A DNA stretch of 64,000 nucleotides. Origin: Saprospiraceae bacterium. Its GTDB lineage: Bacteria; Bacteroidota; Bacteroidia; Chitinophagales; Saprospiraceae. Below, piece after piece: positions 1-64,000 of this stretch. Every line of letters starts with the position of its first letter. Position 1 is the first letter of the stretch. The stretch lies in assembly GCA_022841745.1 (NCBI GenBank), contig JALHQW010000007.1, positions 62,001 to 126,000 of the forward strand, read 5' to 3'. The notes beneath the pieces were generated by a model that made no database searches, had not been told where the DNA came from, and saw only the letters and a list, made by a program, of their open reading frames with translations. The position numbers were made by a program, and so were the translations under genes.

Positions 1-274
1 TGAGTAAAGTGAATACAATAGTGTTCCAGTAGCTCATCTGATCAATGGTTTTAGTCTTTGCCAAAATCTTGAAATGCTGGCGAAGGCTAGGCTTCGCAAA
101 AAGGGAGGGACTCGAGACGGAGCTTGGTCATGCAGATTTGAGAAGTTAGTGGAACAAATATTAAGCCATAGGTAAAAGCATTAATTTGATATTTACCTTA
201 AAAAATAGGACCAGGAACTGAACGCTGACGGTCTGTGCGTGTATAACAGCATAAAAAATCAAGCAATTTGCCTT
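1..274. other. Intergenic leader of the first gene
   Basis: No gene is supported here. A small hairpin (GCGAAG at 80-85 pairing with CTTCGC at 92-97) is the only structure seen. No clear TAnnTTTG promoter box was found. The window opens with TGA, which could be the stop of an upstream gene, but this cannot be verified. Confidence 0.5.
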
Positions 275-2221
275 ATGAAAAAAATAGCAACCATCTTATC
301 CGCCCTGTTTTTGTGGATAAATCTTTTTGCCACCAACGATGGCAGCTTGACCCTACCTGAGCGAATCAGGCCAATCTCGAAAATTGCCCGCAGCCAAGAA
401 TACTATGCCGAGCAGGCTCATCTTTGGCAGCTTGAAACCACCAAAAACAGCAGCAATGCCGACGCATGGCTCAACTACTTCAGGGCCGCCCGGTATGCCA
501 ATATGCTCGACCGAAGCGAAACCACCAGCTTCGACCTGGGGGCTATTGTGGCCAGTATTCCGGCCAACCTCACCAATAGCTTTGAGTACCAGTTCATCCG
601 CTTCATGTCCGCCGAATGGAACGAAGATCGCTACAAATACCTGCTGAAAGCACACGAAATAGCGCCCCAGCGCATGGAGATTTACAATGACCTTGCAACC
701 TACCACACCGTCAAAGGTGAACAGCCCGCTGCCTTACAATACCTGAACAAACTCTTCGAGGCTGGTGAGTTTCCCAGCGAACTATTGGCCTGGAACTACA
801 ACCTGCTGGCCTCCGTGGAACAAAATGCCATCCTGCTCACCTATGGCGACAACGACACCTATCCGCTTTGGGTGCTGCAATCGGCGAGGGGCATCCGAAA
901 AGATGTCAAGGTCTTGAATATCAACTTGTTGCTGATGGACAACTACCGTGAACAGGAGTTCAAGGTTTTTGGCCTACCAACCATTGCCCTGAACGACTGC
1001 AAGAGCACAGCAGAAATGTACAGTAAGGTGATGCGGCACTTGATGCAGGCCCAAAACCAAGTTGTTTACGTCGCAAACACGATGCCTGAAGAGGTCAGGC
1101 TGGCTTTTGGCGACAGCCTTTACCTGACTGGGCTAGCCCTGCGCTATGCCCCCAACAGCTTTGATAACCTGGCCCTTTTGAAGAACAACTACGAAAACCG
1201 CTTCCTACTCGACTACCTCAAGGTGGATTTCAGCCCAGACTCCATTACCTCCGTCATGTCCGCCATGAACCTCCAGTACCTGCCGGGGCTTGTCTTACTG
1301 CACCAACACTACATGAACAGTGGCGAAAACTACAAGGCAGTCAACCTCGAAGCGTTGATGGAAAGGGTTGCGAAAGAAGGCAACCGGATGGAGGTGCTGC
1401 GTAGTTATTTCAATGGGCTAAAGGCAAAAGCGGAAGCTCCAATTGAATCCACCATTTCGGTGCGCACATTGGACAAGGGGCTAAAGCCCATCCGTGGCGC
1501 CAGCAATCTCTATGCCTTTGAAACCGAAGTGACCAATGCGCAATACGAGGCGTTTTTAATGGACTTGGTGAAAAACAAGGAGTTCGAGCTGTTGGCGATT
1601 TGCCAAGCCCCCCGTACTGATTGGAAAAGCTTCCTACCCGAAAAATTCAGGCGACTGCCCGACAACGAACTGTTTAAGCATACCCATCCCGACGACCCTT
1701 CATGCCCGGTGGTGAATATCAGCCATGAGGCAGCACGGGCCTACTGCGATTGGATTACCAAGGTTTATAATGCCAGCAACGACAAGAAAAAGGAGTTCCA
1801 TAAAGTGCGTTTCAAGTTGCCAACCGAGCCTGAATGGATGTTGGCGGCACATGGCGGCTTCAGTGCCCCATACCCTTTTGGCAACTACTCCACTAGGAAC
1901 GACAAAGGCTGCTTCCTTGGCAATTACGACGTGAGCAACGAGGAGCCTTGCAAAGACTGCCCCACCGCCAACAAGGGCACCCCCGACGACGGCGGCTATT
2001 TCCCAGTAAAAGCAGACTCCTACTACCCCAACAGCTTTGGCCTCTACAATATCAGTGGCAATGTAGCTGAAATGATTGCCGAGCCCGGTGTAACAAAAGG
2101 AGGAAGTTGGTATGAGCCAGTAAAAAAAGGTACTATCTCCGAAAAAAACACGTTCACCAAGCCGGCACCGCATATTGGATTTAGGGTGTTCATGGAAGTG
2201 ATTGTCCACAACAACGAATAA
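275..2221 (+). CDS. Exported TPR / GT117-tail / SUMF1-domain fusion protein
   Basis: 648 residues when started at the ATG at 275; the frame is open from GTG 239, but only the ATG puts a signal peptide (MKKIATILSALFLWINLFA) at the N-terminus. Residues about 20-180 look like TPR helices. Residues about 183-330 are homologous to the C-terminal soluble part of the DUF2723/GT117 protein encoded at 4715-8068: both carry YGDNDTYPLW followed by a similar R(K/R)DV(K/R)VxN segment. Residues about 415-645 are a SUMF1/FGE-type fold: FETEVTNAQYEAF, LPTEPEW, SGNVAEM, GGSWYEP and a terminal GFRVF. The two copper-binding cysteines that follow GGS in true formylglycine-generating enzymes are absent, so a binding or structural role, as in the GldJ/GldK-like SUMF1 proteins, is more likely than sulfatase activation. 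The cell location is inferred to be the periplasm or surface. The combination of domains is unusual; the precise function is unknown. Confidence 0.8.
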   Translation: MKKIATILSALFLWINLFATNDGSLTLPERIRPISKIARSQEYYAEQAHLWQLETTKNSSNADAWLNYFRAARYANMLDRSETTSFDLGAIVASIPANLTNSFEYQFIRFMSAEWNEDRYKYLLKAHEIAPQRMEIYNDLATYHTVKGEQPAALQYLNKLFEAGEFPSELLAWNYNLLASVEQNAILLTYGDNDTYPLWVLQSARGIRKDVKVLNINLLLMDNYREQEFKVFGLPTIALNDCKSTAEMYSKVMRHLMQAQNQVVYVANTMPEEVRLAFGDSLYLTGLALRYAPNSFDNLALLKNNYENRFLLDYLKVDFSPDSITSVMSAMNLQYLPGLVLLHQHYMNSGENYKAVNLEALMERVAKEGNRMEVLRSYFNGLKAKAEAPIESTISVRTLDKGLKPIRGASNLYAFETEVTNAQYEAFLMDLVKNKEFELLAICQAPRTDWKSFLPEKFRRLPDNELFKHTHPDDPSCPVVNISHEAARAYCDWITKVYNASNDKKKEFHKVRFKLPTEPEWMLAAHGGFSAPYPFGNYSTRNDKGCFLGNYDVSNEEPCKDCPTANKGTPDDGGYFPVKADSYYPNSFGLYNISGNVAEMIAEPGVTKGGSWYEPVKKGTISEKNTFTKPAPHIGFRVFMEVIVHNNE

Positions 2222-2282
2222 AGCCCCGTTACCCTAATTCACCCAATTTCCCTTATAAATCAACTCAACCAATTTCAAGTTT

Positions 2283-2846
2283 TTGCAAAACAACAAGCCA
2301 TACCAAACCCTGTCCGACGAACAGCTCATGCGCCAAATGGCATTGGGCTGCGAGCCCTCCTTCGGCGAGTTGTACGACCGTTACAGCGAGCGGATGCACC
2401 GCTATTTCTACCGGATGCTGGGACAGGATGCGCACCGGGCCGATGACTTCACACAGGAGCTTTTCATGAAACTCGTAGAAAAGACGGCCTACTTCGACCC
2501 TGAGCGGCGGTTCTCCACTTGGCTCTATGCCGTGGCTGGCAATATGGTGAAAAACGAGTACCGCCGCCTGAGTCGCCAACAAGGACAGATACAATTTGAC
2601 GATTGCTTCGGCGAGAATTTTTCGGAAGATATTGACAGCCAGATATTTGAACAGCACCTGCACCAAGCCCTTGGCGAATTGGACGAAACCCAACGCCAAT
2701 GCTTCGTACTACGCTACCAGGAAGAACTCAGCGTGAAGGAAATCGCCCAAATCATGGATTGCCCGGAGGGCACTGTGAAGTCGAGGATGTTTTATACGCT
2801 GAAAAAACTGGGGGATAAGTTGCGAGCCTTCGCAGGTGTTATGTAG
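2283..2846 (+). CDS. ECF-type RNA polymerase sigma factor
   Basis: 187 residues. Sigma-70 region 2 spans about residues 20-95 (SFGELYDRYSERMHRYFYRM, then DDFTQELFMKL and RRFSTWLYAVAGN). Region 4 spans about 125-180, with the helix-turn-helix LSVKEIAQIMDCPEGTVKSR. There is no long N-terminal region, as expected of ECF sigma factors. The start is TTG at 2283, directly after an in-frame stop at 2256. The alternative ATG at 2328 would leave only the conserved RQMALG segment before region 2, so TTG is slightly preferred. The gene follows the fusion protein by 61 bp and precedes the probable anti-sigma gene, from which it is separated by a 46-bp tandem repeat. Regulon unknown. Confidence 0.9.
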   Translation: MQNNKPYQTLSDEQLMRQMALGCEPSFGELYDRYSERMHRYFYRMLGQDAHRADDFTQELFMKLVEKTAYFDPERRFSTWLYAVAGNMVKNEYRRLSRQQGQIQFDDCFGENFSEDIDSQIFEQHLHQALGELDETQRQCFVLRYQEELSVKEIAQIMDCPEGTVKSRMFYTLKKLGDKLRAFAGVM

Positions 2847-2890
2847 CATCACGTAATTGAAAATTAGTGCCCCAAAGGGAGGTAACTCAA

Positions 2891-3045
2891 CTGCGACGTC
2901 ATGTGTGTTTGTCGCTTTGTCATTGCCAAAGGCAAACTGCGACGTCATGTGTGTTTGTCGCTTTGTCATTGCCAAAGGCAAACTGCGACGTCATGTGTGT
3001 TTGTCGCTTTGTCATTGCCAAAGGCAAACTGCGACGTCATGTGTG
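2891..3045 (+). repeat. 46-bp tandem repeat, 3.4 copies
   Basis: Copies begin at 2891, 2937, 2983 and 3029 (partial), each starting CTGCGACGTCATGTGTG. They appear identical over their full length. Each unit contains the palindrome GACGTC and a small inverted repeat TTGCC-AAA-GGCAA. The 46-bp period shifts the reading frame between copies, so the ORFs across it are not genes. It fills the gap between the sigma factor and its neighbour. Confidence 0.95.
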
Positions 3046-3198
3046 CCGTCCCGAAGTGACTTTGGCTCGTGGCCTCGCAGAACTTGGCCCGATTTATCAG
3101 GTTTGCTTGTAGTAACAACAAAACACTTAGGTTGACGAGATTAAACTTAGAGTTACCGCTTAAAATTTAGTGCTAAGAACAGTATCAATTCATTGAAA

Positions 3199-3858
3199 AT
3201 GAACAGGTTAGAAAAAATAGACATTGAGCAATTGTTGGTTGAAAGACCTTTCGAAATGCTAACGCCCAACGAGCAAACTGCCGTGTTGGCACAAATGCCC
3301 GAATGGGAATACCAGCAGCTGTACCAGCTAATGCAGCGCAGCAAAGCAGCCATGAAACGCAGCCCCCAGCCCGACCCTGCCATCCGGGAGCGGCTGTTGG
3401 AGGCATTGCGGCAGCAACCAAAGCAAACTGCCCCATCAGCAAAGCAGGCCGGCCTTTTGGTGCGCATGGCGCAATACCGGCTACCCGCCTGGCAAGCTGC
3501 CGCAGGATTGGCATTGCTATTGGTCGCCCATTTTGCTTTGCAAAAACCGCCCAAGGAAGTGCTGCATACGGAAACAGTATATGTGAACACGACCGATACC
3601 ATCTACAAGGAAGTGGCAATCCCTGTTGCGCAGCAGCAAGAAAAAACCACCCAAAAACGGGTGAACGTAAAGCCTAGGCTCGTTCGCAATACCACCCCTC
3701 CCACGATGGAAGCCATTGCTTATGCCGATTCCTCCTCCCGCCAGTCCGGCTCACTGCCCGACACCATGCCCGGTTTCAACTTTACTCCCCAATCCCCCAT
3801 CGGCCGCTCCGCCAATGAAATGAAGGAATTGTGGCAGTTGTTGGGGGATGTTTATTGA
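3199..3858 (+). CDS. Probable anti-sigma factor, single-pass membrane protein
   Basis: 219 residues from the ATG at 3199; a TTG two codons upstream is less likely. The N-terminal 90 residues are charged and helical, starting MNRLEKIDIEQLLVERPFEM, and contain no recognisable zinc-binding anti-sigma HxxxCxxC motif. A single transmembrane segment lies at about residues 94-114 (PAWQAAAGLALLLVAHFAL). A Thr/Pro/Gln-rich tail of about 100 residues would be periplasmic. The assignment rests on position after an ECF sigma gene, size and topology, which are common for Bacteroidota anti-sigma proteins; sequence similarity alone would leave it hypothetical. The stop codon is immediately followed by a GGCAGT-type repeat field. 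Confidence 0.6.
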   Translation: MNRLEKIDIEQLLVERPFEMLTPNEQTAVLAQMPEWEYQQLYQLMQRSKAAMKRSPQPDPAIRERLLEALRQQPKQTAPSAKQAGLLVRMAQYRLPAWQAAAGLALLLVAHFALQKPPKEVLHTETVYVNTTDTIYKEVAIPVAQQQEKTTQKRVNVKPRLVRNTTPPTMEAIAYADSSSRQSGSLPDTMPGFNFTPQSPIGRSANEMKELWQLLGDVY

Positions 3859-4505
3859 GTTTGGCAGTTTGTCAGTTCGACAGGGGGCAGTCAGTGGGCA
3901 GTCCATTAGTTTGTCAGTCTCTTCCCAAGCTTATTGGCACTGACTGAACAACTGTCGAACTGACTGCCACCTGCTCAGTTCGTTTGTGGGGAGGTCTAGT
4001 CCCAACCGCTTGAGAGTGTAGTCAGCAGGTAGTCCATTAGTTTTTCAGCTCTTCCCAAGTTGATTGGCACTGACTAAACAACTGCCGAACCGACTGCCCA
4101 CTGCCCACTGACGAACTGTCAAACTAATATTGGCAGTGGCCAGTCAGCAGGCAGTCCATTAGTTTTTCAGTCTCTTCCCAAGTTGATGGGCACTGACTAA
4201 ACAACTGCCGAACCGACTGCCCACTGCCCACTGACGAACTGTCAATCTAATATTGGCAGTGGCCAGTCAGCAGGCAGTCCATTAGTTTTTCAGTCTCTTC
4301 CCAAGTTGATGGGCACTGACTAAACAACTGCCGAACCGACTGCCCACTGCCCACTGCCCACTGACGAACTGTCAATCTAATATTGGCAGTGGCCAGTCAG
4401 CAGGCAGTCCCTTAGTTTTTCAGTCTCTTCCCAAGTTGATGGGCACTGACTGAACAACTGCCGAACCGACTGCCCACTGCCCACTGACGAACTGTCAAAC
4501 TAATT
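3859..4505. repeat. Degenerate 123-130 bp tandem repeat field of GGCAGT/ACTGCC units
   Basis: About five copies begin near 3861, 4010, 4131, 4254 and 4384. The last three are nearly identical, with spacings of 123 and 130 bp; the 7-bp difference is one extra CTGCCCA unit. Each copy starts TGGCAGT, ends GACGAACTGTCAA, and contains CAGTC/GACTG and GGCAGT/ACTGCC words on both strands, so each can fold on itself. The field starts 2 nt after the stop of the preceding gene. No coding sequence is supported within these 650 bp. Related short elements occur at 42905-42941 and 56927-56958. Confidence 0.9.
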
Positions 4506-4509
4506 TTTA

Positions 4510-4517
4510 TACCTTTG
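4510..4517 (+). promoter_or_regulatory. Candidate Bacteroidota -7 promoter box (TACCTTTG)
   Basis: Matches the TAnnTTTG consensus exactly and lies at the end of the repeat field, about 200 bp before the GT117 start codon. No convincing TTTG -33 element was seen at the usual distance. Confidence 0.4.
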
Positions 4518-4646
4518 CGCTGCTTTTGGAAAAGGTTGCCATGCAACTACCAAGTTCTTAGTGTATCGCATTGAAAATCAACTTTTTACCCATTCAAGGT
4601 CACTTGGCCTAATTGGGCACTGGGCGTGAGAAAATGAGCGCTGTAT

Positions 4647-4683
4647 CCAGCATCAAGCATCCTGGAACCAGCATCAAGCACCC
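4647..4683 (+). repeat. Direct repeat in the GT117 leader
   Basis: Two copies of CCAGCATCAAGCAYCC at 4647-4662 and 4668-4683, 21 bp apart, ending 31 bp before the ATG at 4715. G-poor simple repeats of similar style precede other start codons in this window. Confidence 0.7.
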
Positions 4684-4714
4684 AGCGTCCAAGCCGCCAA
4701 CCATTTTCACCTAC

Positions 4715-7700
4715 ATGAATTCTTTCAAGACCATTACCAACATCACAGGCTGGCTCGTTTTTGCCATCGCCGCTTTCGTCTATTACCAAACCGCAGAACC
4801 TACGGGTAGCCTTTGGGACTGCGGCGAGTTCATCCTTGGCGCCTACAAGGGCGAGGTGGTTCACCCGCCGGGAGCACCCTTGTTCCTGCTCGTTGGCCGG
4901 ATGTTCATCTGGGTGGCCGAATTGTTGAGCGACACCAAGGCACATCCAGAAAACATCGCATTTGCCGTCAACTTCATGTCTGGCATATGCACAGCTTTCG
5001 GTGCCATGTTCTTGGCTTGGACGACCATCATCCTTGGGAAAATGGCACTTGTTGGCCGCTCGGACGAACCCAATGGCAGCCAAATGTTCGCACTTGCCGG
5101 GGCCGGACTTGTTGCTGGCTTGAGCATGACCTTTGCCTCCTCCATCTGGTTCTCGGCGGTAGAAGGCGAGGTTTACGCTATGTCCACCTTCTTCACCTGC
5201 CTCACTGTTTGGGGCATGGTAAAATGGTACAACCTCCCCAATGAGCCTACGCACGACCGGTGGCTGGTGTTCACGGTGTATGCTGCGGCCTTGTCCATCG
5301 GCGTCCACTTGTTGAGCTTGCTCACCTTCCCGGCGTTGGCCATGCTCTATTATTTCAAAAAAGACATTCAAATCAGCAAGACGACCTCCGCCATCCTGCG
5401 GGGCATCTTGGCCATCGGCCTCATCGTTGCGGCCATTGTGGTGTTCTCTGGTGCTACGGGCATCCTGATGAAAGCCCTGGGCGGCTTGCTAATGCTTGGT
5501 TTAGCGGTTTATCTGCCTTGGAAGGGTGAGGACAAGTACATTGGTGCGTTGGGCGCATTCATCATGGGTTTCCTCATCATCGGGGCTATTCAAGAGTTTG
5601 TCATCAAAGGCGTCGCTGAAACATGGAGCACACTGGAGTTGCAGGTGGTCAATGGGTTTGGTATGCCGTTTAACTACGGTTTGATTCCTACGGCCATCGT
5701 TCTGATTGGGCTTTTCTTTTTCGGCCTTCGCTTTGCAGCGAACCACGCCAAGTTCGACCTCATTGGCTTGGGGATATTCGCCGTGCTGTTCGGCTTTTTT
5801 GCGTTTGGCTGGAAAAACATCTTGATAGCACCTGTTGCCGCCCTCATTTTCTACTTGGGGCTGCGCAACGCCGACCGCCACTTGACACAGGTTCTGATGT
5901 TCAGCGCTTTGATGGCCGTCGTCGGCTTTTCCACCATCGGCGTGGTCTTGGTTCGTGCCAACGTTGACCCACCCGTCAACATGAACAAGCCGAGTGACCC
6001 CATCCGCTTACTGTCTTATGTAAACCGTGAGCAATACGGCGAGCGCCCGCTGCTCTATGGCACCGACTTCGACGCTCAACCCGTTGACAATGACATCACA
6101 CCACGCTACGGCCAAGTCGTGAAAAACGAGGGCGGCAAGGAAGTACACCGCTATGAGATCGTGGACGAAAAAGTGTCCTACAAGTTCAACCCAGCGGACA
6201 AGCACCTGTTCCCCCGCATGGGCGACGACTCCCAGAACCGCCCTGAGAAATACCGGGCCTGGGTGGACAAGCCGACCGGCGAAATCACATTCGCCGACAA
6301 CATGACCTATATGTTCCGCTACCAGTTCGGGTGGATGTACTGGCGCTATTTTGCTTGGAACTTCATCGGGCGGCAAAACGGCGAGCAGGGCTACTACTCC
6401 TGGGACGTGAAGAGCGGCAACTGGGAGAGCGGCGTCAAGTTCATTGATGAAATGCGCCTCTACAAAGCCAACAACATGCCCGACTCGATGAAGGCTGACC
6501 AGTCGAAGAATCATTATTACTTCATACCGCTTATCTTCGGTTTGCTGGGCTTGTTCTTCCATTTCTACAAAAAACCGGATGATGCCACGGCTGTCATGGC
6601 CCTGTTCCTCATCACGGGACTTGGTATCATCGTCTATTCGAACCAACCGCCAAACGAACCTCGTGAGCGGGACTACGTGCTCGTAGGTTCGTTCTTTACC
6701 TTCTGCATCTGGATTGGGATGGGCGTGCTGGCTATTTACCAATTGCTGCACGACAAAATCAGCGGACTTGGCGCTGCTGGTCTCGGCACGGTACTGGCAT
6801 TATCAGCCCCCTACCTGATGGGCAGCCAAAACTGGGACGACCACAGCCGGGCAGGCCACTATGGTGCTCGTGACTATGCCTCCAATTTCCTCAACAGCTG
6901 CCAGCCAAACGCCATCATCTTTACCTATGGCGATAATGACACCTACCCGCTTTGGTACGCCCAAGAGGTGGAGAACATCCGCCGCGACGTGCGGGTGGTG
7001 AACCTATCGCTAATTCAGGTGGATTGGTACATCAACCTGTTGCGCCGCAAGATCAATGACTCCCCTCCCATCAAGCTCACAATGCCAGCAGATGCGTACA
7101 GGGGCAAAAAGCGCAATGCAGTCTATTACCTCGGCAACCAAGACCAAGGCGAGATGACCGCCACCAAGGCTTTGGAGATGACGGGCGTTGACAAAAAAGG
7201 CCAGAACAACCGGGTGGACGCCGTTTTCCCATCTGCCAATATTTACTTGCCTGTTGATTTGACAAAAGCCGCAGAACTCTATGGCATCAATCCCGGCGAC
7301 AGCCTGGCGCTGACCGACCGCATACCGCTCAAAATGCCGTTCCATAAAACGGGCAACGGCGAGATTTCCTACTTGACAAAGGACGAATTGGCCGTGCTGG
7401 ATGTCATTGCCTCCAACATCAACGACCGCCCGGTTTACTTCGCCGTCACTTGCCGTCCCGACAAGATGCTCGGGCTAGAGGACTATATGCAGTTGGAGGG
7501 CCTTGGCCTTCGCATCACACCCATCAAGTCGCAGAGCGAACAAGGGCTGTACGTCTATGGCTACGGCCGGGTGAACACCGACCTGCTGTACGACAACGTG
7601 ATGAACAAGTTCAAATGGGGCAATTTCGACTCGCACCCAACCTATATTGACCGCAGCTACGGCCCCAGCATCCAAAGCATGAGGGTGGTGATGCTGCGTG

Positions 7701-8068
7701 CTGCCCGCCGCCTGACCGACAAGGGCGAGAAGGACAAGGCCGTCGCCATGGTGGAGAAATACCTGGCTGCATTTCCGCACTACAATTTCCCTTATGACTG
7801 GAACACCATGCAAATGCTAAACGTGATGGTTGCCGCAGGTGGCTATGAAAAAGCCAAGCAGCACTTGGAAACTTTGGCGAAAGAAACAAAGCAGCAACTG
7901 ACATTTCTCACCGGCCTGAATCCAGAACTTACCAAGGAAGAAGGTAGTTTTGGGCAAGATTTGCAGTTGTTCATGAACGTCAAAGACCTGCTCGTGAAAG
8001 CCGCCGACAGCCAGAAGGACGAGGCTTTCAAGAAGAGTTTGGAAGATATGTTCGCACCTTTTAAGTAA
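4715..8068 (+). CDS. DUF2723 / glycosyltransferase family 117 membrane protein
   Basis: 1117 residues from the ATG at 4715 (the open frame extends back to a TTG at 4613, but the extra 34 residues translate a leader repeat). The N-terminal DUF2723 region has the conserved EPTGSLWDCGEF motif followed by HPPGAPLF at residues about 29-56. It is followed by many hydrophobic segments to about residue 700, consistent with a GT-C-like multi-pass inner-membrane enzyme. The C-terminal soluble part begins near YGDNDTYPLW (residue about 737) and ends in TPR-like helices. The family is known from Bacteroidota and is classed as a glycosyltransferase; donor and acceptor here are unknown, and a role in glycosylating exported proteins is inference. 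The soluble tail is duplicated in the fusion protein at 275-2221. Confidence 0.9.
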   Translation: MNSFKTITNITGWLVFAIAAFVYYQTAEPTGSLWDCGEFILGAYKGEVVHPPGAPLFLLVGRMFIWVAELLSDTKAHPENIAFAVNFMSGICTAFGAMFLAWTTIILGKMALVGRSDEPNGSQMFALAGAGLVAGLSMTFASSIWFSAVEGEVYAMSTFFTCLTVWGMVKWYNLPNEPTHDRWLVFTVYAAALSIGVHLLSLLTFPALAMLYYFKKDIQISKTTSAILRGILAIGLIVAAIVVFSGATGILMKALGGLLMLGLAVYLPWKGEDKYIGALGAFIMGFLIIGAIQEFVIKGVAETWSTLELQVVNGFGMPFNYGLIPTAIVLIGLFFFGLRFAANHAKFDLIGLGIFAVLFGFFAFGWKNILIAPVAALIFYLGLRNADRHLTQVLMFSALMAVVGFSTIGVVLVRANVDPPVNMNKPSDPIRLLSYVNREQYGERPLLYGTDFDAQPVDNDITPRYGQVVKNEGGKEVHRYEIVDEKVSYKFNPADKHLFPRMGDDSQNRPEKYRAWVDKPTGEITFADNMTYMFRYQFGWMYWRYFAWNFIGRQNGEQGYYSWDVKSGNWESGVKFIDEMRLYKANNMPDSMKADQSKNHYYFIPLIFGLLGLFFHFYKKPDDATAVMALFLITGLGIIVYSNQPPNEPRERDYVLVGSFFTFCIWIGMGVLAIYQLLHDKISGLGAAGLGTVLALSAPYLMGSQNWDDHSRAGHYGARDYASNFLNSCQPNAIIFTYGDNDTYPLWYAQEVENIRRDVRVVNLSLIQVDWYINLLRRKINDSPPIKLTMPADAYRGKKRNAVYYLGNQDQGEMTATKALEMTGVDKKGQNNRVDAVFPSANIYLPVDLTKAAELYGINPGDSLALTDRIPLKMPFHKTGNGEISYLTKDELAVLDVIASNINDRPVYFAVTCRPDKMLGLEDYMQLEGLGLRITPIKSQSEQGLYVYGYGRVNTDLLYDNVMNKFKWGNFDSHPTYIDRSYGPSIQSMRVVMLRAARRLTDKGEKDKAVAMVEKYLAAFPHYNFPYDWNTMQMLNVMVAAGGYEKAKQHLETLAKETKQQLTFLTGLNPELTKEEGSFGQDLQLFMNVKDLLVKAADSQKDEAFKKSLEDMFAPFK

Positions 8069-8151
8069 GGATTGAAGGATTAAGGGATTGAAGGATTGAA
8101 TGTGCTTCGGCTATATTCAATCCTTCAATCCCTCAATCCTTCAATCCTTGC
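8069..8151. repeat. Inverted tract of GGATTGAA / TTCAATCC octamers
   Basis: Begins at the stop codon of the GT117 gene as GGATTGAA-like units, passes through a short centre containing GTGCTTCGGC, and continues as TTCAATCC-like units up to 13 bp before the proline dehydrogenase ATG. The two halves are complementary and would form a long hairpin, possibly acting as terminator and leader at once. The same octamer occurs at 17635-17765 and inside uxaC near 55050. Confidence 0.9.
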
Positions 8152-8164
8152 TCTCTGACCAAAT

Positions 8165-9415
8165 ATGAAGAAAACGGGCAAGCCAGTTAAATCCTTTGAG
8201 CGGCTTGAGAAAATGGCCAAAGCCGTGGGGGCGGTTCCCAACCCGCCAGCCCTTGATTTTTCCAATACTGAAATCGCTTTTGCGGGAAAGAACAACGCCG
8301 AACTGAAAGAGACGGAGCGATTGTTCAAGCTCATGAACAACCGACACCTCGTTTCGATCGGCAGTATGGTTGGTATGCTGGGAACGAAGATTCCACTACC
8401 TTTTTTTGAGAAAATCACCAAGGCTACCATTTTCAAACAGTTCTGCGGGGGCACTACATTACTCGAATCCCAACCAGCCATTGAGCGGTTGGAAAAACTC
8501 GGCGTCAATTCAGTGCTCGACTATGGGGCAGAGGCCAAGGAATCGGAAGATGACTTCAATCGGACGATGAACGAGAACCTTCGGGCCATAGATTTTGGAT
8601 CAAGGTTGCCATCCGTGCCTGTCATCAGCACCAAAATCACCGGCTTGGCGAGGTTTGGCCTGCTGGAGAAAATCAGCAGCAGCCCCAATATTTCCCCCGA
8701 AGACAAGGGCGAGTTCAAAAACGTGCTGAAACGGGTGGACGCCATCTGCCACCATGCCGCACAGGTGGGCATGTCCGTTTTCATTGACGCCGAAGAGACT
8801 TGGATACAACCCGCCATTGACCTACTGGCCAACCGCATGATGAAGCGATACAACAAAGAGAAAGTGGTCGTCTTCAACACCTTCCAGATGTACCGCACCG
8901 ACCGACTGTCCTTCTTGATGGAATCGTTTGATTTGGCCAAGCAGCAAGGTTACTTGCTCGGCGCAAAGCTGGTACGGGGTGCCTACATGGACAAAGAGCG
9001 CAAACGTGCCGAAGACATGGGCTACCCCTCTCCTATCCAACCCAACAAAGAAGCCACCGACCACGATTACGACCTCGGCGTGCAATTTTGCATCGAAAAT
9101 TATGAGCAGATTGCGCTTTGCAATGCCTCGCACAACGCCAACAGCAGCCTTAAAATGGCCGCCCTCATTTCATCGAAAAACCTGCCCAAAAACCATCCCC
9201 ACTTGCAGTTTTGCCAACTGCTCGGCATGAGCGACAATATCACTTTCAATCTTGCCAAGGCGGGCTACAACGTGGCGAAGTACATGGTTTACGGGCAGGT
9301 GAAGGAGGTTATCCCTTACCTCATCCGCCGGTCCCACGAGAACAGTTCTGTGACTGGGGACGTGAGCCGGGAACTGGATTTGATTTTGAAAGAGGTGAGG
9401 AGGAGGGGGATGTAA
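8165..9415 (+). CDS. putA: Proline dehydrogenase
   Basis: 416 residues. FAD-dependent oxidation of L-proline to pyrroline-5-carboxylate, the first step of proline catabolism. The protein shows the PRODH barrel signatures FIDAEETW, KLVRGAYM with a following basic segment (about residues 265-280), and the substrate-binding RRSHENSS near residue 388. It lacks the DNA-binding and P5C dehydrogenase parts of the large PutA proteins, as is usual for monofunctional PRODH in Bacteroidota. The start is the ATG at 8165, right after the octamer inverted tract. It ends at a double hairpin. No P5C dehydrogenase gene is present in the window. The symbol is used in the monofunctional sense (also called prodh). 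Confidence 0.93.
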   Translation: MKKTGKPVKSFERLEKMAKAVGAVPNPPALDFSNTEIAFAGKNNAELKETERLFKLMNNRHLVSIGSMVGMLGTKIPLPFFEKITKATIFKQFCGGTTLLESQPAIERLEKLGVNSVLDYGAEAKESEDDFNRTMNENLRAIDFGSRLPSVPVISTKITGLARFGLLEKISSSPNISPEDKGEFKNVLKRVDAICHHAAQVGMSVFIDAEETWIQPAIDLLANRMMKRYNKEKVVVFNTFQMYRTDRLSFLMESFDLAKQQGYLLGAKLVRGAYMDKERKRAEDMGYPSPIQPNKEATDHDYDLGVQFCIENYEQIALCNASHNANSSLKMAALISSKNLPKNHPHLQFCQLLGMSDNITFNLAKAGYNVAKYMVYGQVKEVIPYLIRRSHENSSVTGDVSRELDLILKEVRRRGM

Positions 9416-9481
9416 ATTTCGCCTCAGCGCATGGGAAGGTTGCGAAAAGTTGATAATCTTCTGAAATCAACTTTTTGCAAC

Positions 9482-9572
9482 CACAATAAACAACGGCGGC
9501 GGCATCTTCGATGCCGCCGCCGTTGTTTATTGTGTGTCCTGCGGTTTTGCTCCGCAAAACCACAGGACACAC
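9482..9572. terminator. Double hairpin terminator between convergent genes
   Basis: The first hairpin is a perfect 24-bp stem (9482-9505 with 9511-9534) around a CTTCG loop; its core is GGCGGCGGCAT. The second, overlapping its foot, pairs 9531-9550 with 9554-9572 with one mismatch, and has a TTTTGC-TCC-GCAAAA apex. It separates proline dehydrogenase from the convergent PKD-repeat gene. It is one of three multi-hairpin clusters in this window. Confidence 0.85.
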
Positions 9573-9585
9573 ATTCGACCAAAGA

Positions 9586-12500
9586 TTAGCGTATTAATGA
9601 CACATCCCCCGTGAACTTGCCCAAGAAGCAGTCGCCGAGGTACAGCTCTACTAAGTAGATATAGACATCCGAAGGAGCAGGCTTGCCGTTTTGTTCGCCG
9701 TTCCAGCCAGTTTGCGGGGTTTCGTTGTCATAGACCTTTTGGCCGAAGCGGTTGAAGACCTTAAAGTTGCGCACATTAATGTCCTCATTAATTACATCTG
9801 TGGCACCCGTCACGTAGTTGAAAGCATCGTTGTTGTCGTCTCCGTTAGGCGAGAAGGCATTGGGCATTTCAATGGCACCTTCTGGTATGACGACATGGAA
9901 GATGGCGGAATCTTGTACACAGCCCAATCCAAAAATATCATCTGGAATAGCATAGACCGAAACCGTAGTGGGTGTAGTCAAAGTGGATTCCGTGCAGTCG
10001 TTGCAGGAAAGTACCCCAGTGCTGGTATCTGGATTCAACTTCCATAAGTAGGTATAAAATTCACTTTCCGGCACAGTGAATGTCACAGGTGCATCAATGC
10101 AGGTTGCCAGCGTATCGTTGGGCAGCTCTGGCAAAGCAGGCACGACAATGATTTCCAATTGGGTGGTGCCTTCACAGCCGTCTTGGGTCGTCTCCGTTAT
10201 ATTGAGGGTGACATTTTCGGTGAGGGGAATGGTGGTTACAGTATTGCCCAAGTTCACCCCACCTTCCAGCAATGCGGCAGGCGACCAGATAAAATTGCTT
10301 CCTGGGCTTCCTTGTATGGAAAGCACCGTGTTGTCGCCTTCGCAGACTTGCGCACCGTCCACCGTAGGCTGCGGCACTGTGAAAACTGTCAACTCCAAAG
10401 TGGTCGAGTCGCTACAGCCAAGGGTGGTATTGGTAGCGAGCAGTTCTACGGTGTAAACGCCGGGGGCATTGTAGGTATAGGTGGGTGCATTGGCGCTGGT
10501 GCTGCCGCCGTCTCCGAAGTCCCAAGTGTATGTGTTGGTCAATTGCGATGTGTTTACAAATACGAATGGGTCGCCAAGGCATACTTTTTTATCTTCATCT
10601 GTCACATCGAATTCTGCTAAGGGTTCCACGATGCTGAGGGTTGCACTTTGCACGAAGGTACAAGCGTCGTTCTCCCCTTTTAGGATCAATACTACTTGCA
10701 ATTGCCCGGACTGGGATGTGGCATAGGTATGGGTAACCGGATTCTGGTTCACCACACTGATACCATCGCCAAAGTTCCATTCGAACGAACTGATGTCCAC
10801 GGTGTCCTTGAGGGAAACCGTGACCTCCCCACCTACGCAAATGATAACTGGTGAAATGTCAAAATCGCCTAGTGGGCCAACCAAGGTATAGGAGTTCGAA
10901 ATCGTATTACTACAGCCAAAAGTTGTGGTGGCTGTCAATGTCACCTCAAATGTTCCTTTGCCGAAGCTAGTGGATGGATTGCTACCCAAAGCAGTCTGCC
11001 CGTTCCCAAAATCCCAAAACAGCGAGGAAATCGGGTAATTACTAATGGTGGTATTGGTGAAATTAGCGTTTGCAGGATGGCAAATCGGTGGGGGCAGGTT
11101 GTCGAGGCTGCTGGTGAATGCGGCTTGCGGGAAGTCCTGCACATTGACGTTGATGGTAGTGGTGTCGGCACATTGCGTAGCATTTTCCACAAAGAAAAGC
11201 CTCACCTGGAATTGCCCATCTTGTGTATAGGTGGCATTGCCCGTTTGGCCATTGCCTGTTTGCCCGTTTCCGAAGTCCCAAGACCAAGTAAGATTGGAGC
11301 CTTCTGTTGTAAAATCGGTGGCGAAAAAACTGATGTCCTCACCAACGCAGATATTGGGGTTGGGAATTGTTGCGATATTGCTGAAGGGGGTGTAATAGTT
11401 AATTTCACCTATGGCCATGCCAGGGCAACCGACAGAATCTTCCACCATTAGCGAAACGGGAATTACGCCACTGGCGGCTGGCGGCTGGTTTGTATAGAGG
11501 TGCGATGGGTTCTGCTCATTGCTCATATTGGCGTCGCCAAAATCCCATTCCCAACTCACGATGGGCACGTCGGCATTCGTCAGGTCGGTAAAGTTCACCT
11601 CACCAGGGAAGCAGATTCTGGAATCATCCAGGCTAAGGCTAGCGAAAATATTGAACACATTGATGTCTTGCCGTAAAGTATCCCGACATCCATTGATATC
11701 GGTCACTTCCAAGGCCAGCCATTGGTCACGGTCACCAGCGAAGAAATGCTCCGTCACGGCCTCGGCAGTCGTGATGGGCCTTCCGTCGGAGAAATGCCAA
11801 GTATAGCCTCGGTAGCAGCGTGCATCCACATCTTGCGAGGCACTGCCGTCCAGGTTGTAGGGCAATGTGTTGCAGATAATGGTGTCAAGCATGAAATTGG
11901 CGATGATTTCACGGACGAAGATGGTGGCCGTATCCCTCGAAATAGGACAACCTGAAGCAGGGTTTGAGGCTTCCAAAATGACCTGGAAGGAATCCCTTGT
12001 GGCGTAAGTATGGGTAATGAACGGCTGGGTGCTGGTGGTGGTGTCACCAAAATACCAAGTCACGTTGGTGGCATCGTAGCTGGAGTCGGCAAATACATAG
12101 TCATAAGGCGTTGCGCAGTCCATCGAATAGTCCAACCTTGCAATGGGGCCTTTCACCGTTATCAAATCATCCTTGACGAGCGTGGAAAAACAGCCGTTGT
12201 ACTCCACGGTAAGGGAAGCGTCCATTGGATCGCCTGCCTCAGTAGTGAAAATCCAGTTGAGTTCGTCCTCCTGGTAGCAATGCCAAGTGCGACCACCGTC
12301 CGACTCGAAATGCCATGCATCAATCCGTGGATCATTTATCAAGGTAGTGAAATGGACGGAGTCGCCGGGACAAATCACGGTCTTGTCCACCGTGAAGTCA
12401 GGCGTGAGCTGCGTACCCACCAATATGGGCAATAGATAGGAAGTATCCTTACAGCCAAATGAATTGGTGACGACCAAGAAGGCATCGAAATCTCCATCAT

Positions 12501-13980
12501 TTTGATAAATATGCTGGAGCGGGTTGGTATTGGTGGTCGTCATAACGGCGCCATCGCCAAAATGCCATTCCCAGCTAACGATGTCGGATTGCAGCACGCT
12601 GCTGTCCCGGAAAGTGACCGTGAGTGGGGCGCAGCCATCTACAACGTCCACCTCGAACTTGGCGGTAGGTGCGAAGGATTCGACAATATTGGTATCCCTA
12701 AAAACACAGCCCGCCTCGGAAGTGATTTGGAGCACGATGCTGGTGAGGTTTGTGTCTTTTTCGATATAATAGGGGTTCTGGCTTTCGGCTTCCACTGCGT
12801 AAGTGGCGTTTTGGGTGAAGACTGAATCAGAACCATTGAAGACCCATTTGTATTGGGCCACGCTTGTCGTCTGGTTGGGCGTCACCTGCACATCGAAGGG
12901 ATAATCGCAAGCAAATTGCGGAGCAAAGACAAAACTGGGGTCGAGTTGTTCCACAAAAACATCTTGGGTCGTTGTGCTTTCGCAAGTACCTGATGTCACC
13001 TTCAAACTCACTGTCACCAAGCCAGGCTGGTTAAACGTTACCGTTGGTTGGAATTGTGTGGAAGTAGCTGGGGAAGCAGTGGGGCCAAAAGTCCATTGAT
13101 ACAAACCGCCTGCCGAGCTATTGATGATATTGGTGACCGGCACCCCTAAACATACGGTATCTGGAATCGTAAATTCAGCCAATGGCGGGCCTACCGTCAC
13201 CTGCACCGACTTGGTATCCGAACAGCCTGTAGCGTTGGTGCCTGTGAGCGTAACTGTGTACACGCCTTCGACAGTGTAGGTAACGGCGGGAGGGTTGGCG
13301 TTTGTGGAAGTATTTCCATTGCCAAAGTCCCAAACATACATAAGACCTGGATCAGAAGTATTCGTGAAATTGACCGTCAGCGGAGCAGTGCAAGAAGAGG
13401 GCGGATTGGGGTTGGTCGTGAAGTTGACAGTGGGGGCAATGGACACTTCCACCAAATTGTCGTAGATTTCTGTTTTGTTGCAAGAGGGGTAATTGGTCAA
13501 TAGCTCCAACGAAACGGTATAGTTACCAGCAGCGGTATAGGTGTGCGAAGTGTTTTGGGTTGAAGCAGAGGAGCCGTCCCCAAATACCCATTCCCAACTG
13601 GTCACCATAATATTGGGATCTATGACCGTGGCATTGGTGAAGTTGACCGACAATTGGGCACAACCTGACATAGGGTCAGCTGCCACCACCAAATCTGGTT
13701 TTTCATAAACAGTAATATTCACTGAGCCAATGATAGGCCCACCGGCTGTTTGCCTAAAGTTCACCGTATAACTGCCAGGATTCACATAAGGCTGTGATGG
13801 ATTTTCCTCGGTGGAGGTAGCACCGCCCACGCCCAATTCCCAAAAAAAGGTATTGCTGCCCACAGGGGGTGTGAAGGTTACAACGAGCGGTGCGCAGCCT
13901 TTGGTTTGGTCGGCTGTTTGTGAAAACGTGGTTAGCGCAACCAGAGACAAGACCAAAGAAAGTAAGAGCTTATTAGCCAT
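9586..13980 (-). CDS. Giant PKD-repeat adhesin with T9SS type B sorting domain
   Basis: 1464 residues. Signal peptide at residues 1-20 (LLLSLVLSLVALTTFSQ). The body is a run of PKD domains of about 85-95 residues, recognised by recurring WDFGDG / WxFGNG, HxY and GxYxVxL signatures from about residue 30 to 1200. Two Ig-like segments follow. The C-terminal 90 residues are the gliding-motility-associated (CHU_C, type B) sorting domain: PNAFSPNGDDNNDAF, then VFNRFGQKVYDN, GWNG and a terminal GDVSLIR. The protein is expected to be exported by the Sec system, moved through T9SS and kept at the surface or released. Likely a large adhesin; the ligand is unknown. Transcribed alone, convergent with proline dehydrogenase and divergent from the metalloprotease. 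Confidence 0.92.
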   Translation of the reverse strand: MANKLLLSLVLSLVALTTFSQTADQTKGCAPLVVTFTPPVGSNTFFWELGVGGATSTEENPSQPYVNPGSYTVNFRQTAGGPIIGSVNITVYEKPDLVVAADPMSGCAQLSVNFTNATVIDPNIMVTSWEWVFGDGSSASTQNTSHTYTAAGNYTVSLELLTNYPSCNKTEIYDNLVEVSIAPTVNFTTNPNPPSSCTAPLTVNFTNTSDPGLMYVWDFGNGNTSTNANPPAVTYTVEGVYTVTLTGTNATGCSDTKSVQVTVGPPLAEFTIPDTVCLGVPVTNIINSSAGGLYQWTFGPTASPATSTQFQPTVTFNQPGLVTVSLKVTSGTCESTTTQDVFVEQLDPSFVFAPQFACDYPFDVQVTPNQTTSVAQYKWVFNGSDSVFTQNATYAVEAESQNPYYIEKDTNLTSIVLQITSEAGCVFRDTNIVESFAPTAKFEVDVVDGCAPLTVTFRDSSVLQSDIVSWEWHFGDGAVMTTTNTNPLQHIYQNDGDFDAFLVVTNSFGCKDTSYLLPILVGTQLTPDFTVDKTVICPGDSVHFTTLINDPRIDAWHFESDGGRTWHCYQEDELNWIFTTEAGDPMDASLTVEYNGCFSTLVKDDLITVKGPIARLDYSMDCATPYDYVFADSSYDATNVTWYFGDTTTSTQPFITHTYATRDSFQVILEASNPASGCPISRDTATIFVREIIANFMLDTIICNTLPYNLDGSASQDVDARCYRGYTWHFSDGRPITTAEAVTEHFFAGDRDQWLALEVTDINGCRDTLRQDINVFNIFASLSLDDSRICFPGEVNFTDLTNADVPIVSWEWDFGDANMSNEQNPSHLYTNQPPAASGVIPVSLMVEDSVGCPGMAIGEINYYTPFSNIATIPNPNICVGEDISFFATDFTTEGSNLTWSWDFGNGQTGNGQTGNATYTQDGQFQVRLFFVENATQCADTTTINVNVQDFPQAAFTSSLDNLPPPICHPANANFTNTTISNYPISSLFWDFGNGQTALGSNPSTSFGKGTFEVTLTATTTFGCSNTISNSYTLVGPLGDFDISPVIICVGGEVTVSLKDTVDISSFEWNFGDGISVVNQNPVTHTYATSQSGQLQVVLILKGENDACTFVQSATLSIVEPLAEFDVTDEDKKVCLGDPFVFVNTSQLTNTYTWDFGDGGSTSANAPTYTYNAPGVYTVELLATNTTLGCSDSTTLELTVFTVPQPTVDGAQVCEGDNTVLSIQGSPGSNFIWSPAALLEGGVNLGNTVTTIPLTENVTLNITETTQDGCEGTTQLEIIVVPALPELPNDTLATCIDAPVTFTVPESEFYTYLWKLNPDTSTGVLSCNDCTESTLTTPTTVSVYAIPDDIFGLGCVQDSAIFHVVIPEGAIEMPNAFSPNGDDNNDAFNYVTGATDVINEDINVRNFKVFNRFGQKVYDNETPQTGWNGEQNGKPAPSDVYIYLVELYLGDCFLGKFTGDVSLIR

Positions 13981-14180
13981 GGTAAAATTTCAATGATGAA
14001 TGGATGAGTCGGGCGGTGTTGTTCCACCGATTAACAACTACTACGTGAGAAAAAAACTTTTGTGCCCACAAAACAAGCAAGAAATTAGTTTCAGTGGAAG
14101 ACAAATCTCCAATTTTGTCATTCCTTCGCTAAACATTTACGTAGGATTGCGTTTAATTTGCCGAAGAATACAAATTCACC

Positions 14181-14984
14181 ATGCAAAACAATAGCTTCAT
14201 GAAGCTTTCTCTCAGTGTTTTTCTTTCCGTTTTCGCTGCTGTCCTTTTTGGCCAGACCGAGCTGATCACCTACCAGCAGCCGCTGCCATGCCTCAATCAG
14301 AAGTTCACCATCGTGGCAAACGTGGTCGAAGACCGGTTTGGTGCCTGGAACATCACTGAGCAAGAGATTTTGGACAATGTGGTGGAACTGAACAAGTTCT
14401 TCGAGCCGATTTGCGTCAGCTTCGAGGTCTGCGAGTTCCGCCCTGTGGCCAATTTCAACCTTGATACGCTGGAAAACGATGATTATCCCCAATTGGAGGT
14501 GGAGCAGCAGCAGGCTTACCGCATCAATTTCTATTTTGTGCAGGAAATCCTTGGCCTCGACATAGCGGCCTGTGGCTTCGCCAATTTGGGTGGCATCGGC
14601 GTCTATACGAGCGGGGGCGTGGTCATCAAGAAGGGCGGGTGCAACAACCCCGGCACATTTGCGCATGAAATAGGCCACTATTTCGGGCTGCTGCATACGT
14701 TCGAGGGCAATGGTATCGAGTTGGTGAACGGCGATAATTGCGACACGGCAGGCGACCTCATCTGCGATACCCATGCTGACAACTACGACCCAGCTGAACC
14801 AGTCGAGAATTATGTTGACCAAAATTGCCGCTTCATCAACCAAGACCAAGATGCCAACAGCGAGTACTACCGCCCTGACGTGGGCAATATTATGTCCTAC
14901 TATCCTTGCAGGTGCGGGTTTACCACGGGCCAATACTTAAAGATGGCCGAGGTCATCCGTGTGACGAACGGGAAGATGTGGTGA
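14181..14984 (+). CDS. Secreted zinc metalloprotease (pappalysin/M43-like)
   Basis: 267 residues. N-terminal signal peptide (KLSLSVFLSVFAAVLFGQ). The metzincin zinc motif is HEIGHYFGLLH at about residues 162-172 (HExxHxxGxxH), and a Met-turn segment NIMSYYPCRCGFT lies near residue 235. Six or more cysteines surround the active site, as in the M43 ulilysin/pappalysin family. There is no T9SS sorting domain, so the protein is probably periplasmic or released by another route. The start is ATG 14181 or, less likely, ATG 14199, which would leave the signal peptide intact. It is divergent from the PKD adhesin, with a 200-bp gap and no clear promoter box. A role in processing surface proteins is possible but not shown. 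Confidence 0.88.
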   Translation: MQNNSFMKLSLSVFLSVFAAVLFGQTELITYQQPLPCLNQKFTIVANVVEDRFGAWNITEQEILDNVVELNKFFEPICVSFEVCEFRPVANFNLDTLENDDYPQLEVEQQQAYRINFYFVQEILGLDIAACGFANLGGIGVYTSGGVVIKKGGCNNPGTFAHEIGHYFGLLHTFEGNGIELVNGDNCDTAGDLICDTHADNYDPAEPVENYVDQNCRFINQDQDANSEYYRPDVGNIMSYYPCRCGFTTGQYLKMAEVIRVTNGKMW

Positions 14985-14990
14985 TGGGAC

Positions 14991-15019
14991 AAAAAAATAA
15001 GGCGTTGCTCTGCAACGCC
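14991..15019 (-). terminator. Hairpin terminator of the leftward T9SS cargo gene
   Basis: An 8-bp stem GGCGTTGC / GCAACGCC (15001-15008 with 15012-15019) is followed, in the minus direction, by a run of T residues (the AAAAAAATA at 14991-14999). It also lies just after the stop of the metalloprotease gene. Confidence 0.75.
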
Positions 15020-15043
15020 CTCCAAGGTGATCTATGTTAATAG

Positions 15044-16045
15044 TTATTGTTTTAAAAATTTGGATTGCTGCAACACTTCCCCATCCTTTTCATAAGACAG
15101 GATATACAGCCCCGACGATAGCCCACTGACATTGAGTTTCAGGCTGCCTCGTCCAGCCCTTCCCATCTCCCCGATGGGTATCCCATTGAAGGTGAACAAC
15201 CTTACACTCCCTCCTGCAGCATCTTTTTCCAAAAACTCCACCATGACCCACTCGTAGGCGGGTGTTGGGTAGAGCGTGAAATGGTTGCTGTCACCAGTCA
15301 CATCCAATACGCCCGAAGTTTCTTGCGTGGTATCGTTCGGTGGGTTGATAACGGTCGTATCACCACCGCCGCCTTGCGTGGTATCAATAACGGTGGTGTC
15401 CCCACCACCTTGCGTGGTGTCAATCACGGTGGTATCAGTATTGCCCGTGGTATCAATGGGTGGATTGATGACGGTGGTATCCTGCGGTGTTTCGGTACAA
15501 ATTGCCGCATTCCCAATATAATTGCCGGCATAGGTGTAAAGACCAAGCGGCTGCACACCGAAGTCGAGCACGGTGAGTTCGTTGCCAGGATTGGAATTGA
15601 CGGAGTTGGGCAAAAGGTCGAATGGGTCAACGCCGTTCTCAATGAGGGAAGGCGTTGTAGCAGTGTTTACCAATTTGAAAGTGAAAAGCAAGGTCTCAGA
15701 ATCAGGTTGGTAAATAATCTGGGGGCTATCGTTCACAAAGCCAATGGACACATAAGTATGCGCAGCAGCCTCGGTTGGGGCTGCAATGGTGGCATTTTGA
15801 GACCAAAGGCCAGCGTGGCTGACCAAGCTGTTGAGATTGGCGTTAGCGGGAAACTTTAGCGTCACCTGACCAGAACCAGTAATGGTGTTGCCACTTGGGG
15901 TGATGTTGTCGCAGACCTTGGCATAAACACCGAACGTGTTGTCATCAGGTGAAAGCTGTGCAACCTTTAAGTGTATTTGAGCTGAAGAAAAAACTGGGAA
16001 GCAGCAGGTAAAAGCCGCAAAGCAAAGAAGTAGAACTTTGTTCAT
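15044..16045 (-). CDS. T9SS type A cargo protein with DTT-rich linker
   Basis: 333 residues from the ATG at 16045, which begins a signal peptide (MNKVLLLCFAAFTCCF); the frame is open further upstream, but those 27 residues have no support. Residues about 25-190 resemble a cohesin-like/beta-sandwich surface domain without a clear family. Residues about 195-245 are a low-complexity linker built of DTTVI, DTTQGGG and NPPNDTT units, repeated at the DNA level. The C-terminal 75 residues are a type A (Por) sorting domain: FTLYPTPAYEWVMVEF, then GLSSGLYILSY and a KFLKQ end. A monocistronic surface or released protein of unknown function. Confidence 0.8.
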   Translation of the reverse strand: MNKVLLLCFAAFTCCFPVFSSAQIHLKVAQLSPDDNTFGVYAKVCDNITPSGNTITGSGQVTLKFPANANLNSLVSHAGLWSQNATIAAPTEAAAHTYVSIGFVNDSPQIIYQPDSETLLFTFKLVNTATTPSLIENGVDPFDLLPNSVNSNPGNELTVLDFGVQPLGLYTYAGNYIGNAAICTETPQDTTVINPPIDTTGNTDTTVIDTTQGGGDTTVIDTTQGGGGDTTVINPPNDTTQETSGVLDVTGDSNHFTLYPTPAYEWVMVEFLEKDAAGGSVRLFTFNGIPIGEMGRAGRGSLKLNVSGLSSGLYILSYEKDGEVLQQSKFLKQ

Positions 16046-16575
16046 TGTTGTAGTTTTTGTTTCCTGAATGTTTGTACGGGAGATGTGGGAATAAGGAGAA
16101 AAACGGATTTGCAATGATTGTGCCATTTAATGCTGTCAAAAAAAATCACTTTGCTCGCCAAACAATTATTGGAATTGGTTATTTTTTTTGGTCAAAAATT
16201 GATAAATATTTTGCGAAACAAAATAACGCTTGTACTCGTTATTGAAGAATAATTGTTCACAAAGTGTGTTTAATTGGAATTTTTGAGAAAATTTTTAACC
16301 TATCATAGATTTTAGCCTCTTTTAAAACCAATCATAAACAGCTGAAATTCAAGCTAATAGGTTAAACAATCAAAAAAACGTCGTATATTTGCGGCGCAAA
16401 ACGAAACTTGCCCATTCTAACTGTTGAATAGCAAAAAAATAAGGCCAAGCTGCAAACATTTTTGACAAGCACTACATAACAGCAAGCAGCCACCTAACCT
16501 TACCGGCCAAAGCAACTGCTGAATTCAATCTTCAAATTCACTACCATTTCCATTTTTCATAAACCATTATCACTT
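16046..16575. other. Divergent intergenic region, AT-rich
   Basis: 530 bp between divergent genes, with no gene supported. It contains the promoter box at 16384-16391. The stretch 16140-16380 is distinctly more AT-rich than the genes around it. Confidence 0.6.
16384..16391 (+). promoter_or_regulatory. Candidate -7 promoter box (TATATTTG)
   Basis: Exact TAnnTTTG match followed by CG, about 185 bp upstream of the CBM48/HhH gene. The long leader is A- and C-rich. No good -33 TTTG was found at the normal spacing. Confidence 0.5.
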
Positions 16576-17433
16576 ATGTCAACCATGTTGAAAAAAGACT
16601 ATTCCAAGACAAAACCTGTTTGCAAGGTTACTTTCACCCTTCCAGCCGAGGCCGCTCAAGGTGGCTCGGAAGTCCGCATCCTCGGCGACTTCAACGACTG
16701 GAGCTGGGAGAATGGCTACAAAATGAAATCAGGCAAAGCCGAATTCACGACTGAAGTTGAACTCACTGCTGGCAAAGAGTACCAGTTCCGTTACTTGATT
16801 GACAACCACATCTGGGAAAATGACTGGAATGCCGACAACTACCTTCCCACGCCGTTTGGGGTTTACAATTCCGTTCTTTCCCTGCGTGAAGTAGCTGCCG
16901 CCGCCACTGCAAAAGCTGCTGCCACGAAGGCAGAAGCAAAGCCAGCCGTTGCAAAAGCTGCTGCACCCAAAGCAGCGGTAAAAACTGCAACCAAGAAAGT
17001 AGCTGAGAAAGCTACCGCACCGAAGGCAGAAGCCAAACCTGCCGTTGCAAAAGCTGTTGCACCCAAGGCTGAGGTAAAAACTGCAACCAAGAAAGTGGCC
17101 GAGAAAGCCGCTGCACCTGTTGCCAAAACTGCTCCTAAAGCAGCCGCTGCCAAACCTGCAGCTGCCAAGGCTGCCGTTGTTGCCGACGACCTGACCAAAA
17201 TCGAGGGCATCGGCCCGAAAATTGCCGAGCTGCTCAAGGCTGCTGGCATCGTTACCTTCAAAGACCTCTCCGCTGCAAAGGCTGCAAACGTTAAGAGCAT
17301 ACTCGACGCAGCTGGCAAGCGCTTTCAAATGCACGACCCAAGCACTTGGGCCGATCAGTCAAAGCTCGCTGCTAATGGTGAGTGGGAGAAATTGGCCAAG
17401 CTTCAGGACGCCCTCAAAGGCGGCAAGAAGTAA
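16576..17433 (+). CDS. CBM48 / Ala-Lys linker / helix-hairpin-helix fusion protein
   Basis: 285 residues with no signal peptide, so presumably cytoplasmic. Residues about 14-105 form a CBM48 (isoamylase-N/AMPK-beta-like) glycogen-binding domain: VRILGDFNDWSWENGYKM, then YQFRYLIDNHIWENDW. Residues about 106-200 are a low-complexity Ala/Lys/Pro linker with repeated KAEVKTATKKVAEKA-like units, reminiscent of histone H1-like tails. Residues about 204-285 form a helix-hairpin-helix module (LTKIEGIGPKIAELLKAAGI) followed by DPSTWADQSKLAANGEWEKL, the same type seen fused to other Bacteroidota proteins. The gene is monocistronic, between a promoter box and a strong terminator. Possible roles are nucleoid or glycogen-granule association; neither is shown by the sequence. 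Confidence 0.85.
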   Translation: MSTMLKKDYSKTKPVCKVTFTLPAEAAQGGSEVRILGDFNDWSWENGYKMKSGKAEFTTEVELTAGKEYQFRYLIDNHIWENDWNADNYLPTPFGVYNSVLSLREVAAAATAKAAATKAEAKPAVAKAAAPKAAVKTATKKVAEKATAPKAEAKPAVAKAVAPKAEVKTATKKVAEKAAAPVAKTAPKAAAAKPAAAKAAVVADDLTKIEGIGPKIAELLKAAGIVTFKDLSAAKAANVKSILDAAGKRFQMHDPSTWADQSKLAANGEWEKLAKLQDALKGGKK

Positions 17434-17486
17434 TCTTTAGCCCATCCGCATTTCCAAGATAGGCCATCCTAAGTGGTGGCTCAACG

Positions 17487-17518
17487 AACGGCGACTCCAC
17501 GGAGTCGCCGTTTTTTTT
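17487..17518 (+). terminator. Rho-independent terminator
   Basis: AACGGCGACTCC at 17487-17498 pairs with GGAGTCGCCGTT at 17501-17512; the loop is minimal and the stem is followed by eight T residues. It closes the CBM48/HhH gene. Confidence 0.93.
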
Positions 17519-17585
17519 AAAGGTTATTTCTCACACACTCCAAAAAATCCGCTTCATCAGACTCGAAGTTTTTGCCATAGATGCC

Positions 17586-17593
17586 TACCTTTG
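17586..17593 (+). promoter_or_regulatory. Candidate -7 promoter box (TACCTTTG) for yebC
   Basis: Exact TAnnTTTG match between the upstream terminator and the octamer tract. If used, the transcript would carry a leader of about 170 nt consisting mostly of TTCAATCC repeats. Confidence 0.45.
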
Positions 17594-17634
17594 TGCCCAT
17601 TTTCAAAAATTGGGCAACCCAATGGGTTGCTGAA

Positions 17635-17765
17635 TTCAATCCCTTAATCCTTCAACCCCTTAATCCTTCAACCCCTCAATCCTTCAACCCCTCAATTCTT
17701 CAACCCCTCAATTCTTCAATCCTTCAATCCTTCAATCCTTCAATCCTTCAATCCTTCAATCCTTA
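17635..17765 (+). repeat. Tandem octamer tract (TTCAATCC) abutting the yebC start codon
   Basis: About sixteen 8-bp units. The upstream ones vary (TTCAACCCC, TTAATCC, TTCAATTC) and the last six or so are identical. The tract ends 2 bp before the ATG at 17768. The ORF across it (LQSFNPS repeats) is not a gene, but the same reading is captured inside uxaC. Confidence 0.95.
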
Positions 17766-17767
17766 CA

Positions 17768-18487
17768 ATGGGAAGAGCATTTGAATATCGCAAGGCAACT
17801 AAAATGAAACGCTGGGCTGGCATGGCCAAGGCGTTCACAAGGGTAGGCAGGCAGATTGCATTGGCCGTTAAATCCGGCGGCCCTGACCCGAACTACAACC
17901 CACGCTTACGATTGGCCGTGCAAAACGCCAAGGCCGTCAACATGCCCAGGGCAAATGTTGACAATGCCATCAAGAAGGCAACCTCCAAGGACTCGGAGAA
18001 CTACGAAGAAGTCATCTACGAGGGCTACGCACCGCATGGCATTGCCATTTTGGTGGAAACGGCTACCGATAACACCACCCGCACCGTGGCCAACGTCCGC
18101 CATGTGTTTTCAAAATATGGTGGCTCATTGGGAACATCTGGCTCGGTGAGCTATATGTTCGCACACAAGGCCGTCTTCGTCGTGGCAAAATCAGCCATCG
18201 CCGACCGTGATGAGTTTGAGTTGGAAATGATTGACGCAGGATTGGAGGACATCCGGGAAGAAGAAGACATGTACTTGCTCACCGCCGATTTTAGCGATTT
18301 TGGCACCCTGAACAAAGCCTTGGAGGACAAGGGAATCGAGATTCAGGAGTCGAAGTTCGATCGGGTACCATCCATGCTAAAGCGCCTTACTGACGAGGAG
18401 GTGGAGGATGTCATCAAGCTGATAGAAAAAATGGAGGAGGACGACGACGTTCAAAACGTTTTCCATACCATGGATATGTCGGAATGA
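17768..18487 (+). CDS. yebC: YebC/PmpR-family protein (TACO1-like)
   Basis: 239 residues, the normal family length. The N-terminal part MGRAFEYRKATKMKRWAGMA is typical of the Bacteroidota branch; canonical members read MAGHSKW. It is followed by FTRVGRQIALAVKSGGPDP, NMPRANVDNAIKKA and EGYAPHGIAILVE. The acidic C-terminal third is also typical. Family members bind nucleic acid or ribosomes and act as transcriptional or translation-elongation regulators; which applies here is unknown. The start ATG at 17768 is directly preceded by the octamer tract, an unusual leader. It ends at a palindromic terminator shared with the convergent gene. Confidence 0.95.
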   Translation: MGRAFEYRKATKMKRWAGMAKAFTRVGRQIALAVKSGGPDPNYNPRLRLAVQNAKAVNMPRANVDNAIKKATSKDSENYEEVIYEGYAPHGIAILVETATDNTTRTVANVRHVFSKYGGSLGTSGSVSYMFAHKAVFVVAKSAIADRDEFELEMIDAGLEDIREEEDMYLLTADFSDFGTLNKALEDKGIEIQESKFDRVPSMLKRLTDEEVEDVIKLIEKMEEDDDVQNVFHTMDMSE

Positions 18488-18511
18488 TTTGGATGCTTAA
18501 GCCGCTGGTTT

Positions 18512-18552
18512 GTGGGTGTTTTTTGGTGAAATTTTCACCAAAAAACACCCAC
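18512..18552. terminator. Palindromic bidirectional terminator
   Basis: A 20-bp perfect stem (GTGGGTGTTTTTTGGTGAAA with its complement) around a 1-base centre, between convergent genes. The right arm (CACCAAAAAACACCCACT) recurs almost exactly, in direct orientation, at 20416-20445 on the other side of the next gene. Confidence 0.85.
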
Positions 18553-18573
18553 TACTAAACAGTATTCTTCTTG

Positions 18574-20082
18574 CTACAATTTCGACAGTACGAGGTTCCA
18601 CAGCTTTTCATAAGGAATCACTTCCAGTTCGCTCAACAAGCCCCGGTAGAAAAAAGGTTGCGAGACAAGTGCATCATAATACTTTTCCGTATTGGATAAT
18701 TCGCTCAACTTGAAATTGGCTTTGAGTACTTGGTACATCAAACGGGTGAACTGCGTGAGCCTATAACTTTCGGGCCTATCGGAGTAGTGCTTACCCAAAG
18801 AGCGCAACGTGTCAATGGCTTCGGCTGCTTCTGGGTAAGATTTTTTATCCAAATGGAACAATATCTGCGCAGTAAGCAAATGTACGGACAGTACCCTCAA
18901 TTCTTTCGGAAGGTTGAACGATTCGCTCAAAAATCGGGCAAGCCTAAAGTTCTTGCCCAATTGCTCTTTAATCGCCTCCATCTGGCCGGTCTGTCGCTCG
19001 ATGAAATAAATAAGGTAAATCTCATACACCTGCCATTTCTCCTTACTTTCCAAATCCAATTTCTTGAACTTGTTGCTCGACTTGGCACGGAGCAAAACGG
19101 CTGCCCCGTGAATAAAGTTATCTGTGTGGAGGGCCGTTAGGAGGTAATATTCCATGAAACGGAACCAGGTATCGCTGCCTTCCTCAAAAATCTGCAAACT
19201 ACGTTCGGCCATGATTTTTCCATTCTTGAAATCACGCTGGTGCAGGTAGCCGTTCATTTTTTTCAACTGAAAGGTGGCCAGTTTTTCTTCTTGCAGGAAA
19301 TTGGGGTTTTGGTCAATATACTGCTCTGCCTCGTGGCAAATTTGCAACATGGATTCATAATCCTGCTGAAGCTCGTAATGGTAGGTCCACACAAGGAACA
19401 TGTTGTAAAAAACAACGGGAGAATCATATACCTCCGACAGCCCGACCAGCGCATCGCAGTATCCCTGCAATTGCTCAGAGATGCGCCGGAGTTCCTCCAC
19501 AGGCTTTAGGTAGTTCATCAGCACCCGTTGGTAGAGTTCCTCGGCCCGTATTTCAGCGTTGAACACCTCGGTATATTGCTTGATATAACCATCATATTCT
19601 TCAAAATCAACATCATTGCCACGCTCAGAGGCAACTTGGCGCAGGATACGGCTGCAATTCAGGATGATGTCCGAAAACTTGTACTTTAAGCTGACGAGCA
19701 ATATCTGCCGGGCTAATTCTTCCCCAGCCATATAGGCTTCGTTGGACATCAAAATTTTCACCAATGACCAATCACGGTGTACGGAATAATAGGAACGGTC
19801 ATAACCTGAAACATTGGGCTGGTTCAAATCAATGAAGAACAGGGTGTTGAACAACCGCTTCCGAAAACGTGACTTCAACTGTCGGTACTTATCGTCTGTC
19901 GGGCTGCACTTGTAAAGAAAGGAGGCTGCGTCACGGTCGTTTTTGAACCGATCGGACATCAGTGCATTGTAGAACTCCAAGAACTTGCTATTCTTGCTGT
20001 CCAAGGAATTGCTGTCCAAGACTTCTATTTTCCTTACCTTCTTTTTTGATATTATTTTAGATACTTCAATTAGGTTCTTCAT
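18574..20082 (-). CDS. Conserved hypothetical all-helical protein
   Basis: 502 residues with no signal peptide and no transmembrane segment. The sequence is helical throughout, with many Tyr, Phe and Leu residues spaced as in TPR or HAT-like arrays, but no unit matches the TPR consensus well. A basic N-terminus (KIISKKKVRKIEV) is followed by a charged segment FKNDRDAASFLYKCSP. I do not recognise the family. The gene is monocistronic, flanked at its 3' side by a palindromic terminator and at its 5' side by a 400-bp gap. A scaffold or adaptor role would be a guess. Confidence 0.75.
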   Translation of the reverse strand: MKNLIEVSKIISKKKVRKIEVLDSNSLDSKNSKFLEFYNALMSDRFKNDRDAASFLYKCSPTDDKYRQLKSRFRKRLFNTLFFIDLNQPNVSGYDRSYYSVHRDWSLVKILMSNEAYMAGEELARQILLVSLKYKFSDIILNCSRILRQVASERGNDVDFEEYDGYIKQYTEVFNAEIRAEELYQRVLMNYLKPVEELRRISEQLQGYCDALVGLSEVYDSPVVFYNMFLVWTYHYELQQDYESMLQICHEAEQYIDQNPNFLQEEKLATFQLKKMNGYLHQRDFKNGKIMAERSLQIFEEGSDTWFRFMEYYLLTALHTDNFIHGAAVLLRAKSSNKFKKLDLESKEKWQVYEIYLIYFIERQTGQMEAIKEQLGKNFRLARFLSESFNLPKELRVLSVHLLTAQILFHLDKKSYPEAAEAIDTLRSLGKHYSDRPESYRLTQFTRLMYQVLKANFKLSELSNTEKYYDALVSQPFFYRGLLSELEVIPYEKLWNLVLSKL

Positions 20083-20486
20083 TGTGGTTTCGTGACTACT
20101 TGGATTTTAACAGTGTAATGGATGGTCAGAGCAAGTGCCTCAATTGAATTTCAACATTGTCGGCATTCAAAAACTGTTCCGAATCCAACTTTTACCATGT
20201 CACAATCTTGGCTCGTAACCCATTGATATACAATGACAAAAACCAAAATATGGTCAAAAATGGCGACTTTATTGCCACCAATCTTCTCCGCCGTTTCCTT
20301 CCTTCCCAGATTTGACATATGGTTTGTCTGCCCGGTACTTACCAGATTACCTAATTTCGCCGTAACTGTTAAAGTGGGCATGGAATTCTGGGCATTTTTT
20401 TGCAATTTTCAGTTGCACCAAAAACACCCACTGCCAAGCAGTTATATTTCGCCAAGCTGCCTTTTTCACTCAATACTGACCCAATC
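20083..20486. other. Divergent intergenic region
   Basis: About 400 bp between divergent genes. It holds a direct-repeat copy (20416-20445) of the terminator arm at 18536-18566 and a near-consensus promoter word TATATTTC at 20444-20451. No gene is supported; the short ORFs here have no recognisable features. Confidence 0.5.
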
Positions 20487-22334
20487 ATGAAAAAAATAAT
20501 CCGCCTCCAGTTCGCCTTGATGATTTGCCTTTGGATAGGTGCAGGATTGCCCACCTGGGGCCAATCAAGCTTCCAACTCAATGCGCTTCCCTATGATTCG
20601 CACGTGGAACTGAACTGGCCCGTACCAACAGGGGTTACGCCATTTTCCTATAAAATATGGCGCTCTGAAAATGGGCAAACCTTCAGCCAAGTGAAAATCA
20701 TCTTCCCCACCGACTACCTCGATTTTGTGGGGTTCCCCGCTACCGGCCCAAAAACCTACCGCTATTTCGTGGAAGCACTTGGAAGCGGTGGTGTTCTCGC
20801 TACCTCCGACACAGTGGCCCTCACCGTGGCGCCATTGAGCGATGACGCCCTGCTTGACATGGTACAGCGCTACACCTTCCGCTATTTCTGGGAATTTGGC
20901 CACCCTGTCAGCGGCATGGCGAGGGAGCGTAACACGAGTGGCGATGTGGTAACATCCGGCGGGACGGGCTTCGGCATCATGGCCATGCTGGTAGCCGTCG
21001 AAAGGGGCTATATCACCCGGCAGCAAGCCCTTGAGCGGCTGCTGACCATGACCAATTTCTTGGAAACAGCTGACCATTTTCATGGGGTATTCCCACACTG
21101 GATGAATGGCAACTCAGGTTCGGTTGTTCCATTCAGCCAATACGACAACGGCGGTGATCTTGTAGAAACGGCCTTCTTGATGCAGGGCTTGCTTTGCGCA
21201 AGGCAATATTTTGATGAAAACGATGCCGATGAAGCGGCGCTAAGGGAAAAAATCACGACCCTTTGGGAAGCTGTTGAATGGGATTGGTACCGCAAGAACA
21301 ACTCCAACCAACTCTACTGGCACTGGTCGCCCAATTTTGGCTGGCAGATGAACTTCCAGGTGCGGGGCTACAACGAGGCGCTCATCGTCTATCTGTTGGC
21401 CATTGCCTCGCCCACGCACCCCGTACCGGCGAGCCTATGGAACACGGGCTGGGCACAGTCAGGCTATGTGAACGGCAATACTTATTATGGCTACAAACTG
21501 GACGTAGGGCCAGCGAAGGGAGGCCCATTGTTCTTCGCCCATTACTCCTACATAGGCTTCGACCCAAGGGGCATCAAGGATGCCTACGCCAACTATTATA
21601 TCCACAACAAGCACCATTCACTGGTGAACCAAGCCTATTGCATCGCAAACCCTGAAAACCACGAGGGCTACTCGGAGGAGTGCTGGGGCCTCACCGCCAG
21701 CGATGACCCACTCGTGGGCTACCTCGCCCACGAGCCTACTGCCAGCCGTGACAATGGTACGATTACTCCCACCGCTGCCCTTTCTTCCATGCCCTACTCG
21801 CCGACGGAAAGCATGAAGGCACTCAAGCATTTTTACAGGGTGCATGGCGCAAAACTCTGGGGCAATATGGGCTTTTTCGATGCCTTTAACCTCGACGAGG
21901 ACTGGTTCGCCACCAGCACCCTTGCCATTGACCAAGGGCCTATCATTTGCATGATCGAAAATTACCGCAGCGGTTTGCTATGGAACCTTTTCATGTCAAA
22001 CCCGGAGATTCAGCCAGCTTTGGACGCCATAGGGTTCGTGGAAGATTTGACGCCTTCATTGGAGGGTACGGATGGAACTTTTGATGTGCTGGCCTTCCCT
22101 AACCCCGCCGGGGATGCGCTAACTGTGGAGTTTGTTTTGGACAAAAAGCAGCCCGTTCAAATGAATTTGATGGACGGGCAGGGCAGGGTTGTGAGGCAGC
22201 TATTCTACCAAAAAGAAATGGCTGCAGGGCTGTTCAGCGAGCAGATTGCGCTGGAAGGTCTTCCAACTGATCTCTATTTTTTGAGGATAAAAAAGGGCGG
22301 GGAAATGGCTGGACTGAAGTTTTGCAAGAAATGA
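20487..22334 (+). CDS. Secreted GH144-like beta-1,2-glucanase (glycoamylase domain), T9SS cargo
   Basis: 615 residues from the ATG at 20487, which starts a signal peptide (LQFALMICLWIGAG, ending near GQ26). Residues about 30-115 are a fibronectin-III-like domain (VELNWPVPTGVTPFSYKIWR). Residues about 123-530 are a glycoamylase-like (PF10091) (alpha/alpha)6 barrel: YTFRYFWEFGHP, TGFGIMAML, HGVFPHWMNG, DLVETAFLMQG, YNEALIVYLLA and LFFAHYSYIGFDPRG. Characterised relatives are GH144 endo-beta-1,2-glucanases, so that is the likely substrate, although the domain also occurs in cyclic-glucan systems. The C-terminal 75 residues are a type A T9SS sorting domain (FPNPAGDALTVEF, then LPTDLYFLRI). It is convergent with the susD at 22675 and close to the regulator at 27825, fitting a glucan utilisation locus. 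Confidence 0.87.
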   Translation: MKKIIRLQFALMICLWIGAGLPTWGQSSFQLNALPYDSHVELNWPVPTGVTPFSYKIWRSENGQTFSQVKIIFPTDYLDFVGFPATGPKTYRYFVEALGSGGVLATSDTVALTVAPLSDDALLDMVQRYTFRYFWEFGHPVSGMARERNTSGDVVTSGGTGFGIMAMLVAVERGYITRQQALERLLTMTNFLETADHFHGVFPHWMNGNSGSVVPFSQYDNGGDLVETAFLMQGLLCARQYFDENDADEAALREKITTLWEAVEWDWYRKNNSNQLYWHWSPNFGWQMNFQVRGYNEALIVYLLAIASPTHPVPASLWNTGWAQSGYVNGNTYYGYKLDVGPAKGGPLFFAHYSYIGFDPRGIKDAYANYYIHNKHHSLVNQAYCIANPENHEGYSEECWGLTASDDPLVGYLAHEPTASRDNGTITPTAALSSMPYSPTESMKALKHFYRVHGAKLWGNMGFFDAFNLDEDWFATSTLAIDQGPIICMIENYRSGLLWNLFMSNPEIQPALDAIGFVEDLTPSLEGTDGTFDVLAFPNPAGDALTVEFVLDKKQPVQMNLMDGQGRVVRQLFYQKEMAAGLFSEQIALEGLPTDLYFLRIKKGGEMAGLKFCKK

Positions 22335-22418
22335 ATATTTACCTAGGCTGCGCGTAAAAAGTGGATTTGGCTTTGCCAAAATAAATGTATCTATTTAGCG
22401 TACCGCTACTACCAAGAA

Positions 22419-22568
22419 AGGGGAAACGAAAATTTTGCTTCGCATAATTTTCGTTTCCCCTAAAAAAAACTCTTCGGTGGCCGTTGGCTTCGCCAACGGC
22501 CACCGAAGAGTTTTTTTTAGGTACGGCAGATTGATTTTTTGCCTCAGCAAAAAATCAATCTGCCATAC
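22419..22568. terminator. Triple hairpin cluster between convergent genes
   Basis: Three hairpins in a row with almost no spacing. (1) Perfect 16-bp stem, 22419-22434 with 22446-22461, TTTTGC-TTC-GCA apex. (2) Perfect 27-bp stem, 22462-22488 with 22492-22518, with A8/T8 ends, so it terminates in both directions. (3) Stem 22521-22542 with 22547-22568, one mismatch, TTTTTTGC-CTCA-GCAAAAAA apex. Same plan as 48610-48762 and 9482-9572. Confidence 0.9.
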
Positions 22569-22674
22569 TTTTAGGAGTCCCTCCTAATAGCGATGCCGTG
22601 GTAAGCGCTAAATGAATACTCGGCCCAACTGACGTATGAGACAGCCTCTGTTTCTGCTCCTGAGCTATGATAAA

Positions 22675-24174
22675 TCAATACCCTGGGTTCTGCTTTAAGC
22701 CACCAGCACTTAGGTCAATATGCTTTTGTGGGATTGGGAATAATTCGTGCTTGTTATCCTCAAAATTCTTTCCATGGGCACGAAGCACCGTACCAGCCCG
22801 TCCCGTGCGCACGAGGTCGAAGAAGCGGTCATGTTCCATGGCCAATTCCACGCGGCGCTCGTTCCAAATGGCATTGCGAAGCTCATCTTGAGTGGTGGCA
22901 GTGGTGTTGCCCAAGCCAGCCCGGTTCCTAACTTGATTTAGTGCTTCAACGGCTTCGCTGGTATTCCCGATTTCGTTGGCTGACTCGGCTTTTATCAAAA
23001 GGATTTCGCCGTAACGGAGGATTCGAAGGTTTTTGCCGGAGCTCCAAGAATCCTTGTTGATCTCCAAGTTTTTGCTGACGTAGGCTTTGTAATTATAGCG
23101 TGGGTTGGCCACGTCGGTGCCTACTATCGCCCCATCCCAAAGGGTTTGGCCAGCATAGTAAATGGTGGCATCCTTACGGATGTCGCCTGGCTCGAATGCG
23201 TTTTCGAGGCTTTCGGTTGGTGAGTTGAATCCCCAACCATCAAACCCTTCGGTCACAGTGCCTCTAGGGCCTTGCACGGAGAAGTAGCCGCCGATCCCGG
23301 CGTCAATGTCTTTGCCATTGTATCCTTCAAACTCAAAAACTGACTCCGAGTTGTGTTCCCCGCTTTGGCGGAAAATTGCAGCAAAATCAGTTTCCAAGGA
23401 ATATTCGCCCGAAGCAATAAGTTGGTTGCAGGCATCGAGGCATTCGTTCCATTTCTTTTCATACATATACACTTTGGCCAATAGCCCCAGTGCGCTTCCC
23501 TTGGTGGCCCGCCCAAGGTCTTTGGATTCATATTGGCTTTTTAGTGGCAACTTGGCCACGGCATCTTTCAAATCCTCCTCCAAGAGCGGGTAAATTTCGG
23601 AGGCTGGTGCCCCAGCATAGTCCGTATAAATCTGGGCGGCCTCTTCCCCAGTATAGACTCTAAAGATTTTCGGGATGTTGCCATAGGCCCTCACAAGGTT
23701 AAAATAATAATAGGACCGCAGAAACTTTGCTTCGCCTACGAGCCTGTCTGCCAAGGCTTGGTCCAAGCCAACTTCCACAAAATTTGGGATATTGTATATG
23801 GCTTGGTTACAGCGGCCTATGGCCTCATAGTTGGCTTCCCATACCTCTATAATGGAAAGACTGGACGGCGTATAGCCCAGGTTGTCCATGATATGTTTGT
23901 CAGTGCCGGTATCGCCTGGGGAACTGCCTTTATCTGCGTCATCAGAGGCGATGCTGCTCATTCCAATCCACGAGAAAACGTGCTGTCCCCATTGGATGCT
24001 AGAGTTGTAGCAGGCATTGACAAACTTAACGGCATTGCTGGGGTCAGCAAAAGTGGTGTCCGTCTGGATGATGGTGTTCTCCGGCGGCGGGGTCAGCCAA
24101 TCTTTTTTGCAGGCTGAGCTGGCCAAGATGAAAGCTAAGGCCACGAATCCTATTAAACAGTTAATGATTTTCAT
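22675..24174 (-). CDS. SusD/RagB-family glycan-binding outer-membrane lipoprotein
   Basis: 499 residues. Lipoprotein signal with ASSAC, lipidated Cys22, followed by KKDWLTPPPENT. The family signatures are present: VWEANYEAIGRCNQAIYNIP, GEAKFLRSYYYFNLVRAYG, SALGLLAKVYMYEKKW, LNQVRNRAGL and the C-terminal WNERRVELAMEHDRFFDLVRTG. It forms the lid of a SusCD transporter with the gene upstream (24412-27471), from which it is separated by 237 bp. The substrate is not readable from the sequence; nearby GH144 and GH30 genes suggest a beta-glucan. Confidence 0.95.
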   Translation of the reverse strand: MKIINCLIGFVALAFILASSACKKDWLTPPPENTIIQTDTTFADPSNAVKFVNACYNSSIQWGQHVFSWIGMSSIASDDADKGSSPGDTGTDKHIMDNLGYTPSSLSIIEVWEANYEAIGRCNQAIYNIPNFVEVGLDQALADRLVGEAKFLRSYYYFNLVRAYGNIPKIFRVYTGEEAAQIYTDYAGAPASEIYPLLEEDLKDAVAKLPLKSQYESKDLGRATKGSALGLLAKVYMYEKKWNECLDACNQLIASGEYSLETDFAAIFRQSGEHNSESVFEFEGYNGKDIDAGIGGYFSVQGPRGTVTEGFDGWGFNSPTESLENAFEPGDIRKDATIYYAGQTLWDGAIVGTDVANPRYNYKAYVSKNLEINKDSWSSGKNLRILRYGEILLIKAESANEIGNTSEAVEALNQVRNRAGLGNTTATTQDELRNAIWNERRVELAMEHDRFFDLVRTGRAGTVLRAHGKNFEDNKHELFPIPQKHIDLSAGGLKQNPGY

Positions 24175-24279
24175 ATTTATTGATTTTGAAAAGTTTGCGA
24201 ATTAAGGAAGGACAGCAGGTGCCGGATTGCCTTGGTGCCAACTGACTCCCATCTGGGGCTGTATTCTAAGTCATTCTCC

Positions 24280-24339
24280 CGCAGATTTTCGCAGATGTAA
24301 ACACTGAATTTTCCGAAAGAAAATCTGCGTGAATCTGCG
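24280..24339. repeat. Imperfect inverted repeat CGCAGATTTTCGCAGAT
   Basis: Arms at 24280-24296 and 24323-24339 match at 15 of 17 positions and lie between susC and susD. The spacing and lack of a T tract argue against a simple terminator. GACGCAG-type direct repeats of similar style occur at 55658-55690. Confidence 0.7.
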
Positions 24340-24411
24340 CAATTTTCGGGTTGCCAAATAATTGACGGAAACAATTTCATCGGAACGACTTTTGATGCAG
24401 CCCAAAGCAGC

Positions 24412-27400
24412 TTAATTGAATTCCACGTTCACCCCTACCATGTAGGTGGCAAGAGAAGGGTAAACGCTTAGCTCAATGCCACTGTTAAGGGCATTTGAAC
24501 CGGGCAGTTCAGGGGTGAACCCTGAGAACTTCTTCCAAATTACTGGATTTTGAGTGGAGGCGAACAACCTCACTTTTCCGATTCTGGCCAAATTGGTCAG
24601 TTTGCTTGGCAAGGTATAGCCCAAAGTAATATTGTTTATCCGGAAGAAACTTCCTGATTCCACAAAATAAGTGGAGGCTATCGGAACGTCGTTGGAAGCA
24701 CGGGGCTGGTCAGTGTCCCGGTTGGTGGGGGACCAGCGATCTTCACGGGAAGCCTCGATGTTGTCGTTGCCAAAGCGGACGCCTTTTTTGCCATTATACA
24801 CCTTATTGCCTGCGTTGCCGTAACAGTCAATGGAGAAATCGAGGTTCTTGTAATTGAATCCAGCATTAACGCCAAAGAACGCCTTGGGCTGGTAGGAGCC
24901 TACAAAGATGCGGTCACTGTCATCAATCTCCCCATCGCCATTGTTGTCCTTGAAGCGAAAGTCCCCCGGCTTTTGGCCGTCAATATGTGGGGATTCGGAA
25001 ATTTCGGTTGTATCCTGGTACAGGCCGTCAGTTTCGTAAACCCAAAAGCTTCCAATGGGTTGGCCTACAACCGTCGAGGTCGTGACCTGGCCATTGCCCA
25101 ATGCCCCTTCCGTTAGGTCTATGCCGCCGACTACCGACTCCACATTGTTTTTGTTGAAAGTGGCGTTTACCCCCAAGCGGTAGCCAAAGTCCTGGTTTTT
25201 GAAATAGCTATATTTAAGGCTCAATTCAACACCTTTGTTCCGCACATCCGCTGCCCGGCTCAGGATGCCATCAGGGTCAACAACTGGAGGAGTGGGCACT
25301 TTAATATAAGCATTGGTGAGCTTGTTGTAGTAGGAAACCTCACCTGTAAAGTTTTTGGCGAAGCCAAACTCCACGCCAGCATCTATAGATTTGGTCTCTT
25401 CCCAAGTGGCTGCAGCGTCTTTTAACTGGTTGATGGTAACACCGTTGACCAGCCCATTGGGGAATCCGTAAGGCCCTACGTTTGACACAGAGAGCAGGGC
25501 AGCCAAGTCGTTGTTGACTATCCGTGAAATATTGTCATTGCCCAAAACCGCATAACCGAACCTCAGCTTTAGGTAGTCTATGATGCTGGCATTTTTCATG
25601 AAAGCCTCGTCAGATACCACCCAAGATGCGCCCAGGGAGTAAAACGTGCCCCATTGGTTGGATTCTGGGAAGGCACTGGAGCCATCTCTCCGGATGGTCC
25701 CACTGAAATTGTACTTTCCATCCGCAAAACCTAAGTTGCCCCGTCCGAACCAGCTCTCGCGGCGCAATTTGTAACCCGTGTTTCCATAGATTGGGTGAAC
25801 GCTGACGGAAGTGGGGTCGCCTTGGATGATGTACCAAAGGTGGCGTTCTTCAGGGACATCTTGTACCGATACTTGCAGCTTTGACCCTGCATCTTGCTCT
25901 GAGGAGTGGCCGCCCAAGAGGTCTAAGTTGATTCCTTTTCCAAGTTCCCTCGAAAAGCGCAGGGTCTGGTCCCATACCCAGTACAATGTGCTGACATCAT
26001 CAAAAGTGAGCGTAGAGACTGGATTGGTGTTTTTGCCGTAATCATATACGCCCGCATAATTGGTGTTCCTATTGGAAAAACGGTCGTACCCCCATGAAGT
26101 GCGCAGTGCCAACCCCCTTATCGGTTCAACCTCGCCATAGAAATTGCCCTGAAGGCGGTTGCCTTTGTCAAAATTATTGGTCAGTTCAAGAGAGGCGACT
26201 GGATTGGAAATGCTCAAATCCTGGATGAAGCCGTAGTTCCTGTCGTATGGCGAGCGCACTGGGGCCGTGGATCCCATGCGGTATGCGTCCGTAAAGGCCC
26301 CGCTGGGTTTGTTGGTGGTCTTAATCAGGTTGGCGTTCAGGACGTTGCCAATTTTTAGGAACTTGAACGGGCGGAACTCATTATTTGTGCGGAGCGTGAC
26401 CCGCTCGTAATTGGCTCCCTTTAGCACCCCCTCGTCGTTGAAGTAGCCCGCACTGAAGAGGTAATTCACGTTGGCTCCGCCTCCATTTATGCCAATGGTG
26501 TGGCTCTGCACCATGCCAACTTGGCTGATTTCATCAAACCAATCTGTATTGTAGGCCAACGTGTCCAAGTCGAACAACGGTTCTTCATTGTCATAGGCCC
26601 TTGCCTCGTTGGTGTATTCCGCGTAGAGCAGGTTGTCTGCCATATCAACCACGTTAATGAGCTTGCGGAAGCCAACGTACGAATCATAAGTTACGCTCAT
26701 TTTGCCTTCCCTACCTTTTTTGGTAGAAATTAGAATGACGCCATTTGCGGCACGGGTGCCATAAATGGCAGCTGCACCATCCTTCAGGACATCAATGGAA
26801 AAAATGTCAGCAGTGTTGATGTTCGTGATATTGTCCGTGATGACCCCATCTACAACGTATAAGGGGTTTTCGTTAGTGAGTATCGTGTTGATGCCACGGA
26901 TCTGCACCCGAGGCTGGGAGCCAGGCTGGCCGGAGCCAATGACCTGCACGCCCGTGGCAAAGCCTTGGATGCCCTGGGCAGCGGTCAGCAGCGGCTGCTT
27001 TTTCAGGTCATCGCCTTTCACTTGGGAGATAGCACCCGTGACCTGCTTCTTGGTCAAAGTGCCGTAACCGACCACGACGACCTGCTCCAATTGCAGGGCA
27101 GATTCCTGCATCACCACATCAATGACACGGCGGCCACCAACGGCCACTTCTTGGGTTTCATACCCTGTGAAACTAAAAACAAGGGTCGCATTTTCGTCCA
27201 CCTGAATGGAGTAGGAGCCGTCAATGTCCGTCACCGTGCCAACGGTCTCCTCCCCACGGACGAAAACGCTGGCACCGATGAGAACCTCCCCTTTTGCATC
27301 CCGAATGGTGCCGGTTACAGTGATGGGGGCATTAGGGTCAAAAAGGCCTGGCCCGGCATAGGCCGAAGGAACAATGGCAAAGAGCAGCAATAGCATTATT

Positions 27401-27471
27401 TGCATTGCTTGCAATAGCCTCACACAAGGCATGCTGTTGCCGATTTTCGAAGCGTAAATGATGTTTTGCAT
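24412..27471 (-). CDS. SusC/RagA-family TonB-linked outer-membrane transporter
   Basis: 1019 residues. Signal peptide at about residues 22-40 (MQIMLLLLFAIVPSAYA). A CarboxypepD_reg-like domain spans about 48-125 (VTGTIRDAKGEVLIGASV, then GTVTDIDGSYSI). The SusC plug signatures are VVVGYGTLTKKQVTGAIS, VQIRGINT, NPLYVVDG and DVLKDGAAAIYGTRAANGV. A 22-strand barrel region follows, with the usual C-terminal FRINNITLGYTLP. There is no STN domain, so direct FecI/FecR-type signalling is not expected. First gene of the leftward susC-susD unit; its start faces the propeller regulator across about 350 bp, fitting local control by that regulator. It probably imports glucan oligosaccharides. Confidence 0.96.
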   Translation of the reverse strand: MQNIIYASKIGNSMPCVRLLQAMQIMLLLLFAIVPSAYAGPGLFDPNAPITVTGTIRDAKGEVLIGASVFVRGEETVGTVTDIDGSYSIQVDENATLVFSFTGYETQEVAVGGRRVIDVVMQESALQLEQVVVVGYGTLTKKQVTGAISQVKGDDLKKQPLLTAAQGIQGFATGVQVIGSGQPGSQPRVQIRGINTILTNENPLYVVDGVITDNITNINTADIFSIDVLKDGAAAIYGTRAANGVILISTKKGREGKMSVTYDSYVGFRKLINVVDMADNLLYAEYTNEARAYDNEEPLFDLDTLAYNTDWFDEISQVGMVQSHTIGINGGGANVNYLFSAGYFNDEGVLKGANYERVTLRTNNEFRPFKFLKIGNVLNANLIKTTNKPSGAFTDAYRMGSTAPVRSPYDRNYGFIQDLSISNPVASLELTNNFDKGNRLQGNFYGEVEPIRGLALRTSWGYDRFSNRNTNYAGVYDYGKNTNPVSTLTFDDVSTLYWVWDQTLRFSRELGKGINLDLLGGHSSEQDAGSKLQVSVQDVPEERHLWYIIQGDPTSVSVHPIYGNTGYKLRRESWFGRGNLGFADGKYNFSGTIRRDGSSAFPESNQWGTFYSLGASWVVSDEAFMKNASIIDYLKLRFGYAVLGNDNISRIVNNDLAALLSVSNVGPYGFPNGLVNGVTINQLKDAAATWEETKSIDAGVEFGFAKNFTGEVSYYNKLTNAYIKVPTPPVVDPDGILSRAADVRNKGVELSLKYSYFKNQDFGYRLGVNATFNKNNVESVVGGIDLTEGALGNGQVTTSTVVGQPIGSFWVYETDGLYQDTTEISESPHIDGQKPGDFRFKDNNGDGEIDDSDRIFVGSYQPKAFFGVNAGFNYKNLDFSIDCYGNAGNKVYNGKKGVRFGNDNIEASREDRWSPTNRDTDQPRASNDVPIASTYFVESGSFFRINNITLGYTLPSKLTNLARIGKVRLFASTQNPVIWKKFSGFTPELPGSNALNSGIELSVYPSLATYMVGVNVEFN

Positions 27472-27824
27472 AGTAAAAAATTTGCGATTTATTCAGTTGC
27501 TTGAAATAAAAGCTAAGTACATGCACCATTGGAAGGTGCGGTTAAAGTAAATAGGCGGGAAAAATTGCGCCCATGCGATGGACACCAATTAGACGCAAAG
27601 CAAGTGATTTTGTCTGAAACAGTTTAGCACCATTTAGATGATTTTCTTTAACTGCCTAACAATAGCTTGAAAATGGCCTGACAAATGCTTTTGGTCATGT
27701 CCATGCCATCATCAGCTACCAAACCAGCATTCGTTCACGCAGAAGTGCGATATTCGGAAAGTCAATTTTACTTTTGTTTCAAAATATGGGCGATTTCTAG
27801 CGAAAATGGAAGTAGCAGGATTTT
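27472..27824. other. Divergent regulatory region between susC and the sensor-regulator
   Basis: About 350 bp with no gene. It contains the promoter box TACTTTTG at 27769-27776 reading toward the regulator. No clear operator palindrome was recognised. Because the two units diverge here, this is the best place to look for binding sites of the regulator. Confidence 0.5.
27769..27776 (+). promoter_or_regulatory. Candidate -7 promoter box (TACTTTTG)
   Basis: Exact TAnnTTTG match, 49 bp before the ATG at 27825. A -33 TTTG at standard spacing was not found. Confidence 0.45.
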
Positions 27825-30800
27825 ATGGATTACCTCGGTAGTTCATTTTACAAGAAAGCCCACGTTCCAAAAACATGGCACTTGAGTCATTGCCCGACAC
27901 CGTCAATTACAAAACCATTGCTAACACTTTCTTTCATAGGCCTTTTTTTGTTGTGCTTAGGGGTGGTCGCTGGCCAGCACTCCCCCATCGCTTTCGATCA
28001 CCTGACAGCGGAAGATGGCCTGTCGCACAGCACGGTCTATGCCCTGTTGGAAGACGAAGACGGCTTGGTATGGATTGGCACCCGCTATGGCCTCAACCGC
28101 TTCGACGGTTATGAGTGCAAGGTCTTCCTGCCTGAAAAATTGGGGAATGGCAGCATCTTCGGCCCCTCCATTTATGCGCTCTTGGAAGACCGTCAAGGTA
28201 AAATCTGGGTAGGCCACAGGGAGGCAGGCATTAGTGTTTGGGACAAACAAACGGGACGGTTCGAGCGCTTCCCCCAAAAACCGACCAGCCCAAACATTGA
28301 ATGGGACAAGGCTACCGTTCGCACCATTTTCGAGGACAGCAGGGGTTGGGTTTGGGTGGGCACTTCGGGCTATGGGGCCTTCGTTTTTGATGAAAAGAAA
28401 AGGCAAATCGGCCATTACAGCGAAGATTCCAAGCCCAAATCAGCAGCATTGAGCGGCGACTTCATTTTTGACATAGTGGAAGATGCCAAAGGCACCATCT
28501 GGATTGCCACGGATGGCAAGGGCATCAATGGCTATGACCCAGCTACTAAGGCTATTTTCCAACTCGACAGCGGTGAACCGCTCAACATGCTCAGCTACGA
28601 GAAGTCCCTCTGCCTAGACCATGTTGGCAACCTTTGGATAGGCACCTCTGGCAGCGGCTTGTACTGCTATGACCTTGGCCGCAAACAGTTCACACATTAT
28701 TATAGTGCTGGCAATGCCCAAAACAAACTTAGCAACAACCTCATCCGTGATGTTGAAGCTGACTCTCTGGGGCAAATCTGGATTGCAACAGATGGCGGTG
28801 GCCTGAATATTTTCGACACCTCACAAAACCAATGGAGGGTGGTCACTACATCTGCCAATTTCCCGCAAGCCCTCAACAGTAATGCTATCTATCAATTGAT
28901 GTTCGACCGCATCGGCAACTTATGGGTAGGCACTTTCAATGGTGGCGTGAACATCCACAAAGCCTACAATCCACCATTTTTTGTCCATGAAAACCAGCAG
29001 GAATACCATCGGTTGGGACTTCGTTCCGTCTTGGCCATTGAACAAGACAATGATGGTAAAATCTGGCTTGGATGCGATGGGGGTGGGCTGTTTGTTGCCA
29101 AGCCCCACGGCAAAAACCTATTGGTTGAAAAACTGGCCTTGTCCACTGGCTCACTTCCCAAGGTCATCACTTGTTTAGAAAAAGCAAAGGACGGCGGGCT
29201 TTGGGTTGGCAGTTATGCAGCGGGCTTGCACTTTTTTGATGAAAAAACCAGACGTTCGAAGCATTTCATGTCCAACGAACAAGACCCGACCTCGCTAAGC
29301 CACAACAATGTTTGGGACATTGCTGCCGACCAGCAGGGCGGACTTTGGATAGGCACCCTTGGCAATGGCCTCAATTACCTTCCACCCAACAGCACCAAAT
29401 TCAAACGATACCTGCCAGCAGCAGACCAGAACAGCCTTTCAAGCGTCCAAATCGTGGACGTGCTTTTGGACAAAAACGGCAAATTCCTTTGGGCCGCCAG
29501 TGAAGACAAGGGCCTTAACCGCCTCGACATTGCCAAAGGCACCATCACCCGCTTTCAGTCGGCTGAAAAAAACGAAGCCTTTCAACTAAGCAGTGACAAC
29601 CTCCATTGCCTTTACCAAGACAGCAAAGGCCGGATATGGATAGGCACGGAATTCAGCGGGCTGAATTGCATAGAAAAAGAGGGCGCCAAAATACTACACT
29701 TTAATACTGACCATGGGTTGCCCTCCAACATGGTCATCAGCATCGTGGAGGACGAAAACGGCCTGCTTTGGATTGCCACCCAAAGAGGCATTGTCCGATT
29801 CGACCCCGAAAAAAGGACCTTCTCAGATTTTGGCACAGATGTCAACCTGAACAACAACCACTTCAATCCCAGGGCAGCGACACGGTTATCGGACGGAAGA
29901 ATGGTTTTTGGTGGCACGGATGGTTTTTCTATTCTAATGCCCAATTCGATTCAAAAGAACCCCCATGCGCCAAAGGTCATTTTCACCGACCTGAAATTAG
30001 CGGGGCAGTCGGTGAGCATTGGTGATTGGAACGGGCGCATTGTTTTGAATGGCCACTTGAACCATCCAAAAACCATGGTTGAACTGGCCGCATCTGACCG
30101 GGGCATCGTCTTCGAGTTCACAGCCAACGATTTCACGAACCCCGGAAAGAACAGATTCGCCTATTTTTTGGAAGGGTTCGACAAGGATTGGAACCACATA
30201 CGAGCTGACCAACACAGGGCTGTTTTCTCCAACCTAGCCGGCGGCAGCTACACGCTGCGGGTCAAGGCAGCCAACAGCGATGGGGTTTGGGGCGATGAAA
30301 CGGCACTACGAATAAAGGTTCAACCTCCGTTTTGGAAAACATGGTGGTTTGTCTTTGCAGCGCTCTTTTTGATTGGGGCCATCGTTTATTTCACCTTCAA
30401 GTACATACTCGACCACCAAAAAGCAGCTTTTCAGGCAGCACAATTCAAGGCCGAACAAGAAATCATGCGTTTGAAAAACGAGACCCTGCAAAAAGAGGTG
30501 GAAGACAACCAAGGCAAATTGAGTGCATCGGTACTAGAAACAGCCCACAAGAACCAATTCCTTTTCGACCTGAAGGCTCAAATCCAAAAAATAGAAAGCT
30601 CGCTGCCTGAAATGCGCAAGGTGGTGCGGTCCATTGACAGCGAACTGAACCAGGAAGACTATTGGGAGCAGTTCCAATTGACCTTCAACCAGATGCACCA
30701 AGATTTCGTGCACCTGCTGCATGAACGCCACCCCGACATCACCAACAACGACCTGCGGCTTTGCTGCTTCATCCGAATGGGCATGTCGAACACTGAAATC

Positions 30801-30914
30801 GCAACGATTTTGAACATTACGGTGAATGGGGTGGAACAGAGCAAGTATAGATTGAAGCGGAAAATGGGATTGGAAAAGGATGCATCGCTCAATGACTATA
30901 TCAGGACTGTATAA
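27825..30914 (+). CDS. One-component membrane regulator: periplasmic propeller, Y_Y_Y, TM, coiled coil, LuxR-type HTH
   Basis: 1029 residues. Signal peptide at about residues 29-50 (PLLTLSFIGLFLLCLGVVAG). Some 12-14 two-component-regulator propeller units span about 55-735 (recurring (L/I)WIGT, GLNRFD, DxxGxxWIATDGGG). A Y_Y_Y domain lies at about 750-825 (NRFAYFLEGFDKDWNHIR). One transmembrane segment is at about 838-860 (WFVFAALFLIGAIVYFTF). A coiled coil spans about 870-930. The C-terminal LuxR-type HTH spans about 965-1029 (NNDLRLCCFIRMGMSNTEIA, then GVEQSKYRLKRKMGL). There is no histidine kinase, receiver or AraC domain, so the protein resembles a hybrid two-component sensor reduced to a single-protein switch. 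It lies between two SusCD units. The start is ATG 27825; a TTG at 27882 would also keep the signal peptide. Confidence 0.92.
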   Translation: MDYLGSSFYKKAHVPKTWHLSHCPTPSITKPLLTLSFIGLFLLCLGVVAGQHSPIAFDHLTAEDGLSHSTVYALLEDEDGLVWIGTRYGLNRFDGYECKVFLPEKLGNGSIFGPSIYALLEDRQGKIWVGHREAGISVWDKQTGRFERFPQKPTSPNIEWDKATVRTIFEDSRGWVWVGTSGYGAFVFDEKKRQIGHYSEDSKPKSAALSGDFIFDIVEDAKGTIWIATDGKGINGYDPATKAIFQLDSGEPLNMLSYEKSLCLDHVGNLWIGTSGSGLYCYDLGRKQFTHYYSAGNAQNKLSNNLIRDVEADSLGQIWIATDGGGLNIFDTSQNQWRVVTTSANFPQALNSNAIYQLMFDRIGNLWVGTFNGGVNIHKAYNPPFFVHENQQEYHRLGLRSVLAIEQDNDGKIWLGCDGGGLFVAKPHGKNLLVEKLALSTGSLPKVITCLEKAKDGGLWVGSYAAGLHFFDEKTRRSKHFMSNEQDPTSLSHNNVWDIAADQQGGLWIGTLGNGLNYLPPNSTKFKRYLPAADQNSLSSVQIVDVLLDKNGKFLWAASEDKGLNRLDIAKGTITRFQSAEKNEAFQLSSDNLHCLYQDSKGRIWIGTEFSGLNCIEKEGAKILHFNTDHGLPSNMVISIVEDENGLLWIATQRGIVRFDPEKRTFSDFGTDVNLNNNHFNPRAATRLSDGRMVFGGTDGFSILMPNSIQKNPHAPKVIFTDLKLAGQSVSIGDWNGRIVLNGHLNHPKTMVELAASDRGIVFEFTANDFTNPGKNRFAYFLEGFDKDWNHIRADQHRAVFSNLAGGSYTLRVKAANSDGVWGDETALRIKVQPPFWKTWWFVFAALFLIGAIVYFTFKYILDHQKAAFQAAQFKAEQEIMRLKNETLQKEVEDNQGKLSASVLETAHKNQFLFDLKAQIQKIESSLPEMRKVVRSIDSELNQEDYWEQFQLTFNQMHQDFVHLLHERHPDITNNDLRLCCFIRMGMSNTEIATILNITVNGVEQSKYRLKRKMGLEKDASLNDYIRTV

Positions 30915-31112
30915 GCAGCGTTTTTAGGTCGAACAAGCGTTTGTCAGGGGGCATTTTTAACACCGCAACGTTAGAATCACTTCATTTGCCCTACTTCTTT
31001 AACGGCTAGCATTCGAAATTTTATTTGGCCATTTTGCTCCAATTGACAAAAATCATTGAAACAAAAGCCCCAAAGCTGCCCAAAAGCATAAAACCTCAAA
31101 AACAAGTACCAC

Positions 31113-31137
31113 TAATTTTGCCAACCGAGTAATTTTG
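31113..31137 (+). promoter_or_regulatory. Two adjacent TAATTTTG promoter boxes
   Basis: Exact TAnnTTTG matches at 31113-31120 and 31130-31137, 120-145 bp before the PKD lipoprotein ATG. One or both could drive the rightward SusCD unit. The region 30915-31256 has no gene. Confidence 0.5.
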
Positions 31138-31256
31138 TCGCCTGTCAGGTAAGTGAATAGGCCCCAAACCTAAGAAATGACCTCCGACAACCTATGCTAA
31201 ATGGTAGCGAGGCATGTACAACCAATTTATTCTTTCACAATTGTAAACTTAAATTC

Positions 31257-33041
31257 ATGAAAAATCTGTTCAGAAACTCGGCATTGCTCTTGCTGATGGC
31301 TGCGGTAGGCTTCATTTTCTCCTGTAAGAAGGATGATGACAAGCCCAAGGTAATCGCAGGCTTCACTTATGAGATTGATGCCAACGACTACCGCACCGTG
31401 AAGTTCACCAATACCTCCAAGGATTATGTTGAACTTTCTTGGAATTTCGGTGATGGCTCGACCCTTTCCACAGAGGATAACCCATCCCACACATTTGCTG
31501 GCGCAGGCACTTACACGGTATCCCTGACTGCTACGGACAAGAACGGCAAAGACCAGGATATTTCCACGCAAACAGTGACCTTGGTTGACCCTGACCTTCA
31601 GCTGACCGCTTTGGCTGGAAATGGTTCGAAGACTTGGAAACTCCTACGTGCTGTTGACGCCGATTCTTGGCCGCTGGAAGTTGGTCCGATTGATCGCTCA
31701 ACGGTATGGTGGGCTATGGGCAAGGACAATGATGAGATTGCTCGCCGCCCTTGTATAGCGAACGATGAGTGGACTTTCACTCGTGACGGCGGCATGGCCT
31801 ACAACTCAAATGGTGATTTTTTTGCAGAAGGTGGCGTGTTCGAGCCTTCCGGCATGTGCTACCCAACTGATCCAGCACACTTAACAGGCCCGAACGGTTC
31901 TGACCTTACCGCTTTTGGCGATGGTAACCACAGCTACACTTTGGACGCTACCACGCTTACCCTAGAGGGCCTAGGCGCTTGGATTGGCTTGCCTAAAATT
32001 GGTACAGATACGGAGGTAAACACACCTCAGCAGTCTGTTACGCTTGACATCATTGAGTTGACTGACGGCACTGTTGACTATTTGGTATTGGAATCCAAAT
32101 GGAAATTCGGCAACAACACAAGCGGACAAGACGATGCTTATTGGAAAATAACACTGGTTCATTATGATGACCCATCACAGGAGCCGGGAATACCTGACCC
32201 TAAACCAGTTGCAGGTTTCTCAACTGCCTTCGATGGCTTGGAAGTCACTTTCACCAATACTTCCTCAGACGCAACTAGCTATGCATGGGACTTCGGTGAT
32301 GGCGGTACTTCAACCGATGCAAACCCAGTACACACTTATGCTGTTGCTGGCATCTACACAGTTTCGCTGACTGCCACAAATGCCGTTGGCACTTCGACCA
32401 GCACACAAGATGTTACGGTGTCCGCTGGTGCTATGACTGCTGACCTATTGGTTGGGGGTGCTTGGCGGGTTCGTAATGCCGCTAATTCTGTCTTTGTAGG
32501 CCCAGCACTTGGCAGTGCCGAGTGGTGGCAGGTACCTGAAGCTGGCCTGAACGGAGGTGCAACAGGTGGTGACGACTGGTCATGTATGCCTGACGATGAT
32601 TTCATCTTCACCGCAGGCGGAGGCGGCCCCGGTGCCGGTACAATGGAATACAAAACCAATGGCTCTGCCCGCAACGACGGTTATATGGGTAGCCCCAATG
32701 GCTGCTGGACAGATGCGATGATTGCGGCAAGCCCAGGTGCTGCGTTTAGCTCTGCAACCCACACCTACGAGTTCATTCCTGCTACGGCTTCTCCTTCTGG
32801 TAGGCCCATCATCAAGTTGACCAACGGTGGCGGCAAAGCTGCATTTATCGGCTTCTACAAAGGCTACTATGGTGGTGAAAACACGGATGGCGCCAACCCA
32901 CCAAACGGTGGCAATGCTACTAACCAGTACGAAGTAATGAGCTACTTACTTGTTGGTGGCCAAGAAGTGATGACCGTTTCAGTTGACCTCAACGGCGCTG
33001 CTGACGGCGGTGCCGCTTGGACGATGGTAATGGTTCGTTAA
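31257..33041 (+). CDS. PKD-domain lipoprotein, probable surface glycan-binding protein
   Basis: 594 residues from the ATG at 31257. Lipoprotein signal (LLLLMAAVGFIFSC, Cys23) followed by KKDDDKP, an acidic +2 region seen in surface-exposed Bacteroidota lipoproteins. PKD domain 1 at about 33-112 (WNFGDGSTLSTEDNPSHTF) and PKD domain 2 at about 313-395 (WDFGDGGTSTDANPVHTY). Each is followed by a roughly 200-residue domain with similar content (SKTWKLLR / GGAWRVRN, then WWAMG / WWQVP, WTF / FIF), so the protein is a duplicated PKD-plus-binding-domain unit. It lies directly upstream of susC and susD, where surface glycan-binding proteins are often encoded. Substrate binding is inferred from position. 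Confidence 0.82.
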   Translation: MKNLFRNSALLLLMAAVGFIFSCKKDDDKPKVIAGFTYEIDANDYRTVKFTNTSKDYVELSWNFGDGSTLSTEDNPSHTFAGAGTYTVSLTATDKNGKDQDISTQTVTLVDPDLQLTALAGNGSKTWKLLRAVDADSWPLEVGPIDRSTVWWAMGKDNDEIARRPCIANDEWTFTRDGGMAYNSNGDFFAEGGVFEPSGMCYPTDPAHLTGPNGSDLTAFGDGNHSYTLDATTLTLEGLGAWIGLPKIGTDTEVNTPQQSVTLDIIELTDGTVDYLVLESKWKFGNNTSGQDDAYWKITLVHYDDPSQEPGIPDPKPVAGFSTAFDGLEVTFTNTSSDATSYAWDFGDGGTSTDANPVHTYAVAGIYTVSLTATNAVGTSTSTQDVTVSAGAMTADLLVGGAWRVRNAANSVFVGPALGSAEWWQVPEAGLNGGATGGDDWSCMPDDDFIFTAGGGGPGAGTMEYKTNGSARNDGYMGSPNGCWTDAMIAASPGAAFSSATHTYEFIPATASPSGRPIIKLTNGGGKAAFIGFYKGYYGGENTDGANPPNGGNATNQYEVMSYLLVGGQEVMTVSVDLNGAADGGAAWTMVMVR

Positions 33042-33062
33042 GAATCGTTTCATTCCATACAA

Positions 33063-33161
33063 AACAGGTGCAATTAGCACACCTCTGGCACCTGTTGATG
33101 TTCTTACCATTGTAAGTTAGAAATAAGGCAAGCAGGAAGATGGCAACCCCATCTTCCCTGC
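33063..33161 (+). terminator. Two hairpins between the PKD lipoprotein and susC
   Basis: Hairpin 1: AACAGGTGC at 33063-33071 with GCACCTGTT at 33088-33096. Hairpin 2: GCAGGAAGATGG at 33132-33143 with its complement at 33149-33161 (one bulge), followed by TTTCCCTTT. They could act as an attenuating terminator or as RNA-stabilising hairpins that set lipoprotein and SusC levels apart. Confidence 0.6.
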
Positions 33162-33220
33162 TTTCCCTTTGCGGTTATTGAAGGCTTTGCCCTCAATTTC
33201 CCATTCCAAATCAAAGCATT

Positions 33221-36139
33221 ATGAATAGGTCATTTTTACTTTCACTATTCTTTTCAACCCTTGCCGTCATCTGTTCGGCGCAGGTCACAGGTCTGGTGAC
33301 CGATGTCAACGGTGAGCCATTGATTGGGGCAACAGTGCTGCTTAAAGGCACCGACCAAGGTACCATTACCGAAATGGACGGCACCTATAGCCTTGATGCA
33401 AAGGACGGTGTCCTTATTTTTTCCTTCACCGGGTTCGAGGCACAGGAAATACCCATTGAAGGCAAAAAAAGGATTGACGTGGTACTCCAAACCGCCAACC
33501 TGAACCTCAACGAAATTGTGGTCATTGGCTACGGAACCCAGCGAAAGGCCGACATTACGACCGCTGTGGTGGTGGTGGACGAAGCGTCCATTAAAAACCG
33601 CCCAATGGTATCCGCTGCTGAGGCACTTCAAGGCAAAGCGGCGGGCGTGCAGGTGGTGCAGCCCAGCGGCAAACCCGGCGGCGACATCTCCGTAAGGGTG
33701 CGTGGTTCTACTTCCGTGACAGCTGGCAACGAGCCGCTATACGTGGTGGACGGCGTACCGACCACCGACATCAGGGGCCTTAACCCCGCCGATATTGCCA
33801 GCATGACTGTGCTGAAGGATGCCTCCTCTGCGGCAATTTATGGTGCAAGAGCAGCCAATGGCGTGGTCATCATCACGACCAAAAGGGGCAAGGAAGGCGT
33901 TTCCACGGTGACCTTCAATGCCTATTATGGCATGTCTAACCTACGAAGGACGGTGGAAACCCTAGGCACGAGGGACTATCGTGACCTGATAAATGAAATC
34001 ATACCAGGTGCTTATGACCCTGCTTGGACCAACTACACCAACTGGAGCGATGAAACATTTGGCGTTGGCCAAGTGCAGAGCTACCAACTGGCTTTTGCCG
34101 GAGGAAATGAAAAAACCCGCTACCTGTTCTCCACGAACTACCTCAACCAACAGGGCATCGTAGCCCCAGCCAGTTTTGACCGCTATTCCATGCGCCTAAA
34201 TTTGGACAACCAAGTGAACAAGTGGCTGAAAATGGGCACCAACCTCAACCTGCTCCGTTCTTCCACAGAAGACACCCCTGACAATGCCAGCAGTGGCCGT
34301 GGCGGCGTCATCATGAGTGCGTTGAACACACCGCCTTTCTTAAGAACCTACAAAGCCGATGGCAGCGGGCAATACGACCCGAACCCGTTCCAGCCCTCAT
34401 GGGAGAACCCAATCGCCTATATGTTTGGAGCTGACCAGCGGTCAATTGACACCCGCATTTTTGGCAACGCCAACCTCGAAGCCACGGTTTTCAAAGGCTT
34501 CTCGCTAAAAACGAACCTCGGTGTTGACCTGAATGCGCACCAATGGGATTACTACCTCGACCCCTTCCGCACCAATTTCGGGCGTGACCAGCGAGGCATC
34601 GGCAGGGCCGACAAGTCCAATACGAATGTTTGGCTTTGGGAAAACACGGCCAACTACCAGACCACCTTTGGCGAAAGCAAAATCGGCTTTCTGGTAGGTA
34701 GCAGCGTACAAAAATCGAGGTGGAGCGATTCGTACCTCAGCGGCTACGATTATCCCACAGATACCCTCGTGAAGACCTTGAATGCCGCCAATGTGATATC
34801 TGGCAGCACCGACGTACAAGAATGGGCGTTGGCATCGTTCTTTGGCCGCCTATCTTATGATTACAAAAGCAAGTACCTGCTCACGGCCACCCTGCGTCGG
34901 GATGGTTCTTCCAAACTGGCGAACCCTTGGGGCACCATGCCTTCCTTCTCAGTGGGATGGCGAATTTCAGAGGAGCCATTCATGGACGGGTTTAACGGCA
35001 TTTACGACATGAAAATAAGGGTGGGCTGGGGCAAAAATGGCAACCAGGAGGGTATTTCCAACTATGCCAAATATGGACTCATTTCTTACTTCCGGCGCAC
35101 ACCGACCAACCCACTTTCAGGTCCAGCTGCCGTACAGGTCTCTTACGGCAATCCTGACCTGAAATGGGAGACAACCACCCAATCGAACATCGGTGTGGAC
35201 TTGGCCTTGTACCGTGGCCGGGTCAATTTCACCGCTGACGCCTACTATAAAAAGACAGAAGACCTCATCCTGAACGTGCAACTCCCAAGCTCATTGGACA
35301 TCAATACCCTTCAAACAAACGCTGGAACGGTGGAGAACAAGGGGCTTGAGTTCGGACTTTCGACGGTGAATACCGAGGGACGTGCCTTGAGTTGGACAAC
35401 GGACCTAAACATTTCCTTCAACCGCAACAAGGTGCTCGACCTGCAATACACCGATGTGTATTTCTTTGGGCCGATTTATAGCAACAACCAAGACGTGGCT
35501 ATTGTGCGGAAAGGGCTGCCGCTGGGCGTGTTCTATGGCTATGTTTCGGATGGCGTTGACCCCGAAACGGGCGACCTTATTTTTAGGGACGTGAACGAAA
35601 ACGGCATCTGGGACACGGGCGACCGCACCGTCATTGGCGATGCCAACCCTGACTTCACCTATGGTATCACGAACAACCTGTCTTGGAAGAACTTCGACCT
35701 GAACATCTTCTTCCAAGGCAGCCAGGGCAACGATATTTACAACGCTACCCGTATTGACTTAGAGGGCATGTTCGACAGCAAGAACCAGAGCACCGCCGTA
35801 TTGCGCCGCTGGACGCCAGAGAACAGGGACACGGACATCCCAAGGGCCAGGAACCTCTACAATGTCAACAACTCGTCCCGTTTCGTGGAGGATGGTTCCT
35901 ATATCCGTTTGAAGGCCATCACCTTGTCCTACAACGTGAACCCAAAATCGCTTGAACGGTTGAAAGTACAGAAAATGTCGGTCTATGTGACGGGCCAAAA
36001 CCTGCTCACCTTCACCAATTACAGCGGCTTCGACCCAGAGGTGAACGCCTTTGGTCGCAGCGCCGTGGAGCAGGGCATTGACTACGGCACCTACCCGCAG
36101 GCAAGGACGCTGACGGCAGGGGTGAACGTGGAGTTTTAA
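33221..36139 (+). CDS. SusC/RagA-family TonB-linked outer-membrane transporter
   Basis: 972 residues. Signal peptide at residues 1-20 (FLLSLFFSTLAVICSAQ). Carboxypeptidase-regulatory-like domain at about 23-98 (GLVTDVNGEPLIGATVLLKG). Plug signatures: IVVIGYGTQRKADITTAV, VRVRGSTSVTAGNEPLYVVD and MTVLKDASSAAIYGARAANG. The remainder is the beta-barrel, with a C-terminal YIRLKAITLSYNV and a terminal GVNVEF. No STN domain. It pairs with the susD at 36469-37935, separated by 329 bp, and is only moderately similar to the leftward SusC at 24412-27471, suggesting a different ligand size or linkage. Confidence 0.96.
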   Translation: MNRSFLLSLFFSTLAVICSAQVTGLVTDVNGEPLIGATVLLKGTDQGTITEMDGTYSLDAKDGVLIFSFTGFEAQEIPIEGKKRIDVVLQTANLNLNEIVVIGYGTQRKADITTAVVVVDEASIKNRPMVSAAEALQGKAAGVQVVQPSGKPGGDISVRVRGSTSVTAGNEPLYVVDGVPTTDIRGLNPADIASMTVLKDASSAAIYGARAANGVVIITTKRGKEGVSTVTFNAYYGMSNLRRTVETLGTRDYRDLINEIIPGAYDPAWTNYTNWSDETFGVGQVQSYQLAFAGGNEKTRYLFSTNYLNQQGIVAPASFDRYSMRLNLDNQVNKWLKMGTNLNLLRSSTEDTPDNASSGRGGVIMSALNTPPFLRTYKADGSGQYDPNPFQPSWENPIAYMFGADQRSIDTRIFGNANLEATVFKGFSLKTNLGVDLNAHQWDYYLDPFRTNFGRDQRGIGRADKSNTNVWLWENTANYQTTFGESKIGFLVGSSVQKSRWSDSYLSGYDYPTDTLVKTLNAANVISGSTDVQEWALASFFGRLSYDYKSKYLLTATLRRDGSSKLANPWGTMPSFSVGWRISEEPFMDGFNGIYDMKIRVGWGKNGNQEGISNYAKYGLISYFRRTPTNPLSGPAAVQVSYGNPDLKWETTTQSNIGVDLALYRGRVNFTADAYYKKTEDLILNVQLPSSLDINTLQTNAGTVENKGLEFGLSTVNTEGRALSWTTDLNISFNRNKVLDLQYTDVYFFGPIYSNNQDVAIVRKGLPLGVFYGYVSDGVDPETGDLIFRDVNENGIWDTGDRTVIGDANPDFTYGITNNLSWKNFDLNIFFQGSQGNDIYNATRIDLEGMFDSKNQSTAVLRRWTPENRDTDIPRARNLYNVNNSSRFVEDGSYIRLKAITLSYNVNPKSLERLKVQKMSVYVTGQNLLTFTNYSGFDPEVNAFGRSAVEQGIDYGTYPQARTLTAGVNVEF

Positions 36140-36468
36140 CCCTTTTGTATTAATTTTTTATGATTTAAGATATATGATAGACGATTTAAGATTTAAGATT
36201 GGGAGTGCCATGCTAAATCAAAAATCTCATATCTTCTATCCTTAAGCCTAAATCAGCTAAAAAGCTATAGTGGAGCGCTTTTTTAATTGATGAGAACGAA
36301 AGGGTCTTCAAAATTTCCCAGCCCTTTTCGAGAGACGGGGTTATTAAACTCCGCTGTTCCGGAATAACGGGGTTTAATAACTCCGCCTCTAGAAAGGAAC
36401 TGCGTCAGTTAAAACATCCCACTAACAGCTATTAATCCATGTGTTTATCGGCTTTAAATAAAAGAGTC
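36140..36468. other. susC-susD intergenic region with degenerate repeats
   Basis: About 330 bp without a gene. Degenerate GATTTAAGAT units occur at 36170-36200, and their complement (ATCTTCTATCCTTAAGCC) at 36232-36249, forming a loose inverted structure. At 36336-36390 two near-palindromic words, CGGGGTTATTAAACTCCG and CGGGGTTTAATAACTCCG, stand in tandem. The gap is long for a susC-susD pair. Confidence 0.7.
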
Positions 36469-37935
36469 ATGAAAAAACTTTTTATTTCGTTTTCAATATT
36501 AACTGCCCTCTTCCTCGCCTCCTGCGATGATTTCCTCGACATCGAGCCGTCTTCGCAGAGCATCGCAGTGGACAATTCCAGTACGGACTCCGTCTTTTTC
36601 AAATCGGCGGATGAAGTGGAAGCCGCACTGGCAGGTGCCTATTCCGACTTCAAGAACGAGTACTGGCAGCTCGACAATATGGTAAATGGTGACGCCCAAT
36701 CTGACGACGCCTATGCCGGGGGCGACAACCCAGATAACTTCCAGATTGACGAGTTCAAATTAGTGGCCACCAACCGCAACGTGAGCCGGGACTGGGCCTA
36801 CCTCTACTCCACCATCGGCAAGTGCAACACGGTCTTGAACAACCTCGATGCCGTGCCCGACCCAACCCTCACCAGTACAAGGAAGGAGGAAATACGGGGC
36901 GAGGCAGCGTTCATCAGGGCCTATATGTACTTCCAGTTGGTGCAGCTTTGGGGCGATGTGCCATTGCAATTGCAGGAGGTAAAGACCATCAGCGCTGATT
37001 TGTTGGACGAGATTTATCCCATCATTTTCCCGGCACGTTCGCCGCAGGCGGAGGTGTATGCACAAATCATCGCCGACCTCGAAACGGCCTTGACGAGGGT
37101 CAGGGTCACCGCCCCTGACAAAGGTTATGCGACCCAAGGCGCTGTGAACGCCATGCTGGCCAAAGTTTATGCTACGCAGGTGCCACAAGACTGGAACATG
37201 GTGCTAAAATATTGTGACGCTGTGATTGCAGGGCCTTATTCGTTGCTGCCAACCTACGATGCACTCTGGAGCAACGCAAACGAGAACTCCGCTGAATCCA
37301 TTTATGAAATCAACTACTCAGGCGGTGCTGCTGATGGCAACTGGGGCACCAAGATTTTCAGGGGCCTAGACTGGAAGAAGTTCAATTTACCAAGCAACGA
37401 CCTCGTGGCCGCTTTTGATGAAGAAGGTGACAATATCCGCAAGAATGCCAGCATCATTTTCCTGGATGTGACGGGCAAATGGTCGGACGAGCATTGGCCG
37501 CAGACACAATATCCGTTCATCAACAAATGGCGCAACTTTAATGAGGGCAGCGACCAGAACTATATCTTCATCCGCTTGGCTGACATCCTGCTGCTGAAAG
37601 CCGAAGCACTTAACGAAACTGGCGACCCAACAGGTGCCATCGAAATCGTCAACCAGATACGGGATAGGGTGAACCTGAACCCATCTTCTGCAAGTTCGCA
37701 GGCAGATGTACGTTTGGCCATAGAGAAGGAGCGCCGACTAGAACTGGCCTTCGAGGGCCACCGCTGGTATGACCTCAAGCGCACGGGTAGGGCCATCGAG
37801 GTGATGAACAACGAGACGATAGACCACACTGGCAACGTCGTTGGATACCAACTAACACCTGAGCGCCTCTATTGGCCAATACCACAAGCCGAGTTGGACA
37901 AAAACTCGAAGCTGGTGCAGAATGAGGGGTATTGA
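36469..37935 (+). CDS. SusD/RagB-family glycan-binding outer-membrane lipoprotein
   Basis: 488 residues from the ATG at 36469. Lipoprotein signal ending LFLASC (Cys19) followed by DDFLDIEP, the classical SusD N-terminus. Family signatures: WAYLYSTIGKCNTVLNNLD, GEAAFIRAYMYFQLVQLWG, AVNAMLAKVYA, IVNQIRDRVNL and EKERRLELAFEGHRWYDLKR. Partner of the SusC encoded upstream. The downstream GH30 enzymes suggest the captured glycan is a beta-glucan, possibly beta-1,6-linked; this is inferred from context. Confidence 0.96.
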   Translation: MKKLFISFSILTALFLASCDDFLDIEPSSQSIAVDNSSTDSVFFKSADEVEAALAGAYSDFKNEYWQLDNMVNGDAQSDDAYAGGDNPDNFQIDEFKLVATNRNVSRDWAYLYSTIGKCNTVLNNLDAVPDPTLTSTRKEEIRGEAAFIRAYMYFQLVQLWGDVPLQLQEVKTISADLLDEIYPIIFPARSPQAEVYAQIIADLETALTRVRVTAPDKGYATQGAVNAMLAKVYATQVPQDWNMVLKYCDAVIAGPYSLLPTYDALWSNANENSAESIYEINYSGGAADGNWGTKIFRGLDWKKFNLPSNDLVAAFDEEGDNIRKNASIIFLDVTGKWSDEHWPQTQYPFINKWRNFNEGSDQNYIFIRLADILLLKAEALNETGDPTGAIEIVNQIRDRVNLNPSSASSQADVRLAIEKERRLELAFEGHRWYDLKRTGRAIEVMNNETIDHTGNVVGYQLTPERLYWPIPQAELDKNSKLVQNEGY

Positions 37936-37956
37936 TTTTGGGATTTCAATTCCCAC

Positions 37957-38027
37957 GAGGTGACATTTTTTTGCCTGCCCCGCATTTCAGGGTAGTGTGC
38001 ATTTGAAAGGCAAAAAGATGTCACCTC
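37957..38027. promoter_or_regulatory. 20-bp inverted repeat between susD and GH30
   Basis: GAGGTGACATTTTTTTGCCT at 37957-37976 is complementary to 38008-38027 with one mismatch; the loop is 31 nt. A shorter hairpin, GGGGTT-TGAC-AACCCC, follows at 38044-38059. It could be a terminator, an RNA-stabilising hairpin or an operator; the stem is not followed by a T tract. Confidence 0.7.
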
Positions 38028-38150
38028 AAAACTTGGAACACCGGGGTTTGACAACCCCCTCCTCCCGATTCCTTTCGGGGCGAAATTGACTGCTAAATTG
38101 TTCTTCCCTAACATCAATTCTAAATTCGACCATCAACAATATTGATTGCC

Positions 38151-39557
38151 ATGAAAAATTTACTCGCCACCATTTTTATGCTTTCAACGCTCCTTTCCAC
38201 CGCCCAAAAAATCTCCATTTACACCACCGCCGAAAACACCAACCATCGCCTATCAAAAACGGAGGAACTTAGTTTGTCGCCCTTCGGGCAACCTTTTGAA
38301 AACCAGCCTTGCGTCTTCGTTGACCCCTCGGAAACGTTTCAGACCTTCCTCGGCATTGGCGGGGCGCTGACGGATGCCTCGGCGGAGACCTTTGCGAAGC
38401 TGCCCGCCGACAAGCAAAAAGAAGTGCTGACGGCTTATTTCGACAAGGAAAAAGGCATCGGCTACACGCTCGCCCGCACGAACATCAATAGCTGTGATTT
38501 TTCCAGCGATATGTACACCTACGTTGCCGAAGGCGATAAGGAACTTAAAACCTTCAACCTCGCCCACGACGAGAAATACAAAATCCCGTTTATCAAAAAG
38601 GCGATGGACGTGGCGGGGCGCCTCGACTTTTATGTCAGCCCATGGAGCCCGCCAGCCTGGATGAAGGACAACAACGATATGCTTCAAGGCGGCCACCTCA
38701 AGCCGGAGTACTACGATGCTTGGGCCAACTATTTCGTGCGCTTTATCCAAGAATATGAGAAACGGGGCATCCCGGTTTGGGGCCTCAGCGTGCAGAACGA
38801 GCCGATGGCCAAGCAGACCTGGGAGTCGTGCATCTACACTGCCGAAGAGGAGCGTGATTTCATCAAAAAAAGCCTTGGCCCTACCTTGCAGCGCAGCGGG
38901 CTTGGCAGCAAAAAGCTCATCGCCTGGGACCACAACCGTGACCTGATTTACCAGCGGGCCAGCACCTACCTGCACGACCCCGAAGCGGCGAAGTACATTT
39001 GGGGCATTGGCTTCCACTGGTACGAAGACTGGAACGGCGGCCTGCAATTCGACAATGTGAGGCGGGTTTACGAATCATTCCCCGACAAGAACCTGCTGCT
39101 GACGGAGGCCTGCAATTTCCCGTTCTCCTGGGAGACCATCAACCAATGGAAATGGGGCGAGCGTTACGGCCAGAACATGATTCAGGACTTCAACAATGGC
39201 GCCGTGGCCTGGACGGACTGGAACATCCTCCTCGATGAAACGGGCGGCCCGAACCACGTGAAGAACTTCTGCTTTGCGCCCATCCACGCCAAGACGAAGG
39301 AGGGCACGCTGCACTACATGAACTCCTACTACTATATCGGCCATTTCTCGAAATTCATACAGCCAGGAGCGAGGCGAATTGTCAGTTCTTCGAGCCGGGC
39401 GCAATTGCTGACCACGGCCTTCCAAAACCCCGATGGCAGCATTGCCGTGGTGGTGATGAACCCAACGAACGAGAAAATCAGCTATCGGATTTGGTTGAAA
39501 GGGCAGGCAGCGGAGACGGTGAGCTTGCCGCATTCGATTGCGACGTTGGTGTTTTGA
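38151..39557 (+). CDS. GH30 glycoside hydrolase (glucosylceramidase / beta-1,6-glucanase-like)
   Basis: 468 residues from the ATG at 38151 (a TTG three codons earlier is not needed). Signal peptide (LLATIFMLSTLLSTAQ). GH30 signatures: FLGIGGALTDASAETF, GYTLARTNINSCDFS and YVSPWSPPAWMKDN. The acid/base Glu217 is in VQNEP and the nucleophile Glu319 in LLTEACN. The C-terminal beta-sandwich is typical of GH30. Characterised relatives act on beta-1,6-glucan, beta-glucosides or glucosylceramide. No lipobox or T9SS domain, so probably periplasmic, degrading oligosaccharides brought in by SusCD. Third gene of the rightward unit. Confidence 0.93.
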   Translation: MKNLLATIFMLSTLLSTAQKISIYTTAENTNHRLSKTEELSLSPFGQPFENQPCVFVDPSETFQTFLGIGGALTDASAETFAKLPADKQKEVLTAYFDKEKGIGYTLARTNINSCDFSSDMYTYVAEGDKELKTFNLAHDEKYKIPFIKKAMDVAGRLDFYVSPWSPPAWMKDNNDMLQGGHLKPEYYDAWANYFVRFIQEYEKRGIPVWGLSVQNEPMAKQTWESCIYTAEEERDFIKKSLGPTLQRSGLGSKKLIAWDHNRDLIYQRASTYLHDPEAAKYIWGIGFHWYEDWNGGLQFDNVRRVYESFPDKNLLLTEACNFPFSWETINQWKWGERYGQNMIQDFNNGAVAWTDWNILLDETGGPNHVKNFCFAPIHAKTKEGTLHYMNSYYYIGHFSKFIQPGARRIVSSSSRAQLLTTAFQNPDGSIAVVVMNPTNEKISYRIWLKGQAAETVSLPHSIATLVF

Positions 39558-39632
39558 GTGCCGACAAATTTCGGCAAGATTTTGAGCCTCGTTCAACAAA
39601 AGTTACATTGAAAAACAACCAGTTTGACAAAA

Positions 39633-39675
39633 AAGAATAACTTTGCGTACATTCATTGCGCACAAAGTTATTCTT
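39633..39675 (+). promoter_or_regulatory. Promoter with overlapping 13-bp palindrome before the ATPase gene
   Basis: The -7 box TAACTTTG (39638-39645) lies inside the left arm AAGAATAACTTTG (39633-39645), which is perfectly complementary to CAAAGTTATTCTT at 39663-39675. The right arm ends one base before the ATG at 39677. Either an operator blocking the promoter or a hairpin hiding the translation start would fit. It gives the ATPase gene its own control inside the glycan operon. Confidence 0.75.
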
Positions 39676-39676
39676 C

Positions 39677-40864
39677 ATGTACCAAAGAAGACTATTTCCC
39701 GAACTGGAGGAACATCTTGCCGCCAAGCAAATCACGGTCATAACTGGGATGCGCAGGGTAGGCAAGTCCACGGCTTTAAAGTACTTGCTTGAAAAACTGC
39801 AGCATAGCAACAAGGTCTATCTTGACCTAGAACGCATTGAAAACCGCTACATTTTCCAGCAGCCAACCTATAAAGACGTACAAATTGACCTTGAAATACA
39901 AGGCATTGACTTTGATAAACCCGCAGTTATAGCCATTGACGAAATTCAGCTTGTGCCGCAAATCACGAGCGTGATGAAGTGGTTTTATGATACTTACCCC
40001 AATTTGAAGTTCATTGTAACGGGGTCGAGTTCTTTTTACCTAAAAAACCGCTTTTCAGAAAGCTTGGCTGGGCGGAAGCATATTTTTGAAATGTACCCGC
40101 TTGACTTCATGGAGTTCCTTTGGTTCAAGGGCGAGGACACGAAGATGCTCGAAGCGTTTTGCATGACACCCTTTCAGCAGGGGATTTATCTAAAGTTCAA
40201 GGACAAATACGAAGAGTTTTTACGTTTTGGTGGTTTTCCGGAGGTGGTATTGATGGAAGGGGAAAAACTGAAAAAGCGAACCATTCTTGACGTAATCAAC
40301 GCCTATATTGAACTTGACATCAAGCTGGTATCAGACTTCGAGGCAAGCGGAACCTTGTACAAATTGGCCAAACTATTGGCGAGCAGAAGTGGCTCTTTGC
40401 TCGATGCCTCCAAAATCAGTTCGGCACTTGGCATTGACCGACGAAAAACTGTTGGCTATATTGAGTTGCTGGAAAAGACCTATTTCATCCACCAAGTTTC
40501 CCCTTTCACGAAAAGCCCCGACCGTGAAATTTCGCTTAGGCAAAAAATTTACTTGGCCGATACGGGTTTATTAAACCAGCTTGCGCAGGTGAACAGTGGT
40601 CAAGTCTTTGAAAACGCCGTGTTTCTGCAACTATTAAAACTAGGCAGACAAATCAACTTCTACCAGCGCAAGTCTGGTCAAGAGATTGACTTTGTTCTTG
40701 ACCAAAAAATTGCTTGTGAAGTAAAGGAAACCCCTCACCCAAGCTACCAGTCAACCCTGAACAGCCGAGCCAATTATGTTGGTATCACTGAAACCATGCT
40801 AATCGGAAAAAACCGACCAGACGACAATTGGCAAGCCTTCACTTGGGCGGGGCAATTGTGCTGA
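39677..40864 (+). CDS. AAA ATPase with DUF4143 / nuclease-like C-terminus
   Basis: 395 residues from the ATG at 39677. The AAA_14 part has Walker A (GMRRVGKST, about residues 24-32), Walker B (AVIAIDEIQ) and a sensor segment FIVTGSSSFYLKNR. The DUF4143 part includes LRFGGFPEVVL, then DLGI-type HTH-like SALGIDRRKTVGYIELLE. The C-terminus carries a PD-(D/E)xK-like pattern EIDFVLDQKIACEVK. Such proteins are widespread in bacteria and archaea, often in mobile or variable spots, with no settled function. It lies between two GH30 genes, has its own promoter palindrome and ends 15 bp before the second GH30, so it may also drive that gene. Probably a later insertion into the glycan locus. Confidence 0.93.
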   Translation: MYQRRLFPELEEHLAAKQITVITGMRRVGKSTALKYLLEKLQHSNKVYLDLERIENRYIFQQPTYKDVQIDLEIQGIDFDKPAVIAIDEIQLVPQITSVMKWFYDTYPNLKFIVTGSSSFYLKNRFSESLAGRKHIFEMYPLDFMEFLWFKGEDTKMLEAFCMTPFQQGIYLKFKDKYEEFLRFGGFPEVVLMEGEKLKKRTILDVINAYIELDIKLVSDFEASGTLYKLAKLLASRSGSLLDASKISSALGIDRRKTVGYIELLEKTYFIHQVSPFTKSPDREISLRQKIYLADTGLLNQLAQVNSGQVFENAVFLQLLKLGRQINFYQRKSGQEIDFVLDQKIACEVKETPHPSYQSTLNSRANYVGITETMLIGKNRPDDNWQAFTWAGQLC

Positions 40865-40879
40865 TAACTAAACTTAACA

Positions 40880-42298
40880 ATGCTACGAATCCTGCCTATC
40901 TTGCTGTTAATCAGCGCCTTATCCTGCAACTCAAAAACAGAGGACGAGGAACCCATCACGCCAACCCCGACCAACCTTCCCGTGCAGGCCTGGACTACCT
41001 CCGCCGACCAATTGAACCTGCTCTACAAGCGGTCACTGGACTTTGCCACTGGCCGTGACGACCGTTTCACCACCATTACCATTGACACTGCACTGGCCTT
41101 GCAGCCCATTGAGGGCTTTGGCTATACACTGACCGGAGGCAGTGCCATGCTCTTGCATCAAATGGGCACAACGGAGCGGGCCAAGCTCTTGAAGGAGTTG
41201 TTCGGCAGCGACAGCACCTCCATCGGCGTGAGCTACCTGCGCCTGAGCATCGGCGCTTCGGACTTGGATGCCACGGTGTTCAGTTACAATGACCTGCCCG
41301 CTGGCCAGACCGACCCCGACCTCTCGGAGTTCAGCATCGCAAAGGATGAGGAGCACTTGGTTCCCATCATCAAGGAGATTTTGGCCATTAACCCCAACAT
41401 CAAATTCATGGGCACGCCGTGGAGCCCGCCTACTTGGATGAAGACGAACGGGAGCAGCAAGGGCGGGCAATTAAAGCCAGAATATTATGGCGTTTACGCC
41501 CAATATTTCGTGAAATACATCCAAGCCTACAAAGCACACGGCATCGAGATTGACGCCATTACGCCGCAGAACGAGCCTCACCACCCCGGCAACAACCCTA
41601 GTATGCAGATGCTGTCGGGGCAGCAGGCGGATTTCATCAAAAACCACCTCGGCCCGGCCTTCCAAGCAGCGGGCATTGCCACGAAAATCATCATTTGGGA
41701 CCATAACTGCGACGAGCCAAACTACCCCATCGAAGTGATGAACGATGCTGCGGCCAAGGCATTCGTGCATGGCTCGGCCTTCCATATGTATGCGGGCGAT
41801 GCAGGTGCGCTCAGCACCGTGTATTCCGCCCACCCAGACAAGGCGCTTTATTTTACGGAACAATGGACAGGCAAGAACGGCACCTTCGACGGCGATTTCC
41901 AATGGCATATCAAGAACGTCATTATTGGCACGATGCGCAACTGGAGCCGGGTGGCCCTCGAATGGAACCTCGCCAACGACCCGGACTTTGGCCCACACAC
42001 ACCCGGTGGCTGCACCGAGTGTAAGGGGGCTGTGACTATCAATGGCAACGTTGCCACGAAGAATGTAGCCTATTACATCATCGCACAAGTAGCCAAGTTC
42101 GTGACGCCCGGTTCAGTGCGCCTCACGAGCAACCTCACCGGGCCATTGCCCAATGTGGCCTTCAAGCGGCCTGACGGCAAAAAGGTGCTACTGGTTTTGA
42201 ACGAAAACGCTGATGTTCAGTCGTTTAACATACAGGCGGGCAGCCGCTGGATTACGGCGTCGTTGGGAGGGAAGTCGGCGGGGACATTTGTTTGGTGA
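40880..42298 (+). CDS. GH30 lipoprotein, probable endo-beta-1,6-glucanase
   Basis: 472 residues. Lipoprotein signal MLRILPILLLISALSC (Cys16) followed by a Glu/Thr/Pro spacer, suggesting outer-membrane anchoring. GH30 signatures: PIEGFGYTLTGGSA, YLRLSIGASDLD and FMGTPWSPPTWMKTN. The acid/base Glu232 is in TPQNEPHHPGNN and the nucleophile Glu327 in LYFTEQWTG. RVALEWNLANDP is a GH30 subfamily 3-like segment; that subfamily contains beta-1,6-glucanases. It differs substantially from the GH30 at 38151, so the pair probably splits surface and periplasmic steps. A strong hairpin terminator follows. Confidence 0.93.
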   Translation: MLRILPILLLISALSCNSKTEDEEPITPTPTNLPVQAWTTSADQLNLLYKRSLDFATGRDDRFTTITIDTALALQPIEGFGYTLTGGSAMLLHQMGTTERAKLLKELFGSDSTSIGVSYLRLSIGASDLDATVFSYNDLPAGQTDPDLSEFSIAKDEEHLVPIIKEILAINPNIKFMGTPWSPPTWMKTNGSSKGGQLKPEYYGVYAQYFVKYIQAYKAHGIEIDAITPQNEPHHPGNNPSMQMLSGQQADFIKNHLGPAFQAAGIATKIIIWDHNCDEPNYPIEVMNDAAAKAFVHGSAFHMYAGDAGALSTVYSAHPDKALYFTEQWTGKNGTFDGDFQWHIKNVIIGTMRNWSRVALEWNLANDPDFGPHTPGGCTECKGAVTINGNVATKNVAYYIIAQVAKFVTPGSVRLTSNLTGPLPNVAFKRPDGKKVLLVLNENADVQSFNIQAGSRWITASLGGKSAGTFVW

Positions 42299-42316
42299 GC
42301 GATAAATTTTTTAATC

Positions 42317-42355
42317 AAATAGCCCGATTAGTTGATATTACTAATCGGGCTATTT
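42317..42355. terminator. Bidirectional terminator
   Basis: AAATAGCCCGATTAGT at 42317-42332 pairs with its exact complement at 42340-42355 around a 7-nt loop, between the rightward GH30 gene and the leftward TonB-like gene. A T-rich segment flanks each side. Confidence 0.9.
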
Positions 42356-42376
42356 CTTTGGAATAAAGAAGCCATT

Positions 42377-42841
42377 TTAATCAAGTTTAAACTTGACTGG
42401 CAGATTAAACTGCATTCTTACTTTCCTCCCTTCATGTTTTGCAGGAACCCACTTGGGCATCAATTTTACTATTCTTATTGCTTCATCACCACATCCCCCG
42501 CCTATGTCACGAATTATTTTAGGGTTAGTGACACTTCCATCTTTTTCTATAACAAAAATGATATACACTGTTCCTTCAATTTCATTTTGCTTAGCTTCAT
42601 TTGGATATTTTAGGTTGTCATTGATAAACTGCAGCATTTCATTTCTCCCACATTCAATGCGCTTGGCTTCATCTTCAATGTCTTCGCACCCAGTAAAAAC
42701 AGGTTTTACTTCTACCACTTTATAAATTTCATCTTCAAGGTAATCATCCTTTGATAGGTCATTTTCTTTATTCACCTGACCAAAACAAAAAGCGGCAGGT
42801 ATTAATAATGTAGCGAAAAATAAAAGCATGTGTTTTTTCAT
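42377..42841 (-). CDS. Exported TonB C-terminal-domain protein
   Basis: 154 residues. Signal peptide (MLLFFATLLIPAAFCFGQ) rather than the N-terminal anchor of true TonB. The C-terminal 90 residues are a TonB_C domain: FINDNLKYPNEAKQNEIEGT, VYIIFVIEKDGSVTNPKIIR and a final MQFNLPVKFKLD. Such stand-alone periplasmic TonB_C proteins are frequent in Bacteroidota; the partner is unknown. The base composition is visibly richer in A+T than the flanking genes. Confidence 0.9.
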   Translation of the reverse strand: MKKHMLLFFATLLIPAAFCFGQVNKENDLSKDDYLEDEIYKVVEVKPVFTGCEDIEDEAKRIECGRNEMLQFINDNLKYPNEAKQNEIEGTVYIIFVIEKDGSVTNPKIIRDIGGGCGDEAIRIVKLMPKWVPAKHEGRKVRMQFNLPVKFKLD

Positions 42842-42904
42842 AAAAATTGGTTTTGTGAATAAGACTCAAAACTAAAGTATTTTCCGGCAGGTGGCAATAC
42901 GTAG

Positions 42905-42941
42905 CCCCTGACTGCCCACTGCCCACTGTCGAACTGCCAAC
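42905..42941 (-). repeat. Stop-codon-adjacent GGCAGT repeat element
   Basis: Read on the minus strand, GTTGGCAGTTCGACAGTG starts directly after the TGA of the giant adhesin gene and is followed by GGCAGTGGGCAGTCAGG. The same element follows the stops at 3858 and 56926. Confidence 0.8.
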
Positions 42942-45900
42942 TCACCTAATCACCGCCACATCCCCCTTCAACAACTTCCGTTCCCCCGTTACCAATTCCA
43001 CTTCGGCATACCAAACGAACACGCCAAAGTCCACGTCCTTGCCCCGGAAGGTGCCGTCCCAGCCGGTTGCCACATCATTTGGCCGTAGGTCAAAACCTTG
43101 GAACACTGCCTCGCCCCAGCGGGTGAAGACTTGGAAAGAAGGGATGGTTTTCACTTGGCTTTCATCCGCAAAAACCAACAGCACGTCATTGATGCCATCG
43201 CCGTTGGGGGAGAAAATATTGGGGACGTAGATGCTGCCTTCGGATTTTATGATGATTTGCACCGAATCCAATGCACTACAATCGCTCTTGCCAACAATTC
43301 TTAAATGGTAAGTAATGCTTCCTTCAGGCGTTGCAATTGGATTAAGGCAATTCGTACAACTGAGCCAATCGGTTGGAGACCAGATTATCGAATCTATCTC
43401 AGAGATTGGTACATCAATAGTCGTATTAAGTTGAACTTGCGTCCCAATATCAACATCCCCAACATCTTGAATTGAAACAGAAACAGGAGTAGGTGGGTCT
43501 AAGGAAAACGGAGCTAAAAACTCACATCCATTAGCATCCTTCACAATCGAAAAATGATTGCCACCAGTCACATTAACAAAAATGCTATCTAGTGTATAAG
43601 AAGCACCACCATCTATCGAATATAAAAATGGCCCATTAGCAATATCTCCACCACTAAAAATCACTCGGCTGTAAACCGTTTCGCAAGGCATTACCTCTAT
43701 ACTCAGTTGTGGGAAATCTAAGGGTCCAGTAACCACATAGGTTGTATCAAACCCAAAACAGCCATTATCCAAATTCGTTACTTGCAACACATAATACCCA
43801 GGCATATTTACAACAGGATTGCTAGTTGTTGCCCCATTCACAATATTTCCAACTATTACCGTCCAATTAAAAGCAGCATTGGTCACATTGGTATTGCCAT
43901 TAAGTGATATTGTATCTTGGTCACAACCGATTTGTACTGCTTGACCTGCTTCCGCTATTGGCGGCACCGTATTTTGTCCAACAACCACTTGCTCCACATC
44001 CGAGCAGCCTGTAATCGTATCGGTTACGGTGAGCGTGTAGGTGCCTGGCAGATTGACAAAGACATCGGCAACACCTACGCCAGGGGCCACGATGCCCGGG
44101 CCTGCCCATTCATATTCGAGGTTCGGGCCGATGGTCGTCCCTAATCCAATAATGCTGGTTATCTCCAAGGTACAAGTCAATGGTTCTGGAGTCGCTACCA
44201 CTATCACAGGAGGTGCCACCGTTTGGTTCACCGTGGCCGTCGCAGTCGCAGAGCAACCAGTGGCTTGGTTGGCCACCGTCAGGGTATAGGTGCCGGGGGC
44301 GTTCACGATGGGCGTCAGGGTCGTTTGGCCGCTCACGATGCCGGGGCCTTGCCACAGGTAAAGAACACCCGCCCCAGTGCTGCTGCCCGTTCCGTCCAAC
44401 TGTACCTCCTGCGCCGTACAATCCAAGTTTTGCGGTGCTGCCGCAATGGCCGTAGGAGGTGTCGTATTGGCTGCCAAGGTGGTGGTCGCTGTCGCCGTGC
44501 AGCCGTTTGGCCCGGTGACGGTGAGCGTATAAACGCCGCCCGCATTGGCCGTTGGCGCCAAGGTCGAGGCGCCGAGCGTGATGCCGGGGCCTTGCCATTG
44601 GTAGCTGAATCCCGCCCCGGTGCTGCTGCCCGTCCCACTGAGCGGCACTTGCTGCAAAAGGCAGGTTATGCTTTGCGGCGCAGCCGCAATGGCCGTGGGC
44701 GGCGTGCTGTTCTGGATGACCGTCACCTGCGCCGTACTGGTGCAGTTGTTCGCCAAATTGGTGACGGTCAGGGTGTATATACCGGGCGCATTCACCATCG
44801 GCGAAAGGGTCGTACCGCCGCTCACCACGCCCGGCCCGGCCCACAGGTAGGTATAGACCGTGCCCGTGCTACTGCCCGTACCACTTAGCGCAATCGGCTG
44901 CGGACCGCAACCCAATTGCTGGTTGGTGTTGGCGATGGCGGTGGGCTGCTGCGCAACGTCCGTGACCTGCACACTGGCCAAGGTCTGGCAATTGTTCTGC
45001 GTGTTGGTGACCGTGAGCAGGTAGGTACCTGCGGCTGTGACCGTGGGTGTCGGGGTATTTGCGCCGGAAAAAATAGTACCGTCGCTGGTCGTCCAAATAT
45101 AGGTGATGCCAGGGCCGCTGCTGCTGCCCGTGCCATCCAGCTGCACCTGCTGCACGGAGCAGTTCAGCGTTTGCGGAGCACCTGCATCGGCGGTGGGGGC
45201 GTTGGCATCTTGGCCCACCTGCACCTCGTCCGTTGCGGAGCAACCGCTTTGCAAATCGGTGACAATCAGGGTATAAGTGCCGGGGGCGTTCACCGTAGGC
45301 ACCAGCGTGGCTTCATCTTGAAGGATATTGCCGTTCTGTGTCGTCCACACATAGCCAAAACCTGCACCACTGCTGCTTCCAGCGCCGTTCAGCAATACAT
45401 TTGATTGCCCACAAAGCAGTGTTTGCGCAGCACCTGCCTCAGCGGTCGGCAAATTGCCGTTCTGTGCCACCAGCACCGATTCGCTGGCCGAGCAGCCCGT
45501 CTGGACGTTCGTCACCGTGAGCGTATAAGTGCCCGGCGAGCCGATGGTTGGCGTGAGCGAACCGGGGCCGGAGACGATGCCCGTGCCTGTGCCAGTGAAT
45601 GCCCAATTGTAAAAATACTCGATACCCGTGGGTGCCGTGGCCGAAAGCTGCAACTGCGTAACGGTGCAGTTCAAGCTGCCCGGTGGGGCAATGTCCACGT
45701 CGGGTAGGTTGCCAATGGACGCCACGGTCACAGCATCGGAAGCTGAGCAGCCATTGGTGGCATTGGTGACTATGAGGGTATAGGTACCCGCACTCCCGAT
45801 GGTGATGGTTTGGCTCGTTTCGTTCGTTGACCATAGGTAGCTGATGCTGGGGCCTTGGCTGCTGCCGCTACCATCCAATATGGCCGATGGGTTGCCACAA

Positions 45901-48527
45901 TCCAGCGTCGGTGCAGGGCCAGCGTCGGCCAAGGGCGAAAGGGTGTCAATGGCCACCGTCACCGAGGCGTTCGCTACGCAGTTATTGCCTTGGTTTAAAA
46001 GGATGAGTTGATAGACGCCGGGCTGGTTAACTGTGGGCGTCAGGGTATTGATGCCGCCCGTGAAACTGGGGCCGTTCCAGGTGATGCTGATGTTCGCCCC
46101 CGTGGAAGAACCCGTTGCATTCAGCGTGATTTCGTCCGTCTCGCAGTCGAGTTGGGTTGCTGGCGCAATGACGACGGTGGGCGCATTTGCATCCTGCGCC
46201 ACTGCCACCGAGTCAATGGCCGTGCAGCCGTTTGCCGCATTTTCCACCAATAAAAAATAAGTGCCGACCCCGTTCACTTCCGGCGTCAGCGTCGTGTCAC
46301 CATGGACGATATTGCCGCCCGTGGTCGTCCATTCGTAGCTGATGCCGCCGCCCGTGCTGCTCCCCGTCCCGTTCAGGTTCACGGGGGTTCCGATGCAGTC
46401 CAGCGTGGTGTTTTGTCCTGCTTGCGCAATGGGCGGCGTGGTATTCGCAACGACCGTTACCGAGGCAGAGGCCGTACAGCCATTGGCCGTATTGGAAACA
46501 ATGAGGACGTAAGTGCCCGCACTGCCCACCCAAGGGGTCAGCGTGTTCTGGCCATTGAGGAACGTGCCCCCATTTTGCGCAGCCCAAACAAAGCCAAAAC
46601 CCGCACCGTTGCTGGATTGCGCAGCGGTCAATTGCAAGGAATCCACCACACAGTTGAGCTGCTGCGCCGGGGGCGCAATGGCGGCGGTCGGCAAGGCGAA
46701 ATTCGCAGTGACAACTAGGGTATCCGTTGCGGAGCAACCATTTGTATTGTTCGTGACTATCAGGATATAAATCCCAGCCGAGTCCACGGTGGCCGTTGGG
46801 CCATTGGTTGGGCTGGTAAAATGGCCGTTGGGGGTGCCCCATTGGTAGCCAATATTTCCCCCGCTGCTACTGCCCGTGCTGGATAGCGTGACCGTATTTG
46901 CGGAGCAACTCAAATTACCGGAGGCAACCGCAATGGCCGTGGTGGCCGAGCCGTCTGCCGTAACCGTCGTGGTCGCAGTGGCGGTACAGCCGTTTAGGCC
47001 GTTGGTGACGGTGAGGGTGTAAAGGCCAGGAGCGTTCACCACGCAGTTGTTCAAGGTAGTTTGGCCGGATTGGACGCCGGGGCCTTGCCATAGGTAGGTG
47101 ACGTTACTTCCCGTGCTGCTGCCGTTGCCGCTGAGGGTAACGGAGGTTGCGCTGCACGAAAGCATGTTTGGGGCACTGGCCGCAGCGGTCGGCAATGCAA
47201 TGTCCTCGTCAACAAAAGCCGTGGAAGTGGCCGTGCAGCCGCTGATGCTATTGGTGACGGTGAGGGTGTAAAGACCCGGTTCGTCCACCTCGGCAATGGG
47301 TGTACCTTGCCCAAAAATGAGGTTGGCCGCTGGTTCCCATAGGTAACTGATGGTGCTGCCGGAGGAGGAAGCGCTGGCATCTATGGTCACACTGGTCTGC
47401 GAGCAATTGAGGCTGCCCGGCGGCGAAATAATGGCATTGACCACGTTCGGGTCGGGCAGCACTTCGATGGTTTTGGAATCGGTGCAAGTGCCGCTACCGG
47501 TATCGAAACTGACGGTGAGCGTATAGGTGCCATCGGCGTTCACGGTGGCGATTGGGCTGTTGGCGCCACCAATGATGGAGGGGCCATCCCATGAATAGGT
47601 AATATTGGGGCCGGAGGAAGAGGCGCTGCCATCGAGGTCAATCCCATTGGCGACTTGGTTGCAGGGCAGTACAATGGTGGGAGGGAGGACAGCGTCCACC
47701 TCAGCCACGTCCACCATGACTTGGTCGGTGGCCGTGCAAGCTTCTGCAAAATAAATATCGTCCAAGACGTAGTCGTCGCCGAGAAAGCCGTTGCCGCCGC
47801 TGATTTGGTCAACGATGCAAACCTGCGCCGTGGTGGCGCCGCCAGAGAACCAAGCCGCACCGAACTGCTGCCAGTTGCAACCCGAGCCTACTGCATAGGG
47901 CGTACCTACAGGCGTACCGTTCACGACGAATTGCAGCGAAGGCGGGGTAATGGGCGATGCCGCCGCCCATGCGCTCATGGTGTACCAAGTGTTTGGCGAA
48001 ACTGGCACGGTCTGGCAATAGACCTGTGAACCAGCCGTCCCAGTGCCGTTGACGAGCATCATATAGCCCGTGCCATTGCCGAAGGTATGGTCATCGCAGG
48101 GCGGAAAATTGGAATTCACCAAACTGGGCGAGGTCGTCAGCGTATAGGTTCCCGGCGTGATAGGCGTCGGGGTGTAAGTGTACTGGCTGGTGAAGCCCGT
48201 GTTTCCAGCTTCAAAATCGGGGTTAGTGAGCATATTGGGCGCCGAAGGGTCGAATGCCTGCGCCGAAAGGGTATAGGTCATCGGCCCTGTGACCGTGGCA
48301 ATGGGGTTCAGCACATTGGGGTTGCTAAGCCCCGTGGCAGGCGACCATGAAAAGCCGAGGGGGGTGCCGGAGACATCGCCGTCCAGCGTGGTCATGCCGT
48401 TCTGGTTGCAGACGAACTTATCGGGGCCTGCGTCAACGGTGATGCCGGGGCATTGGGCATGTAGCGGCAATTGCGCCAGCAGGAAAAGGATAAACAGGTA
48501 GGGCTTGTAGTGGAAATTGGTGCTCAT
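42942..48527 (-). CDS. Giant Ig/PKD-like repeat adhesin with T9SS type B sorting domain
   Basis: 1861 residues from the ATG at 48527, the first giving a signal peptide (YLFILFLLAQLPLHAQ). Residues about 90-270 hold a carbohydrate-binding-like beta-sandwich (LTNPDFEAGNTGF, then WYTMSAWAAASP). About sixteen repeats of roughly 80-85 residues follow, each with DGTGSSTGxxxxYxW, TLTPxVNxPGTYTLTVTN, GCxAxA and LxC motifs. The C-terminus is the type B (CHU_C) sorting domain: VPNIFSPNGDGINDVLLVF, then VFTRWGEAVFQG, GWDG and GDVAVIR. Expected to be a long, extended surface adhesin. Its stop codon directly abuts a GGCAGT element, and its upstream side holds a triple hairpin. Confidence 0.92.
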   Translation of the reverse strand: MSTNFHYKPYLFILFLLAQLPLHAQCPGITVDAGPDKFVCNQNGMTTLDGDVSGTPLGFSWSPATGLSNPNVLNPIATVTGPMTYTLSAQAFDPSAPNMLTNPDFEAGNTGFTSQYTYTPTPITPGTYTLTTSPSLVNSNFPPCDDHTFGNGTGYMMLVNGTGTAGSQVYCQTVPVSPNTWYTMSAWAAASPITPPSLQFVVNGTPVGTPYAVGSGCNWQQFGAAWFSGGATTAQVCIVDQISGGNGFLGDDYVLDDIYFAEACTATDQVMVDVAEVDAVLPPTIVLPCNQVANGIDLDGSASSSGPNITYSWDGPSIIGGANSPIATVNADGTYTLTVSFDTGSGTCTDSKTIEVLPDPNVVNAIISPPGSLNCSQTSVTIDASASSSGSTISYLWEPAANLIFGQGTPIAEVDEPGLYTLTVTNSISGCTATSTAFVDEDIALPTAAASAPNMLSCSATSVTLSGNGSSTGSNVTYLWQGPGVQSGQTTLNNCVVNAPGLYTLTVTNGLNGCTATATTTVTADGSATTAIAVASGNLSCSANTVTLSSTGSSSGGNIGYQWGTPNGHFTSPTNGPTATVDSAGIYILIVTNNTNGCSATDTLVVTANFALPTAAIAPPAQQLNCVVDSLQLTAAQSSNGAGFGFVWAAQNGGTFLNGQNTLTPWVGSAGTYVLIVSNTANGCTASASVTVVANTTPPIAQAGQNTTLDCIGTPVNLNGTGSSTGGGISYEWTTTGGNIVHGDTTLTPEVNGVGTYFLLVENAANGCTAIDSVAVAQDANAPTVVIAPATQLDCETDEITLNATGSSTGANISITWNGPSFTGGINTLTPTVNQPGVYQLILLNQGNNCVANASVTVAIDTLSPLADAGPAPTLDCGNPSAILDGSGSSQGPSISYLWSTNETSQTITIGSAGTYTLIVTNATNGCSASDAVTVASIGNLPDVDIAPPGSLNCTVTQLQLSATAPTGIEYFYNWAFTGTGTGIVSGPGSLTPTIGSPGTYTLTVTNVQTGCSASESVLVAQNGNLPTAEAGAAQTLLCGQSNVLLNGAGSSSGAGFGYVWTTQNGNILQDEATLVPTVNAPGTYTLIVTDLQSGCSATDEVQVGQDANAPTADAGAPQTLNCSVQQVQLDGTGSSSGPGITYIWTTSDGTIFSGANTPTPTVTAAGTYLLTVTNTQNNCQTLASVQVTDVAQQPTAIANTNQQLGCGPQPIALSGTGSSTGTVYTYLWAGPGVVSGGTTLSPMVNAPGIYTLTVTNLANNCTSTAQVTVIQNSTPPTAIAAAPQSITCLLQQVPLSGTGSSTGAGFSYQWQGPGITLGASTLAPTANAGGVYTLTVTGPNGCTATATTTLAANTTPPTAIAAAPQNLDCTAQEVQLDGTGSSTGAGVLYLWQGPGIVSGQTTLTPIVNAPGTYTLTVANQATGCSATATATVNQTVAPPVIVVATPEPLTCTLEITSIIGLGTTIGPNLEYEWAGPGIVAPGVGVADVFVNLPGTYTLTVTDTITGCSDVEQVVVGQNTVPPIAEAGQAVQIGCDQDTISLNGNTNVTNAAFNWTVIVGNIVNGATTSNPVVNMPGYYVLQVTNLDNGCFGFDTTYVVTGPLDFPQLSIEVMPCETVYSRVIFSGGDIANGPFLYSIDGGASYTLDSIFVNVTGGNHFSIVKDANGCEFLAPFSLDPPTPVSVSIQDVGDVDIGTQVQLNTTIDVPISEIDSIIWSPTDWLSCTNCLNPIATPEGSITYHLRIVGKSDCSALDSVQIIIKSEGSIYVPNIFSPNGDGINDVLLVFADESQVKTIPSFQVFTRWGEAVFQGFDLRPNDVATGWDGTFRGKDVDFGVFVWYAEVELVTGERKLLKGDVAVIR

Positions 48528-48609
48528 CTTTGAACGAAAATTTGCCAAAGAAAACAAGAATTTGAAAGATGGGGACAAGAAACTTCGCCACATGGCGGGA
48601 CTGCACGGA

Positions 48610-48762
48610 GCGGCGGAGTTCTGATTTTTTGCATCAGCAAAAAATCAGAACTCCGCCGCAAAAAAAAAACCTTTGGTTGGCGGAAGCTCCGATTCCGCCA
48701 ACCAAAGGTTTTTTTAAGGTTGAAGCGTGATTTTTGCCTCGCAAAATTCACGCTTCAACCTT
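48610..48762. terminator. Triple hairpin cluster after the cytochrome gene
   Basis: (1) Perfect 23-bp stem, 48610-48632 with 48637-48659, TTTTTTGC-ATCA-GCAAAAAA apex. (2) Perfect 23-bp stem, 48663-48685 with 48693-48715, with A/T-run ends typical of a bidirectional terminator. (3) 22-bp stem, 48716-48737 with 48741-48762, one mismatch, TTTTTGC-CTC-GCAAAA apex. The order and apexes mirror the cluster at 22419-22568. It lies 3' of the cytochrome gene and about 80 bp before the giant adhesin start. Confidence 0.9.
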
Positions 48763-48788
48763 TTCTGGGAACAGCGGCAAACACAATT

Positions 48789-50732
48789 TTATTGCACCAC
48801 CACCCTTTCCACCTGCACCTGCCCATCCACGCTGCGGAAGCGAACAAGGTAAACGCCTTTCTCCCGCAGCCAAAGCTCATAATTGCCTGATTTATTGGGC
48901 AGTTGCTCTATGGGGCGTCCACTAAGGTCGAAGACCTGCACCTCATGGATTTTGGTGGATTCAACGAAGAGGCGGCCATTGCTGCTGAGGGTCGGATAGA
49001 GCTTCACAAAAGACGCTTTTTGCGGTTGCTTGGTGCTGCTCGGCAGGGCGTCCACGGTCATCTGCACCGAGCGGACGAGCACGGGCGCACGATCCGCCGC
49101 ATCGAACATGGTGCGGAAAGTTTCAACCTCTGGTGTTGTGACGGAGAACATCTCATCCATCCATTTCGGCGGAAGGGGTTGGTAATAGACATTGGCAGTC
49201 ACGTGCAATTGCTCCCAGACGCCATTCATGGGGATGAAATAATGTACCACATCGCTGCCCGTACCTTCCAACGCACCGTCCCGATTGAAGGAAAGGTCGG
49301 AGGCATCCACGCCAGCTATCAAGGTGGTATCGTAGGCATAGTGGGAAGTGGTGAAACCAAGCGGTGGGAGGCGGTTGTCCTTGATGGCTTCCTTGGCCCG
49401 CACGAGCACGGTGGTCACGTCGCCGTTTACATCGCCCAGCACCAATTCATAAATCTGCACTTGTTCTTCATCGGTGATAACTTGATAATGCGGCTCATAG
49501 GTGTCATTTTGGCCCATGACTTCGTATTTCCCATCCATTTTACCGGAAACAAAAACCGTATCGCCCGACTCCGTTTGCACCACGAACTGGATAAAAGCCC
49601 GACGGGACGGATAGCCCGACGGGAACTTGTGCCCCGCCAAATTGGTGAGCTTAACGGCGATTTTGGCCGTATCCAATGTCCTGTCAATCAAGCCAATATC
49701 AAGCAGCAAGGTCTTGTTCTGGAGTATGTCCTTGGTTTTTAGCAGCACATCCTGAAATTGGGACGGGCCGGCGGTGAGGCCAAGGGCATCCACGTTGTCA
49801 CGAAACAGGCCGAGCATGGTCACGTTGCCGCCCACGAGTTCGTGCAGATAATAGGGGCTGCGTGGCTCGGTGTTGGCCCCGGTCACGAGACGCACGGGCC
49901 ATTTATCGAGGCTGGGCATGTGGCAGCCTTGGCAAGAAAGACTGTCACGGTAGGCCGAATTGACCCATTCGTGGTAGGTGGCCTGTTCGACGAACTTATC
50001 GCCAGTGGGCGTTCCCGCAAAATCAACCGTTTCCGTGACGAGTGTATGGCAACCAGCGCAAGCTTCGCCCTTGCTCATTTTTTCACTGAACTTCGGTTTA
50101 TAGCCTGTCTCGGTCAACATCGGGCTTACCAACGGCGAGGTATAAGGGCCGTAAGCAACTTTGAAAGTATCATAAGTCAATTCTCCACTGAACGAGGTGC
50201 CCATCAAATCCTGCTCCATCATGTGGCAAGCAAGGCAGGAGACACCGTCCAAAGCCAGCGAGTCATCTAACATATCGGCAATGCCATAGTGCAGGGCACC
50301 CAGGTGCTTGGCATCGAAATGCCCCATTGGGGCGTGGCAAGACGTGCATTTGTCCTCGATTTTTTCCTTGTGCTGTGGATAGAGCAATACCTCGTGGCTC
50401 ACCTTTGCCCGCCAGAATGGATCCCTGGCAGAATTGGCCATCATCGTCGCCCGCCAGTCGTCGGTCACGTTCACGTCGTTGCCGTTCTGGTCAACGCTGG
50501 CAATGCCAAGTGTGTCGAAGCCGTGGCATTTCTGGCAGACGCCGCTGCCTGCAAAAAGGTAGTTATAGCCCTGCGGCAAACTAGTGTCGCCCAGCATCAT
50601 CTGGAAATGCGCCATCTCGGCCTCGGAATGGAAACGCTGGATCTCGGCGTCTTTTTCCAAGGTGAGGTTGGCCAGCAGCAGGGGCAGGGCAAGCAGTGGG
50701 ATGCAAACGAGTAGTGTATTGCGGTATTTCAT
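48789..50732 (-). CDS. Pentahaem cytochrome c with T9SS type A sorting domain
   Basis: 647 residues from the ATG at 50732 (signal peptide YRNTLLVCIPLLALPLLLA). Five CxxCH haem-binding motifs lie in the first 271 residues: CQKCH 66-70, CTSCH 129-133, CLACH 166-170, CAGCH 225-229 and CQGCH 267-271. A beta-rich middle follows (KLTNLAGHKFPSGYPSRRAF, a segment seen in other multihaem proteins). The C-terminal 75 residues are a Por-type sorting domain (KLYPTLSSNGRLFVES, then LREKGVYLVRF). This implies a cytochrome passed through T9SS to the cell surface, perhaps for extracellular electron transfer or redox enzymology. The electron partner is unknown. An 8-bp tandem tract precedes the start codon. 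Confidence 0.9.
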   Translation of the reverse strand: MKYRNTLLVCIPLLALPLLLANLTLEKDAEIQRFHSEAEMAHFQMMLGDTSLPQGYNYLFAGSGVCQKCHGFDTLGIASVDQNGNDVNVTDDWRATMMANSARDPFWRAKVSHEVLLYPQHKEKIEDKCTSCHAPMGHFDAKHLGALHYGIADMLDDSLALDGVSCLACHMMEQDLMGTSFSGELTYDTFKVAYGPYTSPLVSPMLTETGYKPKFSEKMSKGEACAGCHTLVTETVDFAGTPTGDKFVEQATYHEWVNSAYRDSLSCQGCHMPSLDKWPVRLVTGANTEPRSPYYLHELVGGNVTMLGLFRDNVDALGLTAGPSQFQDVLLKTKDILQNKTLLLDIGLIDRTLDTAKIAVKLTNLAGHKFPSGYPSRRAFIQFVVQTESGDTVFVSGKMDGKYEVMGQNDTYEPHYQVITDEEQVQIYELVLGDVNGDVTTVLVRAKEAIKDNRLPPLGFTTSHYAYDTTLIAGVDASDLSFNRDGALEGTGSDVVHYFIPMNGVWEQLHVTANVYYQPLPPKWMDEMFSVTTPEVETFRTMFDAADRAPVLVRSVQMTVDALPSSTKQPQKASFVKLYPTLSSNGRLFVESTKIHEVQVFDLSGRPIEQLPNKSGNYELWLREKGVYLVRFRSVDGQVQVERVVVQ

Positions 50733-50733
50733 G

Positions 50734-50766
50734 TTTCGATTTCGGATTTCGGATTTCGGATTTCGG
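50734..50766 (-). repeat. 8-bp tandem tract before the cytochrome start codon
   Basis: Four units of GGATTTCG on the plus strand; in the sense of the gene it reads CCGAAATC repeated, ending a few bases before the ATG. Comparable to the tracts before yebC and uxaC. Confidence 0.9.
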
Positions 50767-50885
50767 GCCTGCTTGAATTTCAAGACGTTGGGAAACCGGG
50801 GCAAAATTAGCCGCAAAAAGCGAACGAAGCCGTAAACCGGTCAGGTGATATTTGGTAGCTGCGTTGCAAAAGGGGGTTGAAGCAC

Positions 50886-52139
50886 TCAAACCCTCGCCTG
50901 CTCATACCGCCCCGCCAACAAATGCACCACCAACAGCCCTATCAGGTAAGCGGAAGATGCCCAAATGAACAGTGGCTCGTACCCTACCCTGCTGATGACC
51001 AAGCCAGTGACCGCAGCCAAAATCACTCCGCCCAACGAGCCGAACATGCCTGCAATGCCGACCACGGAGCCGATGGCTTTCTGCGGAAACAGGTCGCTCG
51101 CCAAAGTGTAGGCATTGGCCGACCAGCCTTGGTGGGCAGCGGCGGCCAAGGAAATCAAGCCAACGGCCAGCCAGATATTGTCGGTGGTGGCTGCGGTGAA
51201 AATTGGCACGACGCACAGGGCACAAAGCAGCATCGTGAACTTTCGTGCCTTCGGCAATGCCCAACCTTTGTTGATCAAATGGGTGGCCAACCAGCCAAAA
51301 AACACGCTGCCCAAATCGCTGATGAGGTAAATGGCAAGGAAGGGCAGGCCAATGTTTTTCAAGTCCAATTTTTCCGTAAAACGCTGGTTTTCGTTGAAAA
51401 AAGTGGGGAGCCATACGAGGTAGAACCACCAGATTTGGTCAGTGAAGAACTTGGCGGAAGCGCAGGCCCAAGTTTGGCGGTGAACCAATAGCTTGCCCCA
51501 GGGCATCGGCTCGTGAGTGACTGGTTCTTCGCCAGGGTGCGGCACTTCGTTTCGCTTGTAATATCGCCACCAAAGCAAGAGAAGCAACAGCCCCAATAAA
51601 CCCGTGAGCAGGAAGGAAGCCCGCCAGCCCCAACCCAGCACCATCGGCGGTACCAGTAACGCCGTTAGTATGATGCCCGTATTGGTTCCAGCGTTGAAAA
51701 TGCCAGTGGCAAAGGAACGCTCCGACTTTGGGAACCATTCCGCTACGGTCTTGATGCTGGCCGGAAAAATACCCGATTCTCCTATGCCCAAAACACCTCT
51801 TGCTCCTACCAGTCCCCTGAAGCCGCCAACGAAAGTATGTGCCAATGCTCCCGCCGACCATACGGCGATACAGGCTGCGAACCCCTTGCGTACCCCGACT
51901 TTGTCAATGAACCAACCTGCCAGCAGGAAGCCCAGTGTATAGGCAAACTTGAAGGCGGAGTCCACGTAACCCATCCAAACCTTGAACTGCCCTTTGGCCG
52001 CTTCATCCAGTACGTCGGTGCCAAGAATCATGCGCTTGAACTCGTCATCGAGCATGACAAAACTGAGCACGTTGCGGTCAACGTAGTTGATGGTCGTGCC
52101 GACAAACAACAGGGCGAGGATTTTCCATTTGTAGTTCAT
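50886..52139 (-). CDS. MFS transporter, hexuronate (ExuT)-like
   Basis: 417 residues from the ATG at 52139. Twelve predicted membrane helices; MFS signatures NYVDRNVLSFVM in helix 1 and DKVGVRKGF in the loop between helices 2 and 3. The sequence resembles the anion:cation symporter group that includes ExuT and other hexuronate permeases. Its ATG overlaps the stop of the KDPG aldolase gene (ATGA), so translation is probably coupled. With glucuronate isomerase and KDPG aldolase nearby, uptake of glucuronate or galacturonate is the likely role. Confidence 0.88.
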   Translation of the reverse strand: MNYKWKILALLFVGTTINYVDRNVLSFVMLDDEFKRMILGTDVLDEAAKGQFKVWMGYVDSAFKFAYTLGFLLAGWFIDKVGVRKGFAACIAVWSAGALAHTFVGGFRGLVGARGVLGIGESGIFPASIKTVAEWFPKSERSFATGIFNAGTNTGIILTALLVPPMVLGWGWRASFLLTGLLGLLLLLLWWRYYKRNEVPHPGEEPVTHEPMPWGKLLVHRQTWACASAKFFTDQIWWFYLVWLPTFFNENQRFTEKLDLKNIGLPFLAIYLISDLGSVFFGWLATHLINKGWALPKARKFTMLLCALCVVPIFTAATTDNIWLAVGLISLAAAAHQGWSANAYTLASDLFPQKAIGSVVGIAGMFGSLGGVILAAVTGLVISRVGYEPLFIWASSAYLIGLLVVHLLAGRYEQARV

Positions 52140-52804
52140 GCCGTTTTGATTTTCTGCACCATGGCCAATGTCTCTCCTACCCTTTTTTCCAGCGTAGCAA
52201 AGTCTTTTTGTTCCAAAACTTCCTTGGAAATCAGCTGAGGGCCAAGCCCGACACAGGTAACGCCCGCCGCAAACCAAGCCGTCAGGCTCTCCTCTGTGGC
52301 CGAGATGCCACCCGTCGGCATGATGCTCGTCCAAGGCTGCGGGCCTTTTAGGTCTTTGACGAACTGTGGTGAGTAAATGCCGGGGTACAGTTTGATAATC
52401 TCGCAACCCAATTCCTCGGCCCGTCCAATTTCGGTCAAGGTGCCGCAGCCGGGCAGGTAGGCTAACTTCCGGCGGTTGCAAGTGAGTGCCACATCCTCCC
52501 GCAAGACTGGGCTTACGATGAAATTGGCGCCCAACTGGATGAACAGCGCTGCCGTTCCCGCATCCGCTATACTTCCCACGCCGAGGGCCATGCCGGGCAG
52601 TTCCCGCAGGGCATACTTGTTCAGCTCCCCAAATACCTCATGGGCAAAATCGCCCCGGTTGGTGAACTCCAACAGGCGACTGCCTGCCCGGTAACAGGCA
52701 GCGGCCATGGCTTTGCACACCTCCAAATCGGGGTGGTAAAAAAGTGGGAGGAGGCCTTGTTCGGCCAATTTTTGATAGACTTGAATTCTTGTAAATACAG
52801 CCAT
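52136..52804 (-). CDS. eda: KDPG / 4-hydroxy-2-oxoglutarate aldolase
   Basis: 222 residues, the usual family size. Cleaves 2-keto-3-deoxy-6-phosphogluconate to pyruvate and glyceraldehyde 3-phosphate, the final step of hexuronate and Entner-Doudoroff breakdown. Catalytic residues are visible: Glu46 in RLLEFTNRG and the Schiff-base Lys138 in EIIKLYPG. Also present: GVGSIADAGTA, FIVSPVL, LPGCGTLTEI and MPTGGIS. Middle gene of a leftward group (52848-53288, eda, transporter), overlapping the transporter start by 4 bp. Confidence 0.95.
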   Translation of the reverse strand: MAVFTRIQVYQKLAEQGLLPLFYHPDLEVCKAMAAACYRAGSRLLEFTNRGDFAHEVFGELNKYALRELPGMALGVGSIADAGTAALFIQLGANFIVSPVLREDVALTCNRRKLAYLPGCGTLTEIGRAEELGCEIIKLYPGIYSPQFVKDLKGPQPWTSIMPTGGISATEESLTAWFAAGVTCVGLGPQLISKEVLEQKDFATLEKRVGETLAMVQKIKTA

Positions 52805-52847
52805 ATTCGTTTATTTTTAACTGAACAATCAACACCTTTCAATTCTA

Positions 52848-53288
52848 TCAGGCTAACCCTCTCAAAATATCCAACTTGTTCGATGGTGCATCAGGAGATA
52901 GAAAATCAAGTATCGTATTCTCAGTTCTTTTTGGTCGCTTCAAAAAAGCAACAGGCCATTCTGCAATCCTTTCTTTTCTAACATGTACATATTTTCCTTC
53001 TTTAGTCTCATCAATGTATTCTCTTTGCAATATCAGCGCCAGCGGTTCTTCTGTTCCTTCATGGTTTTGGGCAAAATCCAAGGCTTCTTTATAACTTGAA
53101 AAAGCAAAGTAGTAATCATCCCCATGCTCCAAGTCTTCAGCGCCATTTTCGGGGTGACACCATACCCTATATTCCAAAACTTCATCCCAAACAAACCCGC
53201 CTCCCGCCTTTGCAATAGGTGAATATCTTCCAACCATAGTTTCATCAAATACTGTTGGATAATCAATTTTCATTTTTGATGAGTCCAT
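52848..53288 (-). CDS. Conserved hypothetical protein
   Basis: 146 residues with no signal peptide. Sequence features: YSPIAKAGGGFVWDEVLEYRVW, DDYYFAFSSYKEALDFAQN, EEPLALILQREYIDE and ERIAEWPVAFLKRPKRTENT. The pattern is well conserved in my memory of bacterial genomes, but I cannot attach a tested function. It reads in the same direction as eda, 43 bp upstream, so it may be co-transcribed. The codon at 53288 is preferred; an ATG five codons later is possible. Confidence 0.75.
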   Translation of the reverse strand: MDSSKMKIDYPTVFDETMVGRYSPIAKAGGGFVWDEVLEYRVWCHPENGAEDLEHGDDYYFAFSSYKEALDFAQNHEGTEEPLALILQREYIDETKEGKYVHVRKERIAEWPVAFLKRPKRTENTILDFLSPDAPSNKLDILRGLA

Positions 53289-53423
53289 CTTGGAAATCTA
53301 TTTATGCTTTTTCCTCGCCGCCGTAATCGCTTTGAGCGAAGTTGCTTGTTCACAACGTTGGTAGCGGGGTGCCAAGAGCCTTAGCATGATTTCACCGAAG
53401 GTTATTATTTTACTTTTTATCAC

Positions 53424-53431
53424 TATTTTTG
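53424..53431 (+). promoter_or_regulatory. Candidate -7 promoter box (TATTTTTG)
   Basis: Exact TAnnTTTG match 13 bp before the MNT-type ATG, implying a very short leader. The gap around it (53289-53444) holds nothing else. Confidence 0.45.
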
Positions 53432-53444
53432 TGAAAATTTGAAC

Positions 53445-53795
53445 ATGATTACCAATTCACAAATTGATGAGGTTGTAAAGGCAATTGTTGAGAATTACGA
53501 ACCTGAGCAGGTAATTCTATTTGGCTCATACGCTTCTGGTGCAGCCCGAGAAGACAGTGATTTGGACTTGGCAGTCATCAAGCATACTACCAAGCCGTAT
53601 TTCAAACGAGGCGGGGAAGTTCGAATGGCCATCCGCAAAGCTGGGCAAATCCATCTATTTTCCAAGGATATTTTGGTTTTTACGCCTGAAGAAATTGCCA
53701 GCCAAAAAGATGACCGCTATTCCATCATCTACGAAATCCTAAACACAGGCAAGACACTGTATGACCGCTCAAAATCCACAAGATTGGGTGATTAA
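53445..53795 (+). CDS. Minimal nucleotidyltransferase (MNT / MntA-like)
   Basis: 116 residues from the ATG at 53445. Pol-beta superfamily motif GSYASGAAREDSDLDLAVI (GSx10DxD), giving the two metal-binding aspartates. This is the antitoxin-type partner in MNT/HEPN modules, where it can AMPylate the HEPN toxin. Its 3' end overlaps the HEPN gene by 35 bp. The module sits inside the hexuronate region, between genes on the other strand. Confidence 0.92.
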   Translation: MITNSQIDEVVKAIVENYEPEQVILFGSYASGAAREDSDLDLAVIKHTTKPYFKRGGEVRMAIRKAGQIHLFSKDILVFTPEEIASQKDDRYSIIYEILNTGKTLYDRSKSTRLGD

Positions 53796-54141
53796 GGCCG
53801 AGCGTGACCTTGGACTTGCTCGTGATGCCTTCGGTCTTGACAAAGACTACTGGGATTTGATTTGTTACCACTGTCAACAAGCCACTGAAAAATTCTTCAA
53901 AGCAAATTTGATTTACCACCAAATCAATTTTCCACGCACCCATGACCTTGAATTACTACTGAACCTTATTGCTCAAAAAGAGATTTTACCTCCTGATTTT
54001 ATACAAAATGCTTTGGCCATCAATGATTATGGGATTCAGGTCAGGTATCCTGGCTTTCCTTACGAACCAACCGATGTCGATGCGAGCGAGGCCATTCAGA
54101 TTGCAGAAAACTTCCGTGCATTTATCCTTTCAAAAATATGA
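53761..54141 (+). CDS. HEPN-domain protein, partner of the MNT gene
   Basis: 126 residues starting at ATG 53761, inside the end of the MNT gene in another frame. HEPN (PF05168) features: WVIKAERDLGLARDAF, ICYHCQQATEKFFKANLIY and THDLELLL. The RNase-type RxxxxxxH motif of HepT toxins was not found, so this may be the nucleotide-binding HEPN subtype rather than an active RNase. Together with MNT it forms a two-gene unit resembling a toxin-antitoxin or abortive-defence module. It ends 1 bp before the stop of uxaC on the other strand. Confidence 0.9.
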   Translation: MTAQNPQDWVIKAERDLGLARDAFGLDKDYWDLICYHCQQATEKFFKANLIYHQINFPRTHDLELLLNLIAQKEILPPDFIQNALAINDYGIQVRYPGFPYEPTDVDASEAIQIAENFRAFILSKI

Positions 54142-54142
54142 C

Positions 54143-55594
54143 TTAAACCCCGAAGTACGCCTTCGCATTCCGATAGCAAATATCCTCCACAATACTACCC
54201 AGCCAATTCACATCATTCGGCAGTTCGCCATTGTGTATGTCCTTTCCAATCAGGTTGCAGAGCAACCGACGGAAATACTCATGCCGGGGGAAAGATAGAA
54301 AACTACGGCTGTCCGTAAGCATTCCGATGAAACAACTAAGCAATCCCATATTGGATAGGGCGTTGATTTGCCGCTCCATACCGTCTTTTTGGTCGAGGAA
54401 CCACCAAGCGGAACCGAACTGCATTTTGCCACGCACCGAACCATCATTGAAATTGCCAATCATAGAGGCCATGACCTCGTTGTCACGGGGATTGAGGTTG
54501 TAGAGGATGGTTTTTGCCAATTTGCCCTCCATGTCGAGCCGGTTGAGGTACTTGGAGAGGGCAGCCGCCTGCGCCCAATCGCCGATGCTGTCAAAGCCCG
54601 TGTCAGGGCCGAGTTGACCGAGCAGGCGGGCGTTGTTGTTGCGGAGCGCACCAAGATGGTACTGCTGCACCCATCCCCGGTCGGCATACTGGCAGCCTAG
54701 GTGGTATAGCACGGCGGACATGTACCTGCGGGCCTCCCCTTCTGTAATTTTTTGCCCCGACAGCCGGTTTTGGAAAATGGCATTGACCTCACCTAACGTA
54801 AAGTCCTCCGAGTAGGTTTGCTCCAACCCGTGGTCAGCAATTCTACAGCCGTTTTCATGAAAATAGTCCATGCGCTGGGTCAGTGCCTGCAACAAATCGT
54901 CAAATGATTGGATGGCCATGCCAGCAGCTTCGCTCAGTTTTTCGATGTAATTTTTGAAGCCATCGTTCAGAATCAGGATGGACTTGTCGGGACGGAAGGC
55001 GGGGAGGAGTTGGAAGGATTCGGTTCCCTTCGGGAATGACAAGGAAGGATTGAAGGATTGAAGGGGGGAAGCCTGTTTACTATACTGGCGATGGTAGTGC
55101 AGGTCGTCCACGGGGTCGTCGGTGGTGCAGACGACTTCGACGTTCATATTTCGTAGCAAATTTTGGGTGGAAAATGCAGCTGTTTGCAGCAATTCGCTGC
55201 AATGATGATAAACCTGCTCGGCATTGTAAGGTGTCAGCAGCTCGTCAACATCGAAATAACGCCTCAATTCCAAGTGCGTCCAATGGAACAATGGGTTTCG
55301 GATGGTATAGGGCACTGTTTCCGCCCATTTCTTGAACTTCTCCAAGGGTGGCGCTTCGCCTGTGATATAGTGCTCCGGGATGCCGAAACTGCGCATGGCC
55401 CGCCACTTGTAATGGTCGCCGTTGAGCCAAATGGCGGTCAGGTTCTCGAAGTTTTTATTGCTCGCTATGTCTTCTGGTGACAGGTGGTTGTGGTAGTCTA
55501 TGATGGGCTGCTTGGCGGCAAAGTCGTGGTAGAGGATTTCAGCCATGCGGTTTTCCAGCAGGAAGTTGTCGTCGAGGAAGGGTTTGATGGTCAT
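54143..55594 (-). CDS. uxaC: Glucuronate isomerase with an inserted repeat-derived segment
   Basis: 483 residues. Converts D-glucuronate to fructuronate (and galacturonate to tagaturonate). Family signatures: DYHNHLSPEDIA with the metal-binding HNH, TTDDPVDDLHYHRQ, LPAFRPDKS and FDSIGDWAQA. Between YHRQ and RPDK there are about 30 residues, against about 15 in the E. coli enzyme as I recall it. The extra piece, residues about 174-195, translates a TTCAATCC octamer tract plus a GTCATTCCCGAAGGGAA word, so it looks like a repeat captured in frame. Whether the enzyme still works is unknown; the frame is intact. An upstream tandem tract abuts the ATG at 55594. Confidence 0.94.
   Translation of the reverse strand: MTIKPFLDDNFLLENRMAEILYHDFAAKQPIIDYHNHLSPEDIASNKNFENLTAIWLNGDHYKWRAMRSFGIPEHYITGEAPPLEKFKKWAETVPYTIRNPLFHWTHLELRRYFDVDELLTPYNAEQVYHHCSELLQTAAFSTQNLLRNMNVEVVCTTDDPVDDLHYHRQYSKQASPLQSFNPSLSFPKGTESFQLLPAFRPDKSILILNDGFKNYIEKLSEAAGMAIQSFDDLLQALTQRMDYFHENGCRIADHGLEQTYSEDFTLGEVNAIFQNRLSGQKITEGEARRYMSAVLYHLGCQYADRGWVQQYHLGALRNNNARLLGQLGPDTGFDSIGDWAQAAALSKYLNRLDMEGKLAKTILYNLNPRDNEVMASMIGNFNDGSVRGKMQFGSAWWFLDQKDGMERQINALSNMGLLSCFIGMLTDSRSFLSFPRHEYFRRLLCNLIGKDIHNGELPNDVNWLGSIVEDICYRNAKAYFGV
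55008..55074 (-). repeat. Octamer-type repeat inserted within uxaC
   Basis: Read in the gene's sense, TTCAATCCTTCAATCCTTCC is followed by a short CCCGAAGGGAA palindrome. It encodes LQSFNPSLSFPKGTESF, the same reading as the octamer tract upstream of yebC. Confidence 0.85.
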
Positions 55595-55595
55595 T

Positions 55596-55636
55596 GTTCG
55601 TGATTGGTGATTCGTGATTGGTGATTCGTGATTCGG
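55596..55636 (-). repeat. 7/14-bp tandem tract before the uxaC start codon
   Basis: Alternating GTGATTG and GTGATTC units on the plus strand; in the gene's sense, AATCACC / AATCACG repeated, ending at the ATG with a few bases of spacing. Confidence 0.9.
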
Positions 55637-56158
55637 GGGGTGAGAGAATTTTTGACGCAGGTTTTTTGACGCAGAGGGACGCAGATTTTTTAGGTTGCTT
55701 TATGTTTTTTCCACCTTCGGTGGAATGGGCTTGTCGCTTTGATTTGAGCTAATCGCATCAGCGCCTCTTGTGCTTGAGCACAGTTGCTTCAAGATTCTAT
55801 TGCAGTTTGGGGCGATTCTTTAGCGACCTATTTCACCATTCACCGTCAAAGCTAATGAGACCTTTGGTATGCGGTAAGCATTTACAATGGTTTATGAAGT
55901 TTTAAGGTTCTATGGTTTTCGGGATTTGGGGCAAAACCTAATTGTAAATCATTTTTGACAAGGTTGGAAAAGCAACCTATCTTTTCAAAAACTGCTACTG
56001 TGCCGCAATCTTAGAACCCGAAAACCCAAAACTTCACGAACCATTGAATTTATCAATAAAATAAAATTGCCGCTAAAAAGCTACCAAGGCTTGAAATAAC
56101 CAAACGCTTGCCTACTTTTCGGGCCAATCTATTCATTCAACAAAATCCAATTCCTCAC
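55637..56158. other. Intergenic region between uxaC and the ThuA gene
   Basis: About 520 bp without a supported gene. Three GACGCAG words occur at 55658-55690. The remainder is AT-rich, with no recognised promoter box. It is the divergent control region of the two genes. Confidence 0.5.
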
Positions 56159-56926
56159 ATGAGAAAGATAACCTTGGTTTTCATAGCAAACTGTTTCGTT
56201 TTATTGCTGGCAGTTCCGAGTTTTGGCCAAAAGCAGTTCAAGGCATTGCTCTTCACCCGCACGGCTGGTTTTCACCATGAGTCCATCAACGAGGGCGTTG
56301 ATGCCATCAAAGCAATGGCCGAGCGCAACTTCTTCGACGTACATTGGCACGAAGACCCCTCCCAGTTCAACGACAAAAACTTGGAGCAGTTCCATGTCAT
56401 CATCTTTCTGAACACCACGGGCGATATCCTCAACGACGAGCAACAGGCAGCGATGGAAAAGTTCATACGTGCGGGCAAGGGCTTCGTTGGCATCCATAGT
56501 GCCTCCGATACCGAATACGAATGGGCTTGGTACACCAAGCTAGTCGGAAGGTTGTTCAAAATACACCCCGCCATACAAACGGCCCGTATCAAGGTGCTTG
56601 ACCGCAAGTTCCCCGGCTTCGAACTCATGCCCGACGAACAGCTTTGGACAGATGAATGGTACGAGTACAGCGAAGAAAAAACCAGCGGCTTGAACTACTT
56701 AATTTCTGTGGACGAAAGCACCTTTGACCCAAAAGCCAACTGGGGCAGGGTATCTGGCACCGGCATGGGCAGCTTCCACCCGATTGCCTGGTACCACAAC
56801 TACGACGGTGGCCGTTCCTTCTACACTGGCCTCGGCCACATGCCTTCCAAATACTCGGACGCTGGCTTCCTCGCCCACCTGTACGGCGGTATTTATTGGG
56901 CTGCTACGGGTAAAGGTATGAGGTAG
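56159..56926 (+). CDS. Exported ThuA-domain protein
   Basis: 255 residues from the ATG at 56159; signal peptide (ITLVFIANCFVLLLAVPSFGQ). ThuA-like (class I glutamine-amidotransferase-like fold) features: ALLFTRTAGFHHESINEG, HVIIFLNTTGDILN, GKGFVGIHSASDTEYEW, HPAIQTARI and MGSFHPIAWYHNYDGGRSFYTGLGH read in overlapping pieces. The biochemical role of ThuA proteins is not settled; they are linked to sugar metabolism and often stand near sugar dehydrogenases. Here it precedes an SDR gene by about 380 bp. A GGCAGT repeat begins immediately after its stop codon. Confidence 0.9.
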   Translation: MRKITLVFIANCFVLLLAVPSFGQKQFKALLFTRTAGFHHESINEGVDAIKAMAERNFFDVHWHEDPSQFNDKNLEQFHVIIFLNTTGDILNDEQQAAMEKFIRAGKGFVGIHSASDTEYEWAWYTKLVGRLFKIHPAIQTARIKVLDRKFPGFELMPDEQLWTDEWYEYSEEKTSGLNYLISVDESTFDPKANWGRVSGTGMGSFHPIAWYHNYDGGRSFYTGLGHMPSKYSDAGFLAHLYGGIYWAATGKGMR

Positions 56927-56958
56927 TTGGCAGTTGGCAGTTCGGCAGCTGGCAGCCA
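56927..56958 (+). repeat. Stop-codon-adjacent GGCAGT repeat element
   Basis: TTGGCAGTTGGCAGTTCGG starts at the base after the TAG, followed by CAGCTGGCAGCCAG. Same family as the elements after the stops at 3858 and 42942. Confidence 0.85.
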
Positions 56959-57033
56959 GTGTCTGGGTAATTCAAGTTGCTGCCTGTTCTGCAAATGACT
57001 TTACTGAATCGCTAATGGTAGGGACTCTCCAAG

Positions 57034-57265
57034 AACATGAGTCATCCCGAATTTTTTAGGTAGTATTTTCCACCTAAATAGTTGAGAAACAACTGCTTGG
57101 AATGCCCCAGAGGGGCAAAATACTGGTAGTTGTTTTCGGTTATTGATGTTCAGCCCCTTTAGGGGCGGCATGTTTCGCCCCTAAAGGGACTGAATGTGTG
57201 GGTTAATATCGCTTCTACCAACATTATGCCCTTAAAGGGGCTGAAAATTCGGGACGACTCATGTT
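57034..57265. repeat. 232-bp structured element with 22-bp terminal inverted repeats
   Basis: The ends AACATGAGTCATCCCGAATT (57034-57053, extending to 57055) and their complement at 57244-57265 match at 21 of 22 positions. Inside are GCCCC-AGA-GGGGC near 57105-57117, AAACAACT/AGTTGTTT arms, and a 13-bp hairpin CCCTTTAGGGGCG at 57153-57165 with its complement at 57176-57188, flanked by TTCAG/CTGAA. A further CCCTTAAAGGGGCTGAA arm lies at 57229-57245. No coding capacity. It resembles a MITE or a multi-branched structured RNA. Confidence 0.75.
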
Positions 57266-57304
57266 TCGAGGAGCATCCGCAGCTTTTATTAATTATTTCC
57301 AACC

Positions 57305-58039
57305 ATGAAAATAGCAATCGTAACGGGTGGTGGTTCAGGCATTGGGCTGGCCATTGCCACCAAATTCGCAGCGGAAGGGATGCTTGTGTACATCACGGGG
57401 CGCAACCTCGAAAAGCTGCAAAACGCACAGGCTGCCATTGGCGAAAACTGTCGGGTCGCACAATTGGACATGGAGGCGCTGGGCGACATCCCCGCTTTTG
57501 TTGCTAAAATTGCGGAGCAACATGGCCGCATTGACGTGCTGGTGAACAACGCTGGCATCAATATGAAACGGCCCTTTGTGGAGGTGACGGACGAGGATTT
57601 CCAAAAAGTCATCACCACGAACATGACCGCCGTGTTCGTGACGAGCCGGGAAGTGGCAAAGGTCATGTTGCGGCAGCAATCGGGCAGCATCATTCACATC
57701 AGCAGTATGGCAGCGCAATACGGCTTGCCGAAGGTCATTGCCTATTCTGCCAGCAAGACGGCGCTGGAAGGCATGGCCCGTGCCATGGCCTCCGAACTCT
57801 CGCCGCAGGGCATCAGGGTGAACTGCATCGCCCCTGGCTTCATCGTAACAGCCATGACTGACAAGGCCCTCAACTCCGACCCCGATCGCAAGAACCGAGC
57901 CTTAGCCCGCACCCCGATGGGCAAGATGGGCCAGCCTGAGGACATCGCCAATGCAGCCTGGTTCCTTGCCAGCGACGCCAGCACCTTTGTGACGGGGGAA
58001 GTGATTAAGGTGGATGGGGGGAATTCGATCGGGTTTTAA
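57305..58039 (+). CDS. SDR-family oxidoreductase
   Basis: 244 residues. Classical short-chain dehydrogenase: cofactor motif TGGGSGIG (residues 7-14), NNAG (81-84), catalytic Ser near 133-134, Tyr147 and Lys151 in AYSASK, then PGFIVTAMTD and a C-terminal VDGGNSIGF. The Arg33 after the second strand suggests NADP(H). With glucuronate isomerase and KDPG aldolase nearby, a role as fructuronate or 2-keto-sugar acid reductase is attractive, but the substrate cannot be read from the sequence. Confidence 0.92.
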   Translation: MKIAIVTGGGSGIGLAIATKFAAEGMLVYITGRNLEKLQNAQAAIGENCRVAQLDMEALGDIPAFVAKIAEQHGRIDVLVNNAGINMKRPFVEVTDEDFQKVITTNMTAVFVTSREVAKVMLRQQSGSIIHISSMAAQYGLPKVIAYSASKTALEGMARAMASELSPQGIRVNCIAPGFIVTAMTDKALNSDPDRKNRALARTPMGKMGQPEDIANAAWFLASDASTFVTGEVIKVDGGNSIGF

Positions 58040-58497
58040 AAACTTCATTAAATTTTTGAAATGTCTGCACGATTTCAAGCAACTGCAATTTTTAGCTTCC
58101 TTGCCTTGAACAGTGACTTCAAGCCCCATCTGGCGGGAGCATAACCTCTCCGGGCGGGGCGATGGCGGCTGTCTGACTCACCTAAGACGAAGGGCTTTCG
58201 AGCCATGCAAAACCTTACCGCTGCTAAAACATTGATCGACCAGTTAACTACATATAAGTCGAACAACTGACCAATTTATTGCCAATCTGATGTTTCATTG
58301 TTTGGAGGTTGCTCTACAACAGGGCATGCTTCCTCCTCGGGTTTGCTGTAGGAATTTAAAGCCTTCCTATCGTATTCTTACCACCTATTTTTAAACTTAT
58401 AACCTTATTGAGCATCACCTAAAACCAAAAAAAGCGTCGGCAAGGTTACCCCTGCCGACGCCGTGTCCGTCGCTTTTGCTAACGAGTAGCAAAAAGA
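58040..58497. other. Convergent intergenic region
   Basis: About 460 bp between the SDR gene and the giant adhesin. No gene supported. It contains the terminator at 58422-58461; nothing else was recognised. Confidence 0.55.
58422..58461 (-). terminator. Rho-independent terminator of the giant adhesin
   Basis: GCGTCGGCA at 58434-58442 pairs with TGCCGACGC at 58453-58461. In the minus direction the stem is followed by a T-rich run (the AAAACCAAAAAAA preceding it on the plus strand). Confidence 0.85.
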
Positions 58498-61400
58498 TTA
58501 ATCCATGATGAACAACCTTTGGCTCTGACGCTCCTTGCCAATTATCAATTCCACCGTGTACATACCTTTCGGCAAGCCGTTGATGTAGATAACATCATTG
58601 ATTTGCTTAACTTGGTCGTACACTTTTACCATTACTTGTTGGCCAAGGTTATTAAAGATAATCAAGGAAACATTCTCAGTTTCGTTCAGCTCCGGCAACT
58701 TTAGACGAACCTTATCCTGAGCCGGGTTTGGTGAAACCGTGAACGTTTTGATAGTTTTCTCGCTTCCTTCCAAACCTTCAATATCATCAGGATCTGGCGT
58801 ATCCCAAATAACAGCGGCGTTGCCGTTGCATAGGTTGGCTACGCTCTGTTCGTTGCTGTAACTGTTCAAAATCATCAACGACTGGTTCAGTGCCGTGCCG
58901 TAGATGACGCTGAGGCCGCCAGAAAGATCGAGCGCTCCGTTCAAGTAAAGGTTTACGAGATCCTGGAGGCCGCCCACTGTGTATGGGAAGGCGTATTCCT
59001 CGCCTAGGGCATCAAATATGCGCAGGTGGCAGATTCCATTGCCATCGCAGTTGATAATGCACGGGTGCAGGTCAATGCAGTCAAGTGGAGTGCTGCGGGC
59101 AATGATTCTATTGTCAATGTCATTGAAGTAGATGCCGTAACGAATATTCAACTCTAAGGCAATGGCATTTGCAGCCAACCCGTTTTTCAAGCCAGTGATT
59201 CCCATTGGGTTACAGCCATTGCAGTTGTTCTGCTGGCAGTTGGCAAGTACTTCAACCCCGCCCATGCCGGGCAACATGTTCATCACGCACTGTGCATTGT
59301 CCACAGAAATGGAACGGTTGCTGCCACCAATCTTTAAGCTGCCGCCACTGCTCAGAAGCGACGCTATGAGATCTAGATCGGAGCTGGTGCCCAAAGTTGT
59401 GTTAGCCGGCGCACCGCCTTCAGTGCCCCATTCCGCCATGCTAAAGTTGCCGAGCGGCTGGCACACGCCAGAGTAGGTGACTGGTACAAGCTCTGGATAC
59501 ACATTCCCACACCTGTCTTCAATCCGGAAGTAGAATGTGCGACCAAATGTATAGACCCCATCTCCGTCCTCGTCGGAGCAGGACCAAGCGTCCGACCAAC
59601 TGTCAAGGGTAACAATCGGCTCTTTGCAGTTGTCGTAGAAATTACCTTCCTCAATGATTTCCTGAATTAAGCCAGAGAAATCATGGTCATCCGGGCAAGG
59701 AACATCCTCAATACAAGTGAGGTTGGTCACGTCCACGTTTGGTACCGTGCCCACTGGGCTCACATTATCGTTGATGTAATAGGTGAACTTCCAGTCGAGC
59801 TTATGGCCACCGCAATCACTGTAAGTGAAGTAGTAAACCCTCCAACCACTGCATCCCAGTGGCGTAAGCTCCTCTTCCACGCCTACCAATTCAACAGAAA
59901 TCTCGTTGCCGCAAACATTGTAAAGCGTTGGTGGAACAGGCTCCACGGCATGATCAATACAGGTAACTTCGTTCACCTTGTCGGGCATCGTCCAGAAAAC
60001 GTCGGAGTACAAGAATTTAAAGGTGACACTCCAAATACGGGTGTTTCCGGAGCAATCCTCATACGTCCAGGTATAGACCCGTTCTCCTTCACAACCAAAG
60101 TTGTTGTCGTTAACAGTGACTACTGGGCCGTAGCGGTTGGTTATCTTACCACAGTTGTCAAGCACTGCAGGTGGTGTTGGCACATAAGCCTGGAATGGAC
60201 ACTCCAAGTTGTATGTTTCACTTGGTGGCACCGTAAAGTTGAGATAAACAACATTGTAAGTGAATATCCAATTATTCGTGTTGCCTTCGCAATCCGTATA
60301 AGTGAAGGTGTATTGGCGCACCCCTTCACATCCTGGCTTCGGCCCTACCATTGTTAATACAGGTGTTAGCACTTCCCCACAGTCGCTCAATACCACTGGT
60401 GGTATCGGAGCCTGATCAGTTTGGTCTGGGCAGTTCACCGTTGCACTTCCATTAGGCGGCACTGTGAAGTTGTTCCGCTCTATGGTGTAAACGAAGCTCC
60501 ACTGGCGTACCTGACCAGCACAATCTGTGTAGGTATAGGTGTAGGTCCTTGTACCCTCGCAAGTCAATGGGTTCGGGTTGTTCGTCACCACTGGGCCGGT
60601 TGGCGTCAGTGTTTTTCCACAACCATCCAAAACAAGAGGAAGCACTGGCGGCGTGGCGTTTGCAGGGCAAGCTACCGTTGCAGCACCATTGGCAGGTACC
60701 GTGAAGGTCGGGTATGGCGCTACCGTGAAAGTGGAAGTACAAGTCGTCGTAAATGGCGCACAAGTGCTTGTGTAAGTCCAAGTAACCGTTCTGGTAACAC
60801 CGTTCAAGTTACAAATGGTCGGAGTACCAGCGTTGTTGTTCGTAAGCACACCGTTGCAGCCGCCGCTTGCACTGACACTTGCGAGCCAGTTGGCATACGC
60901 TGTATTCAATTGTGCTTGCGTCAAGCAAGCACCAACTGTCAACGGAGCAGGGCAGGTCAGCATAACAGTTGGTGGATTGGCCACCGTGAAGGTCGCTGTG
61001 CAGGTGGTCGTCAGCGGTGCGCAGGTGCTCGTATAGGTGAAGGTCACGGTCGTACTGCCGCCGCAGGCGCTTGGAGCACCCGTGCTGTTGTTCGTCAAAA
61101 CACCGTTGCAGCCGCCGCTGGCGCTGGCCGTGGCCAACCAAGTGGCAAAGGCAGCGTTCACTGCCGCCTGGGTCTGGCAGGCCGCCGCCGTCGTGTTCAT
61201 CGGACAAGTAAGCACCACCATTGCTGGTGCGGCCACCGTGAAGGTCGCCGTGCAGGTGGTCGTCAGCGGTGCGCAGGTGCTGGTATAGGTGAAGGTCACC
61301 GTTGTCGAGCCGCCACAAGCAGAAGGCGCTCCCGTGCTGTTGTTCGTCAAAACACCGTTGCAGCCGCCGCTGGCGCTGGCCGTGGCCAACCAAGTGGCAA

Positions 61401-64000
61401 AGGCAGCGTTCACTGCCGCCTGGGTCTGGCAGGCCGCCGCCGTCGTGCTCGTCGGACAAGTAAGCACCACCATTGCCGGTGCGGCCACCGTGAAAGTCGC
61501 CGTGCAGGTGGTCGTCAGCGGTGCGCAGGTGCTGGTATAGGTGAAGGTCACCGTTGTCGAGCCGCCACAGGCAGAAGGTGCGCCCGTGGTGTTGTTCGTC
61601 AGGACGCCGTTGCAGCCGCCGCTGGCGCTGGCCGTGGCCAACCAAGTGGCAAACTCAGCGTTCACTGCCGCTTGGGTCTGGCAAGCTGCCGTCGTCGTGT
61701 TCACTGGGCAGGTCAGCATCACAATTGGCGGTGCAGTCACCGTGAAGGTCGCCGTGCAGGTGGTCGTCAGCGGTGCGCAGGTGCTGGTATAGGTGAAGGT
61801 CACCGTTGTCGAGCCGCCACAAGCAGAAGGTGCACCTGTGCCGTTGTTCGTCAAAACGCCGTTGCAGCCTCCACTGGCACTGGCCGTTGCCAGCCAAGCG
61901 TTGAACTGTGCATTGATGGCCGCCTGGGTCTGGCAGGCTCCCACCGTGGTGTTAATTGGGCAGGTCAGCATCACAATTGGCGGTGCAGTCACCGTGAAGG
62001 TCGCTGTGCAAGTGGTCGTGAAAGGTGCGCAGGTACTGGTATAAGTGAATATCACCGTTGTCGAGCCGCCACAGGCAGAAGGTGCGCCCGTATTGTTGTT
62101 CGTCAGCACACCGTTGCAGCCGCCGCTGGCCGAAGCCGTCGCCAGCCAAGCCGTGAAGGCGGCATTCACTTGAACCTGTGTTGAGCAGGCAGCTACTGTG
62201 GCGTTCTGTGGGCAGGTCAGCACCACCATCGGTGGAGCAGCCACCGTGAAGGTCGCCGTGCAGGTGGTCGTGAAAGGTGCGCAGGTGCTGGTATAAGTGA
62301 ATATCACCGTTGTCGAGCCGCCACAGGCAGAAGGTGCGCCCGTATTGTTGTTCGTCAGCACACCGTTGCAGCCGCCGCTGGCCGAAGCCGTCGCCAGCCA
62401 AGCCGTGAAGGCGGCATTCACTTGAACCTGTGTTGAGCAGGCAGCTACTGTGGCGTTCTGTGGGCAGGTCAGCACCACCATTGGCGGTGCGGCCACCGTG
62501 AAGGTCGCCGTGCAGGTGTTCGTGAAAGGTGCGCAGGTGCTGGTATAGGTGAAGATCACCGTTGTCGAGCCGCCACAGGCAGAAGGTGCACCCGTGTTGT
62601 TGTTTGTCAAAACCCCGTTGCAGCCACCTGTGCCACTTGTGGTTGCCAACCAAGTGGCAAAGGCAGCGTTCACTGCCGCTTGGGTCTGGCAAGCTGCTGT
62701 CGTCGTGTTCACTGGGCAGGTCAGCACCACCATTGGGGGTGCGGCCACCGTGAAGGTCGCCTGACAGGTTGTGGTCGTTGGTGCACAGCTGCTTGAGTAA
62801 GTAAACGTCACCGTCGTTGAACCGCCACATGCACTTGGAGCACCCGTGCTGTTGTTCGTCAGGACGCCGTTGCAGCCGCCGCTGGCGCTGGCCGTGGCCA
62901 ACCAAGTTGCGAATGCCGAGTTAACTGCCGCTTGCGTCTGGCAGGCCGCCGTCGTCGTGCTCGTCGGACAAGTAAGCACCACCATTGCAGGTGCGGCCAC
63001 CGTGAAGATCGCCGTGCAGGTGGTCGTGAAAGGTGCGCAGGTACTGGTATAAGTGAATATCACCGTTGTCGAACCGCCACAGGCAGAAGGTGCGCCCGTA
63101 TTGTTGTTCGTCAGGACGCCGTTGCAGCCGCCGCTGGCCGAAGCCGTGGCCAACCAAGTGGCAAAGGCAGCGTTCACTGCCGCTTGGGTCTGGCAAGCTG
63201 CCGTCGTCGTGTTCACTGGGCAGGTCAGCATCACAATTGGCGGTGCAGTCACCGTGAAGGTCGCCGTGCAAGTGGTCGTGAAAGGTGCGCAGGTACTGGT
63301 ATAAGTGAATATCACCGTTGTCGAACCGCCACAGGCAGAAGGTGCGCCCGTATTGTTGTTCGTCAGCACACCGTTGCAGCCGCCGCTGGCGCTGGCCGTG
63401 GCCAACCAAGTTGCGAATGCCGAGTTAACTGCCGCCTGGGTCTGGCAGGCAGGTGTGGTGGTATTCGTGGGGCAGGTGAGCACCACCATTGCCGGTGCGG
63501 CCACCGTGAAGGTCGCCGTGCAGGTGGTCGTGAAAGGTGCGCAGGTGCTGGTATAGGTGAAGGTCACGGTCGTACTGCCGCCGCAAGCGGAAGGCGCTCC
63601 CGTGTTGTTGTTCGTCAAAACGCCGTTACAGCCGCCGCTGGCCGAGGCCGAGGCCAACCAAGCGTTGAACTGTGCATTGATGGCCGCCTGCGTCTGGCAG
63701 GCTCCCACTGTGGTGTTAATTGGGCAGGTAAGCACCACCATTGCCGGTGCGGCCACCGTGAAGGTCGCCGTGCAGGTGGTCGTGAAAGGTGCGCAGGTGC
63801 TGGTATAGGTGAAGGTCACCGTTGTCGAGCCGCCACAGGCAGAAGGCGCTCCGGTGTTGTTGTTCGTCAAAACGCCGTTACAGCCGCCGATGGCCGAGGC
63901 CGAGGCCAACCAAGCGTTGAACTGTCCATTGATGGCCGCCTGCGTCTGGCAGGCTCCCACTGTGGTGTTAATTGGGCAGGTCAGCACCACCATTGCCGGT
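58498..64000 (-). CDS. Giant Cys-rich repeat adhesin, T9SS type A cargo (5' end outside window)
   Basis: At least 1833 residues; the frame is open through the right edge, so the start and signal peptide are not seen. The N-terminal visible part is about 13 tandem 84-residue units (LTCP, ACQTQAAVNAAFATWLA, GGCNGVLTNNNTGAPSACGG, FTYTSTCAP, TTTCTATFTV), each with six cysteines. Four HYR-like repeats of about 75 residues follow (TVPPNGSATVNCP, then YTFTYTDCEG). A unique region of about 420 residues comes next, with Cys-rich and Asp-rich segments. The C-terminal 75 residues are a Por sorting domain (FTVSPNPAQDKVRLKL, then INGLPKGMYTVELI). Probably a surface fibre or adhesin. Long ORFs on the other strand across the repeat are shadows. 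Confidence 0.9.
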   Translation of the reverse strand, partial: PAMVVLTCPINTTVGACQTQAAINGQFNAWLASASAIGGCNGVLTNNNTGAPSACGGSTTVTFTYTSTCAPFTTTCTATFTVAAPAMVVLTCPINTTVGACQTQAAINAQFNAWLASASASGGCNGVLTNNNTGAPSACGGSTTVTFTYTSTCAPFTTTCTATFTVAAPAMVVLTCPTNTTTPACQTQAAVNSAFATWLATASASGGCNGVLTNNNTGAPSACGGSTTVIFTYTSTCAPFTTTCTATFTVTAPPIVMLTCPVNTTTAACQTQAAVNAAFATWLATASASGGCNGVLTNNNTGAPSACGGSTTVIFTYTSTCAPFTTTCTAIFTVAAPAMVVLTCPTSTTTAACQTQAAVNSAFATWLATASASGGCNGVLTNNSTGAPSACGGSTTVTFTYSSSCAPTTTTCQATFTVAAPPMVVLTCPVNTTTAACQTQAAVNAAFATWLATTSGTGGCNGVLTNNNTGAPSACGGSTTVIFTYTSTCAPFTNTCTATFTVAAPPMVVLTCPQNATVAACSTQVQVNAAFTAWLATASASGGCNGVLTNNNTGAPSACGGSTTVIFTYTSTCAPFTTTCTATFTVAAPPMVVLTCPQNATVAACSTQVQVNAAFTAWLATASASGGCNGVLTNNNTGAPSACGGSTTVIFTYTSTCAPFTTTCTATFTVTAPPIVMLTCPINTTVGACQTQAAINAQFNAWLATASASGGCNGVLTNNGTGAPSACGGSTTVTFTYTSTCAPLTTTCTATFTVTAPPIVMLTCPVNTTTAACQTQAAVNAEFATWLATASASGGCNGVLTNNTTGAPSACGGSTTVTFTYTSTCAPLTTTCTATFTVAAPAMVVLTCPTSTTAAACQTQAAVNAAFATWLATASASGGCNGVLTNNSTGAPSACGGSTTVTFTYTSTCAPLTTTCTATFTVAAPAMVVLTCPMNTTAAACQTQAAVNAAFATWLATASASGGCNGVLTNNSTGAPSACGGSTTVTFTYTSTCAPLTTTCTATFTVANPPTVMLTCPAPLTVGACLTQAQLNTAYANWLASVSASGGCNGVLTNNNAGTPTICNLNGVTRTVTWTYTSTCAPFTTTCTSTFTVAPYPTFTVPANGAATVACPANATPPVLPLVLDGCGKTLTPTGPVVTNNPNPLTCEGTRTYTYTYTDCAGQVRQWSFVYTIERNNFTVPPNGSATVNCPDQTDQAPIPPVVLSDCGEVLTPVLTMVGPKPGCEGVRQYTFTYTDCEGNTNNWIFTYNVVYLNFTVPPSETYNLECPFQAYVPTPPAVLDNCGKITNRYGPVVTVNDNNFGCEGERVYTWTYEDCSGNTRIWSVTFKFLYSDVFWTMPDKVNEVTCIDHAVEPVPPTLYNVCGNEISVELVGVEEELTPLGCSGWRVYYFTYSDCGGHKLDWKFTYYINDNVSPVGTVPNVDVTNLTCIEDVPCPDDHDFSGLIQEIIEEGNFYDNCKEPIVTLDSWSDAWSCSDEDGDGVYTFGRTFYFRIEDRCGNVYPELVPVTYSGVCQPLGNFSMAEWGTEGGAPANTTLGTSSDLDLIASLLSSGGSLKIGGSNRSISVDNAQCVMNMLPGMGGVEVLANCQQNNCNGCNPMGITGLKNGLAANAIALELNIRYGIYFNDIDNRIIARSTPLDCIDLHPCIINCDGNGICHLRIFDALGEEYAFPYTVGGLQDLVNLYLNGALDLSGGLSVIYGTALNQSLMILNSYSNEQSVANLCNGNAAVIWDTPDPDDIEGLEGSEKTIKTFTVSPNPAQDKVRLKLPELNETENVSLIIFNNLGQQVMVKVYDQVKQINDVIYINGLPKGMYTVELIIGKERQSQRLFIMD
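60785..64000 (-). repeat. 252-bp tandem coding repeat, about 13 copies
   Basis: Unit boundaries fall every 252 bp (61037, 61289, 61541 and so on to 63809), with one diverged copy before 61037 and one cut by the edge. The two copies 62045-62296 and 62297-62548 are almost identical, indicating recent duplication or gene conversion. The array continues outside the window. Confidence 0.95.

Follow-up and report, generated by a model that had tools for sequence, protein, structure and literature searches.

Xanthomonas and Nostoc sp. PCC 7120 carry heptamer repeats with the unit sequences GGGAATC and GGGGA(T/C)T, some of them in intergenic arrays. As described, arrays up to 50 bp from a stop codon, among them all that overlap the stop, have the G-rich strand as the coding strand, and arrays up to 50 bp from a start codon have it as the non-coding strand, i.e. 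they are C-rich in the sense direction. Tandemly inverted cases are mentioned and the loci are given as more conserved than controls (PMC4692102). The STRR sequences of filamentous cyanobacteria are usually 7-bp repeats that lie between genes and can form hairpins, with suggested roles in transcript stability, translational coupling or termination (PMC2670836). In marine Beggiatoaceae, arrays of the heptamer TAACTGA mostly end no more than several bases ahead of a start codon and share a single orientation. TAACTGA repeats are also reported from some Cyanobacteria and five Bacteroidetes and a translational role is proposed (PMC4679880). Further intergenic repeats, some hairpin-forming, are described in Nostoc (PMC2408588) and tandem heptamers in Geobacter (PMC2700814). 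REPs, a kind of dispersed palindrome, have been suggested to act in termination and in stabilizing mRNA (PMC3733652).

The DNA analyzed here is a 64,000-nucleotide stretch of a Saprospiraceae bacterium (GCA_022841745.1, contig JALHQW010000007.1, positions 62,001 to 126,000). The whole stretch is termed the window and positions refer to it. A preliminary description of the window proposed that short tandem repeats sit directly before the start codons of unrelated genes. This rule on start codons captures half of what is seen; arrays mark both gene ends.

Repeat arrays in the genome

A TRF scan (score 40 or more) of the window plus 1.6 Mb of the source genome outside it yielded 130 rows of period 7 and 90 of period 8, against none of either in a third-order Markov control of the 1.6 Mb. 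The period-7/8 tracts are not chance. There are 201 such arrays outside the window, of which 168 are intergenic; 824 of 949 spacers are array-free. The arrays show 75 different consensus units, with near variants counted apart, the commonest being AAGGATTG, AATCCGC, AATCACG and ACCTCCAT. The tracts of the window are composed of AATC-like words, as first noted, but this does not hold genome-wide, where CTTTTTA, CCGTCCA and CATACCT are also found. No Rfam match at gathering score is present within the window.

Expected counts at gene ends were obtained from 500 random placements of the arrays within the same spacers. Outside the window, 38 arrays lie within 10 bp of a start codon vs 14.3 expected (sd 3.4, maximum of the placements 25), which agrees with the enrichment anticipated just before starts. 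Stop-abutting arrays number 71 vs 23.9 expected, with a maximum of 37 in the random placements. The preliminary description had named tracts equally common after stop codons as evidence against its rule. Stops are in fact more enriched than starts (71 vs 38) and start-only placement is rejected.

The arrays display a strand polarity as well. All 41 arrays situated 0–30 bp from a start in tandem spacers are C-rich and G-poor in sense, the G-poor sense strand before starts having been seen in the preliminary description, and the sense-strand G fraction of arrays at starts is 0.087. After stops, 70 of 74 arrays are G-rich in sense. Arrays inside coding sequence show no clear polarity (16 vs 13). 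In a sister genome, G004, the polarity is found in 11 of 12 arrays at starts and 11 of 14 at stops, and the observed enrichment counts of 10 and 11 are also reached by the maximum among 500 placements.

General spacer composition is rejected as the source of the polarity at stops, since array-free genes are near neutral there (G 0.218 and C 0.195 over the 10 nt directly downstream of 609 genes). On the start side, array polarity does match G-poor leaders in general. The self-trained start signal of the genome consists of an A-rich segment at −14 to −11 in a G-poor leader, and the start signal published for Flavobacterium johnsoniae agrees with it as far as it is described (PMC6847099). Stop codons are present in all three frames in 26 of 72 stop-abutting arrays and in no frame in 16 of 72. 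The polarity as a by-product of reading frames is at most a partial cause, since units without a stop codon (GATTGCG, GGATGCT) are polar too.

Arrays of the window

The tract before the proline dehydrogenase (ProDH) gene had been described as one repeat near or abutting the start codon. Arrays are present there, but they are two, inverted to each other, and the tract ends 15 bp from the ATG at position 8165. The left, G-rich arm (unit AAGGATTG, positions 8067–8100, plus strand) overlaps the stop codon TAA (8066–8068) of a TMEM260-like gene and is recognized by TRF, sequence and fold. The right, C-rich arm (unit TTCAATCC, positions 8116–8149, plus strand) is recognized by TRF, fold and orthologous spacers with other units. 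The predicted hairpin, 89 nt at positions 8064–8152, has 41 pairs and a free energy of −65 kcal/mol (z = −13.2), and the stop codon of the preceding gene is contained within it. RNAalifold shows both-sides changes in 10 of 14 pairs of the ProDH spacer; the consensus structure, built on a MAFFT alignment, is imperfect, since the arms lack base-by-base homology.

Three other tracts abut start codons, as first described, and are solo. The yebC array (positions 17635–17769, plus strand) is C-rich, consists of 16.8 copies of TTCAATCC and variants by TRF, and abuts the yebC ATG at 17768. Comparison of relatives shows wide differences in copy number between species. The array at positions 50734–50766 (minus strand) has the unit CCGAAATC in sense, a TRF period of 7, and abuts the start of the cytochrome gene at 50732. 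At positions 55597–55635 (minus strand) AATCACG/AATCACC in sense abuts the uxaC start at 55594 in a divergent spacer. The uxaC gene also carries a 48-bp in-frame insert that bears an array. The repeat reported from the GT117 leader is present at positions 4645–4691 (plus strand) but is a weak, degenerate 7-bp array, ATCCAGC/ATCAAGC, with 67% matches and a TRF score of 45; it ends 23 bp before the ATG of the TMEM260-like gene at 4715 and the fold gives z = −1.9.

Additional arrays lie on the stop side. TRF shows an AGTTGGC array, G-rich in sense, at positions 56925–56955 (plus strand), with its start inside the stop codon of the 56159–56926 gene. The preliminary description mentions neither this array nor the position of the one beginning at 8067 against a stop. 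An A+T-rich array, TTTAAGA, is found at positions 36157–36200 (plus strand), 17 bp past the stop of a gene whose end is at 36139; its RNA fold is not significant (z = −1.2), and by eye an inverted partner is seen downstream. A short GGGCAGT array (positions 42911–42942, minus strand), G-rich in the sense of its gene, adjoins the stop of the minus-strand gene at 42942–48527; its TRF score of 34–36 is below the cut used for the genome counts.

Stem loops and orthologous spacers

An inverted partner is present in the spacer for 98 of 164 arrays and absent for 66. The paired geometry is stop, G-rich arm, loop, C-rich arm, start; paired left arms are G-rich in 48 of 53 cases and right arms C-rich in 43 of 45. 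Of the start-abutting arrays, 18 of 41 are arms of a hairpin, 3 have a weak partner and 20 are solo. A hairpin is therefore not required, given the 66 partnerless arrays and the 20 solo arrays at starts. The unstructured leaders of the preliminary description are found at yebC (z = −1.5), the cytochrome gene (z = +1.4) and uxaC (z = +1.1), but the 18 hairpin arms are therefore not unstructured leaders, and 3 more arrays pair weakly. Pairing is also not general: named records, which include members of the same genus, contribute 63 TTCAATCC stretches with 66 exact arrays, and 58 of these arrays are solo when a partner is sought within 250 bp.

Strong stems (score 32 or more, spacers of 40–400 bp) are found in 76% of convergent (n = 17), 39% of tandem (n = 76) and 18% of divergent (n = 11) spacers with arrays. 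The corresponding values for array-free spacers are 27% (n = 62), 13% (n = 377) and 6% (n = 93), and for shuffled spacers 0 at two decimals. Median RNA z values are −8.6 for 13 convergent, −3.0 for 50 tandem and +1.0 for 2 divergent array spacers, and −3.6, −1.0 and −0.3, respectively, for sampled array-free spacers. Periodic stems are G-left/C-right in 54 of 65 cases, and those between convergent genes lie a median of 3–4 bp from both stops. The same G-left lean is seen in aperiodic stems (of 120, 72 are G-left, 37 C-left and 11 equal), so arrays are not alone in this polarity.

The evidence that unit variants are mirrored exactly from one arm to the other is only moderate. In 34 of 40 stems pairing exceeds the mean of the unit permutations, but the observed value is reached by an average of 27% of permutations. 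The loops of stems with the same unit look unrelated, with median pairwise local scores of 8–9 and maxima of 10–19, and no constant core is seen among them (three families, 3–5 loops each). Cassette mobility was considered and is rejected since the loops of these three families do not match.

Eighteen array spacers have counterparts in three or more genomes of the genus; 8 of them show stems in three or more genomes and 10 do not. One of the eight (set 5) is an ordinary terminator; without it, 7 of 17 array spacers have stems that recur, with different units, in three genomes or more. In these seven array-type sets, stems are present in 38 of 44 species-spacers and all 38 left arms are G-rich. 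Arm pairing is 43.4 within species, a mean raised by selection because only stems scoring at least 26 were compared; it is 14.9 across species at the same spacer and 11.1 between different spacers. In sister species, the same spacer bears different units, and copy number differs between species too. Unit turnover with arm matching is seen at some spacers, together with the position, polarity and pairing of the arrays. Titles and abstract openings, with thin coverage of subscription journals, yielded no paper on orthologous unit-swapped hairpins.

Discussion

The tracts may well represent a genome-wide class of gene-boundary repeats with fixed polarity, comprising paired RNA stems and G-poor leaders, a reading that we hold at roughly even confidence. 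The stems and leaders are most likely maintained for their shape and composition. We infer a function at the RNA level, selection and a copying mechanism. In RNA, the paired form would be a strong stem immediately 3′ of the stop codon, whose most likely role is to protect or define the 3′ end and to keep neighbouring or intercistronic messages insulated. A G-poor leader tolerated by Bacteroidota initiation would come from the C-rich arm or from a C-rich array that stands alone. Units would drift and expand via slippage, the arms would perhaps be kept matched via copying from the opposite arm, and shape and composition could outlast a change of word between species.

Two observations lower confidence in this gene-boundary reading and raise that in a mutational origin: stems fail to recur in three or more genomes at 10 of 18 array spacers, and aperiodic stems share the G-left lean. 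A mutational origin is a possibility to be taken seriously. Slippage and palindrome-templated copying would produce the arrays, which would be purged from coding DNA and tolerated in spacers, and stems would persist by re-templating without function. The intergenic location of 168 of 201 arrays, the 75 units (near variants counted apart), the partial mirroring of variants (34 of 40 stems above the unit-permuted mean), the frequency of solo arrays and the patchy distribution across species are all consistent with it. However, it is hard to see why a neutral palindrome should be G-left/C-right (54 of 65 periodic stems; 38 of 38 left arms G-rich in the orthologous sets) or should lie a median of 3–4 bp from both stops between convergent genes, and coding arrays lack clear polarity. 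The objection from polarity is weakened in that aperiodic stems lean likewise. The model of the preliminary description, where unstructured G-poor leaders tune translation and changes in copy number switch expression, appears unlikely. It accords with the enrichment at starts, the G fraction of 0.087, the three unstructured leaders and the wide variation of the yebC leader between species, but stops are more enriched, hairpin arms make up 18 of the 41 arrays at starts, and G-rich arrays after stops are left unexplained.

That the stems are ordinary intrinsic terminators which merely contain repeats is doubtful. Stems do lie after stops, with the strongest ones between convergent genes, but no T-tract follows the right arm: periodic stems show no T enrichment (T 0.19–0.25 in the 8 nt after it) and TTTTT within its last 10 nt in 4 of 65, although the test separates weakly, aperiodic stems giving only 0.26–0.29 and 14 of 120. 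Mobile palindromes, REP- or MITE-like, that insert beside genes are the least probable source. Words do recur at many loci (the yebC-array query gives at least 62 further places in the source genome, 40 of 130 candidates having been scored), the uxaC insert bears an array, and one array word is also present in other phyla, in Microcoleus and Symploca MAGs, which may be convergence. Against insertion, the loops of same-unit stems look unrelated with no constant core seen (three families, 3–5 loops each), and the same spacer has different units in sister species. A bolder proposal, which we think improbable at present, is that a self-templating process rewrites gene-boundary stems: both arms would be replaced together by a new 7–8 bp word, and shape and polarity would be inherited without conserved sequence. 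The driver would be a dedicated enzyme or a biased slippage/template-switch pathway, and the process could underlie the cyanobacterial, Beggiatoaceae and Xanthomonas heptamers.

Cyanobacterial and other heptamer repeats are still unexplained, and the published descriptions, as far as they are available, treat one unit or locus at a time. A 1995 nif paper, by its title, reportedly concerns "highly variable but structured" cyanobacterial spacers. The arrays described here share 7-bp tandem units and the same strand polarity at stops and starts with the Xanthomonas/Nostoc heptamers, and this polarity holds in G004 too. Those genomes, as described, each have one G4-type unit with GGG runs, whereas here there are 75 units of 7 or 8 bp that differ between sister species; GGGAATC and GGGGA(T/C)T are absent among the 25 most common. 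TAACTGA, also absent among these 25, differs in being a single, mostly start-side heptamer for which, in the published account, no RNA structure is predicted by itself. With STRR the arrays share intergenic tandem units of about 7 bp, and hairpin capability for 98 of 164 arrays but not the other 66. STRR are usually 7-bp, whereas 8-bp units are nearly as frequent here (90 vs 130 rows). STRR are cyanobacterial and presented as single loci, and the available account reports no genome-wide polarity test or orthologous unit swap (PMC2670836). REPs, as described, are defined sequence families of 20–40 bp; the arrays here share geometry and not sequence, and sequence-based homology searches would miss such elements. 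In the genus described here, many units follow one rule: arrays are G-rich after stops, C-rich before starts and often paired. Whole-stem unit swaps between sister species at some spacers separate shape from sequence. With the rule across units and the unit swaps, selection vs self-templating therefore becomes directly testable.

Arrays in the window

The window spans positions 62001–126000 of contig C7 in a draft genome of 8.43 Mb in 178 contigs (G000). As the preliminary description stated, tandem arrays precede the proline dehydrogenase (ProDH), yebC, cytochrome and uxaC genes, as seen both with TRF and in the raw sequence. Pfam matches for ProDH, YebC and UxaC are well over the cut-offs; that of the cytochrome is narrow (26.2 bits, cut-off 24.8). 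The yebC, cytochrome and uxaC genes each display a single array at the start codon, and RNA folding gives unstructured leaders for all three, as had been proposed. The ProDH spacer carries two mutually inverted arrays (TRF and sequence). The first starts within the stop codon of the preceding gene, which has a TMEM260-like Pfam match, and the second ends 15 bp upstream of the ProDH ATG. The predicted RNA stem, positions 8064–8152, consists of 41 pairs (−65 kcal/mol, z = −13.2) and includes the stop codon.

Other repeats are found in the window as well. A large minus-strand open reading frame (58498–63993) contains a 252-bp tandem repeat of 12.1 copies (60950–64000). Positions 4020–4504 show 3.9 copies of a 123-bp repeat with ACTGCCC heptamer runs inside, and positions 2889–3045 a perfect 46-bp repeat of 3.4 copies. 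The open reading frame at 16576–17433, just upstream of the yebC spacer, carries an internal 96-bp repeat (16912–17117). uxaC has an in-frame insertion of 16 residues (48 bp, approximately 55020–55070), missing from the three relatives with listed alignments; it includes TTCAATCC copies followed by TTGTCATTCCCGAAGGGAACCGAATCC. The small dispersed palindromic motif TTGTCATTCCCGNAGGGAA is present in both coding and intergenic DNA, at window position 55024 and at C11:1032 and 1093, C16:85007, and C17:72794 and 73487 on other contigs; the search pattern has 7 sites, one unlike the others. At some sites the motif is flanked by array words, e.g. AATCCGCAATCC.

Array frequency and position

The genome was sampled outside the window as the first 100 kb from each of 16 contigs (1.6 Mb). 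Genes were called with a dicodon model and a self-trained start model, giving 1068 genes including those of the window, 981 with ATG starts. The start signal that the latter learnt combines A-rich positions −14 to −11 with a G-poor leader; its A-rich part agrees with what is described for Flavobacterium johnsoniae (PMC6847099). With a TRF score of 40, sample and window give 130 period-7 and 90 period-8 rows, and a third-order Markov control of the sample gives none of either period. Merging yields 201 arrays in the sample with 75 consensus units, near variants counted apart. Intergenic arrays number 168, although coding sequence makes up 84% of the DNA, and all 24 arrays with a score of at least 80 are intergenic. 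Arrays are found in 125 of 949 spacers.

Within 10 bp of a start there are 38 arrays in the sample, compared with 14.3 expected (maximum 25) from 500 random placements in the same spacers. The proposal that such repeats sit directly before start codons is thus upheld, but not as a rule for starts only: within 10 bp of a stop there are 71 arrays, with 23.9 expected (maximum 37) by the same procedure. Because both ends are enriched, the start-codon rule is real yet one half of a two-sided rule. In 400 kb of the sister genome G004, starts have 10 arrays, where 3.1 are expected and the highest of 500 placements is 10; stops have 11, with 5.0 expected and a maximum of 11.

Strand polarity and pairing

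Of 74 arrays within 10 bp of a stop, 70 are G-rich when read in the direction of the gene that ends there, and the mean sense composition at stops is G 0.39 and C 0.08. In tandem spacers, all 41 arrays located 0–30 bp before a start are C-rich in sense, and arrays at starts average G 0.09 and C 0.32; three tandem-spacer arrays overlap a start, two C-rich and one G-rich. The first 10 nt past the stop of array-free genes are nearly even (G 0.218, C 0.195, n = 609 genes), thus the stop-side bias is a property of the arrays. Within coding sequence, neither type of array clearly predominates (16 C-rich, 13 G-rich). The G004 sample follows the polarity in 11 of 12 arrays at starts and 11 of 14 at stops.

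An inverted partner within the same spacer (score ≥24) is found for 98 of 164 intergenic arrays; against other array spacers, 5–6% of arrays reach this score. Among the paired arrays, 48 of 53 left arms are G-rich and 43 of 45 right arms are C-rich, and 58 of 66 solo arrays obey the same side rule. Strong stems (score ≥32) occur in 76% of 17 convergent, 39% of 76 tandem and 18% of 11 divergent array spacers of 40–400 bp, the corresponding values for array-free spacers being 27% of 62, 13% of 377 and 6% of 93. Periodic stems (n = 65) are G-left in 54, C-left in 10 and equal in one; in convergent spacers their median distances to the two stops are 4 and 3 bp. Aperiodic stems (n = 120) show the same lean more weakly (72 G-left, 37 C-left, 11 equal). 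No T-tract is found 3′ of periodic stems, although this measure is scarcely higher for aperiodic ones.

Exchange of units between species

Through their flanking genes, 42 spacers were located in six to eight relatives of the same genus. G000 has an array in 24, and 18 of these were recovered in at least three genomes, G000 included. At 8 of these, three or more genomes have a stem (score ≥26); at the remaining 10 a stem is missing, weak, beyond the length limits or limited to one or two genomes. Among spacers with no G000 array found in at least three genomes, 0 of 8 have stems in three. Of the 8 array spacers with stems in three or more genomes, one (set 5) is an ordinary terminator and was dropped.

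The seven array-type sets show stems in 38 of 44 species-spacers, four of the six stem-less ones being outside the 40–420 bp limits, and all 38 left arms are G-rich. Arms match each other within a species with a mean score of 43.4 (n = 38, inflated by selection at score 26), compared with 14.9 across species in the same spacer (n = 182) and 11.1 between different spacers (n = 1224); with set 5 the first two values are 43.0 and 14.8. In the ProDH spacer the left-arm word is GGATTGAA in G000, mixed GGGTTGAA/GGATTGGA in G011, GGGATGA-like in G006, GGTTTGAG in G008, GGTATGAG/GGTATGGG in G001, TTGGAATGGAGGATTGGA (weak) in G004 and GTGTTTGT-like in G007. The right arm ends 12–18 bp before the ATG in six of seven genomes and 175 bp before it in G007.

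The yebC leader has 16.8 copies in G000 (TRF). By eye, two to four TTCAATCC-like words are seen in G001, G006, G008, G012 and G013, a hairpin in G007, an AATCACT/AATCACC array in G010, and no clear array in G002, G003, G004, G005 and G009. With both flanks required, the relatives gave no orthologue of the cytochrome or uxaC spacer, so among the window's solo arrays the comparison covers that of yebC.

Among the matches listed, the cytochrome leader word CCGAAATC is found at dozens of places in G012 but at few in G004 or G007, suggesting that the amplified words differ between species. Besides many Bacteroidota, records of Microcoleus, Symploca, Calditrichia, Chlorobiaceae, Pantoea and Paenibacillus contain (TTCAATCC)4. 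Arrays of this type in 63 stretches from named records (L149–L211) are solo in 58 of 66, and the paired ones are G-left in 8 of 8.

Interpretation and known systems

The anatomy of the arrays, i.e. position, polarity and pairing, is well supported. A paired array may form an RNA stem at 3′ ends and between cistrons that is retained for its shape, and the C-rich side would double as a G-poor leader. Stop association, pairing, RNA stability and replacement of whole stems favor this predicted function. We give it an even chance, since 40% of arrays lack a partner, more than half of the array spacers compared have lost the stem or have none, and a self-templating mutational process could maintain stems with no need of selection. 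The chief argument against a purely mutational origin is the polarity.

Two features are new within the literature searched: 75 consensus units in 201 arrays that follow a single rule in one Bacteroidota genus, and orthologous spacers that retain stems while the unit is swapped. Published precedents include start-side heptamers of Beggiatoaceae and of a few Bacteroidetes (PMC4679880) and cyanobacterial STRR hairpins (PMC2670836). The rule of position and polarity was described for a G-rich heptamer of Xanthomonas and a similar one of Nostoc (PMC4692102), and the G000 arrays have this rule in common with them.
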